DNA of 39,648 bases from a virus, in IMG/VR virus record IMGVR_UViG_3300037502_002001, positions 1 through 39,648 of that record; one strand, 5' to 3'. Position numbers and translations under genes: made by a program. This document shows positions 1 to 39,648 of this stretch, piece after piece. The notes under the pieces are model-generated. The model made no database searches, had not been told where the DNA came from, and was given only the letters and a program-made list of their open reading frames with translations. Positions within the stretch are counted from its first letter, which is position 1, and each line of letters opens with the position of its first letter.

Positions 1-705
1 TGTTATTGTCTGTGTACTTGTCACTAAATTGATTCCCAAACTATCACTTTCTCTGATATAATTTTGATATGAGTTTGGCGGTGTAGGTGCAGCAATTTCT
101 TTTATCCAAAATGAACTACTCCAAGTTTGCCCGTTGGATGCTACAATTTGTGTAGTTGTTTCAAAACGCATCTGCAAAGTTGTACTTGTTGCAGTCCCAA
201 TCAATTGAACATCAATATAAGGCAATCCATTTTCAGTTCCAACGCCAACAACAGTTCCTGTTAATCCACCACCTGCTATTGCCCAGTTAGTCGGCAAAGT
301 ACTTGGTGAAGTACTTGCACCTTGCATAGTGCTATTTCTAATACTATTCGTTCTCTGCGGTTCTAACAACAATGCAGGGCAACTGCCGTACATATAGGAT
401 AATCTTGCTACGTTGGCGGCAACACTACCGATTAAACCATCGGATTGAGTCCTATTGGCTACGCTATTCCTTGACCAAGTTAAATCGCCGTTGCCATTGG
501 CGGGTAATTCAGCATAGACAACACCTGCTTTGTAACCGCTTGGGATAATAAGTAATGATGCGGATTGTAATAATGATGATGCAGCGGCAACACAATCAAG
601 TGCCTCAATCGTTCCACCATCGGCAATCACACGGGATGAATACGATGTGGCGAATGACCCCGCAAATCTACGCCTTGCTATACCTATGCCAATTCCTACA
701 AACAT
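1..705 (-). CDS. Tail fibre / receptor-binding protein, N-terminal part (runs off the window)
   Basis: The frame is open from an ATG at 705 to the window edge, giving 235 residues without a stop; the C-terminus lies outside. Residues 112-120 read LLLEPQRTN. This signature, preceded by a segment of the form SANRTQSDGLIG..VAANVARLSY, recurs in phage tail-fibre and virion surface proteins just before a carbohydrate-binding-like beta domain. The downstream residues (WAIAGGGLTGTVV, then SSSFWIKEI) fit the start of such a jelly-roll domain. It lies at the distal end of the left virion operon, 1 nt after the stop of the 93-aa gene, and is probably translationally coupled to it. A host-surface-binding role is inferred from motif and position. 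Confidence 0.72.
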   Translation of the reverse strand, partial: MFVGIGIGIARRRFAGSFATSYSSRVIADGGTIEALDCVAAASSLLQSASLLIIPSGYKAGVVYAELPANGNGDLTWSRNSVANRTQSDGLIGSVAANVARLSYMYGSCPALLLEPQRTNSIRNSTMQGASTSPSTLPTNWAIAGGGLTGTVVGVGTENGLPYIDVQLIGTATSTTLQMRFETTTQIVASNGQTWSSSFWIKEIAAPTPPNSYQNYIRESDSLGINLVTSTQTIT

Positions 706-706
706 T

Positions 707-988
707 TTATACTAAGTAAGCAATTATGTTTCCTGATGTCAATGTAATTGAAGAAAAATAAGAATTTTTTGGCGCTGTTATTAGCATGCCTTGTCTAATG
801 GTAACTCCAGAAAGACCCATTGCTGATGTTAAGTTTACTCCATTGTTATCTAAAACTTGAGTAATTACGCAGTCTGCATTAACGACAAAACCCTGAAATG
901 CTCCAGTGTTTGCGCTAGTGTTGCTTATAACTCTGCATCCCGTTAGTCCTCCCTGAAAATCTAACGACCTTGAAAATATTTCTTGCAT
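707..988 (-). CDS. Small virion-associated protein of unknown function (93 aa)
   Basis: A compact 93-aa protein with alternating Ser/Thr/Asn-rich beta-type sequence, no signal peptide and no cysteine cluster apart from two isolated Cys residues. It sits between fibre genes on the same strand, and its stop is 1 nt from the start of the LEPQRTN protein. A TATATTTG box lies about 24 nt upstream of its ATG, so it may begin a separate transcript with the following fibre gene. I do not recognise the family. A small tail or fibre accessory is the natural guess from context only. Confidence 0.6.
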   Translation of the reverse strand: MQEIFSRSLDFQGGLTGCRVISNTSANTGAFQGFVVNADCVITQVLDNNGVNLTSAMGLSGVTIRQGMLITAPKNSYFSSITLTSGNIIAYLV

Positions 989-1011
989 GGTTTTGTTTGT
1001 TGCTTTTATAA

Positions 1012-1019
1012 CAAATATA
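1012..1019 (-). promoter_or_regulatory. Promoter -7 box TATATTTG before the distal fibre genes
   Basis: On the minus strand the sequence reads TTTCGTATATTTGTTATAA. It matches the Bacteroidetes -7 consensus TAnnTTTG and lies about 24 nt before the 93-aa gene. A TTTG is present upstream but only 12 nt away, shorter than the usual 19-21 nt, so the -33 element is doubtful. Confidence 0.45.
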
Positions 1020-1062
1020 CGAAATATTTAACAAATAAAAAATAGGTTCTGAGGCCCCAGCC

Positions 1063-1926
1063 TTAATACAACCTATGCAGATTAAACAGCTCCGAATAGA
1101 TAGAATTTCCAACATCTGCCTCTCCCCACTGAACAACAACATCTAACGTATTAGAAATAGTTGTATCAAACGTACTATTATTTAGTGTTCTAAATCCTAT
1201 ACTTTCTGGTGTATTGCTTGCATCCTTGTTATAAAAGAATCTACCCGAAGTCAAAATAGAAGCAATGCCAGCAGAACCTATCGTTCTGATTACAAAGTTA
1301 ATCTGAAGTTCCCAGTCTTTATTGGTTGTAGCAGGCAGCGTGATAAATCCAGTATCGACCAAAGTTGACGTAGCAGTAGACACCGTTATCTTTATTGTTT
1401 TGTTATTTACACTAGATATTATCCCTGAAAAATATGCAACAAAAGCATCTCCAACAGAAAATCCGTTCGCTGGAACAGTCAACGTTCCGACACCGCCATT
1501 TATCAGTGTGGTAGGAGCCACCGTGTTTGTTATGGGTGTTCCTGGTCCAGTTTGAGAATATAAACCCGTTGGTGCAAGGGCTTTGTTTTCCCACTCGGAA
1601 GTAACTGAATTGTAAGTTAAAACCTCTCCGTTAGCAGGGCTTGTTATTGTTACATCAGATAAATCGTCTAACTCTAGTGTTTGGTTTTCCCATTGAGACG
1701 TTCCTGAATTATAAACTAGCACTTCTCCTCCTGTGGGTGAAGTTACAGTTACGTCATTCAAGTCATCAAGCTCTGAGGCCCCAGGAACAAAATCATCTAA
1801 ATCTACTTTTACTCGTCTAAGTCTAACGGCTTCGTCCCTAAACTGTTGATTACCTGTAGCTGCGTATTTTAAATCCATTAACGCAGCTTGTTGCAGTAAC
1901 TGTTGTTTAGTTAAGTCAAAAGCCAT
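1063..1926 (-). CDS. Tail fibre-like protein with two LDDLxDV...WEN repeats
   Basis: The 287-aa protein has a short charged helical N-terminus (1-45) and two near-identical repeats at about 52-81 and 85-113. Each runs ELDDL(N/S)DVT(V/I)TSP..GEVL.YNS.TS.WEN. This repeat type is common in fibre and spike proteins of phages, often in front of a receptor-binding domain. The remainder (about 120-287) is beta-rich, with Thr/Ser/Asn and no enzyme motif. The start codon overlaps the stop of the upstream 195-aa gene by one base (TAATG), which indicates translational coupling. A fibre or fibre-tip role is inferred. Confidence 0.7.
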   Translation of the reverse strand: MAFDLTKQQLLQQAALMDLKYAATGNQQFRDEAVRLRRVKVDLDDFVPGASELDDLNDVTVTSPTGGEVLVYNSGTSQWENQTLELDDLSDVTITSPANGEVLTYNSVTSEWENKALAPTGLYSQTGPGTPITNTVAPTTLINGGVGTLTVPANGFSVGDAFVAYFSGIISSVNNKTIKITVSTATSTLVDTGFITLPATTNKDWELQINFVIRTIGSAGIASILTSGRFFYNKDASNTPESIGFRTLNNSTFDTTISNTLDVVVQWGEADVGNSIYSELFNLHRLY

Positions 1927-2513
1927 TAAATAATATCTTTAGATTCTATAAGAGTGTAGGTGAATGAGTTACCGTGAATCTTAGCAGCCTTCTTACAGAT
2001 TTTCATGAACTCGTCAAAGTCCTTTACACGTTTGAATACTTGGCATCCGTGCGACCAATGGTCAATCCACGTAGAGTCTTTTCCTGCTTTGTGTATATTT
2101 ATTCCGTAGTTACTACCTGTCGTAATTTTATCTGTGTCGTATTCTAAATCCTTGTCCGCGTCTCTATAAACAGAAATATCTCCTTTTTGTCCTAACGCTT
2201 CGTATTTACCTTGATGAAGTCTAATCATGTGAGAACCAGGATATTGGCCAGGTACTACACGAGCAGTTCCCGTTCCGTTGTTTCCTAACAACATAGGAGC
2301 TTTTCCTGGGTCAGTTGTAGCATTCCAAATGAAGAATTTCCAAATTCCATTTTCTTTGTATGATAGTGTAAGCCAATCATCAAAAACGTTGGTTACTTTG
2401 TTTCCTGGAGCAGAGTTGCGAATACCGATTACGTTTACGTTAAACTCTCCGTTTTCAAAATATTTATATCCTTTGGCTTTTACAGCCTTTTCAACTTGTT
2501 CTCTTGTAAACAT
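1926..2513 (-). CDS. Probable L,D-transpeptidase-fold cell-wall-active protein (endolysin candidate)
   Basis: A 195-aa protein with no signal peptide. Residues 137-160 read GINIHKAGKDSTWIDHWSHG followed by CQVF. His141 with the Ser154-His-Gly-Cys157 motif resembles the catalytic H...SxGC arrangement of YkuD-type L,D-transpeptidases. An upstream segment VPGQYPGSHMIRLHQGKYEAL matches a family I recall from Bacteroidetes phages. A role in cutting or modifying peptidoglycan, either lysis or virion entry, would fit its place among tail and fibre genes. Both boundaries overlap neighbouring genes by one base (TAATG at each end). The fold assignment is tentative, as only the H and SxGC motifs support it. 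Confidence 0.55.
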   Translation of the reverse strand: MFTREQVEKAVKAKGYKYFENGEFNVNVIGIRNSAPGNKVTNVFDDWLTLSYKENGIWKFFIWNATTDPGKAPMLLGNNGTGTARVVPGQYPGSHMIRLHQGKYEALGQKGDISVYRDADKDLEYDTDKITTGSNYGINIHKAGKDSTWIDHWSHGCQVFKRVKDFDEFMKICKKAAKIHGNSFTYTLIESKDII

Positions 2514-3313
2514 TACGCTAAGTCTCCTGTCATTATAAAGGTGTTAGTTGCAATACAATAAAGGTCAATTACTCTTCCTCTTTGTGCAGTTGGAGCAAAT
2601 GAACTTCCGCCAGGCACACTTCCCATAAAATAATAAATGGTTGTGCTTGGTCCTGTTACAATATTTACTTGTTGGTTGCTGTTGGTAAAAATCTTAAAAT
2701 ACGCCTGTGGTGTAATTACAGGCGAATCCGACAAAGTAAACGTAACAATACCAGAAGAATGGTTAGTGACAAACCAACCATCAGTCATTGCGTTAGTTAA
2801 GTTTGTGTTTCCTGAGCTCGAAATGGTTGTGATTGTTTTACCTTTGAACATTACGTTGTTACTTAGGCGAGCATCATCTACAGTACCAGTTGTTAATTCA
2901 CTTGCGTTCAATGAGGTAAGATTAGAGCCGTTTAGCGGAGGTAAATGTCCACTTGCGTTTAGTTGAACCAGTTGATTTAGTCCATTAAAGGTATTTCCCA
3001 GTAATGTTACTAATGAGTTGAGTAAGGTATTTGGTACTTTTCCGTTAATGTCTAATTTCAGTAATTTGTTAGCTGCATTAAATGAGTTTCCTTCAACTGT
3101 TACATTTGAACTAAGTCTTGCGTCATTCAGTGTACCAGAGGTCATAGAACTTGCGTCTGTTGTTCCGAAGATTGCTTTTAGGTCTGAGACCTCAGCCTTT
3201 TTTGTTACACCAGCAGCCGTATCTGAGACATCAACTATCGGTACAATATCAGTATCTGCAATAGTACTTATTTGACTAAGTTCGTTTATTCTTTTATCTA
3301 AAAATGTAGGCAT
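2513..3313 (-). CDS. Tail fibre-like protein with GTxxDARLSxNV repeats
   Basis: The 266-aa protein contains internally repeated segments. SGTLNDARLSSNV (about 59-71) recurs as TGTVDDARLSNNV (about 142-154), and NSFNAANKLLKLDINGKVP (76-94) recurs as a diverged NTFNGLNQLVQLNASGHLP (about 107-125). This repeat style is typical of long, thin phage fibre shafts. The N-terminus (FLDKRINELSQISTIADTDIVPIVD) resembles virion-attachment segments seen in such fibres. The C-terminal 100 residues are beta-rich and may be the tip. It lies first in a run of coupled genes with the cell-wall protein and the LDDL fibre. Confidence 0.68.
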   Translation of the reverse strand: MPTFLDKRINELSQISTIADTDIVPIVDVSDTAAGVTKKAEVSDLKAIFGTTDASSMTSGTLNDARLSSNVTVEGNSFNAANKLLKLDINGKVPNTLLNSLVTLLGNTFNGLNQLVQLNASGHLPPLNGSNLTSLNASELTTGTVDDARLSNNVMFKGKTITTISSSGNTNLTNAMTDGWFVTNHSSGIVTFTLSDSPVITPQAYFKIFTNSNQQVNIVTGPSTTIYYFMGSVPGGSSFAPTAQRGRVIDLYCIATNTFIMTGDLA

Positions 3314-3323
3314 CTTGTTTAAA

Positions 3324-3713
3324 TTATAATATGATTAAATATCCATTCTGTTGTAGCAACCACGCTCCGTTTTGAATCAGAATTGCTCCGTTTAATCCAG
3401 CCTTAGCAGAAAGTTCTTTTCCCAAGTCTGTTATCTTAAATGCGTCAATTTCTGCTTGAGAAACACTACAATCTCCGCAGTTTTTACTCCAACGATTAGC
3501 CACAGAAATTACTTTGTCTGTTTCGGTGTCGTCGTAGCAGTCGATGTTCTCTAAACACCAAAGCAAAAACAAACCTTTCTTTTGCTCAGATTCCTGAGTA
3601 CAGCAAGGAATATCATAATCTTTAGCGTTCTGAATTGTTTCTTCATTTGCTACAATTGCTTTTCTTACAGCAAGATACGTTCCTAAATAGCTATATATAG
3701 TAGCAAAGACCAT
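3324..3713 (-). CDS. Small cysteine-containing protein, unknown (129 aa)
   Basis: A 129-aa protein with seven cysteines, including a CC pair (about 37-38) and a CGDC near residue 80. The C-terminus is hydrophobic and beta-like (GAILIQNGAWLLQQNGYLIIL). No signal peptide or catalytic motif is seen. It is 1 nt from the stop of the 185-aa gene and 10 nt from the following fibre gene, so it belongs to the fibre transcript. The CxxC-like arrangement could bind a metal, but nothing proves this. Function unknown; a virion or tail accessory is likely from context. Confidence 0.6.
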   Translation of the reverse strand: MVFATIYSYLGTYLAVRKAIVANEETIQNAKDYDIPCCTQESEQKKGLFLLWCLENIDCYDDTETDKVISVANRWSKNCGDCSVSQAEIDAFKITDLGKELSAKAGLNGAILIQNGAWLLQQNGYLIIL

Positions 3714-3714
3714 A

Positions 3715-4272
3715 TTAACAATTACAGTTTGGAGAATAAGGAGAACAACCAGTCATTAGATTTTCGATGTCCTCATAAAGCTCTTGTGCAAAAACATATT
3801 CTTCACAGTCAAAAGCTTGTACCATTCTGTCATACATTGACTTTATTTCGTAGAACTTATTTGTATCTAAGTTTCCTAAAGCTAGTTTACCTATGTTACA
3901 AACTAACTCGTTTACTCTCAAAGAATATCTAACATCCAAGTAAGAGTTGACACCTACAACAAAAGTAGCTTCGTATTTCCAAACTCCGTCTTTTAGTGTA
4001 ACAGAAGAAGTTATATCATAAGCTCTGTCAGTAGTTGTGAAGAAACTAGTAGTCAATAAGTTAAAGTCATTCACATCGACAGTGCTGCTTCCAGGATAAT
4101 AAATGTCTAACTGAATCGCAGAAACAGGAGAAGGTGTAGTGTGAGCTGGATTGTTCACACCCGTTGCATCCCAACCACCAGGATTGGTAACTCCATTGTA
4201 ATCTCCTGTTGCGTCAACGATTACGATTGAACTTTTATTATTTATGATTGATATTTTTGGTTCGAGTGCCAT
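3715..4272 (-). CDS. Conserved-looking virion-associated protein, unknown (185 aa)
   Basis: A 185-aa protein with a beta-rich first half (AIQLDIYYPGSSTVDVNDFNLL, then SVTLKDGVWKYEATFVVG) resembling a small beta-sandwich. The helical second half contains NELVCNIGKL and ends in a Cys-rich tail (TGCSPYSPNCNC). It is the first gene after the giant polyvalent gene and has a TATATTTG box about 14 nt upstream of its ATG, so it probably begins the fibre transcript. No enzymatic motif. I infer a tail or fibre-attachment structural role from position. Confidence 0.6.
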   Translation of the reverse strand: MALEPKISIINNKSSIVIVDATGDYNGVTNPGGWDATGVNNPAHTTPSPVSAIQLDIYYPGSSTVDVNDFNLLTTSFFTTTDRAYDITSSVTLKDGVWKYEATFVVGVNSYLDVRYSLRVNELVCNIGKLALGNLDTNKFYEIKSMYDRMVQAFDCEEYVFAQELYEDIENLMTGCSPYSPNCNC

Positions 4273-4285
4273 AATAGTTCTTATA

Positions 4286-4293
4286 CAAATATA
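4286..4293 (-). promoter_or_regulatory. Promoter -7 box TATATTTG before the fibre operon
   Basis: On the minus strand the context is TTTCGTATATTTGTATAAG, ending 13 nt before the ATG at 4272. It matches TAnnTTTG; no clear -33 TTTG is present. The same core with flanking TTTCG is found at 1012 and 21,924. Confidence 0.45.
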
Positions 4294-4314
4294 CGAAATT
4301 TTATCTTAATAAGT

Positions 4315-7300
4315 TTACTTTTTGATACCCTTCTTTTTGTTAATAGACTCTAACCATTTTTTGTTAAAGTCTGTTAACTCGCCAGAAACACCTTCTTCAC
4401 CCTGATTTGGTTTTGTCATTTCTAGAATTTCTTTACCTTTATCAAAATCAAATTTGATTTCTTCTAGGTTTTCTAAAGAAGGAGCCTGTAAATTAATATT
4501 ACCGAGATACTGCTTGTAGTTTTCTAGTTCTGGGTCACTGTACAATTCAGAAATAGCCTCTCCATAAATACTATTCTTTTCTCTTTCGACTAACGCTTGA
4601 AACTCTTCTGGTCTTTCTATGGCTAATTTTCTTCTTTGTTCGTTTATGATTGCTCTTTTTTCATTAAACAATACCGCATCTCCAGCACTGTATAACTTAG
4701 AAAGAGTTTTTCCTAACAAATAATAACCCAATGGAGTATTTAGGTCTGGTCCAGTTTGTCTATTCAATTCTGAATCAGGACTAATAAACTCTTTTATATC
4801 TGTTCCCTGAATAAAACCGTTTACAATTCTTCTTCTAGCTTCTCCTAAAGCAATTGCATAAGCCTGATACTCTTGCTGACTCATTGAGTATTTAGGACCA
4901 GCAATAGGAGTAATTTCAGGAGAAGGATTTGACGGCATTGCAGTAACGTCTCCTCCTTTTTTAACGGCTGCCATAACAAGCATTTCCCAAGTAATGTCGC
5001 CTTTTCCTCCCAACGCTTTGGTGAATTTAGTAATATCAAACGTATTGTAAATAAAAGCATTTCTATCTTCTGGAGTTTGTAAAATTCTTTTTCCAAATGG
5101 GTCTACTTTTGCAGGAAGAGAGTTTGGGTCATCAAACGGCCATCTTTCTTTTAGTTTGTTGATAAAATCGTATTTAATTTTTTCCCCCCATTCATACGGA
5201 CTGTCAAACTCAGGAACATAAGTTCTGTTCATTCTATCAATTATAGAGAACGAGTTTGGTAAAATGGCCGCACTCAATGTAGTAAGTAAACCTGTTCCTG
5301 CTCTTTCTACACCACCTCTATCAGCTTGACGAGGGTCAAATGCTTGCATCATTTGGTTTAAACCTCTCAAAAACGACTGTTCTATAACATACTGTAGTGT
5401 TTCTTTTAAATTAGGCAAAGGAATATTGTCTAACTGATTCCAAAGTGAAGCAGTTGCTGTTTCTTTTCTTTTTTCTTTCTCTGCATTTCTTGCCTCTTTT
5501 GCTGAAATGAACATCATACCTCCGATAACGCCTAAGAAACGATAATCTATAATAGCGTCACCAGGTCTCCAAAAACCATCATTTTCTCCTTTTCTTGCGC
5601 GTTCTAATAAAGAAAGGTTAATTGAATAAGGTCTTTCAAAACGATAAATAAAATCTTTGCGCTTTTCATCCTCATCTTGAGCACTTGCACTAATAGCACC
5701 TGAGTCAACAAACGTTTTAATTAACATTGACAAACCCAATCCAACAGCAGCTCTAGCAGCAGCTTCTTCAGCTCTTCTGCGATTTGTTAACATCTCGGCT
5801 TCTGCCTTTAGTTTATTTTGTGGATTTTTTGCAGAATCCATTTTTTTCTTTGAGTCAAGTGCTTGTTTTGTATAAATCGACGACATTATACCTCCGTATT
5901 CTGGCATCATAAATTGAGCATATTCTGATATGATGTTTGTTGGAACATTAACGTACGGAATTACACCAGAGCCCACTAACTTTCCTGCTTTTACAAATAC
6001 ATTATCAGTAGATTTAATATTTAAAGCACCTCCGATAAACTTAGATACTGGAGTTCTGTTTGCATATACAAATCTGAGAGCCTCATTCTTTGCAACATCG
6101 TTGGTAAAATCTGAGTTAAGTTTGATAAAGTTATCAACATCACTCTTATCTAATCTACCAGCAGCAACTTCAATCATAGCCTGTTCATATAATGCTCCGA
6201 AATATGCTGTATTTTTAAACAGTGCATCGGCTGAACCCAAGAATCTAAACATCAACTCCGCTGGTAATCCAACTATTCCTTCCCAAGCTTTTATAGCTTT
6301 TTCTTTATTTGGGATTTTTCCAGCCTGATTTAAAGAATATCCGTATTTTGTTGCTATTTCTTCAGAAGATTCTCCTCTTGCTGCATCAATCAAAGAACCC
6401 AAAAGCTGAGATAACGACCTGAATCCGTTGAATCCGTTTTGTGTTTCTAAAGTTTGGATAGTTTCTGGAATGTTTCCTTTTCTTATGATACGCGCTGCGT
6501 TTCTTCCACCCTGCATAAATCCATACTTCAAGGCAGCACCATAATACCCAAGTCCTCTATAAGTAGAAGTTGTGCCTGGAAAAAATTTAGATATGATTGA
6601 AGAAATTATGTTTACAGGAACATTCAAAATAGACTTTACTGTGTTAGCAGCAATGTTTACCATACCTGAATTAGGTGTAAGTAAATTACCTTGAATAAGA
6701 GTTTTGGCAGTTTTAGAATAACTTGCTTTGTCCACATAAGGAGCCGATAATTTAGCATAGGTTTCTGCTAATCCTTCTAACTCTCTTTCTAGTTTTTTAA
6801 ACAATTCCATGTTTGTATATCTAGAATCAATTGGACTTATAGCAGATGCGTTTTCTCCAGCTAATTGTCTAGCCTTTTCGTATTCTTCTTTCTTCTTGTC
6901 AAACTGTGTAGAAATAGTTTTTAGACGCTCTTTGATTGCCTGTGGAATTGTTCTCTTTTTGTCTTGTTCAAACTTTCTTATTAGAGATTCTGTTCTGAGG
7001 CTCATCGACCTTTTTCTAAGCTCTGTAAACCTTTGCAAAGCTCTACCTAAGTTAGTTCCAATAGCTACTAGTCTTTCGTAATCAGAAGTAATATCTTCTC
7101 CTTTTTGTTGTTTAGTAATTATATCTTGAATCAACTTATAAACAGCCACGTCCATCATACTGTTTTCTGCGATAGAATCTAAGACAGCCTCTTGTTCTTC
7201 TGCACTCATAGAGTTAACTTCTTTCAAAAGCTCGTCAGCGGTTCTTTTTACATAGTTTCCAGAAGCTTCGTCAGCCATCATAACCGATTCTGCTCTAAAT

Positions 7301-10300
7301 GGACTGTCTGGGTCTAGATTGCTTTCTACGGTTCTACGAGTAGCCGTATCAAAGAAAGGTTCTAAGTCCTCTAGTTTGAATCCAGCTTCTAATAAACCTT
7401 GATATATTTGGTCGTCGGATAACCCTTGAGACCTTCTTTCTCCAATAAAAGTTGATAACTCATTTGTAAAAGTCTGAGGCGCCGCCATTGCAGGTTCTAC
7501 CTTTTGTTCTACACGGGGCTCTCCTAGCATAGCCGCATAAATATCTTTTACTTGTGGAGTAAGTTTTACGTCTATCTCAGATGAAGTCAATGAGTTATAG
7601 ATTTCTAGTAACCATTCTCTGAACTTGTTGAACATTGCAATAAGTCCTTCGCTCGGAGCTTCTCCATCATATAAGAATCTTTCAAACCCTCTAGCAAAAT
7701 ATTCAGAAGTATTTACAGACCACTCCGTTTCTCCTGTAGCTTCTAAAATTTGAGCCTTTTCTTCAGGGGTTAGATATTTTTCGTAAACGTGAACGATTTC
7801 GTGAATAGGCGTAGAAACATCTGGATTAGTCAAAGCATAAATAATACTTTTAGTATCTGAAATCACAGCTGCTCCTTTTGCTCCTTGAAATAAAATACTG
7901 CTCTGTTCTTGCATTGTTTTTTGACCTTCTAAAACAGAATTTCTTTCTTTGATGTAACTGTTGTAATCAGAATCAAATTTTTTTCTTGAAATAGGTTCTC
8001 TAGTAAATGGAACTCTGAATATAGGAGCTTCTCCGTTAAGTAACTGATTGTCTGTAAGTGATATAAGACTCGGCTTAATCAAATCAACAGAATCATTTAA
8101 TATACTATAATATTCTTTTGCTAAGTCTTGTTTAATTGTTATTATTGAATCTACTAATTCTTTTGTACTTTTTAATATTGGTTTTTTAGAAATTGCATAA
8201 ACAGAAAAAGGTAAATTTGCTAATTTATTAAAAGTATCATCAACAAAAATTCCATTTAAGTGAGAAATCTCCAACTCACTTAATCCCACCTTGTTCATTT
8301 CTTCAATTGCTTTTTTTCCATCAGACAAAAACTGTGTATATCGACTAAATAAATTATTTATTCTATTACTTATTTCTGAATACGAATCACTTTTTGGTAA
8401 AGAATTTAAAAATCTTTGTAATAAAGACATTCTCAACCTAACATCAGATAGGTTTTCGACTCCTCTTGCTTCTCTTTCTCCATATAAAGATTCATAAATA
8501 GAATTTTCATTTATAGCGTCTAGAATAGTAAGTATGTGTTGATAATCTGGATTTATTTCAGCTACGTTATCTAATACTTTAGAAAGTTCTGACTCAGACA
8601 AAGTAGTGTATGGAGATAGTTGTTGAACGGCTTCTTCTTTTGTTAATTCTTTAGAAATTAAACTATTAAAAACTTTACTTACTTCTGACGCTTGTTTTAC
8701 AGTAGAAGTAAATAATCCATCTTTTCCTCCAGTTATAAAACTTTTAGCAGCCAAAACTACCATAGGATTTAAGTCTACTGGTACTTTTCCTGTTTCTTTG
8801 AAGGAAACCACTAACTCATCAACATAAGAATTAATATCCTCAAACTTAGAATCTACAAATTCCTCTGGTTGTCCTCCGCCTTGCCATCCTTCAATTTTTT
8901 GGATAGCGTGTTGTACTTCGTGAGAAAGTATTCTTTCTAAAGCAAAAAGCGAATATGCGTTTGCTAAATTTACAGAAATATCTTTTGAAATTGGGTCAAA
9001 ATCACCAATAGATTTAGAATCTGCGTCTGAATAAAAAATAACACTTATGTCTTTTAAATCAGGATAAATTGAAAACAATTCTCCTTGAGAAAAAACTTGT
9101 TGCAAAGGAATTAACTTGCTGTCAAAATCTGTTACTTCAGACAGCTTTTTCATAATATTTTCGTTTAGTGTATTTCTTGGCTGAATATAATTATATTTAA
9201 AACTACCATCAGCGGCTCTGAACCAACCAGTAGATTCTAAAATTTCTTGTTCTGTTTTTCCTTCTTTCTCTAATCGTTTGGCTAAATCTAAATTTTGTTG
9301 AATTTCTATATTGGTTTGAGCACCTATTTCTCCAATTCGTTGAAAATATACTTTAGCGTTTGGGTTAGTTTGATATAACTTATTGAACTCTTCTTCTTTC
9401 ATTTTCTCAAACTCAAGCATTTCGTTCAAGAATTGTTCAGCAGTAACGCCTGCTCTAGTAGCCGCAGACTCAATAATTCTGTTCATTACTTGAGCGACTG
9501 CACGTCTTTTTGAAAACACATTAAGACCGTTTAATAATCCGCTATCTCTGAAAGACTGAAACAAATTCATACCAAACTTGGTACTGAGTGCATTTGTTAA
9601 AGTTTTTATGTTTTGTTTTCTGCGTTTTTCGTTTTCTTTTCTATTTTTTACAGCTTCTCCAAACTTTCTAATATCAATATCTCTTGCTTCTGCATTTGCT
9701 CTTGCCTCCATATCAGCTTCGGACATGCCCGTTGTGTCTACGTCAGCTGTATCTAAGAGTTGTTGTGCGGTTACATCACCGTTTAAGTAACGAACTGATT
9801 CTATGTTTTTTGCATTAACAGGAATACCAGCTGCACTCAGAACTCTACCAATATCATCTCTTTTATCTCTTTCTGCTTTTTGTTCTTTCTTGGTCATTTC
9901 AAATTCCTCTTCTCTTGATTTAATCAAGGTGTCTGGCATTTGATTTCGATAAAAAGATTGATTACTTGTATATGAGGCCGCCCCTGTGTAATTTTTTGCT
10001 ACAAACTTGTTAAAGTTTTCTCTAAACTTTAGAAAATCTTTTACTTTTGTTGAATCTTTAAGTACACTTTCAATGATTGCTTTATCATTCAAAAGCAAAT
10101 CACTCAATAAAGTCTTAGCGTGATTTAAGGCATCTGCTGTATTTCCAAATCTTTCTTGGAAAAACTCTGAATCGACAATGCTATCTAAAACGCTATTTAA
10201 GCTCACTGAGCGACTCGTTTCTGTCGAACCTTCCTCTGCTACTCTGATAACTCTTCCAGTCTTTGAGAAGGCCTCTAATAAAGGCGCAACGAAGTCTGAA

Positions 10301-13300
10301 ATCTTAGGTACTTTGTTCATACCGCTTGGCATCAAAATAGCCATTCCATCAGCAAAGAAAGAACCTGCGTTTAGTTTTATTTGTCCTCTTACCTTATCTC
10401 TATATGAATTATAAGTAGCGGCTTGTTGAGTTGTAACCTCTCCCTTTATACCAGGGAAAATAGTTTTCATTATAGAAGTAGCTAGCTCTTTAAAAGGAGC
10501 AAATCTATTTTCAGCTAATGTTTTTGTTGAGTTTATATTTTTTGTTCTGTCTTGGTTAAACTGTTCAACAGATTGACCAGGAGCCTGATATAATACTTTT
10601 CCGTCTTTGGTTGTTACTTTGTTTACATTTAAGTTTCTGGCAGCAATATCAGTAGCCTTATCAGAAGAAATAATTCCGTTGGTTGTGGACTGTTCATTTA
10701 CTTTGTTTACTAGAGTTTCACTAGCTTTTGTAAACCCTTCAACCAAAGGATTGAACCCTTTAACCATAAGCTCACCAGTAGTTGCATCTACCTTATAAGT
10801 CACATCAGTGTTTACTTCTCCGTTGTTTTCTACAAGATAAAATTCTTCTCCGTTATTTGCTGCACGTTGTTCAACGTTAAGTCTTTCTAACTCTGGACCC
10901 TGTTCAGTAGGAGTAAATACCAATGGGTCTACTGGAGTATTTTTATAAAGTTGCTCACCGAGTTTATTACCAGCTGCTGTTCTTGGCATCGACTCAATAG
11001 TGTTTTTAATCAACATGTGAACTTCTTCCAAAACAGGATTTGTTCCAAACTGAGCAATGTGTTCTCTGAACTTCTTATCGGTCATGATAAGATAACCAAA
11101 GTTCTGAGGAGCAGCCATAAATGCAACCGTCAATCCAAGTTGTGCCATACTCTTAGTAACTTGGTCTACGTCCTTACCGTAAGCATCTTCAAATGCCCCA
11201 ACCAGGTCGTAACCATTCTCTGTCATTATATTGGCTACTTCTCCAGAAACGTCTGCTACAAATTCACCAGAAGTACCAGAAAGCCATCTTCCTAGTGCGT
11301 ATGATAATTTTCCATATTTACCTGAAAACTTCTCTAATCCTTTTCCTACAAATCTATCAAAACCTCTTTCAGATACCGATTCCGCGATTCCCGTTGTAAA
11401 ACTTTGGTCGGCTAATTCAAAAGCTGCACCTTGCAAGAGTGTAGGTAGAGAACGCTCAAACAAACTAACCCCAAATTTACCAGCACGACCTGCCCTTGTG
11501 GTCATATATAACTTAGCCGCATCGTAGTATTTGTTAGTTGTGGCTAATTTTGCTACACCACCAACAAGTCTACTAGTTAATCCAATATCAACCATAACGT
11601 TGATAAGGTTTCCTGCGCTTCCGCCTAAACTTTCAGACAAAGTTTCTTCTGTGGCAGCAACTTGAGCAGGAGTCAACTGAACACCCTTTGAGTTAAAGTA
11701 GTCAGCCATTTCGTTAACTTGCTGAACTCGGCTTCTTACTGTGTTTTTATCTGTGAATAGTTTTACAACATACAAATCTTCAGATATACCTTCAGCAAAT
11801 CTTGTTAAGGCGTCTGTTTGTTTTTTGAAAACATCTTCGTTTGTATAAATTGCTCTGTTTATTGTTAATAGTTTTCCATAGTTGTTGGCTCTTTCATCTA
11901 ACAATTTGTTAAATCTATTATTTAATTTGATTGCCTTTTCTACTTCTACTGAACTATTTAGTCCTGTTCGAGTTTGTAATGGTCCAGCTTTAGTAAGACT
12001 ATATCCTGAACGAGTTGCTTCTTGTTGTGCCTTTTTTATTTGTTCATCCAAGTAATCTATCTTATTCCACAACAAGTTTCTGTCGTTAATCATAACAGAA
12101 CGAGTCATTGGTCCTTGATTTCCAGTGGCAAAATATTTATTTTGTGCAGCTTGAATACCGTTATCTAAGTTTTCTTTTTCTGTTTCTGTGACTTGTTCTA
12201 ACTTTCCGCTAATTGGATTAAATAGTGCGTCTGGAGCAAGACCTGAATTTTTTCTCATCTGAGCCGCTTCAGCTTGAAGAATCTTGACTTTATTGTTTAT
12301 ATCTGATATTTTTTTCTTTGCCTCTTCTGGATTTCCATATTCTGTAGCAAAAGCATTGCTGTATAATTCACTTATGAGTTTTTCTATCTGGTCATTTTTC
12401 TGAGCAATTTTCTTTTCGTCTTCAGTTAAAATACTCTTACTTCTATTCTCTAGTTCATCTAAATAATTTGAATTTTTAACTAAATTATCTTGTAATTTTT
12501 TATCTGCTTGTTTATCTAAGAATAATTCTTTTAGTTTCTTTGTATTTTCTGATATCTCATCTACTACTGGTTCTGATTTACCTAGCTCTTCAGATTCATA
12601 AAATATTCTTTCTTCTTCTTCCCTTTTTTGAGCAAGTAATATTTCTTCTTTTTTCCTTTTTTTAGTAATTTCATCGTCTCCATCTAAAATAGGTTCGGGA
12701 GGAGTACGCATACCCATTATATCTTTTAGATACTTTTTATAATCTGCGTAAGTTATTTGATATCCGCCCTCTACAGGTGTTCCTATTTCTTCTTCTTGGT
12801 ATTCTCCATAAACTAATTTAGGTATAGCTATTCTCTCTTTTACCACAACAGACGCTTCTTCGTCTCCAAGCATTTCTGCATTGTATACCATCTCTTGAAG
12901 TTCCTCTTCTGTAACTCCGTCAAAATGCTTTTGCATCGTAGATGTACGAGCATCTTCTTTTGCTTTTATTAAGTTTTGTAATGGAGCTTTTTCTGCAACA
13001 GACATTGCTGGTAAAACTTTTGCTGTCTGTTGTTTTTGTTGAATAGCAACTTTTTCAAAATCTCTAGGTTGACCTTGTAGTGCACCACTAAATTCAGTGT
13101 TTCTTAAAATACCGAATGCTTTGATTGGTTCTTGATAAACATCAAAAAAAGCTTTTTGTTTTTCAACGACTTGATTATAAGCAGGAGTTGCCTCTGGTGT
13201 AGTACTAGGAATAGTTAAGTTATCTCTAAGTTCAGCAGCGTTTTTAGCTACTTTGCCGTCTGGTAATACTACACCTTTTCCTTTATTTAAAGTGTTAAAA

Positions 13301-13395
13301 AGATTCTCGTAATTAAAGGGTTGTGGGCCTGGAGTTGGACCTACTTGTTGGTCAGCTTGTGATGAAAATGAGTTGTTAAGCAATTCTTCTGCCAT
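4315..13395 (-). CDS. Giant polyvalent virion protein with two zinc-metallopeptidase (HExxH) motifs
   Basis: At 3026 aa this is the largest gene in the window. The N-terminal 600 residues are charged and helical, with long coiled-coil stretches. Around 1370-1500 is a module of the polyvalent-protein type: RIGEIGAQTN, then EILESTGWFRAADGSFKYN, ending in LSHEVQHAIQKIEGWQGG with HEVQH at 1492-1496. A second motif HEIVH lies at 1865-1869, followed by TSEYFARGFERFL, which could supply a third zinc ligand (Glu). From about 2230 the C-terminal part (LLTPNSGMVNIAANTVKS; FLGSADALFKNTAYFGALYE) resembles the LPD38-like membrane-interacting region of large polyvalent proteins. Such proteins are packaged and injected with the DNA. 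Role inferred: internal or ejected virion protein, possibly cleaving host or capsid proteins. Neighbouring internal-protein genes support this. Confidence 0.75.
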   Translation of the reverse strand: MAEELLNNSFSSQADQQVGPTPGPQPFNYENLFNTLNKGKGVVLPDGKVAKNAAELRDNLTIPSTTPEATPAYNQVVEKQKAFFDVYQEPIKAFGILRNTEFSGALQGQPRDFEKVAIQQKQQTAKVLPAMSVAEKAPLQNLIKAKEDARTSTMQKHFDGVTEEELQEMVYNAEMLGDEEASVVVKERIAIPKLVYGEYQEEEIGTPVEGGYQITYADYKKYLKDIMGMRTPPEPILDGDDEITKKRKKEEILLAQKREEEERIFYESEELGKSEPVVDEISENTKKLKELFLDKQADKKLQDNLVKNSNYLDELENRSKSILTEDEKKIAQKNDQIEKLISELYSNAFATEYGNPEEAKKKISDINNKVKILQAEAAQMRKNSGLAPDALFNPISGKLEQVTETEKENLDNGIQAAQNKYFATGNQGPMTRSVMINDRNLLWNKIDYLDEQIKKAQQEATRSGYSLTKAGPLQTRTGLNSSVEVEKAIKLNNRFNKLLDERANNYGKLLTINRAIYTNEDVFKKQTDALTRFAEGISEDLYVVKLFTDKNTVRSRVQQVNEMADYFNSKGVQLTPAQVAATEETLSESLGGSAGNLINVMVDIGLTSRLVGGVAKLATTNKYYDAAKLYMTTRAGRAGKFGVSLFERSLPTLLQGAAFELADQSFTTGIAESVSERGFDRFVGKGLEKFSGKYGKLSYALGRWLSGTSGEFVADVSGEVANIMTENGYDLVGAFEDAYGKDVDQVTKSMAQLGLTVAFMAAPQNFGYLIMTDKKFREHIAQFGTNPVLEEVHMLIKNTIESMPRTAAGNKLGEQLYKNTPVDPLVFTPTEQGPELERLNVEQRAANNGEEFYLVENNGEVNTDVTYKVDATTGELMVKGFNPLVEGFTKASETLVNKVNEQSTTNGIISSDKATDIAARNLNVNKVTTKDGKVLYQAPGQSVEQFNQDRTKNINSTKTLAENRFAPFKELATSIMKTIFPGIKGEVTTQQAATYNSYRDKVRGQIKLNAGSFFADGMAILMPSGMNKVPKISDFVAPLLEAFSKTGRVIRVAEEGSTETSRSVSLNSVLDSIVDSEFFQERFGNTADALNHAKTLLSDLLLNDKAIIESVLKDSTKVKDFLKFRENFNKFVAKNYTGAASYTSNQSFYRNQMPDTLIKSREEEFEMTKKEQKAERDKRDDIGRVLSAAGIPVNAKNIESVRYLNGDVTAQQLLDTADVDTTGMSEADMEARANAEARDIDIRKFGEAVKNRKENEKRRKQNIKTLTNALSTKFGMNLFQSFRDSGLLNGLNVFSKRRAVAQVMNRIIESAATRAGVTAEQFLNEMLEFEKMKEEEFNKLYQTNPNAKVYFQRIGEIGAQTNIEIQQNLDLAKRLEKEGKTEQEILESTGWFRAADGSFKYNYIQPRNTLNENIMKKLSEVTDFDSKLIPLQQVFSQGELFSIYPDLKDISVIFYSDADSKSIGDFDPISKDISVNLANAYSLFALERILSHEVQHAIQKIEGWQGGGQPEEFVDSKFEDINSYVDELVVSFKETGKVPVDLNPMVVLAAKSFITGGKDGLFTSTVKQASEVSKVFNSLISKELTKEEAVQQLSPYTTLSESELSKVLDNVAEINPDYQHILTILDAINENSIYESLYGEREARGVENLSDVRLRMSLLQRFLNSLPKSDSYSEISNRINNLFSRYTQFLSDGKKAIEEMNKVGLSELEISHLNGIFVDDTFNKLANLPFSVYAISKKPILKSTKELVDSIITIKQDLAKEYYSILNDSVDLIKPSLISLTDNQLLNGEAPIFRVPFTREPISRKKFDSDYNSYIKERNSVLEGQKTMQEQSSILFQGAKGAAVISDTKSIIYALTNPDVSTPIHEIVHVYEKYLTPEEKAQILEATGETEWSVNTSEYFARGFERFLYDGEAPSEGLIAMFNKFREWLLEIYNSLTSSEIDVKLTPQVKDIYAAMLGEPRVEQKVEPAMAAPQTFTNELSTFIGERRSQGLSDDQIYQGLLEAGFKLEDLEPFFDTATRRTVESNLDPDSPFRAESVMMADEASGNYVKRTADELLKEVNSMSAEEQEAVLDSIAENSMMDVAVYKLIQDIITKQQKGEDITSDYERLVAIGTNLGRALQRFTELRKRSMSLRTESLIRKFEQDKKRTIPQAIKERLKTISTQFDKKKEEYEKARQLAGENASAISPIDSRYTNMELFKKLERELEGLAETYAKLSAPYVDKASYSKTAKTLIQGNLLTPNSGMVNIAANTVKSILNVPVNIISSIISKFFPGTTSTYRGLGYYGAALKYGFMQGGRNAARIIRKGNIPETIQTLETQNGFNGFRSLSQLLGSLIDAARGESSEEIATKYGYSLNQAGKIPNKEKAIKAWEGIVGLPAELMFRFLGSADALFKNTAYFGALYEQAMIEVAAGRLDKSDVDNFIKLNSDFTNDVAKNEALRFVYANRTPVSKFIGGALNIKSTDNVFVKAGKLVGSGVIPYVNVPTNIISEYAQFMMPEYGGIMSSIYTKQALDSKKKMDSAKNPQNKLKAEAEMLTNRRRAEEAAARAAVGLGLSMLIKTFVDSGAISASAQDEDEKRKDFIYRFERPYSINLSLLERARKGENDGFWRPGDAIIDYRFLGVIGGMMFISAKEARNAEKEKRKETATASLWNQLDNIPLPNLKETLQYVIEQSFLRGLNQMMQAFDPRQADRGGVERAGTGLLTTLSAAILPNSFSIIDRMNRTYVPEFDSPYEWGEKIKYDFINKLKERWPFDDPNSLPAKVDPFGKRILQTPEDRNAFIYNTFDITKFTKALGGKGDITWEMLVMAAVKKGGDVTAMPSNPSPEITPIAGPKYSMSQQEYQAYAIALGEARRRIVNGFIQGTDIKEFISPDSELNRQTGPDLNTPLGYYLLGKTLSKLYSAGDAVLFNEKRAIINEQRRKLAIERPEEFQALVEREKNSIYGEAISELYSDPELENYKQYLGNINLQAPSLENLEEIKFDFDKGKEILEMTKPNQGEEGVSGELTDFNKKWLESINKKKGIKK

Positions 13396-13399
13396 AATA

Positions 13400-13407
13400 C
13401 AAATATA
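13400..13407 (-). promoter_or_regulatory. Promoter -7 box TATATTTG before the giant gene
   Basis: On the minus strand TTTGCTATATTTGTATTATG places TATATTTG only a few bases before the ATG at 13,395. Transcription from it would give an almost leaderless message. No good -33 element is seen. Confidence 0.42.
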
Positions 13408-13447
13408 GCAAAAATTGCTGAATTAGTTGCTATTTGAGGCAAAAGTG

Positions 13448-14920
13448 TTATAGTCCTTGATTAATCAATTCGTTAAATGGAGCTTCAGTCCCAGAAGCAT
13501 TTGCCTTACGAACAGCGTTTCTTAATCTAGATATACTTTTTTGCATTGCTTCTCTTCCAGACTTGTCTGTTACAGAATTAACAAATCCTGTTTCTAGGTC
13601 TCCAGAAAGCTCTCTGTAGTAGTCTGCGTTTGTTACTTCTTGTTCAGCTCCTATTCTCATCAATTTACCAAACGCAAACGGTGCATACTGAACTTTTCCA
13701 TACTGCGCTGAGGATGCCTCTTTTGTTGCTACTCGTTTAACTCCTCCTTCTTCTACGTACGGAAGTACACTTACATAATTTAATTTTATTTCAGAAGAAG
13801 AAGTACTACCCATCGACTTACCATTACTAGCAGTTACCCAGCTTTTGCTCGGCAATACTCTAAAGGAAACATCCTTAACTGAGCCAAATGGAATAGCATA
13901 CGGAGAATCAACACTATTTGTAATACCGCCCTTGACATTTGTTGCCGATACATTTACGCTAGTTTGTGCTCCAGAGAATGTATAACTTTTTTGTTTTTCG
14001 GTGTTTACATTTATAGTAGTATTAGAAACAGGCGAAAACTTAACAACACCTTCTTTTATTTTGTTATTAGGTCTTACAATTTTGTCTATAAATTCTTTTT
14101 CTATCTCTTCTGGAGTTTTTCCTTCAAGATTATATTCGTCAATAAATTGTGCAGCAACTGCTGTGTTTTCTAAAAGAGTTTTTGCTACTCCAGGAACAGT
14201 TACTTTTGGAGTAATGGGATTTCCTGCTGCGTCTTTTAAAGTGGCTAAATATTTAGCTTCTTCTTCTGTTTCAGGAATACCGTAAGCAACTTCTCTAACT
14301 ATTCCTCCTGGTTTAGCTGGGTCAGGATATTCTGTTTTTCCGATTACAATCTTATTACCGTCTATTAAATTTTTAGCTGCTTTGTTCAAGTCATACTTAT
14401 CAACAGTCATAAATTCAATACTTCCGTCATCTGCGTAATCAAAAAACATGTTTCTTTGAATTCCGTTTGCTTTTAGGGCTTGAATATAATCAGCCGTACT
14501 TGCTGATTTTAGTATTAAGTCTGCGGCTTCTTTTTGGTTTTTAAATAAGTATTTATTTCCAGTAGCAGCTTCTCTTTTCATTTCCTGAAGCTCAAAGAAA
14601 GTCTTACTTCTATTTCTAGCCTGAAGTAAATCGGTTTCATAGTCAGCTACCGCTTGATAAAATCCTTGCATGTCTTGACTTTGTTTTAATCTGAGTGCCT
14701 CATTAATAAACTTACCTGTTCTTATCCGCATAGGCTTAGCTTCAAGCTTATGTAACTTGTCACCATATTTTACACTTACCTGAGATACAATATCGTCTAT
14801 TTTATCATCTGATGCTTTTCTTTTAGCTGCGTCTAGCTGTTGTCTGTATTTATATAACGAGGTGTACTCTTTTGGAGTTCCCGTTAAACCTATTGATAAA
14901 CCTATACCTTCTAATGCCAT
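13448..14920 (-). CDS. Probable internal (cargo) virion protein, 490 aa
   Basis: The first 150 residues are helical and highly charged (SLYKYRQQLDAAKRKASDDKIDDI). The centre contains PDPAKPGGIVREVAYGIPETEEEA, and the second half is beta-rich with Ser/Thr/Val (SVNVSATNVKGGITNSV). There is no catalytic motif or signal peptide. It sits between the 239-aa Gly/Met-rich protein and the giant polyvalent gene. In crAss-like and other podoviruses, that position is held by internal cargo or ejection proteins that leave the capsid with the DNA. Assignment rests on gene order, not on a recognised domain. Confidence 0.55.
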   Translation of the reverse strand: MALEGIGLSIGLTGTPKEYTSLYKYRQQLDAAKRKASDDKIDDIVSQVSVKYGDKLHKLEAKPMRIRTGKFINEALRLKQSQDMQGFYQAVADYETDLLQARNRSKTFFELQEMKREAATGNKYLFKNQKEAADLILKSASTADYIQALKANGIQRNMFFDYADDGSIEFMTVDKYDLNKAAKNLIDGNKIVIGKTEYPDPAKPGGIVREVAYGIPETEEEAKYLATLKDAAGNPITPKVTVPGVAKTLLENTAVAAQFIDEYNLEGKTPEEIEKEFIDKIVRPNNKIKEGVVKFSPVSNTTINVNTEKQKSYTFSGAQTSVNVSATNVKGGITNSVDSPYAIPFGSVKDVSFRVLPSKSWVTASNGKSMGSTSSSEIKLNYVSVLPYVEEGGVKRVATKEASSAQYGKVQYAPFAFGKLMRIGAEQEVTNADYYRELSGDLETGFVNSVTDKSGREAMQKSISRLRNAVRKANASGTEAPFNELINQGL

Positions 14921-14930
14921 TTGTTATTAA

Positions 14931-15650
14931 TTATTGTCCCCACTGCTGGTAGCGACTTGGTGTAAACCCAGGAGCCATTTGTAATTCTTGTGCTCCCATT
15001 GGAATTGGTGAATCTGGAATATATTCTGTTGGTTTGTAGTTAAAACCAGAAACATCTTGTTTTCCTCCTCCACCTGTCATTCCCATAAAGTTAGCAGCGC
15101 TAGCTATATTAGTAAGTCCGCTAGATATAGCTGCTCCTGCTCTACGAACTGCTTCTCTCTTATCTTCTTTTGCCTGTCCTACGTCTCTCATTCCAATGTT
15201 CGTTAAGCTACTTCTAACAGAACCAAGACCCTGTAATCCCATCATACGAGCTTGATAGTCTTTTTCCATAATAGCTCTTTCTCCTTCATTTACATTCATT
15301 CCAGCCAAACGAGAAAAAATAGAACTTCCTTGCTTTGCTGTTTCTTTGAATCTGTTTTGAAGTTCAGCTATATTAGACCTGTATCTTTCACGGACAATAT
15401 CTTCTTGTTCTTGTGGAAGACCTGTTCTAAATTGTTGTTCGTATAATCCTTGTTGTTGAAGTAAAGGTCCAGCAGCAGACATGAAACTTGGGTCTGCCAT
15501 TTTTTTAGCTTTATTTAAAGCGGATATTCCTCCGATAGTTTGTGCTAAGCCTAGCACGCTTGTTCCTGCCATTCCTAACGGAGAACCCATAGAGCCTCCG
15601 CCAGAGCCTCCAGACATTCCCATCAGTAGTTGCATTGTTATTGGGTCCAT
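14931..15650 (-). CDS. Probable internal/ejection virion protein, Gly/Met-rich, 239 aa
   Basis: Residues 1-45 are rich in Gly, Met and Ser (LLMGMSGGSGGGSMGSPLGM) and could insert in a membrane. Residues about 60-170 are a charged amphipathic helix region (EQEDIVRERYRSNIAELQNR; EKDYQARMMGLQGLGSVR), and the C-terminus is Pro/Gln-rich. This pattern, a glycine-rich hydrophobic start followed by long helices, is typical of small ejection proteins of podoviruses. A near-consensus promoter lies just upstream (15,663-15,694). Gene order (muzzle, this gene, 490-aa gene, giant gene) supports a DNA-ejection role. No specific family recognised. Confidence 0.55.
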   Translation of the reverse strand: MDPITMQLLMGMSGGSGGGSMGSPLGMAGTSVLGLAQTIGGISALNKAKKMADPSFMSAAGPLLQQQGLYEQQFRTGLPQEQEDIVRERYRSNIAELQNRFKETAKQGSSIFSRLAGMNVNEGERAIMEKDYQARMMGLQGLGSVRSSLTNIGMRDVGQAKEDKREAVRRAGAAISSGLTNIASAANFMGMTGGGGKQDVSGFNYKPTEYIPDSPIPMGAQELQMAPGFTPSRYQQWGQ

Positions 15651-15662
15651 AGTGTTATATTA

Positions 15663-15694
15663 CAAAGTTAATGATTTTTTATTTCCTATACAAT
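15663..15694 (-). promoter_or_regulatory. Bacteroidetes-type promoter for the internal-protein genes
   Basis: On the minus strand an ATTG (15,691-15,694) is followed by 20 nt and TAACTTTG (15,663-15,670), matching -33 TTG and -7 TAnnTTTG at normal spacing. The box ends 12 nt before the ATG of the 239-aa gene. Confidence 0.55.
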
Positions 15695-18600
15695 CTGTGG
15701 TTTGGTCTATATTTTATGATGTAGTTTAGTAGTTTCTGAGCGCCGCCCGCCAAGAAAGTAAACTTAATCTTTAAATATCTACCCCACAATCTACTAGAAT
15801 CTCCACTATTTACACCACTTAGCGTAGAATCATTTTTGATTGGTGCATAGTAGTAATCTTCTAATTCTTCAAACTCACCTTGTGTCAAGAATGAAACGTG
15901 GTCTCGTGTAGAAAAATCTAAACGATACGGAGTTGTTCCAGTAACAACCTGAACTGCTTCAAAATTTTTGCTCAAGTTTAAGTCATAATTCATAACACTT
16001 GTGATGTTTCCATTAAATCCTGTTCCATAATAATTCATTTCGTCTCCTTTGTCGTGCACCCAAATTTGATTTTCTGCATCTGGTTTAGTAGAATAAAATG
16101 TATTTAAGAAAGGCATGTAAATGTTCGGATAATAAGAATGGAAAGAAATAAATCCATTTTTTAGTTCATCAAACACAAGTGTAAATAAAGTAAAATATTG
16201 AGGATGAGTAGTTACACTCAACTGGTTCCAATAAGTAGTCCAAGCTGCTCCTACGCCAGGTTCAAACTCGTCGCTACTTACTGTAAAGTTAGATTTAGCA
16301 CTATACACATACGAAAGTCCATTTGGTTGTTTTGGAGCAATTGCTTTTGTATTTTTAACCAACTGACCAGTAGTGTAAGTTCCTCCATCAGGATACTCAA
16401 CTATAGAAGTGTTAATTGCCTTGAAGGTATAAATAATTTCGTTATATTTGTCGTTCCACACCCCGTGAACTCCTTCGCCCGAAATATGCTGAAACTTGTC
16501 TCTTAGCCAATTTGCTTTGGTTTGTAAGAAAGACGCTAGTCCTCTGTCGGAAATTACAGATATTCCATCTCCTCCTAATCTAACCATTTTTCTTAATTGG
16601 TCGTTATACCAATAAAGATTATCTTTTCCATTAGCAGTTCTTCCTTTTACAACTGACCATTTTTTATCGCAACCAATTGACGTAAGTTCTACGCCAGGTG
16701 CGCCTAATATTGAGCCTGAGCCAATAACAATATCTGTTCCGTTATTTGCGTTAATTACAGCCGCATCACTAAAGTACTGTCTTTGTACAGAACGTTGCTG
16801 AAGAGTATATAAATTTCCGTTGACAATTTCGTGAGTCGATATTTCTCCTAGCGTCAAATCTAAATCTGCATAATCAATAGGTTTGAATATTCTGTAATTA
16901 TCTTGTGTAGAGTTAATTACTTTTTTCTGAGACCACCAAATTGTAGCAGGACGCTCTCCCGTGTAGTCACTAGTTTCATCAAACCCTGTATCGGTAATGG
17001 TTCCGTCTTTTGCGTTATATCCAGTGTCGTAGTTTCGTTGTCCATGAACCTCTGGCCATTCCTCAAGGGTATTAAACAACCCAGAACCTATTGAACCTGG
17101 CGACGCTTCTAGCGCATTTGTTAAAGATACAAAATTATTATAATAATATGCCTTGTATGTATATGTCTTATTGACGTATGTTGGAAAAATATGTCCAGTC
17201 CCTGTTGGAGATTCATCGTGAGGAACAATATTCATCATTTGAATATTTCCTACGTTTTGTGAATAGAAAGAAACAATATGACCAAACCCTCTTAGTGGAG
17301 AATCATTAGAAGTTCTTCTTAAAACAAAATGAGTTTTTTGAACATATACATCTCCTCCAAACACAGATTGAACCAATACTCCATTTTGTCCTTCAGCTAA
17401 GTTGTAAACATGTCCAGTAGAATGATAAATTGTTTCGTATTTATTTTTAGGATATTTTAAATTAGCTCCTCTGTTTCTAAAAATTTGACCATAATATCCA
17501 CTGCCTCTTGTAGAAAGACCAGTTGGAATTTTTCCAACAGTAGTAAGCGCCTGAGTTAATTGAAATACATAACATGGAACTCCGTGAGATGTAAAATTAG
17601 ACGGACTTGTTACTACAATACCATTTCTTACCTCACTACCTGGTATAAAAGAAGTGTCTATTCCTCCATACTCAAATCGCTTTCCTTGTGTTGTATTAAA
17701 ACTAACATAAGCCTGATTTGAAGAAGTGTAGTATCCGCTAGTGTCTTCGTAGTTAGAACAAGCCGAAGGAGCTTGCACACCACCTGATGTAAAATACTCA
17801 GAAAATCCTTGAAAAAAATTATTTACATTTACTCTATTTAAAGCCAAAAGAGTATCTCCAGTTACGTATGAATAGTCAGTTACTCCGAAAAAATGGTCTG
17901 GAGAATAAAAATATGCAACGGTAGATTCATCTGCATCTGAAACTTGACCATAACTTAACCCAAGTGCAGTTTTGCTAGTACTTGCGGCAAAGTTGTTAGG
18001 AAAGTTTGCATAAGAAGGAACAGTCGATGCGTTTATTGATTGACTAAAAGGAACTATTGGACCTGGGGTTCCAGCGGTTGAGCTTACTCCAGGAACTATT
18101 AAACCTGTTGCCAAAACTTCGGGTATTCTTTCTGCCCTTACTATTCTTATGCTTGAGATTAATTCAAATAAAAGCTTTCCTGTATTTGGAACACTATAGT
18201 TAAGATTTATATTTCCGAACTTAGGATAATAAACATAAGTTTCGGTATTATCAGAATTTGTAAAATTACTTGTTATGTTATTTGCGGTTCTTCTGTTTGG
18301 ACTAGTTACATTAGTTGAGGTTGTGTCAAATCTAATATCGTCTACCCAATAAGGCTGGCTCCATTTACCTGTATTTTTCCACTGAACTTGAATACCAAAA
18401 CGATATGTATCGTTCATCATATAACCTGTATAGTTATACGTATTCATTGGATTTAAATATTCTCCGTAGTTTGTATCTGGATAAGAATCAGTTGCTACTT
18501 CAGAAGAAGCGGTAGTTTTAAATGTTTTTCCTACAGAAGTAATTGCTTTGTACTCAAGAGTGTGTGTTATAGCTGAGGCCCACGCACTTAAATCATAATC

Positions 18601-20001
18601 TACTTGCTCTTTGATATTAGAAAGCGTCATGCGATTTGTCATTACCTTCATTGTTTGAACTCTTTCAAACTTAGATGTAATGGCAATTAATTCCACATTA
18701 GCCAACGGAGAATTAACTTGTCCTCTGTTCGTGTGGTTTATTGTTATTTGCGTTTCTCCAGGAGCAATTGTAAATCTTTCTACCATCTTAGCAGAAAATC
18801 CTCCACCAGCATATTCTGCAACAACTAATTCAAAATATGAATAAATACCTGCTGGTATGTCGTTAACTTGAATTGTTACAGATTTATCTGTTAGAGTTCC
18901 TGCTATGTCTCCTACGATTTCAGAAGCAATAGAGAAACTTTTTGAATAAATATTTACTGGGTTAGTGGCGTATAGATAATCACTAGGAACTAAATCGTCT
19001 GTTAAAAATCTTCCCAAATATCTTTTATTTCCAGCAGTAACAGAACCAGCTCCTTCGTTTACAGATTCTATTGTAAGATAAGAACTTGGATTCTGAATAA
19101 CAAATGTAGATTGAGTTTCAATCAAATCTAAATCATACTCTCCTCCGTAAGCCCGTAAAGCCATATCTGTAGCGTATGCTCCTTTGACTGTGATTGACCT
19201 TGGTCTGTTTAAATTGTCAGTCCAGTAAAGATTAGTTTGGTCTACATTGGTTCTTTCTACAACAGCCTGTACTCTGTAATCTGGACTAAAGTTTAGTAAT
19301 TTACTTCTAAGTAATCTAGTATAAGCATACGTTCCTGCACCTTCGTTATAAGTAACTACACCCAGTTCTGCAATAGTTCTAGAAGCAGTATCATAAATAG
19401 GGTCAGTAACAGACCAAACAAATACATCTCCATTTAATTCTTCGCTTCCGATAACCTTAAATGCTCTGCTTGTATTTATGTATTCGGTTAACAAATGAAT
19501 TTCAAACAAATTTCCTACTTGCCACAAAAGATATTCGTCGTCAGTTAGTGCGTTTAAAGAAACATCAAAGTAACCAGTAGTTGCACTAGTAGTCGTCAAT
19601 GAACTAAACGAAAACGCAGGACTTGCTGGTAGACCTATGCTTTGGAAGATGCCGACACCAGAAGTAAGAGTTGAGTAATAAGCAGATAATGTCGTAAGAG
19701 TAGCAGACAAATTTGCTGCACTGATTGCTGAAGTTGATGAATTTTTGTAATATAATGTACCATCTACACTCAATGTGTTTATGTTTATGAATACACGGTA
19801 AACTCTCTGAGAAGTTCCCGTATTAGGAATTGTTAAAGAAAGAGCATTACCAACAACAGGAACAACCGCTAGGTTTTCGCTTCCTGTTAAACTACGATGC
19901 CTTATGTCATTTGCGTCTTCGTAGTTGCCCTCTCTAAGATATTGAGAGTCAGTATCTTTATCTAATATACCTGTTGTATTTAATCTAACGAATTGACTCA
20001 T
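15679..20001 (-). CDS. Tail muzzle / tubular-tail-like protein (crAss-like), 1440 aa
   Basis: This 1440-aa protein begins MSQFVRLNTTGILDKDTDSQ and soon reads YLREGNYEDANDIRHRSL. That is the style of tail-nozzle proteins of short-tailed phages, where an N-terminal segment describes a path around the tube. The body is Tyr/Ser/Thr/Asn-rich beta sequence with many VNG/TNG turns, as in T7 gp12/P22 gp10-type beta-propeller tails. Near the C-terminus it has ISGEGVHGVWNDKYNEIIYTF and FVFDELKNGFISFHSYYP-like elements that I associate with the crAss-like muzzle/stabilisation protein. It follows three connector or ring genes with gaps of 2-11 nt. Role inferred: distal part of the tail through which DNA and cargo leave. 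Confidence 0.6.
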   Translation of the reverse strand: MSQFVRLNTTGILDKDTDSQYLREGNYEDANDIRHRSLTGSENLAVVPVVGNALSLTIPNTGTSQRVYRVFININTLSVDGTLYYKNSSTSAISAANLSATLTTLSAYYSTLTSGVGIFQSIGLPASPAFSFSSLTTTSATTGYFDVSLNALTDDEYLLWQVGNLFEIHLLTEYINTSRAFKVIGSEELNGDVFVWSVTDPIYDTASRTIAELGVVTYNEGAGTYAYTRLLRSKLLNFSPDYRVQAVVERTNVDQTNLYWTDNLNRPRSITVKGAYATDMALRAYGGEYDLDLIETQSTFVIQNPSSYLTIESVNEGAGSVTAGNKRYLGRFLTDDLVPSDYLYATNPVNIYSKSFSIASEIVGDIAGTLTDKSVTIQVNDIPAGIYSYFELVVAEYAGGGFSAKMVERFTIAPGETQITINHTNRGQVNSPLANVELIAITSKFERVQTMKVMTNRMTLSNIKEQVDYDLSAWASAITHTLEYKAITSVGKTFKTTASSEVATDSYPDTNYGEYLNPMNTYNYTGYMMNDTYRFGIQVQWKNTGKWSQPYWVDDIRFDTTSTNVTSPNRRTANNITSNFTNSDNTETYVYYPKFGNINLNYSVPNTGKLLFELISSIRIVRAERIPEVLATGLIVPGVSSTAGTPGPIVPFSQSINASTVPSYANFPNNFAASTSKTALGLSYGQVSDADESTVAYFYSPDHFFGVTDYSYVTGDTLLALNRVNVNNFFQGFSEYFTSGGVQAPSACSNYEDTSGYYTSSNQAYVSFNTTQGKRFEYGGIDTSFIPGSEVRNGIVVTSPSNFTSHGVPCYVFQLTQALTTVGKIPTGLSTRGSGYYGQIFRNRGANLKYPKNKYETIYHSTGHVYNLAEGQNGVLVQSVFGGDVYVQKTHFVLRRTSNDSPLRGFGHIVSFYSQNVGNIQMMNIVPHDESPTGTGHIFPTYVNKTYTYKAYYYNNFVSLTNALEASPGSIGSGLFNTLEEWPEVHGQRNYDTGYNAKDGTITDTGFDETSDYTGERPATIWWSQKKVINSTQDNYRIFKPIDYADLDLTLGEISTHEIVNGNLYTLQQRSVQRQYFSDAAVINANNGTDIVIGSGSILGAPGVELTSIGCDKKWSVVKGRTANGKDNLYWYNDQLRKMVRLGGDGISVISDRGLASFLQTKANWLRDKFQHISGEGVHGVWNDKYNEIIYTFKAINTSIVEYPDGGTYTTGQLVKNTKAIAPKQPNGLSYVYSAKSNFTVSSDEFEPGVGAAWTTYWNQLSVTTHPQYFTLFTLVFDELKNGFISFHSYYPNIYMPFLNTFYSTKPDAENQIWVHDKGDEMNYYGTGFNGNITSVMNYDLNLSKNFEAVQVVTGTTPYRLDFSTRDHVSFLTQGEFEELEDYYYAPIKNDSTLSGVNSGDSSRLWGRYLKIKFTFLAGGAQKLLNYIIKYRPNHRLYRK

Positions 20002-20003
20002 AC

Positions 20004-20498
20004 TTAAATAAAGGCTTGTTTTTGTAATTGGAATTCACGTTTGAAATCTTGTACAATGTACGCAGGGTATCTATCGAAGTGTCTTCTTGTGTATTTCCAA
20101 CAAACATAAGCTACAAGCATACGCTCCCATTCGTCTTTTAGAAGAATTTCTCCATCTGAGTCCACGGGAAGTCCTTTATATGTAATACAATATCTTGTTC
20201 CGTCTGGAATTTCTATAAATGATTCAAATATGATATAAGAATCTTGAATACAGAAATGAATATCTTCACAGTATTCTACTCCGCTACTTTCGTGCAAGCA
20301 AACAAACTTTACCATATTTTCTGGTAATTTGAGTCTGTGGTCCTCAGATTCTTCTTCAACCACAAAGGTCATCAAAGCTTCTGCACTTTTAAATGTTCTA
20401 ATAGCCTGATATATAAGTACTTTAAACCACAGAGCGTTTTCTCCATACGAAATTTGAAGTTCCTCTGAGGCCGCAGCTATAGCATCTTGAATTCTCAT
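20004..20498 (-). CDS. Connector/ring-like tail protein, 164 aa
   Basis: A 164-aa protein starting MRIQDAIAAASEELQI with a helical N-terminus. A central beta segment (RLKLPENMVKFVCLHESSGVEYCEDIHFCI) is followed by ITYKGLPVDSDGEILLKDEWERMLVAYVCWKYTRRHF. A helix-beta-helix layout with 'W..ml..Y..wk' near the end is common in head-to-tail connector or ring proteins of short-tailed phages. It lies directly upstream (2 nt) of the muzzle-like gene and downstream (2 nt) of the 215-aa gene. Assignment depends on context. Confidence 0.5.
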   Translation of the reverse strand: MRIQDAIAAASEELQISYGENALWFKVLIYQAIRTFKSAEALMTFVVEEESEDHRLKLPENMVKFVCLHESSGVEYCEDIHFCIQDSYIIFESFIEIPDGTRYCITYKGLPVDSDGEILLKDEWERMLVAYVCWKYTRRHFDRYPAYIVQDFKREFQLQKQAFI

Positions 20499-20500
20499 TA

Positions 20501-21148
20501 TTATCTTCTAGGTAATGTATCTTGTGAATCGGAAATATAATCTGGAACTTTTCCAGCAAGTTTTCTAAGTAAATCCATAGCAACCATCTCAACAACTTCA
20601 TTTTCCGTAACAGCATCTAAAGGATATTGGTCTACATCTTTACGATAGTTAGGAACAGCAGTTGGGTCGTTGAAGATAGCCCTAATTAAAATCTTTTTTA
20701 GTTTTGTATTTTTGTAAACGTGAATATCATAAGAACCAGTTACATTTGAAACAAAGTCCCAAACAATTTCTTTTTCTTTTGAAAACAACGAGTGCATAGA
20801 CAAAGCCGAGTAATTAGAACGTATTCTCATAAATGGCTTTATCCCACTGAAGTGTCCAACGTAAACAAATCCATCGTGTCTGTCATCCAAGTGAATAACA
20901 GGAGGACATTCAAACGCCACGTAATCACACTCTACATCTATTTCTAGTAAGTCAGGATTAATTGTTTGAACAAATGTTTCATTTATTCTATCTCTCATTC
21001 CTGCTCTAACCAAGTTAGATAAAATTAAAGCACGTGCGCTATGTATTTTATTTTCAATGAACAAGTCGTCAAGTCTACTTTCGTCAGTGGTAATTCCACC
21101 TTCAACCGTGCTTTTAATCTTGTCTACTATTTCTTTTAGTGTACTCAT
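20501..21148 (-). CDS. Connector/ring-like tail protein, 215 aa
   Basis: Starts MSTLKEIVDKIKSTVEGGITTDESRLDD, a helical segment, then EIDVECDYVAFECPPVIHLDDRHDGFVYVGH with strand-turn patterns. It ends with DAVTENEVVEMVAMDLLRKLAGKVPDYI. This layout (helical N-terminus, beta middle, helical C-terminus) resembles ring proteins stacked under the portal in crAss-like tails. It lies in a tight run of three such genes before the muzzle-like gene, separated by 2 and 11 nt. Function inferred from order. Confidence 0.5.
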   Translation of the reverse strand: MSTLKEIVDKIKSTVEGGITTDESRLDDLFIENKIHSARALILSNLVRAGMRDRINETFVQTINPDLLEIDVECDYVAFECPPVIHLDDRHDGFVYVGHFSGIKPFMRIRSNYSALSMHSLFSKEKEIVWDFVSNVTGSYDIHVYKNTKLKKILIRAIFNDPTAVPNYRKDVDQYPLDAVTENEVVEMVAMDLLRKLAGKVPDYISDSQDTLPRR

Positions 21149-21159
21149 CGCTTAAATCA

Positions 21160-21918
21160 TTAAGGATTTATTGCTATTGTTTGTGCAACATTTTGTTTCA
21201 ATTCAAAATCTCTAACCTGTTCTGCGTAGTTCATAACACACTCGTCTAATAATCTATATAAAAATTTATCAGTATATGCAGTTATTTGTGCGCCAGAAGT
21301 AGAAGAAATATCAGTTGGAGTTTTCATATAATCTATGACAATTGAAGTAGGTTGAGGATATAAGTTAAATTGACGCGCAGGAGTGCCTACAAGCTCATAT
21401 CTCGGTGATTCCTTTACTGGTCTATGGAAAATGTCTTTCTTTCTGTCTGAGAACCTCGGAGAGGCATAAAACTCGCGATACAGAGTTATTGTTCCTGTGG
21501 TATATGGAACAGCCGCAGTAAATGTATTTTTTGACACCTTGGTTACTGCGTAGGTAGTTCCAGAATATTTAATTAGGTCTCCTTTTCTAATGGTGTGATT
21601 ATTTAAAGTAAATACACCAGAAGCAAAAGTAAATCCTGTAATTGCGTCTTCGTAAACAAAACGCATCATAAATAAGTGAGCGTAATTTGTCAAAGAAGAA
21701 GTAGCTAATGCACCAGCAGTTACTACGCTCTGTTCTTTAACAATCATAGAGGAAAGCTCATCAACTTCTTTTTGGGTAACCAAACCCATATAAAGTTTCT
21801 CAACAAGGCGATATATTGTTTCTCTGATAAGTCTATCAGCTTTAGTCGTATCTATATATGCAGAATACGCTTTGTCTATCTTTTGTTGAAGTATAGTATA
21901 GAATTCAGCACCAGTCAT
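21160..21918 (-). CDS. Connector/ring-like tail protein, 252 aa
   Basis: Begins MTGAEFYTILQQKIDKAYSAYI with a long helical N-terminus. A beta-rich middle follows (FTFASGVFTLNNHTIRKGDLIKYSGTTYAVTKVS), then the segment RYELVGTPARQFNLYPQPTSIVIDYMKTP and a helical end (LYRLLDECVMNYAEQVRD). The 'lyp.p....idyik.P' segment and closing helices are typical of head-completion or connector proteins. It is the first of three coupled tail genes and has a TATATTTG box 6 nt upstream of its start. Role inferred as a ring protein binding the portal. Confidence 0.52.
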   Translation of the reverse strand: MTGAEFYTILQQKIDKAYSAYIDTTKADRLIRETIYRLVEKLYMGLVTQKEVDELSSMIVKEQSVVTAGALATSSLTNYAHLFMMRFVYEDAITGFTFASGVFTLNNHTIRKGDLIKYSGTTYAVTKVSKNTFTAAVPYTTGTITLYREFYASPRFSDRKKDIFHRPVKESPRYELVGTPARQFNLYPQPTSIVIDYMKTPTDISSTSGAQITAYTDKFLYRLLDECVMNYAEQVRDFELKQNVAQTIAINP

Positions 21919-21923
21919 CTATA

Positions 21924-21931
21924 CAAATATA
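21924..21931 (-). promoter_or_regulatory. Promoter -7 box TATATTTG before the ring/muzzle genes
   Basis: On the minus strand TTTTTCGTATATTTGTATAGATG puts the box 5 nt from the ATG at 21,918. A TTTG exists upstream but with a 16-nt spacer instead of 19-21. Confidence 0.45.
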
Positions 21932-21938
21932 CGAAAAA

Positions 21939-22595
21939 TTAACGAATCAAACTATTCACAAACTCTTCGTATTTTTTTAAAGTCGATTTAAGTACTTGAT
22001 ATTTTTCTTCTTGTGTCAAGTAACCTTGTTCTATTTTATCTAAAGTCGTTCTATAAATAGAGTAAATCACTTGTCTGTCTGCGTTACTTAACTTTAACTG
22101 TTTTGCTGACAACTGAAGCATGTCTTCGGTTGTATTTTCTCCCCAAATAGAATTAAGACTTTTTCCTAAATTCCAAACATGATGAGGTGTATATAGATTA
22201 CACCTGGGGCACGCTGGTAAAAGATTTTTCAAATGATACCTTGTTGATTGTTTTGTTCTTCCAACAAAGTGAGCGCAGTGTAAACCACGAGGGTCGGAAA
22301 GTACACCACAAGCGTGACATTCTGGTTTATGTGCACCTCTTATTAACCAAGAAGTTATTTGGTCTAACTTACTTTGAGTTATGGTGTCTTGTTTTACTTT
22401 TTTCTTGTGTTCTTTTTTGAGCTTTTGCTTTTCTTTCTTTTCGGTAGAAACACAAGTAGCACAAAGCTTTTTAGTTTTATTTGCTATTGCCTTTACTTTT
22501 GCACAACCGATACAGGTCTGCTTCAAAGGTTTTTGTTCTTTGGTTGTTCTGAGACCTTTAACAGGAATCTTTTTTTCTTTGGTTTGTCTAATCAT
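21939..22595 (-). CDS. ninG: NinG/Rap-like recombination nuclease with zinc-binding cysteines
   Basis: The 218-aa protein has an N-terminal four-cysteine group, CIGC (28-31) and CATC (45-48), followed by a lysine-rich linker. A core follows in order: CHACG, GLHCAHFVGRTKQSTRYHLKNLLPACPRCN, then LGKSLNSIWGENTTEDML. The order C..C...HC.HF..R....R....N..P.C..CN is the signature of the NinG/Rap family, which acts on branched recombination intermediates in lambda-like phages. In this window it stands between a terminator and the ring-protein genes, so a recombination enzyme is embedded in the virion operon. It may resolve branched DNA before packaging, which is inference. Confidence 0.75.
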   Translation of the reverse strand: MIRQTKEKKIPVKGLRTTKEQKPLKQTCIGCAKVKAIANKTKKLCATCVSTEKKEKQKLKKEHKKKVKQDTITQSKLDQITSWLIRGAHKPECHACGVLSDPRGLHCAHFVGRTKQSTRYHLKNLLPACPRCNLYTPHHVWNLGKSLNSIWGENTTEDMLQLSAKQLKLSNADRQVIYSIYRTTLDKIEQGYLTQEEKYQVLKSTLKKYEEFVNSLIR

Positions 22596-22599
22596 AAAA

Positions 22600-22625
22600 T
22601 AAAAAAGGGGGCTTTTGACCCCCTT
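22600..22625 (-). terminator. Rho-independent terminator after the 296-aa gene
   Basis: On the minus strand AAGGGGG, loop TCAAAAG, CCCCCTT and a T-run form a 7-bp GC-rich hairpin (22,605-22,625) just downstream of the stop at 22,640. The NinG-like gene starts immediately beyond, so NinG must rely on read-through or another promoter. Confidence 0.85.
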
Positions 22626-22639
22626 AGTTTAATTATATA

Positions 22640-23530
22640 TTATTCTTCAAGAGCCAGTTTTAACAAATCATCTTTCTTTCCTCGTGTCTGCTTTTTGATG
22701 TCTTTAATTGAATCTGTATCAATTACTTTCGGAGCAGATGTAATTTCAAGAAGTTCGCCTGTTACAGAGTAGTCATCTGCTTTTTTGTTTACAGTGTCGT
22801 TTAGACGGTCAACTTCAGGAACGATGAACGAGTAAAAGAACTCCTTGTCTGTTATACAAGCGTCAACTACGTCTTTTTCAGTAGCGCCTAAAGTTCTACC
22901 GCCAACTCGATAGTATCCGCCTTCGTTTGCGATGATTCCAGAAAGAATAGCCTTATTTGCGTAAACACGTGCTTTTCTGTCTGATTCTACGCCAGTCATA
23001 TAGAACTTGAATGTATCTGAATCAGTAATAGCTTTTCCTGATAAATTAGGACCAACCAACAAAAGAACTAAGTCTTTGTGAGTTTTACCTCTAGGGTCTA
23101 AACCTAAAGCAAAACACAAATCGTACTTTTCTTTAAAAGACAATTTCAACGTCTCAATGGCCACATTAAGATTGTGGTCTAATTGGTTGATGTCTTTTTC
23201 TACAACCTCGTGATGAATCTTTACGGTAAATATAGCATTTACCATATTAGAATTGGTTCCTCCAACCACTCTACAAAGAGGGTGATTTTTAAAGAACTCA
23301 ACGGTCATCAACTCGTCTTGGATTTGGTCGTCATATTCGTGAGAATAAACAACTCCATCTTCGATAGTGACATTAAATACTGACTCTCCGTCGTATTCTT
23401 GTTCACTCAAAACTCTTTTACCATTGTCAACCAAATATACATTGGTTCTCAATTTCTTGTCGAAGTATTGCCCGACAAGGGTTGTGCTACCTTTCGGTAC
23501 AGCGGTTTCAATTAATAATTTACGAATCAT
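22640..23530 (-). CDS. Virion-operon protein of unknown function, 296 aa
   Basis: A 296-aa mixed alpha/beta protein beginning MIRKLLIETAVPKGSTTLVGQYFDKK. A central helical stretch (DHNLNVAIETLKLSFKEKYDLCFALGLDPRGKTHKDLVLLLVG) is followed by a long Lys-rich end (DIKKQTRGKKDDLLKLALEE). No catalytic motif. It has its own near-consensus promoter and its own terminator, so it can be expressed alone between the capsid and tail units. It could be a head auxiliary or assembly protein; I do not recognise the family. Confidence 0.6.
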   Translation of the reverse strand: MIRKLLIETAVPKGSTTLVGQYFDKKLRTNVYLVDNGKRVLSEQEYDGESVFNVTIEDGVVYSHEYDDQIQDELMTVEFFKNHPLCRVVGGTNSNMVNAIFTVKIHHEVVEKDINQLDHNLNVAIETLKLSFKEKYDLCFALGLDPRGKTHKDLVLLLVGPNLSGKAITDSDTFKFYMTGVESDRKARVYANKAILSGIIANEGGYYRVGGRTLGATEKDVVDACITDKEFFYSFIVPEVDRLNDTVNKKADDYSVTGELLEITSAPKVIDTDSIKDIKKQTRGKKDDLLKLALEE

Positions 23531-23555
23531 ATATGATTATTTTGCAAAATCTTTA

Positions 23556-23586
23556 CAAATATAGAATAATATTTTTAAAAAACAAA
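23556..23586 (-). promoter_or_regulatory. Near-consensus Bacteroidetes promoter for the 296-aa gene
   Basis: Minus-strand TTTG (23,583-23,586), exactly 19 nt, then TATATTTG (23,556-23,563). Both boxes match the TTTG-N19-TAnnTTTG pattern. The leader to the ATG at 23,530 is about 20 nt. Confidence 0.75.
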
Positions 23587-23601
23587 TAGAACACTTTTAA
23601 T

Positions 23602-23627
23602 AAAAAAAGGGGGAGTTTCCTCCCCCC
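23602..23627 (-). terminator. Rho-independent terminator closing the capsid unit
   Basis: On the minus strand GGGGGAG, a GAAA tetraloop and CTCCCCC form a 7-bp stem (23,609-23,626) followed by seven T residues. It lies 12 nt past the stop of the decoration-like gene and ends the portal-scaffold-capsid transcript. Confidence 0.88.
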
Positions 23628-23638
23628 AATTAGATAGC

Positions 23639-24394
23639 TTACAAGTTGTAAGTAGCAGGGCTAGTCATAGGAGCTGCAATGAAGTTGTCCAAAGCAGTAA
23701 TAACATCAGAACCAGCAACACAATAAAGAGTTACAGGAACGTTGTCAATTCCGTTAGTTACGCCGCCGTTAAGCTTTTGTTTAGAAACAAAACCTCTGTA
23801 AACAGTGTACAAACTACCAGCGGTAGCACCAGGTACACCGATAGCAGCTAAGTCAGCGCCTTTTCCTACAGGAGCAGCAAATACACCAGTTGCGTTGTTG
23901 ATAGACAACAAGCTTCCAGACAAGCTAGAACCTAAGAAGTCAAACTCAGCAGTAACTACAGTAGTGATGGCCAATGAAGTCCAAGCACCAGTACCACCAG
24001 CTTTGGTTACAGTCAAACCAGCAGCAGAACCAGAAGCAGTAGCTTCAGGAAGACCTGGTACGATTGCAGAAGCCAAACCGTGTACGATTTCAGTTACAGT
24101 TGCTGTTGCGTCAGAGGTGTAAACAAACAAACGCTCTAATACGGCAGGACCGAAGGGAGCAGTGATTGTATTTTCTAACAAAGTCAACATCAACTTGTAC
24201 TCAGTGTTGTTAGCTGCGGTAGGAGTAACGGTAATAGTACGAGAAGTACCATTAGAGCCAACCTGTTTAGTGAACCCGCTCAAGAAAGTGATTTCTAGAG
24301 GAGTATAGCTATTGTTTACGCTACCAGTGATATACAATTTACCACCGTCTACGGTCGCAGTACCGTTACCATTCCATAATGCAATATTTTCCAT
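23639..24394 (-). CDS. Probable head decoration protein, 251 aa
   Basis: A 251-aa protein very rich in Ala, Gly, Thr, Ser and Val, with little charge. It begins MENIALWNGNGTATVDGGKLYITG and continues in beta-strand patterns such as SRTITVTPTAANNTEYKLMLTLL and TATVTEIVHGLASAIVPG. That composition is typical of capsid decoration or head-fibre proteins. It directly follows the major capsid gene (20 nt) and ends the capsid transcript before a strong terminator. High expression is suggested by its regular codon use, as in the capsid gene. Assignment is from composition and position. Confidence 0.55.
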   Translation of the reverse strand: MENIALWNGNGTATVDGGKLYITGSVNNSYTPLEITFLSGFTKQVGSNGTSRTITVTPTAANNTEYKLMLTLLENTITAPFGPAVLERLFVYTSDATATVTEIVHGLASAIVPGLPEATASGSAAGLTVTKAGGTGAWTSLAITTVVTAEFDFLGSSLSGSLLSINNATGVFAAPVGKGADLAAIGVPGATAGSLYTVYRGFVSKQKLNGGVTNGIDNVPVTLYCVAGSDVITALDNFIAAPMTSPATYNL

Positions 24395-24414
24395 TTTTTA
24401 GATTTCCTTAAAAG

Positions 24415-25758
24415 TTAAACAGTTAATTCGATGAGACCCATACGGTCAGCAGCGCAATACAAACCACAGTCAGACAACACGTGGAAATCTACACCGTCTA
24501 CGTCATTGGTTCCTAAAGATACCAACTGAGAACCAGCAACGGTAGCTTTAATTGTTGAAGGGTCGGAGTTTTCCAAACCAATCATACCAGGTACGTAGTT
24601 AGCAATCATTTCGTCGTTGTTGAAGTGATACTTCTGAAGAGGGCTCAAAGAACCGCTACCATCAGCAGCTGGAAGTGGAGTCAAATCCATAAAGTAAATA
24701 GAGTGAGAACTCTTAGGTTTACCAGTGATAAGACTTCTGTCAGCCAAGAAACCAGCGTCGTCAAGAATAGCCCAACGAACGAAGTCAATAGTCATACCAG
24801 CGTAGCTATAGGTCATTACGTTCAAACCTTCTACAGATACACCACCGAAAGTATTGGTATTACCAGCATACTTGATGTAGTCACCTAAGATAGTTTGTAA
24901 ACGAGCCATAGCGGCAGTACCCATCATAGCAACCAAACGACGACCGTTGTCAGCAGTTTTGCGTACTAATGTTTCTAAGAAATCATTGAATACAGTCTGA
25001 GTCAATTCGGTAGTCAAAGGTAAATAAGTACCTCCGTTGTTGATGATAGACCAACGTAAACCAGCAGTAGAATAAGTTTCTCCTTGTGGTCCGTAGAAAG
25101 TAGCACGCTCAGAGAAAGCATACTTATATTCTAAGCTCTTAGCAAAACGACGAAGAGTAATGTCGTCCCAAGAACGATACCAGAAATCACCTTGCCACTT
25201 TACGAAAGAAGCAGTACGGTCACGACGAGCTTGAGTAGAACTCTCACGAGTAACCGCAGTGTAAGTAAAGTCGGTGCTAGGAACAGCATTCAACGCTTGC
25301 TTACCATAACTCAAACGGTTAGCAGAAGCATCGAAGAATACTTTAGCAGTGTGACCAGCTAAGAAGTGCAAAGAACTATTCAAAGTAGTAGTCACGCTCT
25401 TAACTCGGATTTGGTTAGGAGTAGTTGTTTTTTCAATTACAATACCCTGAACCATGTTAGAGTCAGCGATGATGTCACCAGGACGGAAGTTCTCAGCACT
25501 AGTTAAAGTCACTAAGATTTCTCCAGTTGAACCACCACTTACAGCAGTAACAGTAGAGAACACAGAAAGATTACCCAGTGCACTGATTTCAATTTTAGGC
25601 TGATTGCTAGAAATTGAAGGACCTAATTTAGAGGTCAACTGAGTCAAGACATTATACCCATAATCTTGAGCATAAACCATTGCCATTTTGTTAGGCAAAG
25701 AAAGACCCTTTAATAACAAACTCTTTGATATATCAAGGGTGGTGTTTGGACTTGCCAT
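24415..25758 (-). CDS. Major capsid protein (HK97-type, crAss-like), 447 aa
   Basis: Starts MASPNTTLDISKSLLLKGLSL. The 447 aa include LGNLSVFSTVTAVSGGSTGEILVTL (beta), RRFAKSLEYKYAFSERATFYG (a long helix like the HK97 spine helix) and RLVAMMGTAAMARLQTILGDYI. It ends LSDCGLYCAADRMGLIELTV. The order, after portal and a Pro/Glu scaffold-like gene and before a decoration-like gene, is the standard head module. Length is near that of crAss-like capsid proteins (roughly 450-500 aa). No protease domain is seen. The call is by position, length and layout; a structure prediction would settle it. Confidence 0.68.
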   Translation of the reverse strand: MASPNTTLDISKSLLLKGLSLPNKMAMVYAQDYGYNVLTQLTSKLGPSISSNQPKIEISALGNLSVFSTVTAVSGGSTGEILVTLTSAENFRPGDIIADSNMVQGIVIEKTTTPNQIRVKSVTTTLNSSLHFLAGHTAKVFFDASANRLSYGKQALNAVPSTDFTYTAVTRESSTQARRDRTASFVKWQGDFWYRSWDDITLRRFAKSLEYKYAFSERATFYGPQGETYSTAGLRWSIINNGGTYLPLTTELTQTVFNDFLETLVRKTADNGRRLVAMMGTAAMARLQTILGDYIKYAGNTNTFGGVSVEGLNVMTYSYAGMTIDFVRWAILDDAGFLADRSLITGKPKSSHSIYFMDLTPLPAADGSGSLSPLQKYHFNNDEMIANYVPGMIGLENSDPSTIKATVAGSQLVSLGTNDVDGVDFHVLSDCGLYCAADRMGLIELTV

Positions 25759-25770
25759 TGTTTAATTTAA

Positions 25771-26748
25771 TTATTTTTTGTTTTTCAGATAGTTAGCGAA
25801 AGCATCCTCCACTCCGTTTCCACCCATTCCTGGGTTAAGGTTAGTAGGATTTACGCCAGAAGAAGGATTAGTTGTTGCTTTCAACAATTCTTCCCTTCCC
25901 TCATTTTTTGCTTTGGTCACGTTAGCTCTTACGATATCTTTTCCGTAAAGCTTCCACAAAGCAACATCGGTTAAAAAGTCGACATCCATTGAACCGTCGG
26001 GTCTAACCATTGCAATCTCATCAGTGAGGTACTTCTTAACCCTAGCAGACATTTCGTCTGTAATTTTAAGACCATACAACTCCTGGTTTTGCAAAGCTTG
26101 ACTCTTTTGTTCTAATTCTGTCTGAAAACGGTTCAGTACTTTTTGTTGAGCTTCAACTTGACTGTTGTCGAACGAAGAAAGTTGTTTCAACTTCTCCTCA
26201 TTCTGTCTGTTGTAAGCCGCACGGTATTCCTGAATCAATTTTTTCTTCTGAAATAAAGGCATTACTTCTACTTCACTTAATGCTTGGTCGAAATCATCTC
26301 CACTAAATCCTTCGATTTCTTTTAATGCTCTTTCTAAAATTTGTGAATCGCTCAAAGAAGATATGTCTTCTACTTTGTATTGTTCCACAAAATCTTTTAA
26401 TGATTTACCTTGTTTTTTGAACTCTTTTAATAATTTAATATCTGAGTCCTCATCATCAGAGGAATCAGCCGCTACTGAAGTTTTGTTCGGTTCTGGTTCA
26501 GGTGCAGGAGTTGGAGCAGGTTCGTCTTCTTCCCACCATTCTTTTTTAACACCTTCTCCTGGTTGAGGAGCAGGTTCTGGAGTTGGCTCTGGAGCAGGCT
26601 CTGGAGTTGGCTCTGGATTTGGTTCAGGCGCTGGCTCTGGAGCAGGCTCTGGTGAAGGTTCTGGATTTGGAGTAGGAGCAGGTTCAGGAGTTTGTACTCC
26701 GTTTTTCTTATCCTCTTCTTCAATCATTTTCAATATATTATCGTACAT
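25771..26748 (-). CDS. Scaffold-like protein with a Pro/Glu repeat, 325 aa (true start may be 26,727)
   Basis: Residues 21-63 are a low-complexity series of [12 protein letters not shown] units, with a second short [11 protein letters not shown] block near residue 80. The rest is acidic, then helical: [21 protein letters not shown] and a coiled-coil ([21 protein letters not shown]). It ends [18 protein letters not shown] charged, helical protein between portal and major capsid fits a scaffolding protein. A TAATTTTG box sits immediately before the first ATG. If it is a real -7 promoter, the first ATG would lie at or before the RNA start, and Met8 (MIEEEDKK) would be the better start. Confidence 0.55.
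26560..26688 (-). repeat. In-frame Pro-Glu minisatellite in the scaffold-like gene
   Basis: On the plus strand the segment consists of near-copies of GGCTCTGGAGCAG and GGTTCTGGAGTTG in 12-18-base units. They encode [12 protein letters not shown] and PEPS motifs. The repeat can vary in length by slippage without breaking the frame. Confidence 0.85.
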
Positions 26749-26833
26749 ACAAAATTAAGTTTTAGTTTTAACGGTCAGTTTATCGTAATATTACTTTCAA
26801 AAATAACTATTTTATTTTAAATAAACAAGTTGT

Positions 26834-29011
26834 TTACTGAGGAGCTTGTTGTGCAGCAGCAGCTTGTTCACCCTGAGCAGCAGCTCCTGATGTTTCTAAA
26901 TCTGTTGCTGCTTTTACTCCTGCTCTAAAGTTTTGACCTTCTTCTCTTACTTGTGCTTGCTGAGCTTGAGCTTGTAACATCTGTTCTTGCATTGCTTGTT
27001 GTTGAAGCATCTGAAGCTGTTGTTGTTCGGCCTGTTCTCTTTTCTTTTTGTTCATAGCAAACTCAATCTCGTTCAATAACTCAGTGTATGTTTTAGCTGT
27101 TTCGATTTTGATAAAGTCAGCCATATCAATAAGTTGGTTTTGCATTGCTGCTTGAGCCAAGAAGATAAGTCTTTCTCTTGCGGACTCGTCAATAAAGTCT
27201 TTAACCTTAATATAAATAGCAAAGTCTTCAAACTTGAAGTCTTCTGTTAATTTCAAATATTCAATGCCACGGTCTCCGATAACAGGAATGTCCTCGTCTT
27301 CATTAACCAATAAAGAAATTTTGTACTGATTTAAAGCGTACTGCAAGTCTTTTTCGATAAACCGAATAAACCCTTGATACAAATAAGCTGTACCTAAGTT
27401 AGACTGAGCAATTGTTCCTGCCTGTGTTTTAGCACCTACATACCCAGACTGTTGACCCATTGCCACTTTTGGTACGTTAACAATCTCTTCCATAATTCTT
27501 TCTTCTTCTCTCTTTAAGCCAAGAAGTTGATTTACATTGGGGTCAAGTGTCATATCTACTACTTCTACAATTCTGTTTCCGTCGGCAGTATTAAAATCTT
27601 CACCAGTTGCGTTTCCGTCAGTAATGTGAATACCCATTCTCTCAAAGTCATTCAATACGTCTTGAGCAGTAGCAGTTCCTAGTTTGTGTTTGTTCAAAAC
27701 GAATACTTTACCTTTGGCTCTTGTAACCATTTTGGTAATTTCGTTATTCAAGAAATCAATTCTATCTTGGTGTTTGTGAAGTCTAGCAGCAATAGACCTA
27801 GACTCACCCATCACCATATTTGGAATAAATACAGAAATAGGAAGTTCTACTTCGTTCAAATCGTCAGACTTTCTAACTATATTAGGCTGTTCACCAAAAT
27901 CAACCAAATACTTATTAGCCAAAAGAGTGCCCTTATAAACAGTCTTTGTAAAGTATTGTGAGGTTTGTCTTCCTTTGATTTTTGCATAGTGAGTATTTCC
28001 AAACTTGTCTTGTACTTTTTCGTAACGAAGTTCTTTATAGCCAATCCAATAAGTAGTAACTGCTGCTAACGCGGGTACTCCGTTTGTGTTATAGTACCAC
28101 TTTAGACGATTGGTTGTGATGTTATCTTCACCCAATAATTTATCTATGTTATTGGTATTCAGTGTTTTAATCTCGTTAACCTCTTCATCAGTCAATTGCT
28201 GTAAGAAAATAGGATTAGATAAAATTTCACCTGGAGTCAACCAGTCTATCTTTCCTACGTAACGAGCTCTTGTATTTAAGTCGTCGTCGATTGAATTATC
28301 CCAAATCAAATTATAAGGTAGGATAATATCTTTTACTTGTCTTTTATTTACGACTTTGTTTTCTATTCCAACAACTCCTCCAAGCATAGTATAGAAGAAA
28401 GCCTGTTTATATTTGTCTACAAATCGGTTTCTGTATAAAATGTCATTAGCTAAACGTTGAGCAATTTCTTCTCCGTACTCTTTATAGTCGTACTGCATAT
28501 ACTTCATTGTCTCTTCTGGAGTAGTAAACTCTTTAGAGCCAGTTGGAGAAAAGAATATTCCCATTTTTTCTAACTCAGCAAATAAGCCAGAAAGTTCGAG
28601 TTTAAGTAATGCTAACTCAAGTTTTTTAGTTTTTTTGTTGACAACTGCCTTGTTTGTAGCTCTAACTGAAGGTTCGATGTTTTCAATCATCTTGATTGCA
28701 TTACCTAACATAAAGTCAATCATAGATGTAAGCTTTTGACCATTAATCCAAACCGTCGGCAAATCACAATTTGATTGGTCTTTAGTCGTATAATAATAAT
28801 CTCTGTTTTCTTGCTTACCTAAATAATAGGAGAACATCCTAAGCATTTCGTCAATAGGCTTATCGAAGATTTGCTCGTACTCTCTATAACCTAAGTTGTT
28901 TTGCTGAGTGTTATACTTGGAAGCCACATATCGAACATTGTCCGCATACCAAGTTTGATTTTTTTCGTTTTCTGGTATAAATTGATTTGGTTGTTCTCTT
29001 AAAGATAACAT
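26834..29011 (-). CDS. Portal protein, crAss-like type, 725 aa
   Basis: Starts MLSLREQPNQFIPENEKNQT. An N-terminal region of aromatic-rich helices (MLRMFSYYLGKQENRDYYYT) is followed by WINGQKLTSMIDFMLGNAIKMIENIEPSVRATNK. The latter is characteristic of portal clip/wing segments in crAss-like phages. A central section (GVVGIENKVVNKRQVKDIILPYNLIWDNS) and a KSLY-like beta domain follow. The C-terminus is a Gln/Ala-rich helix (EQAEQQQLQMLQQQAMQEQM). Length about 700 aa and a place ahead of scaffold-like and capsid genes agree. It would form the dodecameric DNA gate of the capsid. Confidence 0.8.
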   Translation of the reverse strand: MLSLREQPNQFIPENEKNQTWYADNVRYVASKYNTQQNNLGYREYEQIFDKPIDEMLRMFSYYLGKQENRDYYYTTKDQSNCDLPTVWINGQKLTSMIDFMLGNAIKMIENIEPSVRATNKAVVNKKTKKLELALLKLELSGLFAELEKMGIFFSPTGSKEFTTPEETMKYMQYDYKEYGEEIAQRLANDILYRNRFVDKYKQAFFYTMLGGVVGIENKVVNKRQVKDIILPYNLIWDNSIDDDLNTRARYVGKIDWLTPGEILSNPIFLQQLTDEEVNEIKTLNTNNIDKLLGEDNITTNRLKWYYNTNGVPALAAVTTYWIGYKELRYEKVQDKFGNTHYAKIKGRQTSQYFTKTVYKGTLLANKYLVDFGEQPNIVRKSDDLNEVELPISVFIPNMVMGESRSIAARLHKHQDRIDFLNNEITKMVTRAKGKVFVLNKHKLGTATAQDVLNDFERMGIHITDGNATGEDFNTADGNRIVEVVDMTLDPNVNQLLGLKREEERIMEEIVNVPKVAMGQQSGYVGAKTQAGTIAQSNLGTAYLYQGFIRFIEKDLQYALNQYKISLLVNEDEDIPVIGDRGIEYLKLTEDFKFEDFAIYIKVKDFIDESARERLIFLAQAAMQNQLIDMADFIKIETAKTYTELLNEIEFAMNKKKREQAEQQQLQMLQQQAMQEQMLQAQAQQAQVREEGQNFRAGVKAATDLETSGAAAQGEQAAAAQQAPQ

Positions 29012-29025
29012 ATTGCGATTCTATA

Positions 29026-29033
29026 CAAATATA
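29026..29033 (-). promoter_or_regulatory. Promoter -7 box TATATTTG before the portal gene
   Basis: Minus-strand TTTATATTTGTATAG lies 14 nt before the portal ATG at 29,011. A TTTG is found 22 nt upstream of the box, slightly longer than the usual spacing. Confidence 0.5.
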
Positions 29034-29412
29034 AACAAAAAAATTGAAAGTTTCACAAATTTTTTTCTTTTATAGTCTCTTATTCTCGTTTGGGTAGAGT
29101 ATCCCCCTATCCGTGAAATACCCCTGACGGCTAAATCAGGAATCTTTAACGGTTATCTGCTCAAACAACAGAAGCCAGGTAAGCACTTCCCTCCGCATCC
29201 ATTTATTTATTTGTTCCTCTTTCGAGATGGATATGGGTTACTTGATGGTTTTTTCTCTTTCGAGTTTCACGGACCTGTTGTCGGGGATGGGACAGCGCAG
29301 GGTTTTTTATCAAGCATCTTATCTGACATTTAACTTTGGCACTGATTTTAAGGTCAATTTTTGGTTAGGTATTGACAAACGAACCACAGCGTGTATCCAA
29401 AGCAACGATATG

Positions 29413-29444
29413 CAAACATAATATCAAAATTTGAATTATGCAAG
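29413..29444 (-). promoter_or_regulatory. Candidate promoter for the portal leader
   Basis: Minus-strand CTTG (29,441-29,444), 20 nt, then TATGTTTG (29,413-29,420), matching -33 TTG and -7 TAnnTTTG. It would start RNA around 29,406 and run into the portal gene. Confidence 0.55.
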
Positions 29445-29465
29445 TACTTTTAAAAAATTAAAATT

Positions 29466-29894
29466 TTAAAACATGGGCCTCAGAAGCTTACGACTATCTA
29501 ACATTTCTATATTCTTATCAAGTAAGTCTATAATCTCTACATTAAACGACATAGCAACCAAAAACCCAACAAAGAAGATTCTGTCTGGATATGGCTTACT
29601 TAATCTATATGTAGCTGGAAATTTTCTGTTTTTAATATAATCATATCCTGTTTGGTCTTTGACATGCACAAAGAAATACCCCGTAGTAAGATTGTGTTTT
29701 CTTTTCAGATACTCAATGTTCTTTTCTAAGTTGTGGGCTTTTTGTAAATAGACATGATTCATACAACGAGTAAATGTTTCTCGTCTAGCTTGTGCTATAT
29801 TGATGTCTTCATAGGAGCGTAGATTCCCCCTCTTGAGGATTTCTATGACTTTTTTCTCCAATCGTTCTTGCTCGGTCTTTATAAATGTTGACAT
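29466..29894 (-). CDS. Unknown protein, 142 aa, overlapping the preceding gene
   Basis: A basic, helical 142-aa protein (QERLEKKVIEILKRGNLRSYEDINIAQARRETFTRCMNHVYLQKA), then beta-like segments (YFFVHVKDQTGYDYI; RIFFVGFLVAMSFNVEII) and a short tail KLLRPMF. No known domain. It overlaps the 143-aa gene upstream by 86 nt in a different frame. The overlap is unusually long for two independent genes, but both frames are fully open. The two genes are the first on the left arm and lie next to the divergent promoter region. Function unknown; a small packaging or regulatory factor is possible. Confidence 0.55.
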   Translation of the reverse strand: MSTFIKTEQERLEKKVIEILKRGNLRSYEDINIAQARRETFTRCMNHVYLQKAHNLEKNIEYLKRKHNLTTGYFFVHVKDQTGYDYIKNRKFPATYRLSKPYPDRIFFVGFLVAMSFNVEIIDLLDKNIEMLDSRKLLRPMF

Positions 29895-30240
29895 TGGCTA
29901 ATGCTTGTAAAGTTAAATAGTGATGTAGTCTTTCTGCTTGCAAACGAGTAAATCTCATCGCAATCAAACGGTTTATTAGGTCTCTTGGGTCCATATCCAT
30001 ATGAACAGCCAATAGATTAAAGTCTGCTCTTGAGAAAAGTTTTGCAAAACCGTCTTGAATAATTTCATAGATTTCTTTTTTGTCTTGTGGAAAATCTTTC
30101 GGTAAGTCAAAATATTCAAAGTTTTGTTCAGGATGTTCTTGTAAATTGACGTATTCATCCAATCTTGTGTCCAATTTTGGAATGATTCGACTAAAGTGTC
30201 TATAACTTTTGTATAATTTACGCTTAGAAACAATATTCAC
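29809..30240 (-). CDS. Unknown helical protein, 143 aa
   Basis: A charged, mainly helical protein beginning MNIVSKRKLYKSYRHFSRIIPKLDTRLDEYVN. Its middle is FDLPKDFPQDKKEIYEIIQDGFAKLF, and ADFNLLAVHMDMDPRDLINRLIAMRFTRLQAERLHHYLTLQALANV follows. The last segment could include a helix-turn-helix-like pair of helices, which would suit a regulator or small terminase-type DNA-binding protein, but no diagnostic motif is seen. It begins 40 nt from the divergent plus-strand gene at 30,280. Confidence 0.55.
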   Translation of the reverse strand: MNIVSKRKLYKSYRHFSRIIPKLDTRLDEYVNLQEHPEQNFEYFDLPKDFPQDKKEIYEIIQDGFAKLFSRADFNLLAVHMDMDPRDLINRLIAMRFTRLQAERLHHYLTLQALANVNIYKDRARTIGEKSHRNPQEGESTLL

Positions 30241-30244
30241 ACTG

Positions 30245-30274
30245 CAAATATATGTAATTTTGATTATATATTTG
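30245..30274. promoter_or_regulatory. Divergent, symmetric pair of TATATTTG boxes between the two arms
   Basis: CAAATATA at 30,245-30,252 and TATATTTG at 30,267-30,274 form an inverted pair separated by 14 nt. Each matches the -7 box TAnnTTTG pointing outwards, to the minus gene at 30,240 and the plus gene at 30,280. The start codons lie within about 6 bases of each box, so messages would be nearly leaderless. The symmetry would also suit a regulator binding site. Confidence 0.5.
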
Positions 30275-30279
30275 TAATT

Positions 30280-30561
30280 ATGGACAATATTTTAAAGAAA
30301 ACAGAACTACAGGTGAAGGAGATGGCTTCTTCGTTTGCTAGGTCTAGTATCTATAAATTCGAAAGAGAGCGAGACGCATTTGTTGCGTGTGATTTAGTTA
30401 TCAACGTTTTAGCCGCAGGCGAAGTAAGAAAAGCTTTGACTATGGCTGAAATTTTGGTAAAGGAAAATCAGAAAGACCCAATCAGCAGAACTTACTCTGA
30501 CCCTAAAAGTAAAAAAATTAATTTAACCTACGCACTATGCCTGCTTCAAGCCGAGAAATAA
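30280..30561 (+). CDS. Unknown small protein, 93 aa, first gene of the right arm
   Basis: A 93-aa protein, MDNILKKTELQVKEMASSFARSSIYK, helical in the first half. It then contains ACDLVINVLAAGEVRKALTMAEILVKENQKDP, a helical hairpin, and ends in a charged tail. There is no recognisable motif. The gene directly follows the divergent promoter, so it may be an early gene. It overlaps the next gene by 25 nt, indicating coupled expression. Function unknown. Confidence 0.6.
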   Translation: MDNILKKTELQVKEMASSFARSSIYKFERERDAFVACDLVINVLAAGEVRKALTMAEILVKENQKDPISRTYSDPKSKKINLTYALCLLQAEK

Positions 30562-30920
30562 AAAGAAAAACGTCTAAGCAACTTTCGACAGTTTCTGAAG
30601 AAGAAAACAAAAAGATTTACAGATACATACGTACTTGTAATTATGCTAGTTCACTGACAATCAATGAGTTAAATGAAATACTTAAAACTAAAAAAATGCC
30701 AAACTATCCAAAGTATGTTGAGCTTAATCAACTTCAAGAGTTTTATGCGCTTGATGATGAAGGTAATAGAGACCCCAATAAGGTACCGAATCAATGCAAG
30801 AAAGACATGGTAGACAGCACCGCGTCAAGTACTGATATTATGGCTGTAGAATATTTTTTAAAAAGAAGACTCAAGGAAGAATTTGAGAAAAAGCATTACG
30901 AAGAGAACAACGTAAAATAA
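30537..30920 (+). CDS. Unknown protein, 127 aa
   Basis: A basic N-terminus (MPASSREIKRKTSKQLSTVSEEENKKIYRYIRTC) is followed by LTINELNEILKTKKMPNYPKYVELNQLQEFYALDDEG and a charged end (EYFLKRRLKEEFEKKHYEENNVK). The sequence is helical throughout and could be a small nucleic-acid-binding protein, but no motif confirms it. It overlaps the previous gene by 25 nt and is followed by an A-rich stretch leading into the SSB promoter. Confidence 0.6.
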   Translation: MPASSREIKRKTSKQLSTVSEEENKKIYRYIRTCNYASSLTINELNEILKTKKMPNYPKYVELNQLQEFYALDDEGNRDPNKVPNQCKKDMVDSTASSTDIMAVEYFLKRRLKEEFEKKHYEENNVK

Positions 30921-30966
30921 AAAAAAATAAAAAAACTTAAAAAAATTAAAAAAAATTAAAAAAAAG

Positions 30967-30997
30967 TTTGTCATTAAGAAAAAACATATTATATTTG
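30967..30997 (+). promoter_or_regulatory. Consensus Bacteroidetes promoter for the SSB operon
   Basis: TTTG (30,967-30,970), exactly 19 nt, then TATATTTG (30,990-30,997), the best match to TTTG-N19-TAnnTTTG in the window. About 45 nt of A-rich DNA with repeated AAAAATTAAAAA precedes it and may act as an UP-like element. The SSB start is 26 nt downstream. Confidence 0.82.
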
Positions 30998-31022
30998 TAT
31001 CACAATATTTAAAAACAGTATT

Positions 31023-31682
31023 ATGGGATTAGGAATTAAAACTAACGCAACTTACTTAAATGTAAGAAATGGAAAATTGTATCGTTATTCAAAAACAAAC
31101 GAAGAAGGAACAACAACAATTTTAACAAAAAAAGGAGAACCTCGTTATTATTTCGTTTATGATTTTATCGAAGGTTACATTACTAAATTGTCAACTCGTA
31201 CAGAAGTTATTGTAGGAGAAGAAAAATTATTCTTATCTGTACAAATGTCTGACGACTCAGATATTTACCATGTGAATATGGATGTAAATTCACGTTACTT
31301 TGACGCATTTTGCTCTATTATACCAAACGTAGATTTATCTAGACCTGTAAAAATAGTACCTACTCAAAAAGAAGTAGAGGGTAAAATGAAATCAGGTTTG
31401 ATGATTATTCAAAACGGTCAAGTAATTAAGTGGTTCTACACTAACGCAAATCCAAACGGAAGACCTGAAATCGAAGTAACTAAAAATAAAAAAGGAGAAG
31501 TTGTTGACTACGACGCAGAAGCACGCAATCAATTCTACTTTGACCTTTTAGGCAAGTTAAACGAAAAGATGTTACCCGCTGGTTTAGTTCCGCCTGTAAA
31601 AGACGTAGGAACTAAGTTTGAAGAAGAAGTTGGTCAAGCTGATTTTTCGGCCTCAGACGACGATGACGATTTACCTTTTTAG
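31023..31682 (+). CDS. Single-stranded DNA-binding protein with acidic DDDDLPF tail
   Basis: The 219-aa protein starts MGLGIKTNATYLNVRNGKLYRYS and has OB-fold-like strands (PRYYFVYDFIEGYITKLSTR; KLFLSVQMSDDSDIYHVN). It ends in an acidic tail finishing DDDDLPF, the tip by which SSB proteins, including Bacteroidetes SSB, contact partner enzymes. Length and tail resemble phage SSB proteins of the T7 gp2.5 type. It would coat single-stranded DNA during replication and recombination. It heads an operon with a small conserved protein and, after the tRNA-like cluster, an exonuclease, a typical recombination pair. Its promoter is the strongest in the window. Confidence 0.8.
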   Translation: MGLGIKTNATYLNVRNGKLYRYSKTNEEGTTTILTKKGEPRYYFVYDFIEGYITKLSTRTEVIVGEEKLFLSVQMSDDSDIYHVNMDVNSRYFDAFCSIIPNVDLSRPVKIVPTQKEVEGKMKSGLMIIQNGQVIKWFYTNANPNGRPEIEVTKNKKGEVVDYDAEARNQFYFDLLGKLNEKMLPAGLVPPVKDVGTKFEEEVGQADFSASDDDDDLPF

Positions 31683-31700
31683 AATTAAAAAATAATAATT

Positions 31701-32042
31701 ATGGGAATATTATCTAAAACAAAAACCGAAGAGTCAGTTTCTAAAACTTTTGGAAACACAGACAGTAACGGAGCTACAAAAAACGTAAAAGACATCGTAT
31801 TTTGGGGAAACGGAGACACATTTAAATTAATCAGCAAAGCTTCTTCTCAAGCAGAAGGCTGGATGAAATCTACCAAAGCTATGGAAATTGAAGGAATTGG
31901 CTGTGTAATTCAAGTAACTACACAACAAGGTTCTAATGTAGCCGAGGCTTTGACTTATGTTCCTGGTGTAAGAATTAGAGAAATCAAAGAAAACGGTGAA
32001 GTTATTGCTCGCGAAATAATCAATCGTTTCATTGAAGACTAA
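31701..32042 (+). CDS. Small protein next to SSB, 113 aa, unknown
   Basis: Starts MGILSKTKTEESVSKTFGNTD. It then has beta strands with the segment DIVFWGNGDTFKLISKASSQAEGWMKSTKAMEIEGIGCVIQVTTQQ and ends REIKENGEVIAREIINRFIED. It seems conserved next to SSB in related phages as far as I recall. It might assist SSB or recombination, but no motif shows this. It is 18 nt after SSB in the same unit; the next gene is more than 300 nt on, beyond the tRNA-like cluster. Confidence 0.6.
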   Translation: MGILSKTKTEESVSKTFGNTDSNGATKNVKDIVFWGNGDTFKLISKASSQAEGWMKSTKAMEIEGIGCVIQVTTQQGSNVAEALTYVPGVRIREIKENGEVIAREIINRFIED

Positions 32043-32158
32043 AACAGCTCCTAGGCCAGGAGAACGAAGACGGTGGTGCTTACCATAAGAACAGCGGACA
32101 CTCCTAATCGTAAGTAGGCACAGTTGGCAACTCTGGGGGTAATCTAAAAGTTGCAAAT
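32043..32158 (+). ncRNA. Non-coding spacer ahead of the tRNA-like genes, with hairpins and a shared motif
   Basis: There is no gene in this 116-nt spacer. It has a CTCCT/AGGAG hairpin (32,048-32,062). Positions 32,076-32,095 carry a sequence 18/20 identical to the central arm of the following tRNA (32,185-32,204). A GCAACT/AGTTGC hairpin follows at about 32,128-32,154. It may be a degenerate tRNA or a structured leader. I could not fold it into a cloverleaf because no T-arm with TTCRA is present. Confidence 0.4.
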
Positions 32159-32244
32159 GAAGGAGTGGCGGAATTGGTAGACGAGTGCTTCCCATTAGAA
32201 CAGCACGCCCATAGCGGTTACAGGTTCGAGTCCTGTCTCCTTCT
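32159..32244 (+). tRNA. tRNA gene, leucine-type (long variable arm); anticodon uncertain
   Basis: Acceptor GAAGGAG (32,159-32,165) pairs fully with CTCCTTC (32,237-32,243), with discriminator T. The T-arm ACAGG-TTCGAGT-CCTGT (32,220-32,236) is perfect. The D-arm region TGGCGGAATTGGTAGACGA is like tRNA-Leu, with a terminal G-A mismatch. A variable arm with GCG pairing (about 32,205-32,219) makes it type II. The central arm is odd. Standard spacing gives a stem TGCTT/GAACA with one mismatch and loop CCCATTA, which has no U at 33 and an apparent CAT. Allowing a 12-nt loop closed by GTGCT/AGCAC would expose TAG (Leu). No CCA is encoded. Confidence 0.72.
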
Positions 32245-32246
32245 CT

Positions 32247-32407
32247 AACCAAGTGTGCAGGTAGCACATACATTAGCTCGCAAAGCTGATATTGTATAAA
32301 GTAAGTAAGCGGCCTTTATACAGGAGTAGCCAAACGCACGTAGTACCTTTGCAAGGGTCGATAGAGAAAACTACAAACGGCTGGGGGTTCAAATCCCTCC
32401 TTGGTTT
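32247..32407 (+). tRNA. tRNA-like gene with an insertion of about 75-85 nt
   Basis: Starting 2 nt after the previous tRNA, AACCAAG (32,247-32,253) pairs perfectly with CTTGGTT (32,400-32,406). The adjoining T-arm GGGGG-TTCAAAT-CCCTC (32,383-32,399) is good with one G-T pair. A TGTGC/GCACA hairpin occupies the D-arm place, but its 5-nt loop is too short. The whole is 161 nt, about twice a normal tRNA. The extra part contains a 9-bp hairpin TGTATAAAG/CTTTATACA (32,293-32,322) and an ACCTTTGCAAGGGT segment whose loop would show TGC (Ala). It could be a tRNA with a small insertion, a degraded gene or a different structured RNA. Confidence 0.45.
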
Positions 32408-32411
32408 CAAA

Positions 32412-32639
32412 ATGTCAAACAAAATAAAAGATAAGGAACTGGCTAACGAGTTAGCTAAGAAGTTTGGTATTGTTGAAGACAAAGAATCTTCAGCAACATT
32501 CAAGCACATGGAGCACCAGTACTCCAAAGACCATCAAATTATTAGACAAGCTTGTTTAAAAGCCGCATCTAATATTGGAAAAACAGCCAAAGAAGTAATT
32601 GAAATTGCAGGAGAGTTTGAAAAATGGGTTTTAAGATAA
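32412..32639 (+). CDS. Small charged protein, 75 aa, unknown
   Basis: The longer open frame would begin inside the tRNA-like gene. I choose the ATG at 32,412 (MSNKIKDKELANELAKKFGIV) because it begins right after the tRNA-like 3' end. The protein is helical and charged (KHMEHQYSKDHQIIRQACLKAASNIGKTAKEVIEIAG). No domain is recognised. It overlaps the exonuclease start by 16 nt, suggesting coupled translation and a possible accessory role in recombination. Confidence 0.6.
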   Translation: MSNKIKDKELANELAKKFGIVEDKESSATFKHMEHQYSKDHQIIRQACLKAASNIGKTAKEVIEIAGEFEKWVLR

Positions 32640-33610
32640 TTAAGATTAACAAAGACAAGGATTACGAAGGCTGGTTAGACTACCGTAATTCTGGTATTGG
32701 GGCCTCAGAAGTAGGAACTATCCTAGGACTAAATCCCTGGAAGTCATCAATAGAACTATTCTATCAAAAGATAGGAGCCATACCACAAAAGCTAACTGAA
32801 AACATGGCAATGTTCATGGGAAACAGATTAGAATCATTCGTAGCTGATATGTGGCAATACTATCAAGGAGACGAAGAATCAGTAATCCACAATTTCAACG
32901 AAGGAGTAAAGATAAGACACTGCCAAGAGGTAACAGGTTATATAGTAAATAGTGACTACCCAAACCTTTTCTTTTCTCCCGACAGAATCATAACCAAAGA
33001 AGGAGCCAAATTAGTTAGACGAGGAAAGCTTTACCTGGAAGAAGCCGAAGGAGTATTGGAGATTAAAACGATTTCAGGTTTTGCATCTAAGCAATGGGAA
33101 GGCGGTATTCCTCCCTCTTACATTGTACAGCTTACTACTTACTTAATGGGGCTTAATCTTCAGTATGGAGAGATTGCTTTCTTGGAAGACGGTCGTAATC
33201 TTAAAGTATTTCCAATCGAAAAGCAAGACTTCTTGGTTGAAAAGATTATATCTGCGACCAACGAGTTCTGGGAGCGTGTTACTATGGCTAGAGCCGACAT
33301 GGAAAATGCTCATCTGTACGCACCTGAGCCCGACGGAACTGAGTCTTATCAGAAGTTCTTAAATCAGAAGTATGCCACTAGTCAAGAAAAAACAGTTCGG
33401 GGGGACTCAGAATCCCTTCTAATGGCAAAAAGACACAAAGAACTAGGAGAACAGATAAAAGACCTAGAAGGAGAACAAAGACTATGTGCCGCTTTTATAA
33501 AGTCAAAACTACAAGAGAGTGAAACACTAGACTTCGGAGAAGCAGGTAAAGTAACCTGGAAGACAGATTCACGTGGAGTAAGAACACTGAAGAACCTAAT
33601 AAAACAATAA
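32624..33610 (+). CDS. YqaJ/lambda-exonuclease-type recombination exonuclease, 328 aa
   Basis: Residues 21-39 read RNSGIGASEVGTILGLNPW, the standard opening of YqaJ-type viral recombinases, and MFMGNRLESFVADMW follows. Active-site residues of the PD-(D/E)XK fold appear in order: Asp120 (SPDRI), Glu146-Ile-Lys148 (GVLEIKT) and Gln169 (VQLTTYL). The last 90 residues are a helical accessory region. The enzyme would resect double-stranded DNA 5' to 3' in phage recombination, together with a single-strand annealing partner or the SSB. It lies three genes after SSB. No annealase of the Beta/RecT type is seen in the window. Confidence 0.85.
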   Translation: MGFKIIKINKDKDYEGWLDYRNSGIGASEVGTILGLNPWKSSIELFYQKIGAIPQKLTENMAMFMGNRLESFVADMWQYYQGDEESVIHNFNEGVKIRHCQEVTGYIVNSDYPNLFFSPDRIITKEGAKLVRRGKLYLEEAEGVLEIKTISGFASKQWEGGIPPSYIVQLTTYLMGLNLQYGEIAFLEDGRNLKVFPIEKQDFLVEKIISATNEFWERVTMARADMENAHLYAPEPDGTESYQKFLNQKYATSQEKTVRGDSESLLMAKRHKELGEQIKDLEGEQRLCAAFIKSKLQESETLDFGEAGKVTWKTDSRGVRTLKNLIKQ

Positions 33611-33642
33611 ACAATCAAACAATCAAACAATAAAACAATAAA
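33601..33642 (+). repeat. Tandem ACAAT repeats before the next gene
   Basis: Five ACAAT units spaced 8-9 nt apart (ACAATAAAC, ACAATCAA, ACAATCAA, ACAATAAA, ACAATAAA) fill the gap between the exonuclease and the 75-aa gene. The first overlaps the exonuclease stop. An A/C-rich unstructured leader like this may aid translation where no Shine-Dalgarno site exists. Confidence 0.7.
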
Positions 33643-33647
33643 ACCAA

Positions 33648-33875
33648 ATGACAAATATAACAAGAAAAGAATTTCTAGTAAGCGACAAAAAGATGAGAAT
33701 TAAGTATGTTGACTTAACTCGTTCGGTAGAATTAGAGACCTTTACTAATGACGACTACTTTGCAACAAGCTATACGTTTTCGACAGCCAATGAAGCAAGA
33801 ATGTTTTTTGACTCCTTCGATGAAGTAAAAGCCAAAACTATGAAGTTGTTGATTGATTTTTCGTTACAAAAGTAA
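33648..33875 (+). CDS. Unknown protein, 75 aa
   Basis: A 75-aa beta-alpha protein: MTNITRKEFLVSDKKMRIKYVDLTRSVELETF, then YFATSYTFSTANEARMFFDSFDEVKAKTMKLL. Alternating strands and a closing helix suggest a compact fold; no family recognised. It is preceded by the ACAAT-repeat leader and followed by a gene 4 nt downstream, so it is part of the same operon. Function unknown. Confidence 0.58.
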   Translation: MTNITRKEFLVSDKKMRIKYVDLTRSVELETFTNDDYFATSYTFSTANEARMFFDSFDEVKAKTMKLLIDFSLQK

Positions 33876-33879
33876 AACT

Positions 33880-34131
33880 ATGACACCACAGGGGAAAGCG
33901 AAAGAGTTAATAGATAAATTTGATGATTTATTAACTTATAAAGAAAGTAAAACAAAAGTCAAACAATGTGCATTGATTGCAGTGGATGAGATAATAAATT
34001 CAGAACCGAGAAAGCCAAGTAATGTTGATTGGGATGAGGTTGGAGCAACTCATCAATATTATTATGAGGCACAAATTGAAGAAGCTAAAAAATTTTGGCA
34101 AGAAGTAAAACAAGAAATAGAAAAATTATGA
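33880..34131 (+). CDS. Small helical protein of a Bacteroidetes phage family, 83 aa
   Basis: The start at 33,880 (MTPQGKAKELIDKFDDLL) is preferred over an upstream in-frame ATG that lies inside the previous gene. The protein is helical: KQCALIAVDEIINS in the middle and AKKFWQEVKQEIEKL at the end. I recall similar short proteins with ALIAVDEI and a terminal WQEVK.EIE helix in Bacteroidetes phages and prophages, always of unknown function. Its stop overlaps the next start (ATGA), so the two genes are coupled. Confidence 0.65.
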   Translation: MTPQGKAKELIDKFDDLLTYKESKTKVKQCALIAVDEIINSEPRKPSNVDWDEVGATHQYYYEAQIEEAKKFWQEVKQEIEKL

Positions 34132-34631
34132 GCAGTAAGTTATTTGATACGGCTATAAACGCTATGATACGAGAGGGATACTTGGTGGATTTTGAGTTTA
34201 TGTTGATTGGGATAAGGTTTAAGGCTGAGGCCTCAGATTCAAAAGACGACATCCTACTACTAGTATCAAACTCCAATATAGAAAGATACCATCTAAACAC
34301 AATACCCTCAAGTAAAGAAATCCTACAACCAGGACAATACACTTACACAAAAGCATCAACCCTATTTGACCCCTATTACGGACAACAAAGAAGCCAAGTA
34401 CTATGGAAGGATGAAGAAGGATGGATAAAGACAGACGAATTTGAACCAAAGCTACAAGGTATAAACATAGTATTACACCCAGTAAGCTTAATATTGCAGT
34501 CTAAGAACGTGATGAGTGGATTTTCTCCAGGTTCGCAGATAGTTTCATCAAAGGCGTACTTATCTTTCAAGGAAAAGGCTAAGGAGATGTTTACATACAC
34601 GTTGTTAGAAGCCGATGATTTGGTTGAGTAA
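34128..34631 (+). CDS. Unknown protein, 167 aa, last of the recombination operon
   Basis: The chosen start is the ATG at 34,128, which overlaps the previous stop. Upstream in-frame ATGs would overlap more of the previous gene. The sequence includes MSSKLFDTAINAMIREGYLVDFEFMLIGIRF and then Pro/Ser/Gln-rich segments with no clear motif, ending SSKAYLSFKEKAKEMFTYTLLEADDLVE. The gene carries a CTGAGGCCTCAG palindrome at 34,225-34,236. A strong terminator follows, so this closes the operon. Function unknown. Confidence 0.55.
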   Translation: MSSKLFDTAINAMIREGYLVDFEFMLIGIRFKAEASDSKDDILLLVSNSNIERYHLNTIPSSKEILQPGQYTYTKASTLFDPYYGQQRSQVLWKDEEGWIKTDEFEPKLQGINIVLHPVSLILQSKNVMSGFSPGSQIVSSKAYLSFKEKAKEMFTYTLLEADDLVE

Positions 34632-34697
34632 ATAAGAATAACTAAAAATAAGTAAGAATAACTAAAAACAGTTACCCCCGACTTTAAAAATACCCCG

Positions 34698-34731
34698 CCC
34701 CCTGGATTTTCTGGGGGGTTTTTTGTTTTTT
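34698..34731 (+). terminator. Strong rho-independent terminator after the recombination operon
   Basis: CCCCC (34,698-34,702), a 10-nt loop and GGGGGG (34,713-34,718), followed by TTTTTTG and six more T residues. It ends plus-strand transcription coming from the SSB promoter. Confidence 0.85.
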
Positions 34732-34842
34732 AGGTGATTTTGGGGTGATTTCTAAGAAAAATATAGTTTGTACGGGGGATGTAGGTAAACGTTATGTTTT
34801 AGAGACCACAGGGCGTTAAAAATAACCCCCCCGTCTACTTTT

Positions 34843-34982
34843 TTGGACAGCGATTTCGTCTAATATAATGGACATCTAATTCCAATTTACTAGACATTTC
34901 AAATAAAAACGTCCTATTTATTGTGTCCAATGTACTATACAGGGGAAACAAACAAATGTCTATTTAATTGGACACCGATTTT
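34843..34982. repeat. TTGGACANCGATTT repeats and inverted TGGACA motifs
   Basis: TTGGACAGCGATTT (34,843-34,856) and TTGGACACCGATTT (34,968-34,981) are direct repeats 125 nt apart. TGGACA recurs at 34,869-34,874 and inverted as TGTCCAA at 34,924-34,930. TAGACATTT (34,891-34,899) and AAATGTCTA (34,954-34,962) form a 9-bp inverted repeat. Possible protein-binding sites. Confidence 0.6.
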
Positions 34983-35019
34983 ATACAAAAAAATAGGCAA
35001 ATAAACAATAAACAAGGTA

Positions 35020-35080
35020 AAAAATGACGAAAAAATGACAATTTGCCCAACAAAAAAAGATGACAAAAAAATGACATTGC
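35020..35080. repeat. Two 11-bp-phased pairs of ATGAC(A)n iterons
   Basis: ATGAC occurs at 35,024, 35,035, 35,060 and 35,071. Within each pair the spacing is 11 bp, and a run of A follows most copies; the two pairs share an extended sequence ending ATGACA(A/T)TTGC. Helically phased A-tracts bend DNA, so this may be an iteron cluster or a bend. Confidence 0.6.
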
Positions 35081-35164
35081 AAATAAGAATATTAAACATT
35101 TTCCCCATACATTACGCGCATACATACGGGCTTATATATTGGAATTTCACCACCGCGAAATTTC

Positions 35165-35314
35165 ATTTGTTTAAACAAATATCTAACTAATTAATAATCA
35201 ATCATTTATAAACATTTGTTTAAACAAATATAATTTTAGATATGGATTGTATCAATATGTATGTTTTGTAACTTATTGATTTTCAATTGATTATGTTTAT
35301 TTGTTTAAACAAAT
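35165..35314. repeat. Three copies of the palindrome ATTTGTTTAAACAAAT
   Basis: Perfect 16-bp palindromes lie at 35,165-35,180, 35,214-35,229 and 35,299-35,314, each followed by AT. They are 49 and 85 bp apart, start to start, and each contains GTTTAAAC. Identity across three copies points to binding by a dimeric protein. Confidence 0.8.
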
Positions 35315-35506
35315 ATTAACTTTTTTAAAATTATTTTTTTTGATGGTATTGTTTATAAAGATTTTATAACTATTTTTGAATCCTGAAATATCGCAAATTG
35401 TTAATCATAGGAAGAAAAGCCCTATAATTATAGCGTTATTGCGTTCTTTGAATTATTGTATTTTTGTTGGTAGTCAATTTAACCAATTTAACCAATTATT
35501 GAAAAA

Positions 35507-36124
35507 ATGACTACTAAAAGTAAAAAAGTAGTAACTACCATTGCGGAAAGTACTACACCGAAAAAAACATTTTGCCTATCATTAGAAATTTCGCAAAATT
35601 GCCAAATAAAACGAAGCAAAAAAGAAAAAAACGGCGTAACTTATGAATGGATTGATAACTATTGTGTTTCGCCTTATAAAATGTTATTGCAAAGTAACGA
35701 AAGTAATACAGAAACATTAGGTAAGTTGTTAGGCGGTGAAATTTACAAGTTTTTTCAACTTTTACAATTACAGAAAGATTTTAAGCAAAATAAATTCAAG
35801 TTAAACAAACCGATAAATCTTAAAATCGATTATTGGATTGATGAAAAAAACTACTCATTAAAGGTTACTAATGATATAAGCCTTAAATTCAGCGGCGAAA
35901 ATGCACCTTACAATTTCGCGTCGTTTTTGTTTGCTTCACTTTTAATTAATGTAGTAAAAGAAAATAATACTTTTGATGTAAGCAAAGTTTTTGAACTTAA
36001 GCCTACTAAAGGCGGTTATTATTCGACTAAAAACCTATCAATTTTCAGTCAGCAAAACAAAAGTTTACTTTTGAAAATGATAGATAGTCCATTAAGTGAA
36101 CTTGAAACGTTCGTATTAAATTAA
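35507..36124 (+). CDS. Unknown protein, 205 aa, CG-dinucleotide-rich gene
   Basis: A 205-aa basic protein, MTTKSKKVVTTIAESTTPKKTFCL, with strands such as YSLKVTNDISLKFSG. It has no clear motif and ends SLLLKMIDSPLSELETFVLN. Its codons include many CG-containing ones (GCG, CCG, TTTCGC, GGCG), unlike the recombination and virion genes around it. It lies between the repeat-rich control region and a good terminator and so forms a single-gene unit. An initiator or regulator binding the nearby palindromes is a testable possibility, not a supported call. Confidence 0.6.
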   Translation: MTTKSKKVVTTIAESTTPKKTFCLSLEISQNCQIKRSKKEKNGVTYEWIDNYCVSPYKMLLQSNESNTETLGKLLGGEIYKFFQLLQLQKDFKQNKFKLNKPINLKIDYWIDEKNYSLKVTNDISLKFSGENAPYNFASFLFASLLINVVKENNTFDVSKVFELKPTKGGYYSTKNLSIFSQQNKSLLLKMIDSPLSELETFVLN

Positions 36125-36192
36125 CTAAACTAAAAAAACAAAAAAAAAAATAAACCGACTACCAACAAAAACAATAATTCATTAAGCAAATT

Positions 36193-36218
36193 AGGAACAA
36201 TTTATTTGTTCCTTTTTT
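36193..36218 (+). terminator. Rho-independent terminator after the 205-aa gene
   Basis: AGGAACAA (36,193-36,200), loop TTTAT, TTGTTCCT (36,206-36,213) form an 8-bp perfect hairpin running into TTTTTT. It isolates the 205-aa gene from the structured region downstream. Confidence 0.85.
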
Positions 36219-36795
36219 GCGTTTATATTCCGTATTAATATAGTATGTTGATGCGGAAGCAATGCAGTAAATTAGTAAACTTGTATAGACGTAAACCTAT
36301 ATAAGATATTTATTGCGGGAGTTGTGTGTGCTAATTTATATTAGTTATGTTGGCAATGATAAACTTCCTTAGTGTTTAATTTGTATTATCTGAGACCTCG
36401 GTCTTTGGTAATCGCGGAACGCCTATTCCGTTGGGACTTGTCCCTTTACGCCCTACATTGCGGTAGGACAAATTAAGATACACAAAACACTCAATCATAC
36501 GCAAGTGGTCTAATCAACCACAGATAGCCAGTACGGGCAATCCGCCCTTTATGGGGAATAGACGGGAATACATGATAACACCGTCGCGGATATTCTAAAA
36601 TAGAATATTATCGAATACGTACTAAGTAGTAATTATGCTACAAACTACACTAACGAATCAAAGTGCAGTGGTCTAACTAACCATTGCACTACTCTGTTAT
36701 TGGGTGCGGACACATACAGCACAAAGTCTGTATGGTGTCTGTCTTCGATGCAACGCACCCACCAAAACCAAAAAACAAAAAACCAATTTAAAACT
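36219..36795 (+). ncRNA. Candidate large structured non-coding RNA
   Basis: These 577 nt hold no convincing gene but a dense series of hairpins. In order: CTAAT/ATTAG (36,331-36,344), AGAC/GTCT with CTCG loop (36,393-36,404), CGGAA/TTCCG (36,415-36,430), GGGA/TCCC (36,433-36,444), CCTAC/GTAGG (36,452-36,467), GTGGT/ACCAC (36,505-36,521). Then GGGC/GCCC (36,535-36,547), GACGG/CCGTC (36,561-36,585), ATATTCTA/TAGAATAT (36,590-36,608), AGTGCAGTGGT/ACCATTGCACT (36,662-36,690) and a closing minihelix (36,702-36,760). Wobble G-T pairs fall on the plus strand, which favours plus-strand RNA. Phages do carry giant RNAs of the ROOL and GOLLD classes. I cannot assign this one to either. Confidence 0.6.
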
Positions 36796-36960
36796 ATGGT
36801 ACAAGTTAAATTCTTAACTACGGCTGAAATCAACGCGATGCGTGACAAGTACAAGCCAAAAAAAGTAAACGGACAAACTAAGTTTTCTAACGGCACACCG
36901 AAGCAAAACAAGCGGAAAGTTTACGGAGTTACAACAGAGAGTAAGTATTATCGTGCGTAA
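36796..36960 (+). CDS. Small basic protein, 54 aa, unknown
   Basis: The start at 36,796 (MVQVKFLTTAEINAMRDKYKPKKVNG) is preferred over an upstream in-frame ATG inside the structured region. The protein is basic (many Lys/Arg) and rich in Asn/Gln, ending TTESKYYRA. It follows an A-rich leader with no Shine-Dalgarno sequence. Possibly nucleic-acid-binding; no family recognised. Confidence 0.5.
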   Translation: MVQVKFLTTAEINAMRDKYKPKKVNGQTKFSNGTPKQNKRKVYGVTTESKYYRA

Positions 36961-36966
36961 ATATAA

Positions 36967-37215
36967 TTGTATAGTATTATGTATAGTCTTAAATGGGATA
37001 GAACTTATAGTGGTACTAAGTGGATAACGAGGGCGTTTATGATGTCTGAGACCGCAGCCGCTCACATCGTAAAGTGGGGCGGCTCTTATGATATTGCTTA
37101 CACCGATGGCACACTTATTCCTACGGGCATTCGGTGTGTTTCAAACCTAACTATACGCCAGTGGGTAGAACTAGCCAATAAATTAAAAAGGTGGAATGAA
37201 AGAAAAACTAATTAA
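36967..37215 (+). CDS. Unknown protein, 82 aa (start could also be 36,979)
   Basis: An 82-aa protein: MYSIMYSLKWDRTYSGTKWITRAFMMSETAAAHIVKWGGSYDIAYTDGTL, ending in a helix LTIRQWVELANKLKRWNERKTN. Both the ATG at 36,967 and that at 36,979 are in frame and nothing decides between them. The gene is richer in G and C than its downstream neighbours. It contains a CTGAGACC variant of the octamer noted under findings. Function unknown. Confidence 0.5.
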   Translation: MYSIMYSLKWDRTYSGTKWITRAFMMSETAAAHIVKWGGSYDIAYTDGTLIPTGIRCVSNLTIRQWVELANKLKRWNERKTN

Positions 37216-37233
37216 ACTAATTAAAAACAACAA

Positions 37234-37521
37234 ATGAGCAACAATCAACAAACTATGAAACTATACACTGAAGAACAAGTAAGAATGTTAGATATTAATT
37301 GCGGAAATTCAACATTAGATGAAGTTATTGGATGTTTAACCCCCATCGAACTACCAAGTGCAACGGGAGGGTTAAATCAAAATGATAATGATAAAGAGTT
37401 ATTCTATCAAAAACAAGTAATGAATCCTTATAATACTGGAGAGAATACTTATACTGCATACGAAAAAGGTTTTATTGAAGGATGGTATAAAGCAAAACAA
37501 ACCTACGGAGGTAACAAATGA
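37234..37521 (+). CDS. Cassette protein, 95 aa, ending in YGGNK
   Basis: Starts MSNNQQTMKLYTEEQVRMLDI, then EVIGCLTPIELPSATGG and a closing FIEGWYKAKQTYGGNK. The segments YTEEQ...LTPIELPS and (F/G)...(G)Y.KAK(E/Q)TY recur in small Bacteroidetes phage proteins and, in diverged form, in the 206-aa protein of this array. The last four residues GGNK are encoded by the Shine-Dalgarno sequence of the next gene (GGAGGTAACAAATGA), with the stop overlapping the next start. This gene itself lacks a Shine-Dalgarno site and is preceded by an A-rich leader. Function unknown. Confidence 0.68.
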   Translation: MSNNQQTMKLYTEEQVRMLDINCGNSTLDEVIGCLTPIELPSATGGLNQNDNDKELFYQKQVMNPYNTGENTYTAYEKGFIEGWYKAKQTYGGNK

Positions 37522-37781
37522 AAAAATTAATATTAATAACAACATTACTCATCGGAATGATGGGATGTTCAGAACGAGGGGATTTACGTCTACAACCTCA
37601 AGATTTTATTGAAATAAATGGCAAAGTTTACAAACTTGTAAGTATTGTACCAGCAGATGGGGAACATCCTATTTGGATAATGTATCCGAAAGATACAACA
37701 GACAAAATGCCTCAAGTGTTAAACTATGAAGTTAAATCAGGGAAAACAACACAAAACCAAGCAGTAATTAAAATTGATTAA
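37518..37781 (+). CDS. Probable lipoprotein, 87 aa
   Basis: The N-terminus MKKLILITTLLIGMMGCSERG has two lysines, a hydrophobic core and a Cys at 17 after MMG, matching a signal-peptidase II lipobox in outline. The mature part (RLQPQDFIEINGKVYKLVSIVPADGEHPIWIMYP) is beta-rich and about 70 aa long. It would be anchored in a host membrane. Phage lipoproteins of this size often block superinfection, and that is a possible role here, by inference only. It uses the strong GGAGGT linker overlapping the preceding gene. Confidence 0.7.
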   Translation: MKKLILITTLLIGMMGCSERGDLRLQPQDFIEINGKVYKLVSIVPADGEHPIWIMYPKDTTDKMPQVLNYEVKSGKTTQNQAVIKID

Positions 37782-37797
37782 AATACGGAGGTAACAA

Positions 37798-38418
37798 ATG
37801 AAACACGAAATTATCTACACGGAACACTACGCACTTATTGTAAGTGATGAAAAAGTAGTAGAAGGTGACACCCTATTTTGTACAGAAATTAAAAACTTAA
37901 TGATTGGTGGAATAACATCAGAACAACTTAGGTATTTGGATAGTGAAATATTTAAAAAAGTAATCGCACACCGACCATTAACAGATGCACCTATTCTTGA
38001 AGGAGTTCCTTTGATTCCACCATTTTCCCGATGTCAAGAAGATGGTGCCGAAAATGCAGTTAGTGAATTTAAAAAAACATATGGTTCACTTGGAGCAGCA
38101 GACTATGAACTATCTGCTTTTTCAAAAGGTTACAACAAAGCAAAAGAAACCTACAAGTACACTGAAGAGGATTTGAGAAAGGCATTTTTAGAGGGTAATA
38201 AATATCCCCAAGAAAGCAAATTATTACCAGACTTTTACTTAGGTAATTTCTATAATAGATTTATACAATCTCTTCAACAACCAAAACGTCCTAAGTATTT
38301 TGAGTATGAGATGGCAAGAATAACAAAATTCAATGGAGAGCCAGACTATTTTGAACCAAACTCCAAACCCAACCCCCAGGGTCAAACAGAATTAGTAGGA
38401 GAATATATTTATGAATAA
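37798..38418 (+). CDS. Cassette protein, 206 aa, with GYNKAKETY and QGQTELVGEY motifs
   Basis: A 206-aa protein starting MKHEIIYTEHYALIVSDEKVVEGDTLFC. Its middle (SAFSKGYNKAKETYKYTEEDLRKAFLEGNKY) contains two 'FxxGYxxAKETY / YTEEDLRKAF' units shared with the 95-aa protein. It ends PNSKPNPQGQTELVGEYIYE, a closing motif I recall from small Bacteroidetes phage proteins. No enzyme motif is evident. A GGAGGT linker precedes it, and its end overlaps the next gene by 8 nt. Function unknown. Confidence 0.68.
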   Translation: MKHEIIYTEHYALIVSDEKVVEGDTLFCTEIKNLMIGGITSEQLRYLDSEIFKKVIAHRPLTDAPILEGVPLIPPFSRCQEDGAENAVSEFKKTYGSLGAADYELSAFSKGYNKAKETYKYTEEDLRKAFLEGNKYPQESKLLPDFYLGNFYNRFIQSLQQPKRPKYFEYEMARITKFNGEPDYFEPNSKPNPQGQTELVGEYIYE

Positions 38419-38803
38419 CCTAGAAAAAGAATTTGTACCATTTGAGATTGCTTTAGAGTTAAAGCAACTTGGATTTAATGAAATTTGTTTTGGATATTGG
38501 TATACTGAACAAGAAGAATTTAAAAAGATTGATATACAATTATCATCAATTGGTTTTTTAGAAGGAGAACCAGATTATATTTTAGCACCAACCTACTCAC
38601 AATGCTTCAGATGGTTTAGGGAAAAACATAATCTTAAATCTTGGATTCAGGAACATAGATCAGATACTTTTATCTACGAAATAAGACCTCATGTGCTAAG
38701 TGATTATAAACAAGGTGAAACTTATGTTTATACTAATTATGAAAAAGTAGAACTTGCTTGTCTTAGAAAGTTAATTGAAATAGTAAAGGGAGGTAACAAA
38801 TGA
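38411..38803 (+). CDS. Cassette protein, 130 aa, of the MNNLEKEFVPFEIALELKQLGF type
   Basis: Begins MNNLEKEFVPFEIALELKQL and continues GFNEICFGYWYTE. Then come APTYSQCFRWFREKHNLKSW and the end KVELACLRKLIEIVKGGNK. I recognise the layout (EFVP...ALELKELGF, aromatic-rich middle with QAFRWFREK, closing LACLKKLIEIVK) as a family widespread in Bacteroidetes phages. No function is known for it. The terminal GGNK comes from the next linker. The site AGGAG (38,397-38,401) about 9 nt upstream is a likely weaker Shine-Dalgarno site. Confidence 0.75.
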   Translation: MNNLEKEFVPFEIALELKQLGFNEICFGYWYTEQEEFKKIDIQLSSIGFLEGEPDYILAPTYSQCFRWFREKHNLKSWIQEHRSDTFIYEIRPHVLSDYKQGETYVYTNYEKVELACLRKLIEIVKGGNK

Positions 38804-39000
38804 GCAACAATAAACAATATGTAGCGACTTTTACAACAAGCATACAAATTTCACCAGACAATTTTAAATTGATTAATCCATCAATGCTTTGTGATGAAAA
38901 TACAACATTAGGAGATATTGAAAAGTTTGTTAAAGAAAATCATTGGAACGGAATAATAGAAGTTAGAATTACTGAATTAACATACGGAGGTAACAAATGA
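38800..39000 (+). CDS. Cassette protein, 66 aa, starting MSNNKQ
   Basis: A 66-aa protein, MSNNKQYVATFTTSIQISPDNFKLINPSM, ending IIEVRITELTYGGNK. It has beta strands at both ends, with a helix at GDIEKFVKEN. The MSNNKQ start is shared with two other array genes. The terminal GGNK is the translated linker. It starts and ends with 4-nt ATGA overlaps. Function unknown. Confidence 0.65.
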   Translation: MSNNKQYVATFTTSIQISPDNFKLINPSMLCDENTTLGDIEKFVKENHWNGIIEVRITELTYGGNK

Positions 39001-39260
39001 GATTCAGAATAGTAAGAATAATCCATAACGTAAATGAATTAAAATTTGAAGATGGTAACTTTACACAAGAATATGTAATTGAGAAAAAACGATATGGTTT
39101 GTGGAAAGAGGTTGTGCAAACCGAAGTAGAACCAAAAAGAATATCTCACAAAACATATGAAGATGCTGAAGCATACATGGTTGCTAATTACATGGGACAT
39201 GGAATATGTAAAATTATTGGGAATGAATATGAATACACAGAATACACTTATTATGTTTAA
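38997..39260 (+). CDS. Cassette protein, 87 aa, unknown
   Basis: An 87-aa basic protein: MRFRIVRIIHNVNELKFEDGNFTQEYVIEKKRYGLW, with AEAYMVANYMGHGICKIIGNEYEYTEYTYYV at the end. Strand-rich; no family recognised. The start is set by GGAGGT at 38,986 overlapping the previous gene. It does not end in GGNK; the next linker lies outside its frame, 7 nt downstream. Confidence 0.62.
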   Translation: MRFRIVRIIHNVNELKFEDGNFTQEYVIEKKRYGLWKEVVQTEVEPKRISHKTYEDAEAYMVANYMGHGICKIIGNEYEYTEYTYYV

Positions 39261-39278
39261 AATACAAGGAGGTAACAA

Positions 39279-39422
39279 ATGAAAACACCATATTTAGATT
39301 TAATGATTGACGAATTAATTGTTATTTCAGTAAGAAGGTCATTAACAATTTCAGAACAACAAAAATTAAAAGAACTTCAAGCAATTAAAAAAATATTAAA
39401 AGGAGGTAACAATGAGCAATAA
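39279..39422 (+). CDS. Cassette protein, 47 aa, unknown
   Basis: This short gene follows the GGAGGT linker at 39,268. It encodes MKTPYLDLMIDELIVISVRR, then SLTISEQQKLKELQAIKKILKGGNNEQ. It is helical and ends with KGGNNEQ because the last codons read through the next linker. It overlaps the following gene by 11 nt. The spacing and linker make it likely to be real despite its size. Confidence 0.6.
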   Translation: MKTPYLDLMIDELIVISVRRSLTISEQQKLKELQAIKKILKGGNNEQ

Positions 39423-39648
39423 TAAGCAAGTACAAATGAATTACGCTATGTGTGCAGATTCAATTTATATGCAATTAAAAAAACAAGGACTTCAATTCAA
39501 TAAAAAAGATTTTAATCAACTTGAAAAAGAAAGAAATTCCTTGTATAGATTAAGATTTGCAGATTATTTTTCAGATTCACTTTATGACAAAATGCTTTCA
39601 AAATTACACAATAGAGTGATGAAAACTTTAAATAAATTAATTAAAAAC
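39412..39648 (+). CDS. Cassette protein, 5' part (79 codons, continues beyond the window)
   Basis: Starts MSNNKQVQMNYAMCADSIYM and continues in helical, charged sequence (LKKQGLQFNKKDFNQLEKERNSLYRLRFADYF) to the window edge without a stop. The MSNNKQ opening repeats that of the gene at 38,800 and, loosely, 37,234. The start is set by GGAGGT at 39,402. Function unknown. Confidence 0.6.
   Translation, partial: MSNNKQVQMNYAMCADSIYMQLKKQGLQFNKKDFNQLEKERNSLYRLRFADYFSDSLYDKMLSKLHNRVMKTLNKLIKN

Follow-up and report, generated by a model that had tools for sequence, protein, structure and literature searches.

Chi switches the AddAB and RecBCD enzymes from degradation to recombination. This signal (GCTGGTGG in Escherichia coli) is over-represented in E. 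coli phages without RecBCD inhibitors, including those which have their own recombinase (PMC3784561). In phage T7, the priming site is 5'-(G/T)2GTC plus a 3' flank, and Okazaki fragments are 1–6 kb long (PMC12839067). Phage tf and its relatives have nick motifs, TACT/RTGMC and WACTRTGAC, which are family-specific, placed without regard to genes, found chiefly on the coding strand, and subject to drift from one related phage to another (PMC3517423, PMC11780129). Cluster A mycobacteriophages contain asymmetric repeated sites with a co-drifting consensus (PMC6550527).

The stretch of phage DNA analyzed here (39,648 nucleotides, referred to as the window) contains GGCCTCAG nine times at eight places, with only 0.2–0.4 occurrences expected. 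The preliminary description had reported these eight places, all of which are exact; the ninth occurrence is due to the 12-bp palindrome at 34225–34236, which has one copy per strand. Dinucleotide shuffles of the window give 0.38 expected copies, and none of 100 shuffles reached nine. Markov models of order 1–3 give 0.17–0.33, and under each of them GGCCTCAG ranks first among the 17,142 8-mers of the window (Poisson P from about 1e-10 to 2e-13). A protein-preserving codon shuffle leaves 0.076 expected sense sites, while six are observed. The over-representation of the octamer is thus confirmed. All six sense sites are read in frame as Ala-Ser-x (GCC TCA G), as previously noticed, but this reading does not extend to the family, whose sites occur in all frames. 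The degenerate core GGNCTCAG has 18 sites in the window. The earlier list of GGTCTCAG near-matches requires two corrections: A further copy at 16927 was missed, and the start of the last one is 37046 instead of 37047. Sites and relevant genes are shown in Table 1.

Table 1. Motif sites and relevant genes in the window.
Feature	Position	Strand	Remarks
Motif site ctggGGCCTCAGa	1049–1056	-	Just downstream of gene 1063–1926
Motif site ctggGGCCTCAGa	1773–1780	-	Within gene 1063–1926
Motif site ctgaGGTCTCAGa	3184–3191	-	
Motif site tggtGGTCTCAGa	16927–16934	-	
Motif site cgtgGGCCTCAGc	18573–18580	-	
Motif site ccgtGGACTCAGa	20156–20163	-	
Motif site ctgcGGCCTCAGa	20465–20472	-	Position matched in G002 and G033
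Motif site taaaGGTCTCAGa	22549–22556	-	
Probable major capsid protein	24415–25758	-	Named from size and position
Motif site atgaGGACTCAGa	26442–26449	-	
Portal protein	26834–29011	-	Strand marks the structural arm
Weaker variant ccacGGTCTCCG	27271–27278	+	Variant class enriched in the family
Small helical protein, family-universal	29466–29894	-	At the divergent junction; considered as reader
Motif site catgGGCCTCAGa	29476–29483	+	Antisense within gene 29466–29894
Putative SSB-like protein	31023–31682	+	Named from its C-terminal DDDDLPF tail; in 28/28 genomes
Motif site tttcGGCCTCAGa	31649–31656	+	
YqaJ/RecE-like exonuclease	32624–33610	+	Pfam match on G025 (clade I) homologue; in 28/28 genomes
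Motif site ttggGGCCTCAGa	32701–32708	+	In YqaJ exonuclease gene, GASE codons; alignment column has site in 6 genomes
Motif site cgtcGGGCTCAGg	33324–33331	-	
Motif site ggggGGACTCAGa	33403–33410	+	
Palindromic double site CTGAGGCCTCAG	34225–34236	One copy per strand	Also in G002 and L012
Motif site ccgaGGTCTCAGa	36390–36397	-	
Motif site ctgcGGTCTCAGa	37046–37053	-	

What is visible as an octamer is the core of T(T/G)GGGNCTCAGA, a longer motif of 12–13 bp with a degenerate center. Seven of its bases are strongly specified. Positions 7–8 of the 12-mer (counted from 0), T and C, are nearly invariant, and the 5' side is G/T-rich. The motif is carried by a whole family of uncultured phages of 64–72 kb, little-known viruses of Bacteroidota. 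The 12-mer TTGGGNCTCAGA is found 85 times in 892 kb of non-redundant family DNA, with 0.39 expected, a 220-fold enrichment; enrichment of the core is 8–18-fold in motif-rich genomes. Sites appear about once per 1.4 kb (about 5–8 per 10 kb), and there are about 40 sites per genome. Of 42 related records, 41 contain the motif, while controls with the reversed pattern are near zero. An origin by chance or as a compositional artefact can practically be discarded: It is refuted by the Markov, shuffle, and codon-corrected counts and by the presence of the motif in these relatives.

In the family, enrichment persists in every frame and on both strands after codon and amino acid correction, while scrambled controls give 0.6–1.4-fold. 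Synonymous positions of motif sites are conserved among relatives, a check which the preliminary description had proposed together with the Markov count of 8-mers. The motif occupies about 15–25% of the positions permitted by the code, with about 1% expected, which means that the DNA itself is under strong selection throughout an uncultured phage family. The earlier suggestion of a polar DNA signal holds to this extent: Corrected enrichment, synonymous conservation, the related records, and a polarity beyond coding constraint show that selection in one phage family maintains T(T/G)GGGNCTCAGA as a strand-polar address at the DNA level.

The placement of sites is gene-blind. A fraction of 5.7% is found outside ORFs, compared with 5.6% of non-coding DNA, the distribution is flat along genes, and family sites have no preference for gene boundaries. 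Site positions turn over rapidly between family genomes. The probable major capsid gene is nearly devoid of sites across the family.

The motif might be bound by a phage repressor, as operators or stoperators are, or by another regulatory DNA-binding protein. It shares with Cluster A stoperators (PMC6550527) an asymmetric motif of the 13-bp class, 20–40 repeats, and a drift between related phages, a precedent which favors this possibility. The family also encodes small DnaA-domain-IV-like proteins and, next to the divergent promoter, a small protein present in all members. On the other hand, the family motif differs from stoperators in having no promoter-associated site, no gene-boundary preference, and no consistent co-orientation with transcription, which fails at 5–25 kb. 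About 40 sites per genome with a rapid positional turnover also argue against regulation. The divergent early promoter region is free of sites in all 28 genomes, and sites show no bias towards gene boundaries; stoperators are therefore disfavored, and we consider a regulatory role unlikely. Possible readers of this kind have been rejected. The protein at 29466–29894, considered as a classical repressor, has a confident all-helical model (pLDDT 90), but it has no PDB match at E ≤ 1e-3 and the motif is absent from its promoter region. Genomes which share a single motif have very different DnaA-like proteins, whose recognition helix varies widely. A phage-encoded ParB (PF02195) is absent from the 19 records searched, which argues against a ParB/parS system of the phage.

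The octamer had been described as oriented with transcription, on the minus strand in one arm and on the plus strand in the other. Exact copies mostly follow this arrangement, the exceptions being the copy at 29476 and the palindrome's copy on the minus strand; the degenerate sites at 33324, 36390, and 37046 are on the minus strand of the plus arm. Family genomes have been placed in a common coordinate frame whose origin is the SSB-like gene. Of the independent sites in the structural arm, 19 are on the plus and 111 on the minus strand (P = 6e-9 relative to the coding expectation), while 30 plus and 11 minus sites are found in the 0–5 kb to the right of the divergent junction. Polarity switches near this early/structural junction, and both strands are enriched at the switch point. 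In the early region at 5–25 kb, where genes are on the plus strand, sites are equally numerous on the two strands. The reading frames permit more sense than antisense sites, which explains a large part of the sense excess. Polarity does not simply mirror transcription. After coding correction, the enrichment of sense sites is about twice that of antisense sites, as a transcription- or RNA-level element in nascent mRNA might require. Nevertheless, antisense sites are still 9-fold enriched and polarity departs from gene direction at 5–25 kb, so an RNA element appears very improbable.

Neighboring sites on the same strand at less than 500 bp are depleted (0.204, with 0.298 ± 0.020 expected), while opposite-strand neighbors show no avoidance (0.325 in both cases). 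In the structural arm, same-strand spacing has a median of 1.26 kb, a mean of 1.8 kb, and a maximum of 7 kb. Same-strand avoidance, the polarity switch at the junction, and gene-blind placement fit a strand-specific replication or recombination site. It is probable that the motif belongs to this general class of polar replication or recombination addresses, and its reader would be a strand-specific DNA machine that works on a single strand at a time.

Another strand-specific possibility is that the motif marks specific sites where one strand of the virion DNA is nicked, as happens in phage tf and related phages. In tf/LUZ24-like and phiKMV-like phages (PMC3517423, PMC11780129), the nick motifs resemble the family motif: They are asymmetric and family-specific, ignore gene structure, lie mostly on the coding strand, and drift in position and consensus. 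However, known nick motifs are found on one strand only, while the family motif is on both, with palindromic double sites and 3–4 times as many sites per genome. Opposite-strand sites do not avoid each other, and nicks at perfect palindromes such as 34225–34236 would turn into double-strand breaks. Virion nick sites are also disfavored, and we consider them quite unlikely.

The best explanation in our opinion, still a tentative one, is that the motif represents putative lagging-strand priming sites. The family's own primase-helicase, of the T7 gp4 type, may use the motif as its preferred priming site, and the phage would fix in this way the starts of Okazaki fragments as forks depart from an origin near the divergent early/structural junction. 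If the origin is assumed to be there, the polarity layout is the one expected of lagging-strand templates leaving it. Same-strand spacing in the structural arm is close to the length of T7 Okazaki fragments (1–6 kb). The motif also shares with T7 priming sites their polarity, the G/T-rich 5' side, and the invariant T-C; in the T7 site, the initiating T precedes the cryptic C. A primase-helicase with a Cys4 zinc domain is encoded in all 16 aligned genomes, near-complete relatives of the window, which is a fragment without that region. The zinc-domain sequence differs between subclades that differ in motif, but this co-variation follows phylogeny and is not independent evidence. Known primase sites have 3–5 specified bases, unlike the seven of this motif, and differ also in that the family genome is strongly enriched in its site. 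Other phages with homologous polymerases or primases are not known to be enriched in this way, and no sequence or domain resemblance has been found to link the motif to a particular protein. Priming would need a mixed fork direction at 5–25 kb, where both strands are equally enriched. Besides, the same polarity could arise if the late arm and the 0–5 kb genes are strongly transcribed.

A Chi-like signal is almost as likely as priming sites. It would be read by a host helicase-nuclease of the AddAB/RecBCD type, or by the phage YqaJ exonuclease, a possible reader encoded in all 28 genomes, and would protect DNA from end-resecting nucleases and start recombination. Chi sites are also polar, with 5–8 specified bases and sometimes an N, and such a signal fits gene-blind placement, presence on both strands, even spacing per strand, and polarity from an origin. 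Like Chi, the motif is a short, over-represented polar word, dispersed in coding DNA and abundant in phages. Unlike Chi, its flanking consensus is longer, it occurs, within the material tested, in a single phage family, and its enrichment (8–18-fold for the core, 220-fold for the 12-mer) is far above the O/E of 2.3 of Chi in E. coli. There is no clear enrichment in 12 Bacteroidota plasmids and two crAss-like phages; one Hymenobacter plasmid has a count of 22, with 8 for the controls. The motif is absent in phages whose ThyX is up to about 90% identical, which would make a host-wide Chi less likely if those phages infect the same host. The only GTDB match, a Sphingomonadaceae MAG, has been rejected as host: Its contigs with 62–68% GC have no signal, while the motif is carried by phage contigs with 36–39% GC, most likely a binning error.

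Our tentative view is that this phage family may hard-wire its lagging-strand starts, or its own Chi equivalent, through a long, family-specific motif in coding sequence which co-evolves with a phage-encoded reader. If so, an addressable map of replication or recombination is encoded at synonymous sites. The reader, once found, would be either a primase of unusually long specificity or part of a Chi-type signal with which Bacteroidota and their phages mark their own DNA. Either would give a direct handle on phage replication, recombination, and nuclease survival, and could help to tie uncultured phages to their hosts.

Phages outside the family with related ThyX or methyltransferase genes have no motif enrichment (1.2-fold). 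The sites of an apparent outsider, L346, are a 12-bp tandem repeat, and it was rejected as a motif carrier. Among INPHARED phages there is no match for capsid or terminase, and one remote match for the portal, to a crAss-like phage. The consensus drifts between subclades. Motif-poor relatives gave a first impression of motif loss, but part of it is drift, since they have partly shifted to TGGGGNNTCAGA.

The 39,648-base window contains nine copies of the octamer GGCCTCAG, which include all the positions listed in the preliminary description. Dinucleotide shuffling gives an expectation of 0.38, and none of 100 shuffles attains nine. Over-representation also holds against Markov models, as that description had proposed: the octamer ranks first among 17,142 8-mers, with 0.33 to 0.17 copies expected (order 1 to order 3). 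Synonymous-codon shuffling leaves a mean of 0.076 sense copies, six are observed. The excess in the window is not due to chance.

The window is a fragment of a phage genome (record class linear in IMG/VR), without the primase region. About 55 relatives were gathered from viral contigs by portal and capsid searches, several of them fragments, and genes were called by a simple longest-ORF rule. The octamer is present in 41 of 42 whole related records, which hold almost no copies of the reversed control. Among 8-mers in 728 kb of non-redundant relatives, none is more enriched than the octamer, and GGTCTCAG comes second. Since the genomes are related, per-genome counts are not independent, and the non-redundant and independent-site counts are the safer figures. 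Every single substitution was counted across 892 kb of motif-rich genomes, where the 12-mer TTGGGNCTCAGA is found 85 times (0.39 expected). Positions 7-8 (T and C, counting from 0) are nearly invariant, A9 tolerates C and G, and the N position is free; weak flank preferences extend about 10 bp on both sides. The consensus drifts between subclades: clade I, which bears RusA, has TTGGGNCTC(A/g/c)GA, and subclades II-b, II-c and II-d share (C)TGGGGNNTCAGA, with a relaxed C following N. The window is a II-a member; it keeps this C and has CTGNGG upstream.

Corrected for amino-acid feasibility and the codon usage of each genome, enrichment is 16.6-fold for sense and 8.9-fold for antisense sites, in every frame, against 0.6-1.4 for six scrambled control motifs. 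The motif occupies about 19% (sense) and 14% (antisense) of feasible positions. The preliminary description had pointed to synonymous positions in relatives, and these are conserved: where peptides are identical (40-90% protein identity), motif 8-mers are unchanged in 39-76% of pairs, other GC-rich 8-mers in 9-37%, so the synonymous sites of the motif are under purifying selection. The motif acts at the DNA level. Individual sites turn over: the shared fraction is 4.5% where protein identity is 30-50%, and 28% where it is 70-80%. Their distribution along genes is flat, and the non-coding share is 5.7% of sites against 5.6% of the genome: The conserved property is site density, rather than location. 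A reading as stoperators (PMC6550527) fails, as the motif has neither their promoter association nor their orientation.

Genomes were aligned with the SSB-like gene at 0 and the structural arm (the portal and capsid side) in negative coordinates. In clade I, coding-corrected enrichment between -27.5 and -10 kb is about 19-fold on the minus strand and 2.5-fold on the plus strand; from 0 to 5 kb it is about 31-fold on the plus strand and 8-fold on the minus strand. Enrichment is high on both strands at the switch point, and beyond 5 kb the strands are equal. Taking homologous sites once leaves 395 independent sites in this clade: 19 plus and 111 minus in the structural arm (P 6e-9), 30 plus and 11 minus at 0-5 kb (P 9e-4), 50 plus and 64 minus farther right. 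The octamer had been described as oriented with transcription. Strand polarity stands in the structural arm and the first 5 kb; beyond them the strands are equal although the genes lie on the plus strand, so transcription direction alone does not explain the polarity. It could mark fork direction away from an origin near the early/structural junction; alternatively, the genes with the heaviest transcription could be avoiding one orientation. The data fit either reading. Same-strand neighbours closer than 500 bp are depleted (20.4%, against 29.8 ± 2.0% with locally jittered sites) while opposite-strand neighbours show no deficit, so each strand is used independently of the other. A one-way reader would be expected to leave this pattern; a binding protein indifferent to orientation would not.

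We favour a strand-specific address for replication or recombination; the choice between priming and Chi-like readings is nearly even. A candidate priming site for the primase would account for polarity, family specificity, drift and the spacing on each strand (in the structural arm, median 1.26 kb and mean 1.8 kb), as well as for the arrangement of T-C with a G/T-rich side that T7 priming sites also have (PMC12839067), but it leaves seven strongly specified bases unexplained. A directionally read Chi-like site would better explain motif length and polarity, and would be worse for enrichment strength and family confinement (PMC3784561). By analogy, the sites might be virion nicks as in phage tf and relatives, which are also gene-blind and drift; however, the known ones lie on one strand only (PMC3517423, PMC11780129), and nicking at a palindromic double site like 34225-34236 would produce a double-strand break.

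The Bacteroidota-type promoter element TAnnTTTG is enriched 6.6-fold upstream of family genes at its exact spacing (143 matches in 300 upstream regions; neighbouring spacings served as negative controls; 9-mer TATATTTGT in the window). This enrichment and the rarity of Shine-Dalgarno sequences make a host in Bacteroidota very probable. The closest named portal is crAss-like. No clear motif enrichment was found in 12 Bacteroidota plasmids and 2 crAss-like phages. In 140 loci of other phages sharing methyltransferase or ThyX genes the motif ratio is 1.2, against 14.4 in the family, and about 0.7 without six short contigs resembling family fragments; this lack of enrichment in gene-sharing outsiders favours a family-encoded reader, subject to which hosts those phages infect. 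A MAG named Sphingomonadaceae (GTDB WB4_6_108, G042; 62-68% GC) holds family contigs of 36-39% GC (L170, L171 and small contigs), probably a binning error.

Candidate readers of the motif and other located features (window positions unless stated)
Feature	Position	Strand	Remark
YqaJ exonuclease	32624-33610	+	candidate reader, universal or near-universal in family
SSB-like protein	31023-31682	+	same
Small helical protein	29466-29894	-	same
88-aa protein			same
Serine recombinase			same
T7 gp4-like primase-helicase			same; intact Cys4 zinc domain
DnaA-domain-IV-like proteins	55478-55813 of relative G025, and homologues		same
tRNA-Trp (CCA)	32159-32245	+	sole Rfam match in window
GGAGGTAACA, exact copies	37507, 37787, 38986	+	right-hand cassette; each immediately followed by ATG
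GGAGGTAACA, exact copies	38789, 39268, 39402	+	right-hand cassette

The small helical protein has a confident predicted fold with no PDB counterpart, and the promoter region of its gene contains no motif sites in any of 28 genomes. Of 28 records, 20 encode the small DnaA-like proteins, which comprise little beyond DnaA domain IV (PF08299) and come in diverged short and long versions; as readers they are too variable to account for a constant motif.

The repeated GGAGGTAACA is a Shine-Dalgarno-like leader, which is odd, as other genes of these phages mostly lack one. Clade II-d (G024, G007, G009, G030) is strongly enriched in palindromic words of the CAACCNNNGGTTG type (AACC-N3-GGTT, 96 against 9.5), which may act as terminator hairpins or form a second dispersed signal. 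Viral contig L346 (G056; 72 kb) has tandem repeats of a 12-bp unit at each end (GGGCTCAGGTAT with variants), which have no relation to the dispersed motif. Relative G025 (69.5 kb) repeats a stretch of a ribonucleotide reductase gene (protein TEREALLGIGMTGVASGAVL) at both ends, 1-1224 and 68739-69485. The genome is therefore probably complete and either terminally redundant or circularly permuted.

What the first reader, a model, noticed from the sequence alone, without database searches (positions are those of the whole stretch)
36219..36795. Hairpin-dense gene-free region that may be a large non-coding RNA
At least ten separate hairpins occur in order with almost no coding potential, and wobble pairs consistently favour the plus strand. 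It starts after a terminator and ends at an A-rich leader. Known large phage RNAs of unknown function (ROOL, GOLLD) are of similar size and also lie in accessory regions. I cannot match this to either.
Basis: partly seen in the sequence, partly recalled or inferred. Interest (0 to 1): 0.7.

Follow-up and report, generated by a model that had tools for sequence, protein, structure and literature searches.

The report
New large structured phage RNA family
A gene-free stretch in an uncultured phage encodes a roughly 550-base folded RNA whose shape, but not its sequence, is kept in four other phages and which ends in a tRNA-like element; it matches no catalogued RNA family, and its function is unknown.

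Summary
Window 36219-36770 is the strongest RNA-folding stretch of the 39.6-kb contig on its plus strand: z = -6.4, first of 144 tiles. It has no conserved ORF and no Rfam match. I found the same RNA, 550-690 nt and mostly unalignable by sequence, in four other uncultured phages (G001/L003, L059, L060, L112). In all five it lies in the same phage slot and precedes a gene for a small basic protein. Compensatory changes support the fold: consensus-fold z is -7.0 for W/L003 and -9.7 for L112/L060 on the plus strand. In all five the RNA ends in one composite element: a 7-9-bp acceptor-like stem, a hairpin, and a short T-arm-like hairpin whose loop is UUCRAU in four of the five; N-CCA follows the stem in four of five. 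This element occurs nowhere else in 1.37 Mb. Best reading: a new family of large structured phage RNA, co-transcribed with a small basic protein gene. Its 3' end is probably set by tRNA-type processing (inferred). It is not ROOL, GOLLD, tmRNA or a called tRNA. Expression, processing and function are untested. A leader (5' UTR) role remains the main rival.

The parts
36219..36764 (+). Large structured RNA (core of the finding); the exact 5' end is unknown (36217-36228), the 3' element ends at 36764
   Evidence: Fold z -6.4, top of 144 tiles; consensus fold with L003 z -7.0; four relatives
36228..36258 (+). 5' hairpin UUCCGUAUU...GAUGCGGAA
   Evidence: Same hairpin in L003 (UUCCGUUAG..CUAGCGGAA) with 3 compensatory pairs; followed in both by GCRAUGCA
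36263..36317 (+). Hairpin 2, outer stem UGCAG/UUGCG
   Evidence: Conserved in L003 (UGCAA/UUGCG)
36505..36521 (+). Hairpin GUGGUCUAAUCAACCAC, one of two similar copies in the RNA (the other inside 36662-36690)
   Evidence: Direct repeat D11
36545..36585 (+). Tandem hairpins CCCUUUAUGGG and GACGG...CCGUC
   Evidence: Homologous tandem hairpins read by eye in L003, L059, L060 and L112; compensatory pair in W/L003 and in L112/L060
36626..36641 (+). Hairpin GUAGUA..UGCUAC
   Evidence: L003 GUUGCA..UGUAAC, one double and two single-sided changes
36662..36690 (+). 11-bp hairpin AGUGCAGUGGUCUAACUAACCAUUGCACU
   Evidence: listed as terminator-like, but not followed by a real T run
36702..36764 (+). 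3' tRNA-like element: acceptor-like stem GGGUGCG/CGCACCC (36702-36708/36754-36760), hairpin 36709-36739, T-arm-like hairpin 36740-36752 with loop UUCGAU, then A-CCA (36761-36764)
   Evidence: Composite element in all five phages with compensatory changes at stem pairs 4-6; nowhere else in 1.37 Mb, none in two shuffles
36796..36960 (+). 54-aa basic protein gene directly downstream
   Evidence: 59% identical in L003; short likely homologues in L059, L060 and L112 by alignment and synteny
35507..36124 (+). Upstream neighbour gene, 205 aa, no known family
   Evidence: 42% identical orthologue at the same place in L003, probable orthologue in L059; no Pfam, PHROG or NCBIfam match
36193..36213 (+). 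Intrinsic terminator separating the upstream gene from the RNA
   Evidence: counterparts with different stems before the RNA in L003 (sequence) and L059
35449..35475 (+). 5' arm of an inverted repeat flanking the upstream gene (partner 36157-36181)
   Evidence: only orthologues of this gene, of 996 ORFs tested, have such arms
36157..36181 (+). 3' arm of that inverted repeat
   Evidence: (I7, I20)

Best explanation
Window 36219-36764 encodes a large, heavily folded plus-strand RNA of about 550 nt that belongs to a previously uncatalogued family found in a group of uncultured phages, probably of Bacteroidota. SHOWN by sequence: a conserved fold with little conserved sequence, no ORF, a fixed genomic slot, a shared 3' tRNA-like element, and a small basic protein gene directly or one gene downstream. 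INFERRED: the RNA is made from its own promoter. Host tRNA-processing enzymes (RNase P on the 5' side, 3' end trimming after the CCA position) act on the tRNA-like element. That would release a stable RNA from the mRNA of the downstream small basic protein, in the manner of tRNA punctuation. The RNA would then act as a structural or ribonucleoprotein-type RNA during infection, perhaps bound by the small basic protein.
For: (1) Plus-strand folding is far beyond chance in W, L003 and L059. (2) Consensus-fold z against column-shuffled alignments: W/L003 -7.0 on plus and -2.8 on minus; L112/L060 -9.7 on plus and -7.4 on minus. Helices change by compensation, e.g. AAUUGC/GCAAUU to UGCAUU/AAUGCA with 6 of 6 pairs changed on both sides. 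(3) The composite 3' element is in all five phages; stem GGGUGCG/CGCACCC, GGGCAAG/CUUGCCC, GGGGUAG/CUAUCCC; T-arm-like hairpin UGC-UUCAAU-GCA in L059 against UGU-UUCGAU-ACA in L112. It is absent elsewhere in 1.37 Mb and from shuffles. (4) A bounded unit: terminator before the RNA in W, L003 and L059, a TTG-N19-TATCTTYG promoter-like match at the aligned place before the RNA in L112 and L060, and a terminator after the small protein gene in L059 and L112. (5) No Rfam family matches. (6) L079, L084 and L060 have clearer acceptor plus T-arm elements directly before ORFs.
Against: No expression data. The W/L003 and L112/L060/L059 subgroups are joined by synteny, the 3' element and tandem hairpins, not by a significant sequence-profile score (best cross-hit E = 0.14). 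L060 alone is not unusually stable (z -0.9). On the W/L003 alignment the number of compensatory pairs (15) is within the range of shuffles (mean 13, maximum 18); only the folding energy stands out. The scan was drawn up from the first four members, so only L112 is an independent test. L060 lacks N-CCA and has loop UCGAA. No promoter match was found in W, L003 or L059.
Confidence: 0.6

Rival explanations
1. The stretch is a very long structured 5' leader that regulates translation or stability of the downstream genes in cis, and the tRNA-like element is part of that regulation.
For: No true terminator lies between the RNA and the ATG in the members scanned; an A-rich leader and an ORF always follow directly; the small-protein gene is always near.
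Against: The first downstream gene is not constant: a small protein in W, L003 and L059, but an unrelated or only remotely related 131-aa gene in L060 and L112. 550-690 nt is long for a leader.
Confidence: 0.22
2. It is a far-diverged member of a known large RNA class (ROOL, GOLLD, a group I or II intron, tmRNA) that Rfam models no longer recognise.
For: Similar size and phage location to ROOL and GOLLD; PMC12286853 reports that both are often near tRNA islands.
Against: No match to any of 4227 families in five members, at E up to 5-10 in W, L003, L060 and L112 and at gathering score in L059; the tRNA-like part is complete at the 3' end, unlike tmRNA.
Confidence: 0.08
3. It is a decaying array of phage tRNAs left behind in an accessory region, without present function.
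For: The group carries odd and truncated tRNA-like elements, and the 3' element resembles a tRNA without D and anticodon arms.
Against: Compensatory changes and a fixed location show that the fold is maintained; ARAGORN and Rfam find no tRNA in the body.
Confidence: 0.05
4. The structure acts as DNA (single-strand origin, packaging or recombination site), not as RNA.
For: Both strands of a hairpin can fold; minus-strand z is -2 to -3 in W.
Against: Plus-strand preference in W and L003, G-U pairs that would be A-C on the other strand, flanking terminators and aligned promoter-like sites in L112 and L060.
Confidence: 0.05

Closest known systems
ROOL RNA (RF03087)
   Same: Large, gene-free, heavily folded RNA of phages, of unknown function, of similar size
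   Different: No covariance-model match in any member; here a tRNA-like element ends the RNA and a small basic protein gene follows
GOLLD RNA (RF01998)
   Same: Large phage RNA with a better conserved 3' part and a variable 5' part; tRNAs can be near or inside (PMC12286853)
   Different: Shorter, no Rfam match, and the tRNA-like part is truncated and terminal
tmRNA
   Same: Large RNA with an acceptor stem and T-arm-like hairpin
   Different: The tRNA-like part is complete at the 3' end and not formed by both ends; not called by ARAGORN or Rfam
Truncated tRNAs and tRNA punctuation of mitochondrial transcripts
   Same: Reduced tRNA-like elements placed between transcripts and ORFs, as in L079, L084 and L060
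   Different: Here it follows a large structured RNA in a phage; processing is inferred only

Membership tests
ROOL | Match to the Rfam covariance model | tested here: not met
   no match in W, L003, L059, L060 or L112
ROOL | Multimeric RNA nanocage with kissing loops | not testable with these tools
   Needs cryo-EM or native gels
GOLLD | Match to the Rfam covariance model | tested here: not met
   Same searches as for ROOL
GOLLD | Located near tRNA islands | tested here: inconclusive
   One odd tRNA 4 kb away; truncated tRNA-like elements in relatives
tRNA | Called as tRNA with D, anticodon and T arms | tested here: not met
   ARAGORN and Rfam call nothing at 36702-36764
tRNA-like structure | 7-bp acceptor-type stem, T-arm-like hairpin with UUCRA loop, N-CCA | tested here: met
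   Met in W, L003, L059 and L112; L060 has the stem and hairpin but loop UCGAA and ACAA. The T stem is only 3-4 bp, with a bulge in W
tRNA-like structure | Cleavage by RNase P or RNase Z | not testable with these tools
   Needs an in vitro assay
tmRNA | Both RNA ends form the tRNA domain; tag ORF | tested here: not met
   Both acceptor strands lie within 63 nt at the 3' end; no ARAGORN or Rfam call. A tag ORF was not searched for separately
Self-splicing introns | Match to group I or group II models | tested here: not met
Cis-regulatory leader | Same regulated gene immediately downstream in all members | tested here: not met
   Small-protein gene in three, 131-aa gene in two

The most novel reading that the evidence does not exclude
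A three-part phage RNA system: a large structured RNA released by a terminal tRNA-like element acting as punctuation, a small basic protein that binds it, and a neighbouring gene whose mRNA ends are held together by a fast-evolving but always complementary inverted repeat.
Probability: 0.2. Interest if true: 0.85.

Novelty: new variant of a known kind. Interest (0 to 1): 0.66.

Why it matters
Only a few very large structured RNAs are known from phages (ROOL, GOLLD), and none has an established function. A further, unrelated family with a defined 3' end, a bounded transcription unit and a small basic protein beside it gives a tractable way to ask what such RNAs do in infection. The tRNA-like terminus makes a specific, testable prediction about how such an RNA is freed from its transcript.

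Tried and rejected
DNA-level searches of named phages and plasmids with W, L003 or L112 found no real relative; protein searches of named phages found none; the portal has no relative in GTDB genomes by the peptide scan. The loop motif GTGGTCTAAYYAACCAY hits in 15 other contigs are chance. The pattern TCTTCRATGNAACGYACC gave 28 stretches, of which only the known G001 contig was relevant. MAFFT misaligned the 3' element because the middle hairpin differs in length, so stem pairs were tabulated by hand. Five-way RNAalifold on a sequence alignment was poor, so pairs of sequences were used. A structure model of the upstream protein was too weak (pLDDT 54) and its PDB search meaningless. Homology of the 131-aa and 205-aa neighbours was not supported (hhalign probability 3%). 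Degraded gene, group I/II intron, tmRNA and ordinary tRNA were considered and rejected. Gene-free stretches in the same slot of L079, L084, L081, L089 and L061 have structure but were not shown to be this family.

Full report
WHAT IS THERE. The window is a 39,648-base virus record with a portal protein (PHROG 6547) and a RecE/YqaJ-like exonuclease. Between a 205-aa gene (35507-36124) and a 54-aa gene (36796-36960) lies the reported region. It begins after an intrinsic terminator (36193-36213) and ends in an A-rich leader. The plus strand of 36215-36795 folds with z = -6.4 against 100 shuffles, the minus strand with z = -2.8. Tiled over the whole window, 36219(+) is first of 144 tests. Protein-coding stretches used as controls gave -0.2 to -1.6 on the plus strand. 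No ORF is shared with relatives, and no Rfam family matches at the gathering score or convincingly at permissive E-values.

RELATIVES. The 54-aa protein led to contig 3300033067_000449 (G001, locus L003), which has the same order: a 197-aa homologue of the 205-aa gene, a terminator with a different stem, a gene-free hairpin-rich stretch, and a 54-aa homologue. Its plus strand folds with z -5.5 on 671 nt and its minus strand with -1.0 (a slightly shorter piece gave -3.2 and -1.1). The portal proteins are 83% identical, yet the RNAs are only about 55% identical in alignment. A portal search gave further relatives, of which L059 and L060 hold the same element. A DNA pattern from their 3' part brought in a fifth member, L112. 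The five contigs are all uncultured; no relative was found in the collection of 50,697 named phages.

EVIDENCE FOR A CONSERVED FOLD. For W/L003 the consensus-fold energy is -46.9 against -16.6 +/- 4.3 for column-shuffled alignments (z -7.0) on the plus strand and z -2.8 on the minus strand. For L112/L060 it is z -9.7 and -7.4. The count of compensatory pairs is 26 against a shuffle mean of 12.6 (maximum 19) for L112/L060, but for W/L003 it is 15 against 13.0 and so not informative by itself. Individual helices are: UUCCGUAUU/GAUGCGGAA to UUCCGUUAG/CUAGCGGAA; UUGCG/CGCAA to UUACA/UGUAA; GACG/CGUC to CACG/CGUG; and in L112/L060 AAUUGC/GCAAUU to UGCAUU/AAUGCA, CUAUG/CAUAG to AUAGG/CCUAU, GUGUGU/GCACAC to GUAUGU/ACAUAC. 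Tandem hairpins at W 36545-36585 have counterparts in all five by inspection. A sequence profile of L112/L060/L059 does not significantly find W or L003, so the joining of the two subgroups rests on synteny, these hairpins and the 3' element.

THE 3' ELEMENT. All five RNAs end in the same composite: a 7-9-bp stem starting GGG, a hairpin, a short hairpin with loop UUCRAU (W, L003, L059, L112; UCGAA in L060), 0-1 nt, and the 3' strand of the stem followed by A-CCA (W, L003), U-CCA (L059, L112) or ACAA (L060). Stem pairs 4, 5 and 6 each change on both sides between members. Between the close pair L059 and L112 the small hairpin changes from UGC/GCA to UGU/ACA. A scan requiring stem, GAC, [UG]UCRA and a following ACC finds only these five places in 1.37 Mb of fetched DNA and none in two full shuffles. 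Four of the five helped to define the scan; L112 is the independent case. This is the arrangement of a tRNA acceptor stem plus T arm with one hairpin in place of the D and anticodon arms. Other phages of the group carry clearer versions directly before ORFs: L084 (92 nt, acceptor GGTCGGT/ACCGACC, T arm GAGGG-TTCGATT-CCCTC, then ACCA), L079 (91 and 46 nt) and L060 (54 nt). ARAGORN in its standard mode calls none of them.

TRANSCRIPTION UNIT. In L059 the unit is bounded by terminators before the RNA and after the small-protein gene, with none on that strand between; L112 has the same downstream terminator. L112 and L060 have a TTG-N19-TATCTTYG match, the form I know for Bacteroidota promoters, at the aligned place just before the RNA; such matches occur about once per 5.8 kb per strand in these contigs. 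W, L003 and L059 have none. Small basic proteins follow in all five: directly after the RNA in W, L003 and L059, and after a 131-aa gene in L060 and L112.

MECHANISM. What is shown is a conserved plus-strand structure with a tRNA-like end, in a fixed genomic slot. What is inferred is that it is transcribed from its own promoter, cut out by tRNA-processing enzymes, and works as a stable RNA, perhaps with the small protein. The main rival is a very long leader. I put the chance that this is a genuine conserved structured RNA at above 0.9, and the chance of the stand-alone RNA model at about 0.6, less for each inferred step.

COMPARISON. ROOL and GOLLD are the nearest by kind: large phage RNAs of unknown function, often near tRNA islands (PMC12286853). 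Membership by covariance model was tested and not met. tmRNA, introns and ordinary tRNA were also tested and not met. I file it as a new family within the kind 'large structured phage RNA', varying from known ones by its tRNA-like terminus and linked small protein.

Noticed in passing
window 35449-35475 and 36157-36181; L003 2610-2630/3284-3304; L059 (19 nt): The gene upstream of the RNA is flanked in three phages by an inverted repeat of 19-27 nt whose sequence is unrelated between phages but complementary within each, suggesting an mRNA panhandle. Of 996 ORFs tested only this gene's orthologues have one.
   Followed up: partly
L079(-) 2957-3047 and 2172-2217; L084(-) 3164-3257; L093 14807-14860; L079(-) 4619-4679: Truncated tRNA-like elements (acceptor plus T arm) directly upstream of ORFs or at the edge of gene-free regions, not called by ARAGORN in standard mode.
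   Followed up: partly
window 32159-32245: tRNA called Trp(CCA) but with a class-II-like D arm and long variable region; a near-identical element is in L054 and L055.
   Followed up: no
L091 16359-16504; L097(-) 3947-4070; L062(-) 5771-5894: tRNA-like genes with long insertions (124-146 nt in all).
   Followed up: no
L079/L084 and L081/L089, gene-free stretch in the same slot upstream of the portal: Other long structured gene-free stretches with consensus-fold z down to -7 to -8; L079/L084 is plus-strand biased near a tRNA-like 3' end. Possibly a second RNA family.
   Followed up: partly
window 35162-35316: Three copies of the palindrome TTTGTTTAAACAAAT in an AT-rich gene-free stretch, origin- or operator-like.
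   Followed up: no
window 37488-39412: Repeated GGAGGTAACAAATG start contexts before a run of small genes (D1-D4), unusual beside the A-rich leaders of other genes.
   Followed up: no
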